33,340 bases of DNA from Deltaproteobacteria bacterium (GTDB taxonomy: Bacteria > Desulfobacterota > Desulfobacteria > Desulfobacterales > B30-G6). The stretch covers positions 1-33,340 of the forward strand of contig JAHEIB010000014.1 of the NCBI GenBank assembly GCA_024639645.1, written 5' to 3'. The translations under genes were made by a program, and so were the position numbers. Within the stretch, counting starts at the first letter, position 1. Each line of letters begins with the position of its first letter. The notes beneath the pieces were generated by a model. That model was not told the DNA's origin and searched no databases. It saw only the letters and a list, made by a program, of their open reading frames with translations. Below, one piece after another: positions 1 through 33,340 of the stretch.

Positions 1-219
1 TCTGCCTTTGGCATGCATCTTTTTTCCATGTTTGGTATCCCTGTTTCCACCTCTTCAGCGATCGTGGGTGCAGTGGTGGGTGTCGGATTGATAAAAGGCG
101 CCAGGGCAATCAGCAAAAAGACCATCGTGACGATTCTGACAGGGTGGGTTTTAACACCAACGCTGGCGTGTTTGACTTCTTATTCTCTATATTCATTATT
201 AACTACCTTATGGCCTTGA
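1..219 (+). CDS. Inorganic phosphate transporter, PiT family (C-terminal part, truncated by window start)
   Basis: Frame open from base 1; translation ...FGIPVSTSSAIVGAVVGVGLIKG...ILTGWVLTPTLA resembles the PiT C-terminal repeat; followed by a PhoU-like DUF47 gene, the usual partner. Confidence 0.8.
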   Translation, partial: SAFGMHLFSMFGIPVSTSSAIVGAVVGVGLIKGARAISKKTIVTILTGWVLTPTLACLTSYSLYSLLTTLWP

Positions 220-344
220 AGTACTGCTGGTACAAATCTGCTATAAAGTCATTTATCTTATGGGCTTGTCTCACGGCTTGTGTTACATTAAAACCATATC
301 GGTATTATCATTGAAAGCCCGAAAAAACTGTAGGAGAACATAAC

Positions 345-992
345 ATGTTTTTTAAAAAAGAAAAAAAGGTCATCGAGCTGATTTTAAAGCATCTTGATCT
401 GGCAGTGGATTCACTGAAATCTGGAATTCAGACCATAGAATTTTATTTGAATGACGATATTGGCAATGCTAAACGGTTGGCGCGAGAGGTTAGAAGCATA
501 GAATCAGATGCTGATCTCGTCCGATACGATCTTCGTGATAAATTGTATTCCGGAGCATACCTGCCCTTGCTGCGTGAAGATATTTACAAGCTCATCGAAA
601 GTATTGACAAAGTTGCCAATGCCGGAGAAGCGTGCTGCGATTTCTTTTTGAACCAGCGCCCGAGAATACCTGATGAATTAAAGTCCGCATTTATTGGGGT
701 CGTCATAGAGTCTCTGGGAATTGTAGACAACCTCAAACTGGCGGTATTGTGCTATTTTAAAGGTGAATGTAAAATAGAGACGGTTCGTGCACATACCAAA
801 GAGATTGGATTACAAGAATCACGGGTTGACAAACTTGAGTGGGATTTAACCAAAGCCATCTTTACTTCAGACCTTGATTTCGCTCGACAGCTTCATATGA
901 AACTTTGTTTAGATCGGATTGTCGAAGTTTCAGATCGCGCAGAAGATGCGGGTGATCAACTGGAATTGGCCACATTGAAGACCATGATTTAA
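345..992 (+). CDS. DUF47/PhoU-like phosphate transport regulator (TIGR00153-type)
   Basis: 215 aa helical PhoU-like protein directly downstream of the PiT gene. Confidence 0.8.
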   Translation: MFFKKEKKVIELILKHLDLAVDSLKSGIQTIEFYLNDDIGNAKRLAREVRSIESDADLVRYDLRDKLYSGAYLPLLREDIYKLIESIDKVANAGEACCDFFLNQRPRIPDELKSAFIGVVIESLGIVDNLKLAVLCYFKGECKIETVRAHTKEIGLQESRVDKLEWDLTKAIFTSDLDFARQLHMKLCLDRIVEVSDRAEDAGDQLELATLKTMI

Positions 993-1110
993 AAAAAAAT
1001 TTTCCCCACAGATAACACCCCTCAAAACACCCTCACTGGGAAGACAGCACCTTTTTTATACCAGAAAATAGATATCCTGCTGTTTTTCATAGGTTAAACA
1101 TATTTTCTTC

Positions 1111-1162
1111 TTGACAAACCCTATAAAATTGGTAGGAATTAACCCTACCATATTGGTAGGAA
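1111..1162 (+). promoter_or_regulatory. Putative hmc promoter/operator: TTGACA followed by three TGGTAGG motifs in alternating orientation
   Basis: TTGACA 1111-1116; TGGTAGG 1130-1136, CCTACCA 1144-1150, TGGTAGG 1154-1160. Confidence 0.55.
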
Positions 1163-1222
1163 ACAATTTTTTTTGCCGAAAGAGCGCTGACTAAACCCTT
1201 TAGCAGCGACACTGTCGCATCA

Positions 1223-1245
1223 ATAAAATGGTGTAACGATTTTAT
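1223..1245. promoter_or_regulatory. 23-bp inverted motif ATAAAAT-N9-ATTTTAT (copy 1, upstream of hmcA)
   Basis: ATAAAATGGTGTAACGATTTTAT; same arms and spacing as at 8617 and 23853. Confidence 0.55.
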
Positions 1246-1287
1246 TCGGGTTACAGAAATCACGAATTTAAACCAGAGGAAGAAAAC

Positions 1288-2910
1288 ATGGCAAAAAGAC
1301 GACCGTTTGGGTGGGGGAAGGGCATCGTTCCAGTCATTATTCTGGTAGGTGTATTTTTCGTCATCGCAAGCGTTTACAGCGACACAGATCTTCATGGCAT
1401 GCGGCCGGACATTCTGATGATCGATCTCCCGGCCATACCGGGGGGCGAAAAAATGCCCGCCGTACAGTTCCTTCACGATGTGCACACCCAGCGCGTTCAG
1501 GAAAAAAAGAACTGCAGCACATGTCATCTGGAAAAAGATCAGCGGTTCGTATTCAAATTCATGCGTCTCGATAACGGTGCCATCGAGACGGACATGGCCA
1601 TATACCATGAAAACTGTATTGGCTGTCATGTGGAGACAGAAGCAAGTGGAGAGAAGGCTGGACCCATAACGGGTGACTGCCGATCCTGTCACAGGACCCA
1701 GACCGGTATGGGCAGTTCCTGGAGGCCCCTGTCTTTTGACAAATCTCTTCATTATCGCCACGAATCTGCAACTGTAATTCTACCGGAAGATGCAGGGGAC
1801 ACTGTCAACTGCAGCGCCTGTCACCACACGTACGACAAATCTGCACAGAAAACAGTCTACACCCGGGGTGAGGAGGGCAGTTGTCGGTATTGTCACAAAG
1901 AAGAGAAAACAGAAGATGCCTCCTCCATTCGCTCGGCATCGCATGATGCATGCGTCAACTGCCACCAGACACTGATGAATCAAAAGAAAACAGCCGGACC
2001 CATCGAGTGTGCAGGTTGTCACAGTGCCGAGGAGCAGGCCGGCATTAAAGTAGTGGCTTCGGTTCCCCGTATGAAACGAAACCAGCCCGATGCAGTGCTC
2101 CTGGCCAGCTGGATAACGGGTCAGGAAACGGATGCCAAAAAAGTGGCACAGCAGATGGATCCGGTTGTGTTCAACCATGAGGTTCATGAAGGGGCAAATG
2201 CAAGTTGCCAGTCCTGTCATCATGAAACCCTGAAAAAATGCAGCGACTGTCACACGGAAAACGGAGATCAGGACGGTGGTCAAGTGCAGCTTGCCCAGGC
2301 CATGCATTCCCGAACATCAACTAAGAGCTGTATCGGCTGTCACAAGGAGGCACAGAAGAACAAAAACTGTGCCGGTTGTCATGCAAGCATGCCTGACAAG
2401 CCTTTTGCGGATGAAAACTGCCGCCAGTGCCATCGTCTTGACCGGGCGGCTTTAGGTCCATGGCCCATGAACAAGACAGCCAAGTCAGAACTTGCAATCG
2501 AGGCCGTAAAGGTATCGGCCGGTAATTTCGTAAAACCAACGGATGAACAGATCCCGGAAAAAGTGGTCATCGATGTTTTGGCGGATCAGTATGAAGGGGC
2601 TCAGTTCCCCCATCGACAGGTCTTCAGGGGTATTGAGTCACGGATTGGGGACAATGGGATGGCACGCTATTTTCATGACAAAAAAACAACCCTGTGCATG
2701 GGGTGCCATCATAACAGCCCGGCGAGTCTTCAACCGCCCAAATGTGCTTCTTGTCATGGAGAAGCATTCAAAGGGTCGCTTGACGAACGCCCCGGTCTCA
2801 TGGGGGCCTATCATGGTCAATGCATCAAATGTCACCAGAAAATGGGAATCAAAGACCCTGCGGCAACGGACTGTGGTAAGTGCCATAAGGAGAAACTGAG
2901 CAGTAAGTAG
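1288..2910 (+). CDS. hmcA: High-molecular-weight multihaem cytochrome c HmcA (16 CxxCH motifs)
   Basis: 540 aa with N-terminal signal/anchor; 16 CxxCH motifs counted; first gene of an hmcABCDEF-like series. Confidence 0.92.
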   Translation: MAKRRPFGWGKGIVPVIILVGVFFVIASVYSDTDLHGMRPDILMIDLPAIPGGEKMPAVQFLHDVHTQRVQEKKNCSTCHLEKDQRFVFKFMRLDNGAIETDMAIYHENCIGCHVETEASGEKAGPITGDCRSCHRTQTGMGSSWRPLSFDKSLHYRHESATVILPEDAGDTVNCSACHHTYDKSAQKTVYTRGEEGSCRYCHKEEKTEDASSIRSASHDACVNCHQTLMNQKKTAGPIECAGCHSAEEQAGIKVVASVPRMKRNQPDAVLLASWITGQETDAKKVAQQMDPVVFNHEVHEGANASCQSCHHETLKKCSDCHTENGDQDGGQVQLAQAMHSRTSTKSCIGCHKEAQKNKNCAGCHASMPDKPFADENCRQCHRLDRAALGPWPMNKTAKSELAIEAVKVSAGNFVKPTDEQIPEKVVIDVLADQYEGAQFPHRQVFRGIESRIGDNGMARYFHDKKTTLCMGCHHNSPASLQPPKCASCHGEAFKGSLDERPGLMGAYHGQCIKCHQKMGIKDPAATDCGKCHKEKLSSK

Positions 2911-2967
2911 TAAGCACTAAGCTGTAAGCTGCTTACCGCTTATAGCTTAAAACGTGCAGCTTATCGT
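2901..2967. repeat. Heptad array A (NNTAAGC units, inverted) between hmcA and hmcB
   Basis: CAGTAAG TAGTAAG CACTAAG CTGTAAG CTGCTTAC CGCTTAT AGCTTAA ... AGCTTAT; hmcA stop codon lies inside. Confidence 0.85.
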
Positions 2968-2992
2968 CAATAAACAAGATTGAGGTGGTAAT

Positions 2993-4087
2993 ATGGGGAT
3001 ATCCCGAAGACAGTTCCTTGGCTGGTTAGGTGCAGCAGGCGCCGGTGCGACTGCTGTGAGTCGTGCGGAAGCGGCTTCGAACAAGCAGTTCGACGGTTAT
3101 CCAGGCAGCTTTGGAATTCTGCATGACACAACCCGCTGTATCGGGTGCCGAAAGTGTGAAGAGGCCTGCAACAAGGTCAATGAACTTCCGGCTCCAGAAC
3201 AGCCCTTTGACGACCTGAGTGTTCTGGACAAAACCCGCCGGACACGATCCGATGTCTTTACGGTGGTCAATCAATTCCAGAAAGAGGACAGCCAGTTGCC
3301 TGTATTTGTGAAAAAACAGTGCAATCACTGTCTGGAGCCCGCATGTGCTTCGGCCTGTTTTGTCAGGGCATTGAGAAAAGTCAAGACCGGTGCCGTCATC
3401 TACGATGAATCCCTGTGTGTGGGTTGCCGGTACTGTATGGTGGCATGCCCCTTCAATATTCCGGCATACGAGTATAACGAGGCCATTACGCCCCGCGTGA
3501 CCAAATGCACCATGTGCCACCCGCGTATCGAAAAAGGATTGCTTCCCGGATGTGTGGAATCATGTCCGAAAGAGGCCCTGGCATTCGGTACACGTGAAAG
3601 ACTTCTTAAAACAGCCCGGCGACGTATTCAAAAATATCCCAATGCTTATATCGACCATATTTATGGCGAACAAGAGATGGGTGGTACCAGCTGGTTGACC
3701 ATTTCCGGGACGCACTTTTCCGAGATCGGTATGCGTGAAGATCTCGGCACGCAGACAGCGTCCAGTTTTACCGCGGGTCCTTTGGCGGCGGTTCCCGTGG
3801 TGGTGGCTTTGTGGCCGGTATTGCTTACCGGTATTTACGCCATCTCAAAACGCAAAGACAAAATTGCTGACGAAGAACGCATCCATGCCGTGGCACAGAC
3901 GGTTGCCGACGCCAACGAAGAGATGCAGGTCAAGCTGGCCAAGATGAAAGACAGCATGGCCAAGGAGAAGGAGGCCGCCATTAACCTGGAAGTCAAACGT
4001 GCTCTGGAAGAAGCTGCCAAAGAAGCGGCGGAATCACAGCAGGCGTCTGAAGAAGCGGGTTCCGAGACACCGAAGGAGGAAAAATAG
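2993..4087 (+). CDS. hmcB: HmcB-like periplasmic 4Fe-4S ferredoxin with Tat-like signal, C-terminal TM and coiled coil
   Basis: RRQFLG N-terminus; CIGCRKCEEAC, CNHCLEPACASAC, CVGCRYCMVACP, CTMCHPRIEKGLLPGCVESCP motifs. Confidence 0.9.
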   Translation: MGISRRQFLGWLGAAGAGATAVSRAEAASNKQFDGYPGSFGILHDTTRCIGCRKCEEACNKVNELPAPEQPFDDLSVLDKTRRTRSDVFTVVNQFQKEDSQLPVFVKKQCNHCLEPACASACFVRALRKVKTGAVIYDESLCVGCRYCMVACPFNIPAYEYNEAITPRVTKCTMCHPRIEKGLLPGCVESCPKEALAFGTRERLLKTARRRIQKYPNAYIDHIYGEQEMGGTSWLTISGTHFSEIGMREDLGTQTASSFTAGPLAAVPVVVALWPVLLTGIYAISKRKDKIADEERIHAVAQTVADANEEMQVKLAKMKDSMAKEKEAAINLEVKRALEEAAKEAAESQQASEEAGSETPKEEK

Positions 4088-5254
4088 ATGCCACAAGAGA
4101 CGGCGCAGGTGAATAAGTCAATTTTCACGCCTTTCAATGTGATAGCGGGCATGATCATATTTTGTGGTTTGATCATTACTGTTTTGAGGTTTACGGGCGG
4201 GCTGGGTGCGGTCACAAACCTTGATGACAACAATCCCTGGGGAATCTGGATAGGATTTGATCTGTTGTGCGGTGTGGCCCTTGCTGCTGGTGGTTATGTC
4301 ACCTCGGCGTCATGCTACATATTTGGACTAAAAAGATTCCATTCGGCTGTTCGCCCCGCCATACTGACCGCTTTTCTGGGCTATGCCCTGGTGGTAATGG
4401 CTCTCCATTATGATGTGGGTAGGCCCTGGCGTCTGCCATATCCAATTTTTCTGTCACCGGGCACCACGTCCCTGCTGTTCGAAGTGGGCTTGTGCGTTTT
4501 TCTCTATCTCACCGTCCTTTTTATCGAATTCAGCCCTGCAGCACTCGAATGGCTGGGTCTGAAAAAAATTCGAAATCTGGTGGTCCGTCTGACCTTGGTG
4601 CTGACCATATTCGGCGTGATTCTCTCCACCCTGCATCAGTCTTCCCTTGGGGCGCTATACATGATCGCACCCTCCAAACTCCACCCTTTGTGGTATTCGG
4701 GCTATCTGCCGGTATTCTTTTTTGTTTCCAGTGTTTTTGCCGGTCTGTCCATGGTGATTTTTGAAGGATCCCTGGCGCATCGCCACCTGCACCACAAGAT
4801 GGACGAAACGCACCTGGAAGAAAGCGCGGGAGTGGCCCTGGGGTTCGGCAAAGCCGCTGCCTTTGTGATGATGGGGTATGTGGGTGTCAAGTTCATTGGT
4901 ATTGCCATGGACAACAACTGGCACTATCTGGCCACGGGATGGGGACTCTGGTTCCTGTTGGAGCTGATTGGATTTGTGGTCGTTCCAGCATTTATGTATG
5001 CCATTGCAGCACGTGACCGGAACCTGCGGCTGGTGCGCTGGGCGTCTATCCTGGCGGTTCTGGGGGTCGTGCTGAATCGTTTGAACATCTCTGTGGTGGC
5101 ATTCAACTGGCACCTGCCGTCGGCTGATCGTTACTTTCCCAGCTGGATGGAAATCGCCATATCCTTGTTCATTGTTACCATCGGCGTTGTGGTTTATCGA
5201 TTCGTGACCACCCGGATGCCCATTTTTTACGAGCACCCGGACTATGAGCATTAA
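4088..5254 (+). CDS. hmcC: HmcC-like NrfD family integral membrane subunit
   Basis: 388 aa polytopic protein with NrfD-type segments (GLDDNNPWGIWIGFD-like); follows hmcB directly. Confidence 0.9.
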   Translation: MPQETAQVNKSIFTPFNVIAGMIIFCGLIITVLRFTGGLGAVTNLDDNNPWGIWIGFDLLCGVALAAGGYVTSASCYIFGLKRFHSAVRPAILTAFLGYALVVMALHYDVGRPWRLPYPIFLSPGTTSLLFEVGLCVFLYLTVLFIEFSPAALEWLGLKKIRNLVVRLTLVLTIFGVILSTLHQSSLGALYMIAPSKLHPLWYSGYLPVFFFVSSVFAGLSMVIFEGSLAHRHLHHKMDETHLEESAGVALGFGKAAAFVMMGYVGVKFIGIAMDNNWHYLATGWGLWFLLELIGFVVVPAFMYAIAARDRNLRLVRWASILAVLGVVLNRLNISVVAFNWHLPSADRYFPSWMEIAISLFIVTIGVVVYRFVTTRMPIFYEHPDYEH

Positions 5255-5285
5255 AAGAATGATTTGTTGATTAAAGAGAGGTTTC

Positions 5286-5429
5286 ATGGACGCACTGTTT
5301 TATACACTGCATGATTTTCTGCTGCATTCGAAAAGTATCACCTATATGATGATGGGAGCGGTTCTTATCGGATTGCTCCTCTTCTGGCTCTTTCTCAGCG
5401 GTAGGGATGAAAAAAAGAGAACGTTTTAG
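5286..5429 (+). CDS. hmcD: HmcD-like small membrane protein (47 aa)
   Basis: Manually translated: MDALFYTLHDFLLHSKSITYMMMGAVLIGLLLFWLFLSGRDEKKRTF*; one TM; AGAGAGG SD upstream; position matches hmcD. Not in the supplied ORF list (below cutoff). Confidence 0.75.
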   Translation: MDALFYTLHDFLLHSKSITYMMMGAVLIGLLLFWLFLSGRDEKKRTF

Positions 5430-5430
5430 A

Positions 5431-5500
5431 CCTAAGCCATAAGCTTTAAGCATTAAGCTATAAGCGGCTTACAGCTTAATGCTTAGTGCTTATAGCTTAT
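5431..5500. repeat. Heptad array B (inverted) between hmcD and hmcE
   Basis: CCTAAG CCATAAG CTTTAAG CATTAAG CTATAAG CGGCTTAC AGCTTAA TGCTTAG TGCTTAT AGCTTAT. Confidence 0.88.
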
Positions 5501-5533
5501 TACCACAAACCCTTGCTCTAAATGGAGGCATCA

Positions 5534-6211
5534 ATGTACGATTTTCTAACCGGCCCAATGTTCTGGTTGTCTTTGGGCATTTGTCTGATCGGCATGCTGG
5601 TCAGGTTTGTTCTCTATTTCAGGGGATTGAGCTGGCAACTGGACCGTGTGGCCTACAAGGCCTATCCGTTTCAGGGATTTAAAGGTGCCGTGAATTCCAT
5701 CGTGAAATGGCTCATACCTTTTGGCACCTATGGCTGGCGCAAACAACCCTTTATGACCGTCATCTTTTTCGGTTTTCATATCGGGGCCGTTCTGGTACCC
5801 TTGTTTCTGCTGGCGCACAACTTGTTTTTAAAGGAGAAAATCGGTCTTTCACTCCCTACGCTGAATCCCCTTATCGCAGATGTTCTTACCTGGACGGTTA
5901 TTGTGAGTGCTATTTTTCTGGCACTTAGAAGAATCGCCCTGCCCGAAGTCCGGATACTGACGACATGGTATGATTACGTCATTTTGCTTTTAGCCGTGGC
6001 GCCTTTCATCACCGGTCTTGTCGCCCGGTACGAGCTGGGTTCTTACACATCTTGGTTAACAGTGCATATCCTGTGCGGTGAAGCCCTGCTCATCGCTGCA
6101 CCCTTTACCAAGTTATCGCACATCGTTCTATTTTTTGCTTCACGGGCGCAGTTGGGTATGGACTACGGAATAAAACGCGGCGGTATGAAAGGAAAAGGCA
6201 TGGCCTGGTAG
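5534..6211 (+). CDS. hmcE: HmcE-like membrane subunit (NarI-like)
   Basis: Polytopic; upstream ATG at 5522 overlaps GGAGG, so ATG 5534 is the better start. Confidence 0.85.
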   Translation: MYDFLTGPMFWLSLGICLIGMLVRFVLYFRGLSWQLDRVAYKAYPFQGFKGAVNSIVKWLIPFGTYGWRKQPFMTVIFFGFHIGAVLVPLFLLAHNLFLKEKIGLSLPTLNPLIADVLTWTVIVSAIFLALRRIALPEVRILTTWYDYVILLLAVAPFITGLVARYELGSYTSWLTVHILCGEALLIAAPFTKLSHIVLFFASRAQLGMDYGIKRGGMKGKGMAW

Positions 6212-6253
6212 CTCACTGGGCAATGAACCTAAACACTTAAGGAGAGACGTAAC

Positions 6254-7642
6254 ATGCCTGAAGGAAAATTCTGCAATAAAAAACCGGTGGAAACAGAAGA
6301 AGAACTCAAGGCACTTCTGGGAGATACCGGCGGGAAGCAATATTATGAGGAGATGAAATCCCTTGATGTAGACCAGGCCTTGCTTTGGAAAACAATCCAG
6401 AACACCTTGAAGTCCAGGATGAAGACCTGGCTGGAAATATGCGCCCACTGCGGCATGTGTGCCGACAGTTGTTTTTTGTACCTGATCAATGACCAGGATC
6501 CCAAACAGGTGCCAGCCTACAAGATCCAATCGACACTGGGGGAAATCGTCAAGCGTAAGGGAAAGGTGAACAACGAATTCATGCGTATGGTCATGGAAAC
6601 GGCATGGGCCAAATGCACCTGCTGTAACCGTTGCGGTATGTATTGTCCCCACGGCATCGACATGGGGGTCATGTTCGGCTATCTCAGGGGTCTCTGCTAT
6701 CAGCAGGGATTTGTTCCCTGGGAAATGAAAATCGGCGCTGGCATGCATCGGGTCTATCGTGCCCAGATGGATGTTACGGACGAGGATTTTGTAGAGACCT
6801 TCGAATGGATGGTGGAGGAATATGAGGAAGACTATCCGGGTCTCGAGGTGCCGGTGGACAAGGAAGGTGCAGATATCCTTTACACGGTCAATGCCCGGGA
6901 AGTAAAACACTATCCCGAAGATCTGGCCGAAGCGGCAATTCTTTTTCATCTGGCCGGTGAGAACTGGACCGTACCAACCAGCGGGTGGGAGCAGACCAGT
7001 CTGGCCATGTTTGCCGGTGACTGGGCAGCATGCAAAATGCAGGTAGAGCATGTCTATGCGGCCATGGAACGGCTCAAACCCAAGCGTATGGTGGGAACAG
7101 AGTGCGGTCATGCCCATCGTGCCACCGTTGTGGAGGGACCCTACTGGGCCGGCAGAAGTACGGGGAAACCCCCCGTGGAATCGATCCATTATGTTGAATG
7201 GCTGGCCGAAGCCCTGCGGGAAGGAAAACTCAAGATTGATCCGTCCAAACGTCTCAAAAAGCCGGTAACGCTTCAGGATTCCTGCAACTATGTCCGCAAT
7301 AACGGTTTAAAGGATATCACACGGGAAATTATGAGCTATATTGTCGAACCCGGCTATTTTAAGGAGATGTCACCGAACCGGGAACACAATTACTGCTGCG
7401 GTGGCGGTGGGGGATTTAACGGCATCGGTCTCTTCCGGCCCCAGCGAAACAAAGCCCTGATTACCAAACGGGACCAGATCTTGAACGTGGGTGCCGAAAT
7501 GGTGATCGCTCCCTGTCACAACTGCTGGGATGCGATCCGGGATTTAGAAGAGGAATATAAAATCGGCATAAAATGGTCTTTCCTCAAGCCCCTGGTGATC
7601 AGCATGGTCGAAATTCCAGAGCACTTAAAACTACAAGAATAG
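6254..7642 (+). CDS. hmcF: HmcF-like cytoplasmic iron-sulfur protein with CCG domain
   Basis: [11 protein letters not shown] and [12 protein letters not shown] clusters plus NYCCGGGGG; last hmc gene. Confidence 0.9.
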
Positions 7643-7683
7643 GGTGTTGGATTTTCTCTTTCAACCCGCCAACGAGGTGACCT

Positions 7684-8583
7684 ATGTTTAAGAAAATACT
7701 ATTTGCCACATCCGCTACGGAGGCCTGTGACCATGCCGCAAGGGTGGCCTTCAACATGGCCAAGTCATATGATGCGCAGATATGCATTCTGCATGTGCTG
7801 GGGGTGCCCACACGTGGTTTCAGCCAGGTGGTCCTGGATGTCAAGACAAAGGAAAAAGTCACTCTTGACGATGAATACATCGCCTGGGTGGAGGAGGAGA
7901 TCAAGGTCCACTATTCAAAACAGATTGCGACAGTCCAAAATTATGAAATCAAGGTAGTCATCGGTCTGCCGCATCGGGAGATATTACGAGCGGCCCGGGA
8001 AACAGCCCCAGACCTGATCGTTATGGGGGGCAGCACCGGCGACGACGAAGATTCCGTCTATAAAAAGAGCATGGTGGGCTCTACGCTTCAACGCGTGGCA
8101 AAAGTGGCGCCCTGTCCCTTGCTGGTGGTTAACCGGCCGGCGGCCTCCTTCTGGGGGGGGATGTCCAATGTGGTCTTCGGCACTGATTTTTCCAAGGCCT
8201 CCGATGCTGCTTTCCGCTTTGCCCTGAAACTTGTCAAAGCGCTGGATTGTGAACTTCATATTTTTCATGCCCTGGATATCGGCAGCATGCATCTGGGGAG
8301 AAGTATGACGCAGGATGAAATCGAGTCGAACCTTCGAGAATCCCTCCGGCGGATACGGGGAAGATACATACCCGAAATGAAGGATATACCTGAATACGAT
8401 TTTGAGGTTTGGGAAGGCATTCCCTATGTGGAGATTGTAAAATATGCAAGGGAAAAGCATGCGGACCTCATCATCATGGCACATCACACCCAGAAAGCGT
8501 CCCAGGAGGATACCCGACTGGGGAGTAATATCGAGCAGGTAATTGTGAGGGCCGGATGCCCGGTTATCAGTATCAACCGCTAG
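7684..8583 (+). CDS. Tandem universal stress protein (two UspA domains)
   Basis: MFKKILFATSATEACDHAARVAF..., DLIVMGGSTG...GSTLQRVAKVAPCPLLVVNR and second copy ADLIIMAHHT...GSNIEQVIVRAGCPVISINR. Confidence 0.9.
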   Translation: MFKKILFATSATEACDHAARVAFNMAKSYDAQICILHVLGVPTRGFSQVVLDVKTKEKVTLDDEYIAWVEEEIKVHYSKQIATVQNYEIKVVIGLPHREILRAARETAPDLIVMGGSTGDDEDSVYKKSMVGSTLQRVAKVAPCPLLVVNRPAASFWGGMSNVVFGTDFSKASDAAFRFALKLVKALDCELHIFHALDIGSMHLGRSMTQDEIESNLRESLRRIRGRYIPEMKDIPEYDFEVWEGIPYVEIVKYAREKHADLIIMAHHTQKASQEDTRLGSNIEQVIVRAGCPVISINR

Positions 8584-8616
8584 ATTGCCTGCTTAGTAGC
8601 AAAAAAGTCGCGGTTC

Positions 8617-8639
8617 ATAAAATCATAGCACGATTTTAT
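8617..8639. promoter_or_regulatory. 23-bp inverted motif ATAAAAT-N9-ATTTTAT (copy 2, upstream of response regulator)
   Basis: ATAAAATCATAGCACGATTTTAT, about 32 bp before ATG 8671. Confidence 0.55.
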
Positions 8640-8670
8640 TTTGGAATGTATCATAGGAAGAGAGGGACGG

Positions 8671-9021
8671 ATGAAAAAAATACTCATTGTGGATGATGAT
8701 CCCAACATCATTGACTACCTGACGACCTTGTTTGAGGACAACGGCTACAGCACCTTTTCAGCGCATGATGTCAAGGAGGGCCTGGAAATCGCCAAAAGGG
8801 AAACACCGGATCTGATTACCCTTGATCTTGAAATGCCGGAAGAGTGGGGGCCGCGTTTCTATCGGAAAATGTGCCAGGAAAAAAAGTTGAAAAATATTCC
8901 TGTAATCGTTATCAGCGGTCTTTCCGGTGGGGATCACGCCATTGGCAAGGCTGTGGCCTTCGTGTCGAAACCTTTTGATCGCGAGTATCTGATAAAGATC
9001 GTGAAAGAGACACTTGATTAG
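8671..9021 (+). CDS. Single-domain response regulator
   Basis: MKKILIVDDDPNIIDYL...LITLDLEMPE...VAFVSKPFD; ATG 8671 after GAGGGACGG preferred over TTG 8641. Confidence 0.9.
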   Translation: MKKILIVDDDPNIIDYLTTLFEDNGYSTFSAHDVKEGLEIAKRETPDLITLDLEMPEEWGPRFYRKMCQEKKLKNIPVIVISGLSGGDHAIGKAVAFVSKPFDREYLIKIVKETLD

Positions 9022-9035
9022 GGATGGAACCATCC

Positions 9036-10565
9036 ATGTCCGATGATATACTCATCATAGACAAAGATACCAGTCACGCCAAGGCACTGGGTGTTTATCT
9101 GGAGCGAAAGCGGCTGGAAGCCTATCTGGCTTCCAGCTGTGAAGATGTCATGGTGTTGTTCGACAACATCAGCACGGAAATCGTTCTGGCCGATCCAGGA
9201 CTTCCGGACATGGAGATGATTTCTCTGCTAAAACAGATCAAAGCAACCCATCCTAAGCTGCAGATTATCGTCATGGTGACACCGGATCAATTCGATCAAG
9301 CCATGGCGGAGCTGAAGCATGACGCTGTCCATTACCTGATGAAGCCGGTCAAAAGCACCGCCCTGGACATGGCCATGTATCAGGCTAGATCCTGGATCTC
9401 ATTAAATAGCCGGCTCGAGGCTAATGAGAAAAAATTAAAAGTTTTTCGTCACACTCAGAACTTGTTTCAACAACTCTTCGATGAGGTCCCCTGCTACATC
9501 TCCGTACAGGACAAGCAGTTCCGCCTTACAGCCACCAACAGGATGTTCAAAAAGGATTTTGGTGACGAAATCGGCTCCCACTGTTTCGAGGTATACAAAC
9601 ATAGAGGATCTCCCTGTCAGGAATGTCCTGTGGCAGATACCTTTGAGGATGGAAAGCCCCACACCACCGAAGAGGTCGTTACATCCAAGTCGGGTGAGCA
9701 GTACAATGTTATCACCTGGACCGCGCCCATTCGCAATGGTGACGGTGAGATTACCCAGGTCATGGAAATGTCCACCAACATTACCCAGATCCGGCAGCTT
9801 CAGGATCACTTGACGTCTTTGGGGCTCATGATCGGATCCATGTCGCATGGTGTCAGGGGGATGCTGACGGCCTTGGACGGTGGTATCTACCAGCTTGAGA
9901 CAGGTTTAGAAAAAAACGACAAGGAACGCACCCAACACGCTTTTGGCCAGGTCAAGCAGATGACTGGGCGAATCCGCAAAATGGTTCTGGAAATCCTATA
10001 TTATGCCAAGTCAAGGGAGCTGCGCTACCAATCCATCGATATGGTAGAAATGGCTGACAAGGTCATAGGTGATGCCTTGGCCATAGCGTCCAAAAACGGT
10101 GTGCGCCTGGAGGCGAACATATCCCCTTCTCTGGGCTTTGTTGACGTCGACCCCACCTGGTTGCAGGCCGCCCTGGTCAATTTTGTGGAAAACGCCATCG
10201 ATGCTTGTACCTACGATCGCAGCAAGAATGAACACATTGTTACATTTGATGCCTTTGAAACAGCCAATGACCGCATCTGTTTTATCATCCAGGACAACGG
10301 TATGGGGATGGACCAGGAAACAAGAGAAAAGATGTTTACCCTCTTTTTTACATCAAAAGGCTCCCAGGGAACAGGACTGGGATTGTTTATCGCCAACCGT
10401 GTTATCCATCAGCACGGCGGCAGCATCAACGTAGAATCTGAAATCAGAAAGGGTTCCCGGTTCCAGATCTGTCTGCCCAGATCGCAATCGAACCAGTCGA
10501 AAAGGATCGACATCCCCGGAAAAGTGCTGGAAACAGAAAAAAATGAGACTGACGACCAAAAGTAG
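9036..10565 (+). CDS. Hybrid sensor histidine kinase (REC - PAS - HisKA - HATPase_c)
   Basis: REC-like N-terminus (DILIIDKD, VLADPGLPD, MKPV), PAS with CQECP, SMSHGVRGML H-box, DNGMGMD and GTGLGLFIANRVI ATPase boxes. Confidence 0.88.
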   Translation: MSDDILIIDKDTSHAKALGVYLERKRLEAYLASSCEDVMVLFDNISTEIVLADPGLPDMEMISLLKQIKATHPKLQIIVMVTPDQFDQAMAELKHDAVHYLMKPVKSTALDMAMYQARSWISLNSRLEANEKKLKVFRHTQNLFQQLFDEVPCYISVQDKQFRLTATNRMFKKDFGDEIGSHCFEVYKHRGSPCQECPVADTFEDGKPHTTEEVVTSKSGEQYNVITWTAPIRNGDGEITQVMEMSTNITQIRQLQDHLTSLGLMIGSMSHGVRGMLTALDGGIYQLETGLEKNDKERTQHAFGQVKQMTGRIRKMVLEILYYAKSRELRYQSIDMVEMADKVIGDALAIASKNGVRLEANISPSLGFVDVDPTWLQAALVNFVENAIDACTYDRSKNEHIVTFDAFETANDRICFIIQDNGMGMDQETREKMFTLFFTSKGSQGTGLGLFIANRVIHQHGGSINVESEIRKGSRFQICLPRSQSNQSKRIDIPGKVLETEKNETDDQK

Positions 10566-10992
10566 ATACGGCACAAGACTCATTCTTGATCTGGCGATCA
10601 ATGCACAGAATGGCCCCGTTCCCCTGGGTGACGTATCCAAGCGTCAGAATATTTCCCTGAAATATCTTGAGCATTTGATTCGAAAACTGAAAGAGGCCGG
10701 GCTGATCAAAAGCCAGCGGGGGCCCTATGGTGGACACATGCTGAAAAAATCACCTGCTGACATTACCGTGGGGGATATTGTTCGAACATTAGAAAAGTCA
10801 ACGGCCATCACAGACTGCGCGGAGACAGAAGATAAGCTCTGCGGGGTGTGCAACCGGGCCGGGGACTGTCTTTCCCGCTGGGTATGGATCGAAGCTAGCG
10901 AGGCCATGTTCAAGCGTCTGGATGAAATTACCATCCAGGGTCTGACCACCATCAAACTCAAACCATACGAATCCGCCAATTCTCTCTACTGA
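10543..10992 (+). CDS. rrf2: Rrf2 family transcriptional regulator with three-Cys Fe-S-type motif
   Basis: MRLTTKSRYGTRLILDLA...KYLEHLIRKLKEAGLIKSQRGPYGG; Cys in CAETEDKLCGVCNRAGDC; overlaps the HK 3' end by 23 nt. Confidence 0.92.
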   Translation: MRLTTKSRYGTRLILDLAINAQNGPVPLGDVSKRQNISLKYLEHLIRKLKEAGLIKSQRGPYGGHMLKKSPADITVGDIVRTLEKSTAITDCAETEDKLCGVCNRAGDCLSRWVWIEASEAMFKRLDEITIQGLTTIKLKPYESANSLY

Positions 10993-11092
10993 TACCTATC
11001 GTATTTGTCAGGATCTTATTCTGAAATCGCTTTGGCAAATAACGTCAAAAGGAATATTCTAATTTCAACAGCTATATGTGAAAATACTGGTT

Positions 11093-11836
11093 CTAGGGAC
11101 TCACGACAGTTTCCGTGCCAAAATCTCTCCTGGAATGCCCGTTGGTTTCAAAGAGGTGAATCCAGTCTTGAACCCGTTCCCTGCCGTAGGCTTTTTCCCA
11201 GGCGGTCAAGATGGTTTTTACGGGGATGTCTGCATACACACCGTGATCGTCCACATATTCCATAAACCGTTTCTCTTCGAGGTTATAGGCCTGAAAAACA
11301 GAATCTTCGTGACCGTTGAATTCGAGAGGGTCTACATGGTGCCGATGGCAGAGTTCTTTGTTGAAGGCGGGGGTTGACTTGACCCATTTGTCATTTAGAA
11401 AGAATTCAGTATAACCATGGTATACAAACAGATCAGACCCCAGGAAGTCCAGCAGTTCACGGGTAGCCAGGTGGTTACGCACGGTGGCAAAGCCCACCCG
11501 GGATGGAATGCCGAGGCACCGGCCCAGGGCACAGAGGAGGGATGCTTTACAGACACAATATCCCCGCCTGCTCTGCAGCACCTGGCTTGCCTGGTAATGT
11601 TCGGGGAGAAAGAACGGGTAATAGGGGTCATACCGGATGTCATCTCTGACCGCATAATAGATAGCGACAGCAAGGTCAAGGGATCGGTTTTGGGTGTGTT
11701 TGGTCATTGTCCGGGCATAAGACTGGATGTCCGGATGATGACTGTCGATAATTTCCGTGGGTTGCAGGTATTGGTCGAAGTTCAATTTATCCGCCTTCGC
11801 AGAATACCACGAGCATGCCCGAGGGGATCCATTCAT
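11093..11836 (-). CDS. Transglutaminase-like domain protein
   Basis: SRRGYCVCKASLLCALGRCLGIPSRVGFA (catalytic Cys region), HGYTEFFLNDKWVKSTPAF (His/Asp region). Confidence 0.85.
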   Translation of the reverse strand: MNGSPRACSWYSAKADKLNFDQYLQPTEIIDSHHPDIQSYARTMTKHTQNRSLDLAVAIYYAVRDDIRYDPYYPFFLPEHYQASQVLQSRRGYCVCKASLLCALGRCLGIPSRVGFATVRNHLATRELLDFLGSDLFVYHGYTEFFLNDKWVKSTPAFNKELCHRHHVDPLEFNGHEDSVFQAYNLEEKRFMEYVDDHGVYADIPVKTILTAWEKAYGRERVQDWIHLFETNGHSRRDFGTETVVSP

Positions 11837-13425
11837 AGTTTTCCAGAAGTGATTTCCCGGAAAAAAATTTCGTCTTCGGCATACAAGGCGCCGTCTTCCA
11901 GCCGGATGGCATTTTTCTTATAAAGATTTGCCAGAGATACATCCAGGGATACAAAATCTTCTGTTCCGGCCTGCATTTGTGAACGGACATGGTGGGTTTT
12001 TTCCTCACGGATACGTTTTTTAATACGGTGACTGTTGATAAGTTTCTCCAAGGCCAGCACCCGGCGGGCCCCTTTCCTGGCAGGTATCAAACGCTGGGCC
12101 AGAGAGAGCAGGAGGCAGTCGGCCAGCATCTGACGCACAAGATTCTGTTCATGGGGTTCGAAGGAATTGATTACCGTTTCGATGACGGAAGTGGAGCTGT
12201 TGGCGTGAATCGTGCTCAGTACCAGATGACCGGTAGAGGCGGCTTTTATCGCAATTTCATAGCTTTCCTTGTCACGCATTTCACCGATGACAATGACATC
12301 CGGTGCCTGGCGGAATACGTTTCGCAGGCCTTCACTGAAGGACTGGGTATCCCTGCCGACCTGACGCTGGTTGATATTGCTCATCTTGTGCTGGTGAAGA
12401 TACTCAACCGGGTCTTCAAGCGTCACGATGTTACATTGCCTGTTGGTGTTGATGATGTCCACCAGGGCGCAAAGGGTTGTTGACTTGCCGTGGCCGGCAG
12501 GCCCGGCAATCAGAATTAATCCCTGGGGCTTGAGACAGAAATCTCTCAGCCAGTTAGGAAGGTTGAGCTGAGAAAAAGAAGGGATGGTTTCCGGGAGGTT
12601 TCGAATGGCAATGGCGATGGATCCTCTCTGTCTGAAAATATTGGCCCGGAAACGTCCGATGCCCGGATAGGTGATGGCAAAACCCATGTCATTGCTGCCG
12701 AGAAAGTGATCCCAGTCTTCAGCGGACAAAAAATCCCTGGCATATTTTTCGCAGTCATCTGGTGTGAGGGGCGCCATATTCAATCGTTTTACCTCATTGC
12801 TGATTTTGATACAGGGAGGGGCACCCGGCGTCAGGAGCATATCACTGGCATCGGATTTTGACAGGTATTGCAGCAGTGAAATCAGGGGGGGTGCCTTGCT
12901 CATTTTTTCCCAGGAATTTTCAACCATTCTCTGGATCAATTCTCCCTGCAGACCATGCCGGGCGTCCGTCAAAAGGATTTTTCTGGCTGCTTCCATCATA
13001 AAAGAGGGAATCATCACGGGTTTTATTTTTTTATTTAGAGAAAATTCGAGTTCGCTGATGATTTCAAAATCATTGGGGTTGACCATGGCCAGAGTGAGAG
13101 TGGTCTGATCTGCGGATAGCGGCAGTATCTTCGCGTTGAATATCTTTTCCCGTGGTATCAGGTCGAGTACGGAATTCTCGATATCGATTTTAAACAGGTT
13201 GATAGTCGGAATACCACTCTGACGACTTAAAAAAGCCAGCAGGTCATCGATATCGATATACCCCAGTTCCAAGAGAATGGAACCCAGCTGTCCGCCTGCC
13301 AGTGTTTGTTTTGTAAGCGCCTGCCGCAGCTGTTCCTTGGTGATGAGCTTGCTGTCGATGAAAGAATCGCCTATGCGCTGCTTGCCGGCCGGCTTTGTTG
13401 CTCCATGATCGGTATGTTCTGCCAT
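11833..13425 (-). CDS. MshEN-domain / PilT-GspE-like secretion ATPase
   Basis: N-terminal MshEN-like (GDSFIDSKLITKEQLRQAL...LGSILLELGYI); GPAGHGKSTT Walker A; VTLEDPVEYLH; IGEMRDKES; STGHLVLSTIHANSS. Confidence 0.88.
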   Translation of the reverse strand: MAEHTDHGATKPAGKQRIGDSFIDSKLITKEQLRQALTKQTLAGGQLGSILLELGYIDIDDLLAFLSRQSGIPTINLFKIDIENSVLDLIPREKIFNAKILPLSADQTTLTLAMVNPNDFEIISELEFSLNKKIKPVMIPSFMMEAARKILLTDARHGLQGELIQRMVENSWEKMSKAPPLISLLQYLSKSDASDMLLTPGAPPCIKISNEVKRLNMAPLTPDDCEKYARDFLSAEDWDHFLGSNDMGFAITYPGIGRFRANIFRQRGSIAIAIRNLPETIPSFSQLNLPNWLRDFCLKPQGLILIAGPAGHGKSTTLCALVDIINTNRQCNIVTLEDPVEYLHQHKMSNINQRQVGRDTQSFSEGLRNVFRQAPDVIVIGEMRDKESYEIAIKAASTGHLVLSTIHANSSTSVIETVINSFEPHEQNLVRQMLADCLLLSLAQRLIPARKGARRVLALEKLINSHRIKKRIREEKTHHVRSQMQAGTEDFVSLDVSLANLYKKNAIRLEDGALYAEDEIFFREITSGKL

Positions 13426-13439
13426 GATGTATGCCTCTA

Positions 13440-13748
13440 TTATTCTTCGTATAGGTACTCGTTTTCAAGAGCGGTCTTTTCAGCCTCGGTGATGATGTCG
13501 AACTCTACAAGAATATCACCGATCCCGGCCTCCCGGAGCACATCAATTTTCATGATGTTCTTCGGATTCTTTTTCTGAATGCTGAAAAAGGTATAGCGAA
13601 GGTTGAGCTTTTCCTTTTTGAGCATCCTGAATGAGTCCATGATGTGGATATCCGCACCGCCAGTATAAATATAATGGTGTGCGATCAACATGTAGAAAGA
13701 ACCAGCGATAATTGCATACAGAAGGTATTTTTTGAGGACTTGTGCCAT
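13440..13748 (-). CDS. Small membrane protein with C-terminal MshEN-like fragment
   Basis: MAQVLKKYLLYAIIAGSFYMLIAHHYIY... one TM, then REAGIGDILVEFDIITEAEKTALENEYLYEE; ATG 13748 preferred over 13859. Confidence 0.6.
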   Translation of the reverse strand: MAQVLKKYLLYAIIAGSFYMLIAHHYIYTGGADIHIMDSFRMLKKEKLNLRYTFFSIQKKNPKNIMKIDVLREAGIGDILVEFDIITEAEKTALENEYLYEE

Positions 13749-13855
13749 GCTTTCAATGTTCTCCTGACTATCATAAAAAGATTGATGTCCACGGGTTATA
13801 CAGAGCCATTTGATGCCGTCAAGGGTATACCACCTATTTTGATGGAATCCCCAGA

Positions 13856-14341
13856 TCAAGGCATCAGGTAGAAACCAAGATCTTTGTCATAGGGTTGAAA
13901 TTTGATAAATACCGCATTGATCATGTTTTTATCCGAGGCGGTTACTTTTGCCTTCCGTTGAATAAAGGTTTTATTGCTGTCATCCAGATGAAAGGAGACT
14001 TCCAGTAGATCGTTCTTCATGATAAGATTTCCAGGGGTTAAATTGGCAAAATCAATGCCGCCGAGGGAAAGACTTTCGACTGCCATCCGGCCGGAATCAC
14101 CTGTTTTTTCATTACGGTATTCACCGTCAAAATTGACGGTCATTCGATAATGTCTCCTGAATTCGATGATACAGCGAAATACATTGCCGCAGCTGCATCT
14201 AGCTTTGATACCCCGCTTGGATGATTTGTGTTCATTTGCATTGAAACGTTGTGAAATGTTGCATTTCGGACATGTAATTTTTACCGTATCGTCAGTATTC
14301 GCATAGAAGGTATGAAACGCAGTTGTTTCAATAATTTTCAT
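13856..14341 (-). CDS. PilZ domain protein with N-terminal zinc-ribbon-like segment
   Basis: CPKCNISQRF...ARCSCGNVFRC then RRHYRMTVNFDGEYR...VESLSLGGIDF typical of PilZ. Confidence 0.8.
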   Translation of the reverse strand: MKIIETTAFHTFYANTDDTVKITCPKCNISQRFNANEHKSSKRGIKARCSCGNVFRCIIEFRRHYRMTVNFDGEYRNEKTGDSGRMAVESLSLGGIDFANLTPGNLIMKNDLLEVSFHLDDSNKTFIQRKAKVTASDKNMINAVFIKFQPYDKDLGFYLMP

Positions 14342-14512
14342 ATGAGGATTCTCCCATAATATCGAATCGATTCATACAAATGAATAGGAATATAAATAAA
14401 ATGGTATCATTTTTCAATTTCTTTTTTTAAAATGAAATATATTACAGCCGGACACAATGGAAATCCCGTCCGTTTCATCAAACCATGACAATTCAAATGG
14501 GATAGCAAATCT

Positions 14513-15247
14513 ATGGGCAAGCCCTTACAAACACAGCACAATAAGCGCCACAGTGTCGACCCGAAAAAATGTCTTTCGTGTGGTACCACTGAAAACATGG
14601 GTAACCGAAAATACTGCTCTGTGGCGTGTAGAAAAAAACTGCGCCATCAGCTGAACATCCGGACCGGTCTTTTGAAAGCCCTCAATGCACGCTATGCAAC
14701 GTTTTATTTTACAGATGAGCTGCTGATCATGGATGTTCTCCCAATCGGTTCTATAAAGATATACAGTTTTCTTTTTCCGCGGTCCCGGAACAGGGAACCG
14801 GTGGCGGATTTTTCAGAGCTGTGCAATATCCTGGGGAATGCCTGGTGGGGAGAGATGAAAAGGACCAATCGGGAATATCTTGCCTCGCAACATGTGCTGA
14901 ACCAGGCGGCCCCCAAGGATTTTTCAATGGAATCGATTCAGCCGGAGATAGTGAAAATACCTGTTGTCAAGGGAAGTGGAAAGTTACTGTTGTATTTAAA
15001 GCTCGACAGGGAGGCTCTCCATTCAAAAAAACTCAAGCAGGTTATCAAGTCGGCCTACCGGCGTCAGGCCAGAATCGTTCACCCAGACATGGGTGGAGAT
15101 GAGAACGCCTTCCGTAAAATCTATCAGGCTTATGAGACCCTGATGGCGTGGGCCGAGGAACCGAGTTTTCTGAAACGCAGTGGTTTCCCGGACAAATGGT
15201 TTTATGACGGAAATAAAAACAGGTGGGTACAGCCGACACCTAACTGA
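14513..15247 (+). CDS. J-domain protein with N-terminal Cys-rich motif
   Basis: CLSCGTTENMGNRKYCSVACRKKLR N-terminal; C-terminal SAYRRQARIVHPDMGGDENAFRKIYQAYETLMAW (HPD J-domain). Confidence 0.8.
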   Translation: MGKPLQTQHNKRHSVDPKKCLSCGTTENMGNRKYCSVACRKKLRHQLNIRTGLLKALNARYATFYFTDELLIMDVLPIGSIKIYSFLFPRSRNREPVADFSELCNILGNAWWGEMKRTNREYLASQHVLNQAAPKDFSMESIQPEIVKIPVVKGSGKLLLYLKLDREALHSKKLKQVIKSAYRRQARIVHPDMGGDENAFRKIYQAYETLMAWAEEPSFLKRSGFPDKWFYDGNKNRWVQPTPN

Positions 15248-15309
15248 GCTATAAGCGATAAGCTGTAAGCTATAAGCGGATTACCGCTTATAGCTTACAG
15301 CTTATCGCT
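15248..15309. repeat. Heptad array C: perfect 26-bp inverted repeat with 4-nt loop filling a convergent gap
   Basis: AGCGATAAGCTGTAAGCTATAAGCGG (15254-15279) / ATTA / CCGCTTATAGCTTACAGCTTATCGCT (15284-15309). Confidence 0.95.
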
Positions 15310-16465
15310 AAATATACCTATCCGCCAGTCCTGAAATAAAAGCATCTACGCCCTCCTTGCCATCTTTTACGCGAATATCGGCCACCAGATTTTTGATTTT
15401 ATGATAGGTGGCCGAATCATTTTGCAGATCATCGGTTGAGTGGTAGGCACCACCCCGGCGACCGGCTCTGTATATCAATCGATCCTGATCGGAAAGCATT
15501 TGATATTTGGCGATAACGTCGAGCATGGTATTTTTATCTTTCGGCAGGCTGCCTGAAACTTCTTCCAGTAGATTCATGATGTGGTCACTGGTGATGGTGC
15601 TGTGGATGCCATCAAGGGTTTCAATAAAGAGGCGGGTTTCTTCAGCAAGCATATCATCTGTCTGCGGCGTAAATGTCCCATCGATCAAATTCTGATACAG
15701 CGGAATTCGTTGCGGTACCCTGAGGCTACGCAACCTGATAAAGTGGGGATCGATCCGGTTGAGTACATTGGCTGTTTCAAGGGCGTGTTCCCGCCACATT
15801 TCCTGGCCTCCCAGACCGGGCATAATATATTCGGAAAGCTCCATGCCGGCTGCAATGACGCTTCGGCCGGCATCGATCTGCTGGGCAGCGGTCACCCCTT
15901 TTTTCATCAGCTTCAGGAGCGGATCATATCCGGTCTCAAGGCCTATATGAATTCGATCCAGGCCTGCTTTGTGGATCTTTTTGAGTGACTTTACTGATTT
16001 ACGGATAATGGTCCTGGACCGCGAATAGGTGGTTACCCGCTTGATGCCGGGGAATGTTTTTCTCAGAAATTCAAGTATTTTTACAAGATCATCGGTTACC
16101 ATCACCAGGTTGTCTGCGTCTTGAAGAAAACAGGCCCGGGTATCGTAATAGAGCCAGGCGGCAACACTGCGATAGTTGTCATGATAGCGGGCTTCATTGA
16201 AGATGGTGGTGATCACGGCATCGTTGACTTGCCCTGAGAAGCCCGATCGTTTTGAGAGGGATCGGATATCGTCGGCTATCTGCCTGGCTGCCAGGATATC
16301 CTGTTTTATTTCGTCAACGGATCTCAAGGAAAACTTCCGGTTCTTGTATACGGGGCAGAACAGGCATTGGTTCCACGGGCAGTTGCGGGTGATGCGTAAA
16401 AGCAAACTGCGGGCTTCGTTGGGTGGCCGGATAGGCCCCTGTTCAAAACCGGGATGATCTTTCAT
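15308..16465 (-). CDS. Radical SAM protein
   Basis: LLLRITRNCPWNQCLFCPVYKNRKFSLRSVDEIKQDI (CxxxCxxC), GLDRIHIGLETGYDPLLKLMKKGVT. Confidence 0.9.
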   Translation of the reverse strand: MKDHPGFEQGPIRPPNEARSLLLRITRNCPWNQCLFCPVYKNRKFSLRSVDEIKQDILAARQIADDIRSLSKRSGFSGQVNDAVITTIFNEARYHDNYRSVAAWLYYDTRACFLQDADNLVMVTDDLVKILEFLRKTFPGIKRVTTYSRSRTIIRKSVKSLKKIHKAGLDRIHIGLETGYDPLLKLMKKGVTAAQQIDAGRSVIAAGMELSEYIMPGLGGQEMWREHALETANVLNRIDPHFIRLRSLRVPQRIPLYQNLIDGTFTPQTDDMLAEETRLFIETLDGIHSTITSDHIMNLLEEVSGSLPKDKNTMLDVIAKYQMLSDQDRLIYRAGRRGGAYHSTDDLQNDSATYHKIKNLVADIRVKDGKEGVDAFISGLADRYI

Positions 16466-16478
16466 GGCGATACTCCTT

Positions 16479-16518
16479 AGTTATAAGCTGTAAGCATTAA
16501 GCTGCTTATGGCTTGTTG
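16479..16518. repeat. Heptad array D
   Basis: TTATAAGC TGTAAGC ATTAAGC TG CTTATGGCTTG. Confidence 0.75.
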
Positions 16519-16529
16519 TTTTCAGACGT

Positions 16530-16648
16530 TCTTTAACCCTTATACGCTGGGAAGCTAGGATGCTTGGAAGCGGTGATGCTGTTGTCCGCATACTCCTTTC
16601 AGCTCCCCTCAAACCCTTGTATCACCCCCGGACCCTGGAACCCATGCG
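16530..16648. repeat. Octad composite module 1
   Basis: CGCTGGGA AGCTAGGA TGCTTGGA AGCGGTGA TGCTGTTG ... TGTCCGC ... CCCCTCAAACCCTTGTATCACCCCCGGACCCTGGAACCC. Confidence 0.8.
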
Positions 16649-17860
16649 TCAGCATATAAATATCTCCGGCGGCGTCTGCGATATCAGACGGGCGCCTGTG
16701 TCCGTCACCAGAAAAACAGATTCCATACCCGCTGAAAAAGCATCTTCAAAAACGAATTTTGGTTCCAGGGCAAAGGTCATACCGGGCAGCAGGAGATCCT
16801 CTTTTCCCTGGGCGATAATGGGGGGTTCGATGAGTTCATAGCCAATACCGTGCCCGATGAATGAAACCTGGTGTCCAGGAATACCCAGATAGCTTTCTTT
16901 GTACCCCAGTGACCCGGCCATATGGAGCGTATGCGAGAACAGGTCGTGGGCACACATCCCTGGCTTGATTGCCTCCAACAGTTCCTGGTGAATCGCCATG
17001 GCGGCCCGGGCCGCCTGCAGGGCTTTTTGCGGCATGTGTCCGATGGCAAACATCCGGGTTTCGTCCATGTGAAAACCATTCAAAACCGATGCAAAATCAA
17101 CCATGATCGGTTCCTCGGCCCTGATTGTTTTATTCCCGGCACCACATGGAAAGGCATATGAGCTCCCCTGGCCGCTGGCAGGGGAGTCGAGCACCCCGGT
17201 CATTCCACCGCTCCTGCCGCTCAGTACATGCCAGGAATACCCTTCGGTGCGATAGTTGCGAACCCGCAAATTTCCGGCATGTCCCCGGTCTCTGGCAAAG
17301 TTTTCGAACAGACCGGCAAACCCCATTTCCGAGAGACCAGGCTTTAGTATGCGACGCATGTAGTCAAATGTCAGGCATGACATTTCAGCCGTATGTTCCA
17401 TCTGCTGAATATCCCAGGGAGACTTGGTTTTGCGCACATCCAGTATGGATGCCGAGGCATCCACAAGTTTTTGGGAGGGAAATATTTTTTTAAAAAAATG
17501 AAACTCCGCCACCGGCATGACATCATACTCGAGACCCAGGGTCCGGGGGAGGGTACCAAAGTGATCCCTCAGACAACCGGGGATATCCCGGAAAGAGTCG
17601 ATGGGGACGATCTGACTCAGGGGTGATTCTTTGCGTGCCCTGGGGAAATAGCGTTTGATGAACAGAACAGGTTCACCGTGGGAGGGGACATACAGGGCGC
17701 CATCTTGTGCAGTACCTGAAAAGTATAAAAGATCCACCCTTTGTACAATTAGGGCACCATCGACCCCCCATTTCTGAAACGTTTTCTGGAGGCGTGACCA
17801 CCGACGGCTTATTTCTGTGCTGGGTATGGGTGTGATACGGGGCAAAGGAGGGATGGTCAT
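16649..17860 (-). CDS. M24 family metallopeptidase (Xaa-Pro dipeptidase-like)
   Basis: VDFASVLNGFHMDETRMFAIG, GHQVSFIGHGIGYELIEPPII, FALEPKFVFEDAFSAGMESVFLVTDTGA. Confidence 0.9.
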   Translation of the reverse strand: MTIPPLPRITPIPSTEISRRWSRLQKTFQKWGVDGALIVQRVDLLYFSGTAQDGALYVPSHGEPVLFIKRYFPRARKESPLSQIVPIDSFRDIPGCLRDHFGTLPRTLGLEYDVMPVAEFHFFKKIFPSQKLVDASASILDVRKTKSPWDIQQMEHTAEMSCLTFDYMRRILKPGLSEMGFAGLFENFARDRGHAGNLRVRNYRTEGYSWHVLSGRSGGMTGVLDSPASGQGSSYAFPCGAGNKTIRAEEPIMVDFASVLNGFHMDETRMFAIGHMPQKALQAARAAMAIHQELLEAIKPGMCAHDLFSHTLHMAGSLGYKESYLGIPGHQVSFIGHGIGYELIEPPIIAQGKEDLLLPGMTFALEPKFVFEDAFSAGMESVFLVTDTGARLISQTPPEIFIC

Positions 17861-17868
17861 GAGACACC

Positions 17869-18270
17869 CTATAGCTGGGCCTCTTTTATCATGAACTTCA
17901 ACCCGATTCCGTCTGGGTTCACTCTCACGATTTCAGCTGGAACCTTTATGGACTCCTTTCCATCGCTGAACGGGATGTCAAGGGTTACCAGCTGCCCTAA
18001 CTGGAATATCTCCGAGGTCTGGATGAAGATGCCGCTGTTGCTGATATCCTTGCAATAGGCACTATACTGACGATTCTGTGTCGAAAAGGTAATGGTCTGG
18101 TCATACTTTCGCCGGAAGTCATTCCTATCTCCCAGGCTCAGCTCTTTCACGGGAATCTTTCCCAGTTGTTCCAGAAGATCCCGTCTTTCACCATCTGCCA
18201 TTCCCAGAATCTGCTTTATCAACTGAATAGTAACGTCATTTTTATCTGGGAAATCTTGATTGCTTTCCAT
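17869..18270 (-). CDS. PilZ domain protein
   Basis: NDFRRKYDQTITF...YCKDISNSGIFIQTSEIFQLGQLVTLDIPF...GIGLKFM; start at 18270 after AAGGAG. Confidence 0.8.
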   Translation of the reverse strand: MESNQDFPDKNDVTIQLIKQILGMADGERRDLLEQLGKIPVKELSLGDRNDFRRKYDQTITFSTQNRQYSAYCKDISNSGIFIQTSEIFQLGQLVTLDIPFSDGKESIKVPAEIVRVNPDGIGLKFMIKEAQL

Positions 18271-18418
18271 AAAAAACTCCTTCAATGGATATACGGTGCC
18301 GACAATGTCGATGGCTATGTTGATTGACATTTTTGGAAAAATATTATGAAATAATACTGAAGATAAGTCAATAAGCATCCTTGACGGCAACCAAAAGAAA
18401 ACGTAGTAATAATATCCT

Positions 18419-18904
18419 ATGAACAATTCCAGGGAACGCTTTCGCATACTGGTGGTCTGTACGGGAAATATCTGCCGAAGTCCAATGACCGTGGGGATGC
18501 TCCGGCATCTCCTGCCGGAAAAAATCAAGGCAATCATCACGGTTGCATCTGCCGGAACAGATGCTCTTCATGGAAATCAGGCCACAGATCTTGCCATACA
18601 GGCCATGCGGTATTATGGCATTGACATTTCCGATCATCGTGCTAGAAGACTGAGCAGAACCATGGTCGTTGAGGCCGACCTGATTTTGGCCATGGAGCAA
18701 TACCAATTAAAGATAATCCGGGGGATGCAATTATTCGGAGCCGGCAAGACACATCTGCTGGGTCGTTTCGGTGACTTCAGGAAACCGTATGACTTGCAGG
18801 ATCCCATAGGCGGCGGTCTGGATCTTTACACGGAGACCGCAAAACAGATACACAATTGTCTTGACGGTATTCAATCATACATAGAGGAGCGCATTGAAAC
18901 GTAA
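18419..18904 (+). CDS. Low molecular weight protein tyrosine phosphatase
   Basis: ILVVCTGNICRSPM P-loop; DLQDPIGG C-terminal Asp motif. Confidence 0.92.
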   Translation: MNNSRERFRILVVCTGNICRSPMTVGMLRHLLPEKIKAIITVASAGTDALHGNQATDLAIQAMRYYGIDISDHRARRLSRTMVVEADLILAMEQYQLKIIRGMQLFGAGKTHLLGRFGDFRKPYDLQDPIGGGLDLYTETAKQIHNCLDGIQSYIEERIET

Positions 18905-19331
18905 ACGATGGTTACTGGTGGTCATGTTTTTATGGGCCGGGTCTTTGGTTTCTGGTGGACTGATGGCTCAAGAGAGTGGTTCCGGAACCTCTGCCAAGGA
19001 CGTGCGCGGGTTGTCCCTGAGCCAGGCAGTGATGTGCGAGGGCATCAAAGACTATGCGCCGGTCAACAAGGCCGTGGTGTTCTCCATGGAAATCGGGAAA
19101 ATTTACTGTTTTACATCCTTTGACCACGTGCCCCAAAAAACAATAGTTTATCATAACTGGTACCGCAACGACAAGCTGGTCACAACCAAGCGACTTACCC
19201 TTCAGCCGCCCCAATGGTCGACTTTCAGCAGTATTCAGCTCAGAGAGGCGGACAAAGGGCCCTGGCGACTGGAAATAAAAGACAAGGCCAAGAAAGTACT
19301 GCGTATCGTTAAATTCAGTGTTACGGACTAG
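18894..19331 (+). CDS. DUF2914-like secreted/membrane protein
   Basis: Signal peptide; VMCEGIKDYAPVNKAVVFSMEIGKIYCFTSFDHV...IVYHNWYRNDKLV. Confidence 0.7.
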   Translation: MKRKRWLLVVMFLWAGSLVSGGLMAQESGSGTSAKDVRGLSLSQAVMCEGIKDYAPVNKAVVFSMEIGKIYCFTSFDHVPQKTIVYHNWYRNDKLVTTKRLTLQPPQWSTFSSIQLREADKGPWRLEIKDKAKKVLRIVKFSVTD

Positions 19332-19337
19332 AAACCC

Positions 19338-20768
19338 ATGAATATGCTGGCATCCTTTTTTACCAATATCCGCTGGCAGGATATCCTCGATATCCTCGTG
19401 GTCAGTTATTTTTTGTTCCGTCTCTATGTCCTCTTCCGCGGCACCTATGTTTTCAGGGTGATTGTCGGCATTGGCTTCCTGTGGATCTTTCAGCGCATTG
19501 CCGGCTACATGGGTCTTATCGTAACGACTTGGGCCATGCAGGGCATCATCGCATTTGCAGCCATCATTATCATCATTGTTTTCAGAAACGAAATCCGAAA
19601 TGTACTCCAGGCCAAGAATATAGGCGCTATTTTGTGGGGTGTTTCCCACAAAATGGTACAGACACCGGTGGAGATCATTACGGGAAGTGTTTATGAAATG
19701 GCCAAGCGACGGATCGGGTCCCTGCTGGTTTTTCCCGGAAAAGATGTTCTTGAAGAGCTTGTCCAGAGCGGTGTTCCATGGAAAGGTGTCTTGTCCAAGG
19801 AAATGGTTCTGAGCATTTTCTGGCCTGACAACCCGGTTCATGACGGGGCAGCCATCATTCAGGGAGATCAAATTGTCGAGGTAGGAACCGTCCTCCCACT
19901 TTCCCGGAGAAGTGATCTGCCGTCTTCATATGGGACCCGCCACAGAGCCGCCCTAGGTCTTGCCGAAAAGACCGATGCGCTTATAATCCTGGTTTCGGAA
20001 GAAAGCGGCACGGTTGTCAGCGTGAAGGGTGATCAGGTAAAAGAAATCAACAACAACATCGAACTCGAAAAGATATTGCGCGCCAATACAGGCATTTCTA
20101 GTGATTACAAAGGACTGAGGGAAAGAGATAAGCTGAGTCTCGTTCTTGCTGCCATGGCTATTTTTATGTTTGTGGCTGGAACCTGGTTCAGTTTTTCCAG
20201 AGGTCTTGAAACCTTGGCGACGCTGGCAGTTCCCATAGAGTATATGAATCGAGACCCAAACATGGAGTTGATTTCCTCTTCCCTAAACAGCGTTAATCTA
20301 AACCTGAGCGGGGGCGGCACCCTTATCAAATCCATTCGATCAGAACAGGTAAAGGTTCGGATCGACTTGAGTAAGGCTGTCATCGGTCTCAACTCTTATA
20401 CGATCACGGCCGAGAATATTACACTTCCTCCCGGTATTGTCCTGCGTACGGTTGATCCGCCGGTGGTGGATGTGACCCTGGATATTCCAATTGTCAAGGA
20501 TCTGCCGCTTCAGGTGGACTGGACCGGAAAACTGGCAGAGAACCTGATCCTGGAGAGTGTCGATTTAGAACCGGATCGAATCACGGTGGTCGGGGGCAGC
20601 AAGATTCTGGAAGCGATATCCACAATCTATACCGAGAAGGTTGCGCTTGATAGTTTAAAGACATCAGGAAACATGACGGTCAAGGTCGCTCTGACACCGG
20701 CGTCATTAAAGGTAGGCGGGGATTCAAAAGATCGACTGGATATCTCGTATGTGATCCGTAAAAGGTAA
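19338..20768 (+). CDS. CdaA-type diadenylate cyclase fused to YbbR (CdaR-like) domains
   Basis: N-terminal TM helices; HDGAAII and GTRHRAALGL DAC motifs; then second TM and YbbR-like repeats. Confidence 0.88.
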   Translation: MNMLASFFTNIRWQDILDILVVSYFLFRLYVLFRGTYVFRVIVGIGFLWIFQRIAGYMGLIVTTWAMQGIIAFAAIIIIIVFRNEIRNVLQAKNIGAILWGVSHKMVQTPVEIITGSVYEMAKRRIGSLLVFPGKDVLEELVQSGVPWKGVLSKEMVLSIFWPDNPVHDGAAIIQGDQIVEVGTVLPLSRRSDLPSSYGTRHRAALGLAEKTDALIILVSEESGTVVSVKGDQVKEINNNIELEKILRANTGISSDYKGLRERDKLSLVLAAMAIFMFVAGTWFSFSRGLETLATLAVPIEYMNRDPNMELISSSLNSVNLNLSGGGTLIKSIRSEQVKVRIDLSKAVIGLNSYTITAENITLPPGIVLRTVDPPVVDVTLDIPIVKDLPLQVDWTGKLAENLILESVDLEPDRITVVGGSKILEAISTIYTEKVALDSLKTSGNMTVKVALTPASLKVGGDSKDRLDISYVIRKR

Positions 20769-20918
20769 CCGATAGACAATTAGATTGTAGGTGTTTAGGC
20801 TGTAGGCTATTATACCGCTTGTCATAATTATGTTCCAAAAACAGTATGGCTGCTGACTGCTTAAAGCGTTTAACCCTCATACTCACCTAGAAGCCTATAA
20901 CAATATGCAACGATAGGG

Positions 20919-21638
20919 TTAAGTATTGATATTAAACTGCCCTGACTCGATATATGAAACATCCTCCTCATCCAGGACACGGACAATCTCTTTGTTCAAG
21001 CGAGCTTTCATTTCCTTTATAATGGACCTGTTCTTATTCAGTGTTTTCGCAAATTCCATGACATCGTCCATAAGGGTATTGAGACGACAGGCCTTGGTGA
21101 CGATATGATGTTCCTGGCAGTCATAAGCTGTGAGTCGACTCCCGGTATATTCCATTTCTTCTAGCTTATACATGGGAATGGCTTTCTTCAGCATCGCATT
21201 CATGCCAGGCAGAAAGGGGATTCCTAGATCGACTTCCGGAAAGCAGAAAAACCCCCTGTCTGATCGCATGAATCGGAAGTCGAAGGCGCAGCAGAGAATG
21301 GCACCGCCGGCAAAGGCATGTCCATTGATGGACGCAATGGTAAGCATGGGATAGGTGAGGATCCGTTTGAAGAGCGCATTCATCTGGTAGAAAAAAGCTT
21401 TGGCTGTTTTGATGTCGTTTGCCTGCAGCACCGGAACGAGCCATTCAAGGTCGATGCCATTGGAAAAAATTTTTTCATGGGCGGATGTGACCACCAGTGT
21501 TTTGGCTTTGGTCTTTTTTTCGATCCGATCCAGTACCTTTAAAAATTCTTCGAGAAATGAGGGGTTAAAACGATTCTCACCGTCTTTCATGGTGATGACA
21601 GCGATACTTTCATGGACACTGTATTCGATGGCGGACAT
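20919..21638 (-). CDS. Enoyl-CoA hydratase/isomerase family protein
   Basis: FSNGIDLEWL...ASINGHAFAGGAILCCAFDFRFM. Confidence 0.85.
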   Translation of the reverse strand: MSAIEYSVHESIAVITMKDGENRFNPSFLEEFLKVLDRIEKKTKAKTLVVTSAHEKIFSNGIDLEWLVPVLQANDIKTAKAFFYQMNALFKRILTYPMLTIASINGHAFAGGAILCCAFDFRFMRSDRGFFCFPEVDLGIPFLPGMNAMLKKAIPMYKLEEMEYTGSRLTAYDCQEHHIVTKACRLNTLMDDVMEFAKTLNKNRSIIKEMKARLNKEIVRVLDEEDVSYIESGQFNINT

Positions 21639-21836
21639 GGCGCCTCCCTATGGCGTTATGACAATGAGGATAACCTGAACTGAGCAATTTTTTATCTTGA
21701 CCTGCACCAAGCTCTTGCGGATCAAGCGTTCACAAAAAGCCTCGACGGATCCACTGGCATACCTATGTTTTTTGCAAATCCCCCTCCATCAAGATTTTGA
21801 CACATCTCATCGGGAAAAATCGTTCATTTCAGGTAT

Positions 21837-21871
21837 AAAAAAAAGGGCAACACATTGCGTGCTGCCCTTTT
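21837..21871 (-). terminator. Rho-independent terminator for the HesB-like gene
   Basis: Minus strand: AAAAGGGCAGCAC-GCAAT-GTGTTGCCCTTTTTTTT stem plus T tract. Confidence 0.85.
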
Positions 21872-21885
21872 CTGTAAAATCATGC

Positions 21886-22203
21886 TTATGTCGAACAGCA
21901 GCTGCCTTCTGTGCTGCAACTTCCGCATCCTGAATTGAACTCTATACCAGAGTCAAGCTTGAATCCGTACATGGCAAAGTCAACTTTAATCGGGGTTGCT
22001 TTTTCCATGAACTCTTTGTTGACCAAGTATTTATAACCATCCACTTCGTAAACTTCATCCGTGTCTTTAGGCTCATCCAGAGCCATGGCAAGTCCCGGAC
22101 CGCCTCACCCACCTTCATTCAGAAATATTCGAATCGGGGATGCTTCCTTACCTTTGAAATATTCAGCAATTTGTTCCGTAGCTGCCGCAGTAACTTCTAA
22201 CAT
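21886..22203 (-). CDS. HesB/IscA-like selenoprotein; TGA at 22105-22107 read as selenocysteine
   Basis: ATG 22203: MLEVTAAATEQIAEYFKGKEASPIRIFLNEGG-U-GGPGLAMALDEPKDTDEVYEVDGYKYLVNKEFMEKATPIKVDFAMYGFKLDSGIEFNSGCGSCSTEGSCCST; frame continuous across TGA (codon 33). Confidence 0.85.
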
Positions 22204-22320
22204 GGTATCCTCCTAAACTGCAAAAAATGGTGTGCCTTGACTAAGTTGTTGAGAAAATATTCACGCAAGCCGGTTTTGTCAACAGGAAACACGAATTACA
22301 GGGGCGTTTTTGTCATCTAT

Positions 22321-22525
22321 GACGGTTTCGTAAAAAGCCCAACTTCGGCGTTGTAATGCATTTCGCAATCATTCAAGGTACGGTAAGTACGCCTCATGAT
22401 AGCAAAATTTGTACGCCTTGAACGGCAATGGCGAGAGCATTCCCCTTAGATTCTGCCGTTCGGCAGAACAATCCCTGCAGCTTGCTGCAGGGTACTCTTC
22501 AATTTGAACTTTTTACAAAACCGTC
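22321..22525. mobile_element. MITE-like element with 17-bp TIRs (1 mismatch) and two internal perfect hairpins
   Basis: GACGGTTTCGTAAAAAG ... CTTTTTACAAAACCGTC; internal TTCTGCCG-TT-CGGCAGAA and CCCTGCAGC-TT-GCTGCAGGG. Confidence 0.65.
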
Positions 22526-22582
22526 TAAATTGGACTCTCTACGAGTTCATCATCCATGGTTTCCAAAGATTTTTTGATGATG

Positions 22583-23131
22583 TCATTCCGATCCTTTTGT
22601 GACAGGTGATTCGGATCGGGCTTTCAGCATATCTGAATAAATATCAAAGTCACGCTGGGAGAAGAGTACAAATGTTACCCGTTTTAAGGAGTCGCTCTTC
22701 TCGATATGGTGGGTAATCGTATCAATGGCGATCGTTGCGGCTTCTTCTATGGGATATCCGTATACACCGCAGCTGATAGCCGGAAATGCAATGGTCTCAA
22801 ACTGTTTGTCTATAGCGATTTGAATACTATTTTCATAGCAACGCCGAAGCAGGCGCGCATCTGACGGCTTGCCGCTGTAGATGGGTCCTACGGTATGGAT
22901 GACATACCTGGCAGGGAGGTTGTACCCCCGTGTCAATCGGGCTTCTCCGGTGGGGCATCGGTTTAGGGTTCGGCACTCCGCCAGGAGATCCGGACCGGCC
23001 GCCCGATGTATGGCCCCGTCAACGCCGCCACCGCCCAGCAGAGAGGCATTGGCCGCATTGACAATGGCATCCACAGCCAGGGTGGTAATATCTCCCTGGA
23101 GGAGGGTTATATTTTTTGGGCTGTAAGTCAT
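22583..23131 (-). CDS. Macrodomain (ADP-ribose binding/hydrolase) protein
   Basis: LLQGDITTLAVDAIVNAANASLLGGGGVDGAIHRAAG ... HTVGPIY ... AFPAISCGVYGYP. Confidence 0.93.
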   Translation of the reverse strand: MTYSPKNITLLQGDITTLAVDAIVNAANASLLGGGGVDGAIHRAAGPDLLAECRTLNRCPTGEARLTRGYNLPARYVIHTVGPIYSGKPSDARLLRRCYENSIQIAIDKQFETIAFPAISCGVYGYPIEEAATIAIDTITHHIEKSDSLKRVTFVLFSQRDFDIYSDMLKARSESPVTKGSE

Positions 23132-23205
23132 AAGCCGTAAGCGGTAAGCTGTAGACAGTAAGCAGCTTAAAGCTTACTGCTTAGCGCTGATAGTTTAATG
23201 CTATA
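23121..23205. repeat. Heptad array F between fmdB-like and macrodomain genes
   Basis: CTGTAAG TCATAAG CCGTAAG CGGTAAG CTGTAGA CAGTAAG CAGCTTAA AGCTTAC TGCTTAG CGCTGAT AGTTTAA TGCTATAA; macrodomain ATG (23129-23131) lies inside. Confidence 0.85.
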
Positions 23206-23692
23206 AATCGTAAAGCGTTTCATCTTTAAAAGGTTTTTTTTGACCGGTTTTTGTACGGCCACCCTTTTTCCCGGGCAGGATAAAGGGGTCTTCATTTTCC
23301 AGAAGATCACCCATTTCCGCTTCGAGCTGTTCGGGATCCTCACCTTTTTCCATACGTTGGAGGGCTTCGTCCATACCGGGTCCTAGTTTCAAGCCGGTCA
23401 TGTCGGACAACTTGCGCATCAGGTTTGCTGCCTGCTTGGGATCTTCTTCATTCAATCCTTCGGCTTCCTTGGCCAGCATGCCCATGGCTTTTTCCATCTT
23501 GCCCTCATCGATGGGGAGGTCATCCATGTCTCCGGTTTCCCTGGCCTTGCCGGTGAACGCGAATTGCGATACCTGCCTGGACAGTTTGTTCTTGCACCTG
23601 GGGCACTTGGGTGTCTTGGTTGTATTAACCTTGCGGGAAAAGAAATTAAAAATCGTGTTGCAGTCATGGCAAAAAAATTCGTATATCGGCAT
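23201..23692 (-). CDS. FmdB family zinc ribbon protein
   Basis: MPIYEFFCHDCNTIFNFFSRKVNTTKTPKCPRCKNKLSRQVSQF. Confidence 0.88.
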   Translation of the reverse strand: MPIYEFFCHDCNTIFNFFSRKVNTTKTPKCPRCKNKLSRQVSQFAFTGKARETGDMDDLPIDEGKMEKAMGMLAKEAEGLNEEDPKQAANLMRKLSDMTGLKLGPGMDEALQRMEKGEDPEQLEAEMGDLLENEDPFILPGKKGGRTKTGQKKPFKDETLYDL

Positions 23693-23740
23693 CTTTCAAA
23701 CCCATCCCGTTTTGTTAAAAAAAAATTGAACGGAAATAAC

Positions 23741-23793
23741 GAGCGCATTCCCCGTAGGTTTTGCCGTTCGGCAGTGCTTTGCACGCTACGGGG
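23741..23793. repeat. Partial copy of the 22321-22525 element core (nested hairpins)
   Basis: GAGCGCATTCCCCGTAGGTTTTGCCGTTCGGCAG...CTACGGGG; similar to 22433-22466. Confidence 0.55.
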
Positions 23794-23852
23794 CACCCTT
23801 TAAAATGTATCAATTTCTCAATTAAATAGTTCACTGGTTTTTGTCAAGCCGC

Positions 23853-23875
23853 AATAAAATCGACGCGCGATTTTA
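23853..23875. promoter_or_regulatory. 23-bp inverted motif ATAAAAT-N9-ATTTTAT (copy 3)
   Basis: CAATAAAATCGACGCGCGATTTTATTG: 11-bp perfect arms, same core and spacing as 1223 and 8617. Confidence 0.55.
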
Positions 23876-24163
23876 TTGTGTACTGCACGCTCAAAGTAAG
23901 CCTAACAGCAAGTTATTTCCTGCGGTGACATGATTGAGATTGTCTTAAATAATCGTTTATGGGGCTGTGCGGTTCTTCAATATTAAACAGGGATGCTAAT
24001 ACACCGTTCTACAAAGTCAAATATAAAGACGAAATGAAATCTATTGCCATAAACCCTGTCTATGGGTTATAGGAACCTGCCGTCCGAATGCAGTTGTATT
24101 CGCCAGGAGACGGTCAAAAAAAGAGCTATTTGAAGCATCAACCAAGCAGAAAGGAACCACAGC

Positions 24164-24580
24164 ATGGAAAGAACATTGTCAATTATTAAACCGGATGCCG
24201 TCGGTCGTGGACTGATGGGTGACGTGATTAAACGGCTCGAAAGTAACGAGATTCACATCATAGGGATGAAGATGCTGCATATGACCAGGTCCCAGGCAGA
24301 GGGATTTTATGCTGTTCACAGGGAAAGACCGTTTTTTTCAAGCCTGTGCGACTTTATGTCTTCAGGTCCTGCACTTGTCATGGTGCTGGAAGGTGAAGAT
24401 GTCATCAAACGCTATCGGTCGCTCATGGGTGCCACCAATTATAAAGATGCCAAAGAGGGGACCATCCGCAGGGATTTTGCCACCGACATTGAGAAAAACG
24501 TCGTGCATGGATCGGATGCACCTGAAACTGCCGCGGTTGAAATCAATTATTTCTTCAACAGCTTTGAGATCATGACCTGA
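24164..24580 (+). CDS. ndk: Nucleoside diphosphate kinase
   Basis: [26 protein letters not shown]...[28 protein letters not shown]. Confidence 0.97.
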
Positions 24581-24678
24581 ACCTGATTTGGTGATTGAAG
24601 ACGTTAGGGGAATGCGCTCGCTGTTCCGGTTCATTTTTTTTCCATTAAAAGAGGCATCCCAAGAAACACTCAGATCTG

Positions 24679-25467
24679 ATGGAAACTATCAATCTCGATA
24701 ACGTTCATATTGTGCTTGTGCAGCCCCGGTATCCAGAGAATATCGGATCGGCGGCCAGGGCCATGCGAAATATGGGCTTGCACCGCCTTTCGGTGGTGGC
24801 TCCGGAAAATTACGATCTTACCCGGGCTTTTAAACTGGCCACTCATGCTGCTGCGGATGTCATCGAACGAAGTCGGACATATGATGATCTGAAAGAAGCC
24901 CTTGCATCCTGTCAATATGTAGTAGGTACCACTGCCCGTCTGGGCAAACATCGACAGGTTATCCAGTCACCTGAAAGATTGGCCAGTCAGCTGATACCCA
25001 TTTCTCAAGAGAACCGAATAGCCATTTTGTTTGGACCGGAGGACAAGGGGCTTTCCAATGAAGACACCCGGCTTTGCCACGCGCTGGTGAATATTCCCAC
25101 GGCTGATTTTTCCTCTTTAAATCTGGCACAGGCTGTCATGGTCGTATCCTACACACTTTTTACATCCCAGATGGATCAACCCACGCCTTTTACGCCCAGG
25201 CTTGCCAACCGGCACGAGCTCGATGGCATGTATCAGCAACTCAAGGAAATCCTGGTTCGGATTAGCTATATCAATGCTGATAATCCGGATCACTTCATTG
25301 GCAGTCTGCGACGGTTTTTCACCCGCCTGCAATTACGTGCCAGGGAAGTCAGTATGATCCGGGGTATCATCCGTCAGGTAAACTGGTATGGTGAGAAGCG
25401 TTATCAGGAGGGGCGGGAAAGATCAGGGTCCGAGGGTTCGAGGGGGCAAGGGTCCGAGGATAGCTGA
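24679..25467 (+). CDS. TrmJ/LasT-like RNA methyltransferase (SPOUT)
   Basis: VLVQPRYPENIGSAARAMRNMGL...ILFGPEDKGLSNEDTRLCHALVNIPT...SLNLAQAVMVVSYTLF; tail encoded by octad repeats. Confidence 0.92.
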   Translation: METINLDNVHIVLVQPRYPENIGSAARAMRNMGLHRLSVVAPENYDLTRAFKLATHAAADVIERSRTYDDLKEALASCQYVVGTTARLGKHRQVIQSPERLASQLIPISQENRIAILFGPEDKGLSNEDTRLCHALVNIPTADFSSLNLAQAVMVVSYTLFTSQMDQPTPFTPRLANRHELDGMYQQLKEILVRISYINADNPDHFIGSLRRFFTRLQLRAREVSMIRGIIRQVNWYGEKRYQEGRERSGSEGSRGQGSEDS

Positions 25468-25700
25468 CAGGCAATGGCAGATAGCAGTACCCAGCTTCCA
25501 GGCATATTAGCTTTCCAGTTTACAAGTTCAGTAATTAGCCAATAGCTAATTACTTTTCGTCCATTATTCCCCTTGAACCCTTGGCCCCTTGTATGCTGGG
25601 AAGCAAGGATGCTTGTATGCTGGGATGCTGCTTTCCGCTTGTAGCTCTCAGCCACCCTCGAACCCTTGTATCCCCCTCGGGGCCTCGGACCCTTTTTTTT
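25425..25700. repeat. Octad repeat locus 2: inverted octad arrays enclosing a composite module, ending in T8
   Basis: GGGTCCGA GGGTTCGA GGGGGCAA GGGTCCGA GG...; TTGAACCC TTGGCCCC TTGTATGC TGGGAAGC AAGGATGC TTGTATGC TGGGATGC ... CCTCGGACCCTTTTTTTT. Confidence 0.85.
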
Positions 25701-25772
25701 AAATATGGTGAGAAACGCCGGTAAAATAATACGCATGTAGATTCAAACTAATGAATATGAAAGGAACTACTT

Positions 25773-26660
25773 ATGCGCCTCATACGTTTTGGTGAGAAAG
25801 GCAACGAGCGTCCTGGTCTTTTAAAAGAGGGCCGTATTGTTGATTTGCGGAAGCATTTTCCTAATATTCCCGATATTGGTGAGCCCTTTTTTCGTGATGA
25901 CTGGCTGGCAAAGGCCCACCAGGTGACGGATCAGGGTGTAAAAATGGATGTACGTCTGGGATGCCCCGTGCACTGGCCGTCCAAGATTATCTGTATTGGG
26001 AAGAACTATGCCGAACACGCAAGGGAAGGGGGCTTTAAGAGCCCTGAAAAACCGATCCTTTTTTCAAAAGCCATGAACACGCTCAACGGGCCCTTTGACC
26101 CCATTCTGCTGCCTGAAAGCGCCAGTCAAGTGGACTGGGAAGTGGAACTGGCAGTCGTGATGGGTCGGCAAGGCAAAAGGATTCGGGCGGCAGACGCCTA
26201 TGCGCATGTGGCCGGGTTCTGTGTCATGAACGATGTGTCGGGCCGGGATGCGCAGTATGGAGATGGGCAATTTTTCCGGGGCAAGTCCTTTGACACGTTT
26301 GCACCGTTGGGGCCATGCCTGGTGACCCATGATGAGCTGGTCGATGTAGAAAACCTTCAGATTACAGCCCACCTGGATGGCAAATGCATGCAGAAAGGCA
26401 ACACCGGTGACCTGATTTTCAAAATCCCTTTTATTATCGAATATATTTCCAGGGATATTACGCTATTGCCCGGTGATATCATTTCCACCGGCACGCCATC
26501 AGGTGTAGGTATTTACAGGGATCCCCCGATCCTGCTTCAACCAGGCAGCGTCATAAAATGCGAAGTCGAGAAAATCGGATATATCGAAAATAGGGTTGTG
26601 GGAAAAGAAGGGTCCGAGGATTCGAGGTTTCCAGGGTTCAAGGGGGGCCCCAGGCGATAA
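25773..26660 (+). CDS. Fumarylacetoacetate hydrolase family protein
   Basis: IICIGKNYAEHAREGG...DWEVELAVVMGRQGKRI...CVMNDVSGRDAQ...GDIISTGTPSGVG. Confidence 0.93.
   Translation: MRLIRFGEKGNERPGLLKEGRIVDLRKHFPNIPDIGEPFFRDDWLAKAHQVTDQGVKMDVRLGCPVHWPSKIICIGKNYAEHAREGGFKSPEKPILFSKAMNTLNGPFDPILLPESASQVDWEVELAVVMGRQGKRIRAADAYAHVAGFCVMNDVSGRDAQYGDGQFFRGKSFDTFAPLGPCLVTHDELVDVENLQITAHLDGKCMQKGNTGDLIFKIPFIIEYISRDITLLPGDIISTGTPSGVGIYRDPPILLQPGSVIKCEVEKIGYIENRVVGKEGSEDSRFPGFKGGPRR
26610..26652. repeat. Octad repeat locus 3, left arm (inside FAH 3' end)
   Basis: GGGTCCGA GGATTCGA GGTTTCCA GGGTTCAA GGGGGGCC. Confidence 0.8.
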
Positions 26661-26705
26661 GCTTTAAGCGGCTTACAGTTTAAGACCTATGGCTTACCGC
26701 TTTTA
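26653..26705. repeat. Heptad array G
   Basis: CGATAAG CTTTAAG CGGCTTAC AGTTTAA GACCTAT GGCTTAC CGCTTTT; FAH TAA stop is within CGATAAG. Confidence 0.8.
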
Positions 26706-26853
26706 CCCTCCAACCCTTGTATCGCCCTCGGCCCCTCAAGCCCTTCAATATGCTGGAACGCTGGGACGCTTGGAGGCTGGGATGCTGCCTGTCCGTTCAT
26801 AGCTGTCAGCCACCCTTTAACCCTTGTATCACCCTCGAACCCTCTGACCCTCA
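26705..26853. repeat. Octad repeat locus 3, right part / composite module 3
   Basis: CGCTGGGA CGCTTGGA GGCTGGGA TGCTGCC TGTCCGT TCATAGC TGTCAGC CACCCTTTAACCCTTGTATCACCCTCGAACCCTCTGACCC. Confidence 0.85.
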
Positions 26854-27375
26854 GTACTTGCTATCCGCATACTCCACCCAGCCACCTGCCTCAACCAGCT
26901 CGCGATCGAATCCGGACAGATCAAAGGAGACACATTCTTCACGGTCGGCAGTTCGGAAAATAAAAACCTGCTCATGGAGGTTGGTTTCAAGGGTGGTTTC
27001 CGCACCTGAAAAACTGGAAAAGAGCCTGTCAATGGTTTCTGGGGGAAGCTCCATGGCCATCATGCCGTTGTTGTACATGTTCTGGCGGAAAATCCGGGCA
27101 AAGCTTGCGGCAATGACCAGGTTGATGTCGTTTACCTCCAGCGCCCAGGGCGCATGCTCCCGGGAAGAACCACAGCCAAAATTAGACCGGGAGAGGATAA
27201 CGTTTTTGTCTGCATGGTCTGTTTGGGGGTCAAATTCTTCAAGACTCAAATCCTCCAGCAGATGAGGCTTGAGAGCCTCTTTGGAGATCTCCGTTAGATA
27301 TTTTGCCGGGATGATTTCATCCGTGTTGATATCTGATCGATCCAGAAAAAGAACTTTCCCATTAAACGATTTCAT
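26851..27375 (-). CDS. leuD: 3-isopropylmalate dehydratase small subunit
   Basis: DRSDINTDEIIPAKYL...ILSRSNFGCGSSREHAPWAL. Confidence 0.9.
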   Translation of the reverse strand: MKSFNGKVLFLDRSDINTDEIIPAKYLTEISKEALKPHLLEDLSLEEFDPQTDHADKNVILSRSNFGCGSSREHAPWALEVNDINLVIAASFARIFRQNMYNNGMMAMELPPETIDRLFSSFSGAETTLETNLHEQVFIFRTADREECVSFDLSGFDRELVEAGGWVEYADSKY

Positions 27376-28667
27376 TATTTGTCTTTCCTGTAGAGTGATG
27401 AATTGGCGATGTGACCGGCAACTGCCGTTGCAGCAGCGGTGGCGGGGCTCATCAGGTGGATCCGGCCCCCTTTGCCCATTCTGCCGTTAAAATTGCGATT
27501 CGTGGTAGATGCACAGACCTCCCCTTCCGCCAGCACGCCGTTGCTCATGCCCAGACAGGCTCCGCAAGTAGGGTTGGTGACGCAAAAACCGGCATCCATA
27601 AATATCTTGATGAGGCCCTGATCCAGCGCTTTTTGATAGGTTTCCGGAGTTGCGGGGGAGAGGATGGCACGAACCCGGGGACTGATTTTGTTCTTTCCCA
27701 GGGCACTTGCCGCAGCCTGAAGATCTTCGATGCGTCCATTGGTACAGGAGCCGATATAGACCTGGTCCACCACCGTGCCCTGCATTTCTTCAACCGGCTT
27801 GACACGGTCGGGCTGATTTCCATGGGTCACCATGGGGCTCAGTTCGCTGACATCTATGGTGATGACAGCCTCGTAATCAGCATCCGGATCCGATGCCAGG
27901 GGCTGAAACGCTGCAAGAGCGGCTTCCTTGGAGCTGTATTCTGCCTGAATATAAGGCCAGAGATAGTCGACGGTGTGCATGTCCGGATAACAGATGCCGC
28001 AGGTGCCTCCCGCTTCAACCGCCATATTACACAGGGTCATTCTGGCGGCCATATCCATCTCGTCCACAACCGGTCCGGCAAACTCGATAACCTTATCCGT
28101 GGCGCCATTGACACCGATCTGACCGATAATGTGAAGAATCACATCTTTGGCAAAGACCCCCGCTTTCAGTCTGCCGGATATGTCTATTTTGATGGTTTTA
28201 GGATAACGAAAGGCGCAGATTCCCTTGAGGATAGCGACTTCCGTATCCGTCGTGCCGACACCGGGTGAAAATACGCCGAACGCGCCATAGGTGCAGGTGT
28301 GAGAATCTCCCATGGTGATGGTGAAACCGGGCCGAACAAAACCTTTTTCTGGAAACAAGGCATGGCAGACACCATTCCGGCCGATATCGAAAAAATCGGG
28401 TATCTGGTGGCGGCGTGTCCAGTCCCTGAGGATTTTTCCCTGCTGGGCTGTTTTTGAATCCTTGGCCGGGGAAACATGATCGATAACCACTTTGATTTTG
28501 TCTGGATCAAAGACCTTGTCTTTGCCTCTCTGGAGCAGGTCGTTGATGGCCATGGGGGTGGTAATCTCATGGCAGAAGACGGCATCGAGACGGATGATGT
28601 GCATATCGCCATGCGGGTTGTCGATTAAATGTGAATCAAAAATTTTTTCGGCAATGGTTTTGCCCAT
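27375..28667 (-). CDS. leuC: 3-isopropylmalate dehydratase / homoaconitase-type large subunit
   Basis: MGKTIAEKIFDSHL...FTITMGDSHTCTYGAFG...YIGSCTNGRIEDL...NPTCGACLGMSNG...TTNRNFNGRMG. Confidence 0.9.
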   Translation of the reverse strand: MGKTIAEKIFDSHLIDNPHGDMHIIRLDAVFCHEITTPMAINDLLQRGKDKVFDPDKIKVVIDHVSPAKDSKTAQQGKILRDWTRRHQIPDFFDIGRNGVCHALFPEKGFVRPGFTITMGDSHTCTYGAFGVFSPGVGTTDTEVAILKGICAFRYPKTIKIDISGRLKAGVFAKDVILHIIGQIGVNGATDKVIEFAGPVVDEMDMAARMTLCNMAVEAGGTCGICYPDMHTVDYLWPYIQAEYSSKEAALAAFQPLASDPDADYEAVITIDVSELSPMVTHGNQPDRVKPVEEMQGTVVDQVYIGSCTNGRIEDLQAAASALGKNKISPRVRAILSPATPETYQKALDQGLIKIFMDAGFCVTNPTCGACLGMSNGVLAEGEVCASTTNRNFNGRMGKGGRIHLMSPATAAATAVAGHIANSSLYRKDK

Positions 28668-28747
28668 ATGTTCTCCTTTTTACCATTGACTGCCAGTGAT
28701 ATTTTATCAAATTGATTTTGTTAAACGGCCGCTTGTTTGAAAATATT

Positions 28748-28829
28748 TATCACGAAAACACGAAAGAACGAAAACACGAAAAACATCATTAAAAATTTCG
28801 TGTTTTCCAAATTTCGTGCTTTCGTGATA
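28748..28829. repeat. CACGAAAA octad inverted repeat
   Basis: TATCACGAAAACACGAAAGAACGAAAACACGAAAAA ... TTTCGTGTTTTCCAAATTTCGTGCTTTCGTGATA. Confidence 0.85.
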
Positions 28830-28886
28830 GTTTCTTTAATGTCTCAAAATATACGCTTATTAAAAAAAGGGCGCATGACTCAGATG

Positions 28887-30683
28887 TTAATTGTCATCCG
28901 TCTTTAACACCGACAAAAACGCAGACTGCGGAATCATGACTTTTCCGACCATTTTCATGCGCTTTTTGCCTTTTTTCTGTTTTTCCAGAAGTTTTCGTTT
29001 CCGGGTAATATCCCCACCATAACACTTGGCCGTCACGTCTTTACGAAAGGGGGAGACGGTCTTGCGGGCTACAATTTTTCCGCCGATGGCGCCCTGAATG
29101 GCTATCTTAAACATCTGTCGCGGAATTTCATCCCGAAGCCGGGTACAGGCATGCCGGCCACGCTCTTCGGCCCGGTCTCTGTGAACCAGCTGCGACAGGG
29201 CATCTACCCGTTCGCCGTTGATGAGGATGTCCAGTTTGACCATGCGGGTCTCGCGATAATCGATGATATCGTAATCAAAGGATCCATACCCTTGGGTTAC
29301 GGTTTTCAGCTTGTCATAAAAATCATAGATCACTTCCGACAGGGGGAGCTCGAATACCATTTCCAGGCGGTTGTTTGTCAGGTACTGGTAGTTTTTGTTG
29401 ATACCCCGGCGGTCAAGACAGAGCTTCATGACGGCGCCCATATATCTGTCTGGCACCATGATGGAAGCCCGGATAAACGGTTCTTTGGTTTTTTCGATGG
29501 TGGTGGGGTCAGGGTAGAGGGCCGGGTTGTCGATGATAAGCTCACTGCCATCGTTCAGGACAATGATGTAGCGAACCGACGGCGCTGTCAAAATCAGGGA
29601 TAGGTCATATTCCCTTTCCAGCCGCTCCTGGACAACCTCCAGATGGAGCAGCCCCAGAAACCCGCACCGGAATCCGAAGCCAAGCGCCACGGATGAATCT
29701 TTTTCGTAGATCAGAGCGGCATCGTTGAGTTTCAATTTTTCAAGTGCTGTGGTTAGGTCTCCATATCCGTCCGACGCCACCGGATAGATGGATGAAAAGA
29801 CGACCGGTTTGGCTTCTTTGAATCCGGGAAGGGCCGCATCGCAGGGGTGGTCTCTTAGCGTAATGGTGTCCCCGCAACGGGTGTCGCTGACTGTTTTGAT
29901 GCCGGCAATCAGGTATCCTACCTGACCGGCAGACAGTGTCTTTTGGGGAACACGAACAATCTGGAATAGCCCAACCTCCTCGACCTTGTAGACGGCATTG
30001 TTGGACATGAACTTGATGCGGTCCCCCGGTCTGATGGTTCCCTGAAATAGTCGAAAATGAACAATGGTTCCCCTGAAGGGATCATAGTGAGAGTCAAAGA
30101 TAAGGCCCTTTAAGGGGGCCTCGGCGTCTCCGGTGGGATGCGGTAGTTTCTGGACGATGCTCTCGAGCAGGACATCGATGCCAAGGCCTTCTTTTGCCGA
30201 CGCCTGTATTGCGGTGTCGGGGTCAAGACCGAGATCTTCTTCTATTTGCGTCATCACCCTGTCGACATCAGCCGACGGCAGGTCTATTTTGTTGATGACG
30301 GGGATGATATTCAAATTGTGTTCCATGGCAAGATACAGATTTGCAAGGGTTTGGGCTTCGACACCCTGGCTTGCGTCGATGAGCAGCAAAGCGCCCTCGC
30401 AGGATGCAAGTGCTCTGGATACTTCATATGTAAAATCTACGTGACCGGGCGTGTCGATGAGATTGAGATGATAGGTCATACCGTCTTTGGCGGTATAAGG
30501 CAGACAGATGGTCTGGCTTTTTATGGTAATTCCCCGCTCTCTTTCGATATCCATGGTGTCCAGAATTTGATCTTTGAAGTCCCGGTCCGAAACCATATCC
30601 GTAAATTGAATGAATCGGTCGGAAAGCGTGGATTTGCCATGGTCGATATGTGCGATAATACTGAAATTTCTAATATTTTTCAT
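28887..30683 (-). CDS. lepA: Elongation factor 4 (LepA)
   Basis: MKNIRNFSIIAHIDHGKSTLSDRFIQ...QDLIDTPGHVDF region; C-terminal CYGGDITRKRKLLEKQKKGKKRMK. Confidence 0.97.
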   Translation of the reverse strand: MKNIRNFSIIAHIDHGKSTLSDRFIQFTDMVSDRDFKDQILDTMDIERERGITIKSQTICLPYTAKDGMTYHLNLIDTPGHVDFTYEVSRALASCEGALLLIDASQGVEAQTLANLYLAMEHNLNIIPVINKIDLPSADVDRVMTQIEEDLGLDPDTAIQASAKEGLGIDVLLESIVQKLPHPTGDAEAPLKGLIFDSHYDPFRGTIVHFRLFQGTIRPGDRIKFMSNNAVYKVEEVGLFQIVRVPQKTLSAGQVGYLIAGIKTVSDTRCGDTITLRDHPCDAALPGFKEAKPVVFSSIYPVASDGYGDLTTALEKLKLNDAALIYEKDSSVALGFGFRCGFLGLLHLEVVQERLEREYDLSLILTAPSVRYIIVLNDGSELIIDNPALYPDPTTIEKTKEPFIRASIMVPDRYMGAVMKLCLDRRGINKNYQYLTNNRLEMVFELPLSEVIYDFYDKLKTVTQGYGSFDYDIIDYRETRMVKLDILINGERVDALSQLVHRDRAEERGRHACTRLRDEIPRQMFKIAIQGAIGGKIVARKTVSPFRKDVTAKCYGGDITRKRKLLEKQKKGKKRMKMVGKVMIPQSAFLSVLKTDDN

Positions 30684-30856
30684 GTCACAATAAACTTGCT
30701 ATGCGATTATTGTCGGTTGACAGCCAATTTGTATCCGGATATTATATCGGGCTAATAAGATGGTTATCCGGAAACAGACTATTTACCAATTTTATTGTAC
30801 CCATGTCAACCAGGCGTTCCATTGCCTGGTTCGATAGCAAAAAGGAAAGGGTTTTA

Positions 30857-31777
30857 GTGGAAGCGGAAATACTGATCGTTGATGATGAAGAAGGCATCCG
30901 CCTTTCAATGCAGGAATTCGTGACCGTGTCCGGCTTCAGGACGTTGACGGCGGAAAGTGCGGAAGAGGCCTTGGCGTTGCTTGCGGAACGTCGAGTCGAT
31001 GTTGTTATTACGGATATCATGCTTCCGGGAATGGATGGTCTTGAACTCACGGATGTAATCAAGAAAGATTACGATATCGATGTTATCGTACTAACAGGAT
31101 ACTCGGGTGACTATTCGTATGAAGAAGCCATCAGCAAAGGCGCAAGTGATCTGGTGTTCAAGCCGGTCCGATTCGAAGAACTGATTCTCAGATTGAAAAG
31201 AGTGCTCAAAGAACGCAAGCTGACAAACGAACGCTTACAGATGCTCGAAAAACTGAAGAAGCTGTCCATTACAGACGGCCTCACCAGCCTGTATAATTCT
31301 AGGCATTTCTACAATCAGCTCAAGGGGGAAGTCGACAGATCCACACGTTACAGTCACCCGCTTACCATGCTGCTTCTGGATATCGATCATTTCAAGGACT
31401 ACAATGACCGTTACGGGCATCTGGAAGGAGACAAAGTCCTGTTACGACTCGGGCAGGTGATAAAGCTCCTGTTGCGGAAAATGGACTCGGCTTACCGCTA
31501 CGGGGGGGAGGAGTTTACCATCATCCTTCCCGAGACCGATAGCGAAGAGGCCCTTACGGTTGCCCAAAGGATTCGAAAAGCCATCAAGGAAATTGTCTTT
31601 AACCCGGAACCGGGAAAGAATGTATCCATTACCATCAGTATCGGTATGACCGCCTACAACCCACCTGAAGACCTGGCGACCTTTATCCAAAGGGCAGACA
31701 GGGCCTTGTATGGTTCAAAGGAAGGCGGCCGGGACAAGGTATCGGCACTTTTGGCACAGGCCACTCAGGACTCCTAA
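30857..31777 (+). CDS. Response regulator with GGDEF (diguanylate cyclase) domain
   Basis: ILIVDDEEGIRLSMQEF...VVITDIMLPGMDG...VFKPV; YRYGGEEFTIILPE. GTG 30857 after AGGAAAGG preferred over ATG 30701/30803. Confidence 0.88.
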   Translation: MEAEILIVDDEEGIRLSMQEFVTVSGFRTLTAESAEEALALLAERRVDVVITDIMLPGMDGLELTDVIKKDYDIDVIVLTGYSGDYSYEEAISKGASDLVFKPVRFEELILRLKRVLKERKLTNERLQMLEKLKKLSITDGLTSLYNSRHFYNQLKGEVDRSTRYSHPLTMLLLDIDHFKDYNDRYGHLEGDKVLLRLGQVIKLLLRKMDSAYRYGGEEFTIILPETDSEEALTVAQRIRKAIKEIVFNPEPGKNVSITISIGMTAYNPPEDLATFIQRADRALYGSKEGGRDKVSALLAQATQDS

Positions 31778-31834
31778 GCCATAAGCTATAAGTCATAAGC
31801 TTTATGCAGCTTAGTGCTTACCGCTTATGGCTCA
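31773..31834. repeat. Heptad array H filling the convergent gap between GGDEF and rhomboid genes
   Basis: CCTAAGC CATAAGC TATAAGT CATAAGC TTTATGC AGCTTAG TGCTTAC CGCTTAT GGCTCA; both stop codons lie within it. Confidence 0.88.
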
Positions 31835-32800
31835 TTTTATAGTAACCCGAAGGAACAAATCCCCCCGCCCGCCTTTGGGTGTCAGTTTTCCCAGTGATTT
31901 GAGCTTGAGCTGTTTACCTTCCGTGATACCGGCCGGCACTGTTACATTGATGAGACGTTTTTGAAAGCCCCAGGGAATATTCACTAGCTTTCTGGAACCT
32001 AAACGAGCCTCAAAGGGAGAGATTTCAAGGGTCCCGTAGAGGTTGGGATCGTCGGCCGGACCACCGGGTCGAATGACCTGCAGTCGGGAGGTTTTCTTTC
32101 TGGCCATCATGGGGCTAATTTTTCTGGAAACGCCTGTGGAAGGCAGCTTCAGCGCCAGCTTCAAAAAGACGATACCGAACAAAAAGCCACCGATATGGGC
32201 CCACCATGCGATACCTCCGCCCCCGCCATGACTGCCGGCCGCATTCAACAACTGCATTACGAACCAGAAGCCGATAAAGAAAAAGGCCGGGATTTCCACA
32301 AACCAGGGAAAAATGAGAATGGGAATCAGTGTCAGGATCCTGGATCGTGGATGGAGGACAAGATAGGCCCCCATGACGCCGGAGATGGCACCACTGGCAC
32401 CGATGGTGGGTATTGTGGAATTCATGTTCAGCAGTAGATGAGACAATCCCGAAGCCAGTCCACACAAAAGATAGAACAATAGATACCGAAACGGTCCCAG
32501 GCGGTCTTCGACATTATCGCCAAAGATATAGAGAGACCACATATTTCCTAAAAGGTGCAGAAAACCCCCGTGAAGAAACATAAAGGAGAGAAAGGAAAAG
32601 CCTTGCTGGAATGGTGTGAAATAGGCGCTGACATGCGAGACAGAGTAACGGGCTGGAACCAGCCCGTAGGTATAGACGAAACGATCTATTTCATTTCCCT
32701 GGGACATTTGGAGGAAAAACACCGCCACATTGATACCGATAAGGAGCGTGTTGACCACCGGGAGGTTTCTGGAAGGGTTGATGTCTCGTAAGGGGATCAT
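31832..32800 (-). CDS. Rhomboid family intramembrane serine protease with C-terminal DnaJ-C-like domain
   Basis: HGGFLHLLGNMWSLYIFGDNVED, TIGASGAISGVMGAYL, WWAHIGGFLFG; C-terminal RLINVTVPAGITEGKQLKLKSLGKLTPKGGRGDLFLRVTIK. Confidence 0.88.
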   Translation of the reverse strand: MIPLRDINPSRNLPVVNTLLIGINVAVFFLQMSQGNEIDRFVYTYGLVPARYSVSHVSAYFTPFQQGFSFLSFMFLHGGFLHLLGNMWSLYIFGDNVEDRLGPFRYLLFYLLCGLASGLSHLLLNMNSTIPTIGASGAISGVMGAYLVLHPRSRILTLIPILIFPWFVEIPAFFFIGFWFVMQLLNAAGSHGGGGGIAWWAHIGGFLFGIVFLKLALKLPSTGVSRKISPMMARKKTSRLQVIRPGGPADDPNLYGTLEISPFEARLGSRKLVNIPWGFQKRLINVTVPAGITEGKQLKLKSLGKLTPKGGRGDLFLRVTIK

Positions 32801-32808
32801 GATCGTCC

Positions 32809-32829
32809 GTTTTAGGTTTTAGGTTTTAA
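32809..32829. repeat. GTTTTAG heptad triplet upstream of rhomboid gene
   Basis: GTTTTAG GTTTTAG GTTTTAA. Confidence 0.8.
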
Positions 32830-32869
32830 GTGGGTTGCCAGCAGTCGAAAGCCCCGAAAAAAAACGAAT

Positions 32870-32911
32870 GAACATCGAACATCGAACGTCCAACATCCAA
32901 TGCTGAATTTG
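32870..32911. repeat. GAACATC heptad array
   Basis: GAACATC GAACATC GAACGTC CAACATC CAATGCT GAATTTG. Confidence 0.8.
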
Positions 32912-32962
32912 ACACTGGAAGAAACCGGTGTCGGTGTTGAACCGCAACAGCGTACACTAACC

Positions 32963-33107
32963 AGTATCCATCCATAAATGGTCTTTTCACGCCCTGCCGG
33001 TGTTGGACGCCATGATTTAACGCCTCAAAATAGCTCGCTATTCCTCCGGGTTAAATCTGACGCCCGCCTTGTCAGAGCGCGAAAATCCCTATTTCTGGAC
33101 GGACACT
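32963..33107. mobile_element. MITE-like 145-bp element with about 34-bp imperfect TIRs
   Basis: AGTATCCATCCATAAATGGTCTTTTCACGCCCTG vs reverse complement of right end AGTGTCCGTCCAGAAATAGGGATTTTCGCGCTCTG; ACACTAAC at 32954-32961 and 33103-33110. Confidence 0.55.
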
Positions 33108-33125
33108 AACTAAATGTCTTGCCGT

Positions 33126-33224
33126 GGGGTACTAGGGTGCTTGAAGCTGGAATGTTGCTGTCCGCCGATAGCCGTCAGCCACCCTCGAACCCTTGTATCA
33201 CCCTTGATCACTTGAACCCTCAAG
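33126..33224. repeat. Octad composite module 4
   Basis: GGTACTAGGGTGCTTGAAGCTGGAATGTTGC TGTCCGC CGATAGC CGTCAGC CACCCTCGAACCCTTGTATCACCCTTGATCACTTGAACCCTCAAG. Confidence 0.8.
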
Positions 33225-33340
33225 TTTTACGATAATCACACAATGGGAGATTGCTGCAGCCACAACGAAGTGAATGCAGTGATATCACTTTGCCCGAAGG
33301 GTAAAATTAGATGAGATATATAAAGAGAATTTATACAATT

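Follow-up and report, generated by a model that had tools for sequence, protein, structure and literature searches.

In this genome, which belongs to an uncultured bacterium, well over a hundred degenerate arrays have been found in which a run of NNTAAGC heptads faces a run of GCTTANN units. The constant elements of the arrays are the 5-mer, repeated at a 7-bp step, and a 1-bp inverted centre. The arrays are not recent copies of one element, and most of them are not fold-back palindromes. We tentatively favour, with a confidence somewhat short of even, their interpretation as lineage-specific REP-like intergenic sites which are composed of contiguous 7-bp boxes that a DNA-binding protein would occupy cooperatively. 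Repeat families usually go back to copying, i.e., transposition, slippage or recombination, and copies of recent date still have their free bases in common. As the free bases are unshared here, the arrays should be either old, core-held sites of an undescribed genome-wide DNA-binding protein or the products of a process other than copying, and either answer would bear on a kind of array that so far has been catalogued only in Geobacter.

The window, by which we denote the whole stretch of DNA analysed (contig C54, 33,340 bases, 48.7% GC), is part of a 3.44 Mb assembly of 302 contigs with an estimated completeness of ~84%. Seven NNTAAGC/GCTTA loci had been proposed for it in the original prediction, and all seven have been confirmed by a heptad HMM, whose calls provide the coordinates used here, and by regex. 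All of them carry both runs; a plain two-unit regex has recovered the TAAGC run at 7/7 loci and the GCTTA run at 5/7, and the reverse arms at the 16479 and 26653 loci are short or degenerate. The window genes include a cytochrome, Fe-S, NrfD and CCG-protein cluster at 1288-7642, presumably a Tmc-type complex of a sulfate reducer. Array 1 (2895..2965) is located between a multihaem cytochrome gene (1288-2910, + strand), whose TAG stop lies inside the array, and an Fe-S protein gene (from 2993, + strand), while array 2 (5431..5501) comprises five + units, one base and five - units and starts directly behind the stop codon of a short ORF that precedes 5522. Array 3 (15243..15313) separates the convergent genes 14513-15247 (+) and 15308-16465 (-) and holds both of their stops. 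The short array 4 (16482..16517) follows between the - strand genes 15308-16465 and 16649-17860, and array 5 (23122..23199) between the - strand genes 22583-23131, with a macro domain, and 23201-23692. The degenerate array 6 (26656..26705) supplies the TAA stop of an FAA-hydrolase gene (25773-26660), and array 7 (31773..31836), between the convergent genes 30701-31777 (+) and 31832-32800 (-), supplies the stops of both.

Genome-wide, the pattern (NNTAAGC)x3 has given 146 + 170 = 316 matches, compared with 0 for the reversed-pattern control. The detailed analysis has covered 1,145,123 bases, about one third of the genome, in which the HMM has called 106 arrays, as against 0 in dinucleotide-model sequences and 0, 3, 5, 2, 3 and 7 when the same HMM was run with six permuted cores; the occurrence above chance that had been expected of a genome-wide scan is thereby borne out. 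The density of ~0.93 arrays per 10 kb is somewhat inflated and the true mean lower, since the first contigs of the sample were picked for holding arrays; clumping between contigs is small (chi2/df 1.20). The exact two-armed pattern is present at 47 places in this genome and is absent from all 388 further genomes sampled from the order, among them the three other family members. When the sampling was widened across the phylum, a looser three-unit pattern gave a match in one other genome, at one locus. Among the genomes sampled, the arrays are thus restricted to this lineage. No array match has been obtained among viral contigs, by which a viral origin has been rejected, and a search of Rfam 15 at the gathering score has given no match in the window or in L138, L195 and L232. 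Other degenerate short arrays, with periods of 7, 8 and 9, exist in this genome, and there are a few in the sister genus, and octad arrays are situated downstream of the FAA-hydrolase gene in this genome and in the relative G002.

Two arms are seen in 99 of the 106 arrays, mostly with 2-7 units each, and in 83 of these 99 the arms are separated by a single base, giving the centre TAAGC-N-GCTTA. Across this centre, the facing core starts are 6 bp apart and consequently out of the 7-bp register. Over 839 units, the five core sites are conserved at 92, 86, 94, 93 and 95%, the second base (the first A) varying most. Both linker positions are nearly free, with T favoured at the first (39%) and a purine at the second, which precedes TAAGC (71%, with C at 8%). 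Core quality is lower in the outer units, the array ends are ragged and the unit number varies.

The linkers have turned out to be independent of each other at almost every level. Neighbouring units share the same linker in 9.4% of cases, the chance value being 9.1%, so that the template slippage considered in the original prediction is not upheld as the maker. Under the same rule for perfect TAAGC tandem arrays, linker sharing amounts to 9.4% here and to 75.4% in other genomes. An ordinary degenerate minisatellite, functionless and made by slippage, is accordingly very improbable and was already disfavoured: the degenerate 7-, 8- and 9-bp arrays that are found both here and in sister genomes would suit it, but it is opposed by these unshared neighbour linkers (0.094 vs 0.754 in the TAAGC arrays of other genomes) and by the inverted centre fixed at 1 bp. 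Between elements, the mean linker identity is 0.297 (0.293 when shuffled), and apart from the alleles on contigs C22 and C81 no pair of elements is more alike than shuffled ones, which agrees with the expectation that the order of variants differs by locus and that the family is a dispersed one and not a set of simple copies of one element. Linker strings of 2, 3 and 4 units are shared between arrays no more often than by chance (75 shared 3-unit strings vs 68 +/- 9 expected), and block exchange between arrays, earlier envisaged as shuffling of the heptamers, has been rejected on this ground.

Between the two arms, independence is nearly as complete. Facing linkers are complementary in 13.7% of cases compared with 9.9% for re-paired arms (p 0.013), an excess that does not go beyond within-arm permutation (p 0.15). 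The predicted switch of strand is real and takes a fixed form, with one base in 83/99 arrays, whereas the hairpin predicted for each array is imperfect, the free bases matching in 13.7% against ~10%. True near-perfect palindromes are few, among them array 3 (15243-15313; 57-bp self inverted repeat at 94.7%, RNA MFE -47.1) and L137:929 on another contig, and fold-back copying, in which one arm would serve as template for its partner, has been rejected, as facing linkers are barely complementary. A strand asymmetry has also been noticed in the arm complementarity, with 17.2% at offset +1 and 8.2% at offset -1; it is unexplained or due to chance, the contig strand being arbitrary. Taken together, the independence of the linkers means that the present state of the family is not explained by tandem slippage, by block exchange or by fold-back copying, and that the features which stay constant are the 5-mer, placed every 7 bp, and the 1-bp centre. 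It is this constancy that favours DNA-binding platforms.

With regard to the genes, which were called by a home-made codon-usage finder, so that starts and some calls may err while stops are exact for the chosen frames, 0 of 92 placed arrays lie within a gene. Arrays are more frequent than expected in convergent gaps (20 vs 10.2) and less frequent in divergent ones (9 vs 20.1), and among the 63 arrays in tandem gaps 45 are nearer to the upstream stop and 18 nearer to the start. In 42 of the 106 arrays, a gene stop codon falls within the array. The REP-like character that had been suggested is hence confirmed as far as position is concerned, i.e., intergenic with a convergent and 3'-end bias. 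This placement fits a role at 3' ends, such as boundary, anchoring or topology, or mere tolerance there. In the two gaps that have been compared with relatives, the arrays appear as insertions: the cytochrome/Fe-S gap is short in G002 and here shows the same flanks plus the ~60 bp of array 1, and the gap that holds array 2 here, behind the small ORF preceding 5522, measures 14 bp in G001, where it has no array.

A 3'-end RNA hairpin, acting as mRNA stabiliser, attenuator or terminator and selected as a structure, would profit from this enrichment near stops and between convergent genes, with stop codons inside 42/106 arrays, and likewise from the mean RNA folding energy of -22.6 kcal/mol, which is ~5.3 SD below that of mononucleotide shuffles. 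We nevertheless regard it as unlikely. The folding has remained unchanged on average when linkers were permuted or redrawn (z -0.11 and -0.17, each +/- 0.12), and the low energy is therefore due to the cores, to which the linkers add nothing. Compensatory core changes are not in excess (6 double changes in 1090 cells vs ~5 expected), which speaks for the DNA sequence rather than for RNA pairing. There is no U-tract, and at least 5 T in the first 8 bases are found in 3 of 103 arrays, below the background of 7.7%, so that an intrinsic terminator has been rejected. Moreover, neither a fixed core sequence nor a fixed 7-bp step is needed for a hairpin.

The intergenic, 3'-biased distribution resembles that of REPs (PMC3733652), and it could also be thought that the arrays are old REP- or MITE-like mobile copies in which the linkers have become saturated. 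The insertion differences to the sister genomes would be in line with such an origin, and so would the use of the arrays as landing sites by a 244-bp MITE-like repeat, as REPs are known to be landing sites for insertion sequences (PMC1525189). The genome contains 43 matches to this repeat, whose ends are CAACTTTCGGG...CCCGAAAGTTG. Of nine copies read, five directly adjoin an array, while 3.2% of random intergenic points lie that close (within 20 bp). At L159, a copy has been found inside an array, flanked by a TTACAG duplication, and joining of the flanks restores a perfect 7-bp register; at this locus the array was consequently there before the 244-bp repeat. Mobile copies are, however, distinctly unlikely as the source, given that no pair except C22/C81 exceeds shuffled likeness, that the unit number is variable and the ends are ragged, that no dedicated transposase has been found for the arrays and that Y1 transposases are not array-associated at the two loci read. 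A REP/RAYT system as the maker, another of the earlier suggestions, is not supported: Y1 transposases occur in all four family genomes, three of which are without these arrays, and of the three PF01797 matches in this genome the two whose loci were read (L244 and L278) have no array nearby. The reverse transcriptase whose co-occurrence had been considered is likewise not in evidence; PF00078 matches nothing in this genome, which is 84% complete, but has a match in two of its three relatives.

Turnover can be seen on contigs C22 and C81, where the same array occurs in two forms and the flanks differ by ~5%. These alleles differ by exactly one heptad plus several substitutions in cores and centre, and the linkers have hardly changed. 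Change in the core has kept about the same pace as in the flanks, and the additional TTTAAGC unit does not copy its neighbours. For this one locus, whose array is already degenerate, the comparison points away from strong core selection there. Over all elements, the core mismatches are Poisson-like (mean 2.18, variance 2.33; logL -137.0 for Poisson vs -152.5 for geometric) and uncorrelated between arms (rho -0.04). Such a distribution is expected of independently maintained sites and not of freely decaying sites of mixed age, which is suggestive only, as arrays in the most advanced decay fall below the detection threshold, and this limits the test of mismatch spread.

These observations bear on a polymerase or end-joining activity that would begin at a TAAGCNGCTTA seed and extend the array outward in 7-base steps, each with a fixed 5-mer and an unspecified 2-mer; the arrays would drift thereafter. 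We consider such a generator conceivable, though on the unlikely side. It would explain that the linkers look random at birth, neighbours and elements being unalike and strings unshared; that in C22/C81 the linkers are stable while cores have changed, with an extra TTTAAGC not copied from its neighbours; and that the arrays are ~60-bp insertions beside stop codons relative to sister genomes. On the other hand, the genome has yielded no RT, the mismatch counts lack the spread of ages that a continuous supply of new arrays, decaying neutrally, should leave, the linker bases are not uniform, and the allele evidence comes from one locus. To our knowledge, there is no mechanism by which a fixed 5-mer is written together with a random 2-mer. 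That an activity of this lineage writes the arrays de novo in 7-base steps of five specified and two unspecified bases, both ways from a one-base centre and often beside stops, appears improbable.

For the preferred reading as protein sites, each site would consist of two facing runs of ~2-7 contiguous NNTAAGC boxes with one bp between them. The candidate protein may bind as one dimer per box, reading the 5-bp core and leaving the 2-bp linker mostly unread, and would load cooperatively along both arms, as omega does on its heptads. We infer the protein as well as its binding, its cooperativity and any biological role. The soft base preferences of the linkers resemble those of a protein site. 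Against this reading, the core of C22/C81, a degenerate array, has evolved about as fast as its flanks, which is not what strong core selection predicts, and the box model offers no account of how ~60-bp arrays have reached so many gaps; an omega-like mode of reading is additionally at odds with the 1-bp gap, by which facing boxes are put out of the 7-bp register.

Among the known systems, the heptanucleotide STRRs of cyanobacteria are near-identical 7-bp direct repeats which are dispersed and are not known to have an inverted partner arm. The arrays described here share with them the dispersed 7-bp tandem units and differ in possessing such an arm. REPs are intergenic palindromes of high copy number in tandem or convergent gaps near gene 3' ends and are GTAG- or CGTC-tagged (PMC3733652). 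As in REPs and BIMEs, the arrays are intergenic and abundant, biased to 3' ends and targeted by other mobile elements (PMC1525189), but REPs are alignable copies of 20-40 bp with a tag tetranucleotide, whereas the linkers here are not alignable. In the pSM19035 plasmid, the ribbon-helix-helix protein omega/ParB covers rows of adjoining heptads, both direct and inverted, and its parS heptads, WATCACW, in which the core is fixed and the ends are degenerate, have to number at least 4 in contiguity for full activity (PMC9499535). Both systems consist of 7-bp boxes that adjoin one another, keep a fixed core and occur in direct as well as inverted order; there, however, the boxes make up a few plasmid promoter sites, while here they occupy over a hundred chromosomal gaps, and omega heptads keep an unspaced 7-bp register across the inversion, which the arrays with their 1-bp gap do not. 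A search for omega (PF07764) has matched 0 of 4 genomes, with no control genome matched either. We thus claim membership neither in the omega system nor in the REP families, as one defining feature of each has failed.

The closest described arrays are those of Geobacter metallireducens, and literature searches on degenerate heptamer arrays in related bacteria have yielded the Geobacter paper as the sole close precedent (PMC2700814). According to its text, that genome contains multicopy arrays of 7- or 8-bp units, which form opposite-strand pairs of 3-5 units and are predicted to be sites of global regulators, with the unit consensus GTTGCTYN, TCTCCGTS and MTYCTGA for classes 1-3 (PMC2700814). 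Multicopy tandem units in two opposite-strand blocks are thus a feature of both families, and both functions are putative. As far as the text of that paper goes, the consensus is not common to both, the unit here being TAAGCNN, and the pair distance, stated as variable for its classes 1 and 2, corresponds to one base here. The independence of cores and linkers, of which that text, alignments aside, contains no analysis, has been analysed here.

Across all two-armed heptad arrays of the sample, the variable bases of left unit k (the k-th heptad of its arm) have been found to match those of right unit k+1 in 17.2% of cases and those of unit k-1 in 8.2%, an asymmetry that has been seen despite the arbitrary strand of the contigs. 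Two copies of one region, located on two contigs (L131:11523-12313 and L143:9366-10163) and ∼94–95% identical, carry heptad arrays that differ by one heptad, and these copies represent either strain variants or a duplication. The contig ends L188:1-853 and L191:1-853 form another pair, and their sequence identity of 95.7% suggests that the assembly holds more than one strain.

A 244-bp MITE-like repeat with the inverted ends CAACTTTCGGG (L159:1108-1351, L138:5637-5879, L232:1612-1840, and L140:2799-3034, with ∼40 further sites in the genome) is often located directly next to a heptad array, and one of its copies splits a heptad array with a target duplication of TTACAG. Two further dispersed repeat families of ∼155 bp and ∼105 bp (window 32958-33112; L128:602-707) occur on many contigs of this genome.

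Besides the heptad arrays, the window holds a second modular intergenic repeat with units of roughly 8 bp, such as ATGCTGGA, ACGCTGGG, ACGCTTGG, and AGGCTGGG (16531-16643, 25588-25700, 26749-26853, and 33139-33222). Copies related to this repeat are found on other contigs. In the sister genome G002 (L197), an octad array that is similar to it and palindromic lies 3′ of the FAA-hydrolase gene. Other degenerate arrays with periods of 7 and 9 (L235:1194-1282, L156:2456, L168:2077-2320, L143:5864, and L132:8965), some occurring on either strand, are composed of TTTGGTG-like, GACGTTC-like, and AACCCAATG-like units.

A heptad array of TAATGNN units from a Desulfobacteraceae genome (L025:1600-1850) appears to be interrupted by an element with the inverted ends TAACA...TGTTA. 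This array resembles the NNTAAGC arrays in its 5+2 logic, but its core is different.
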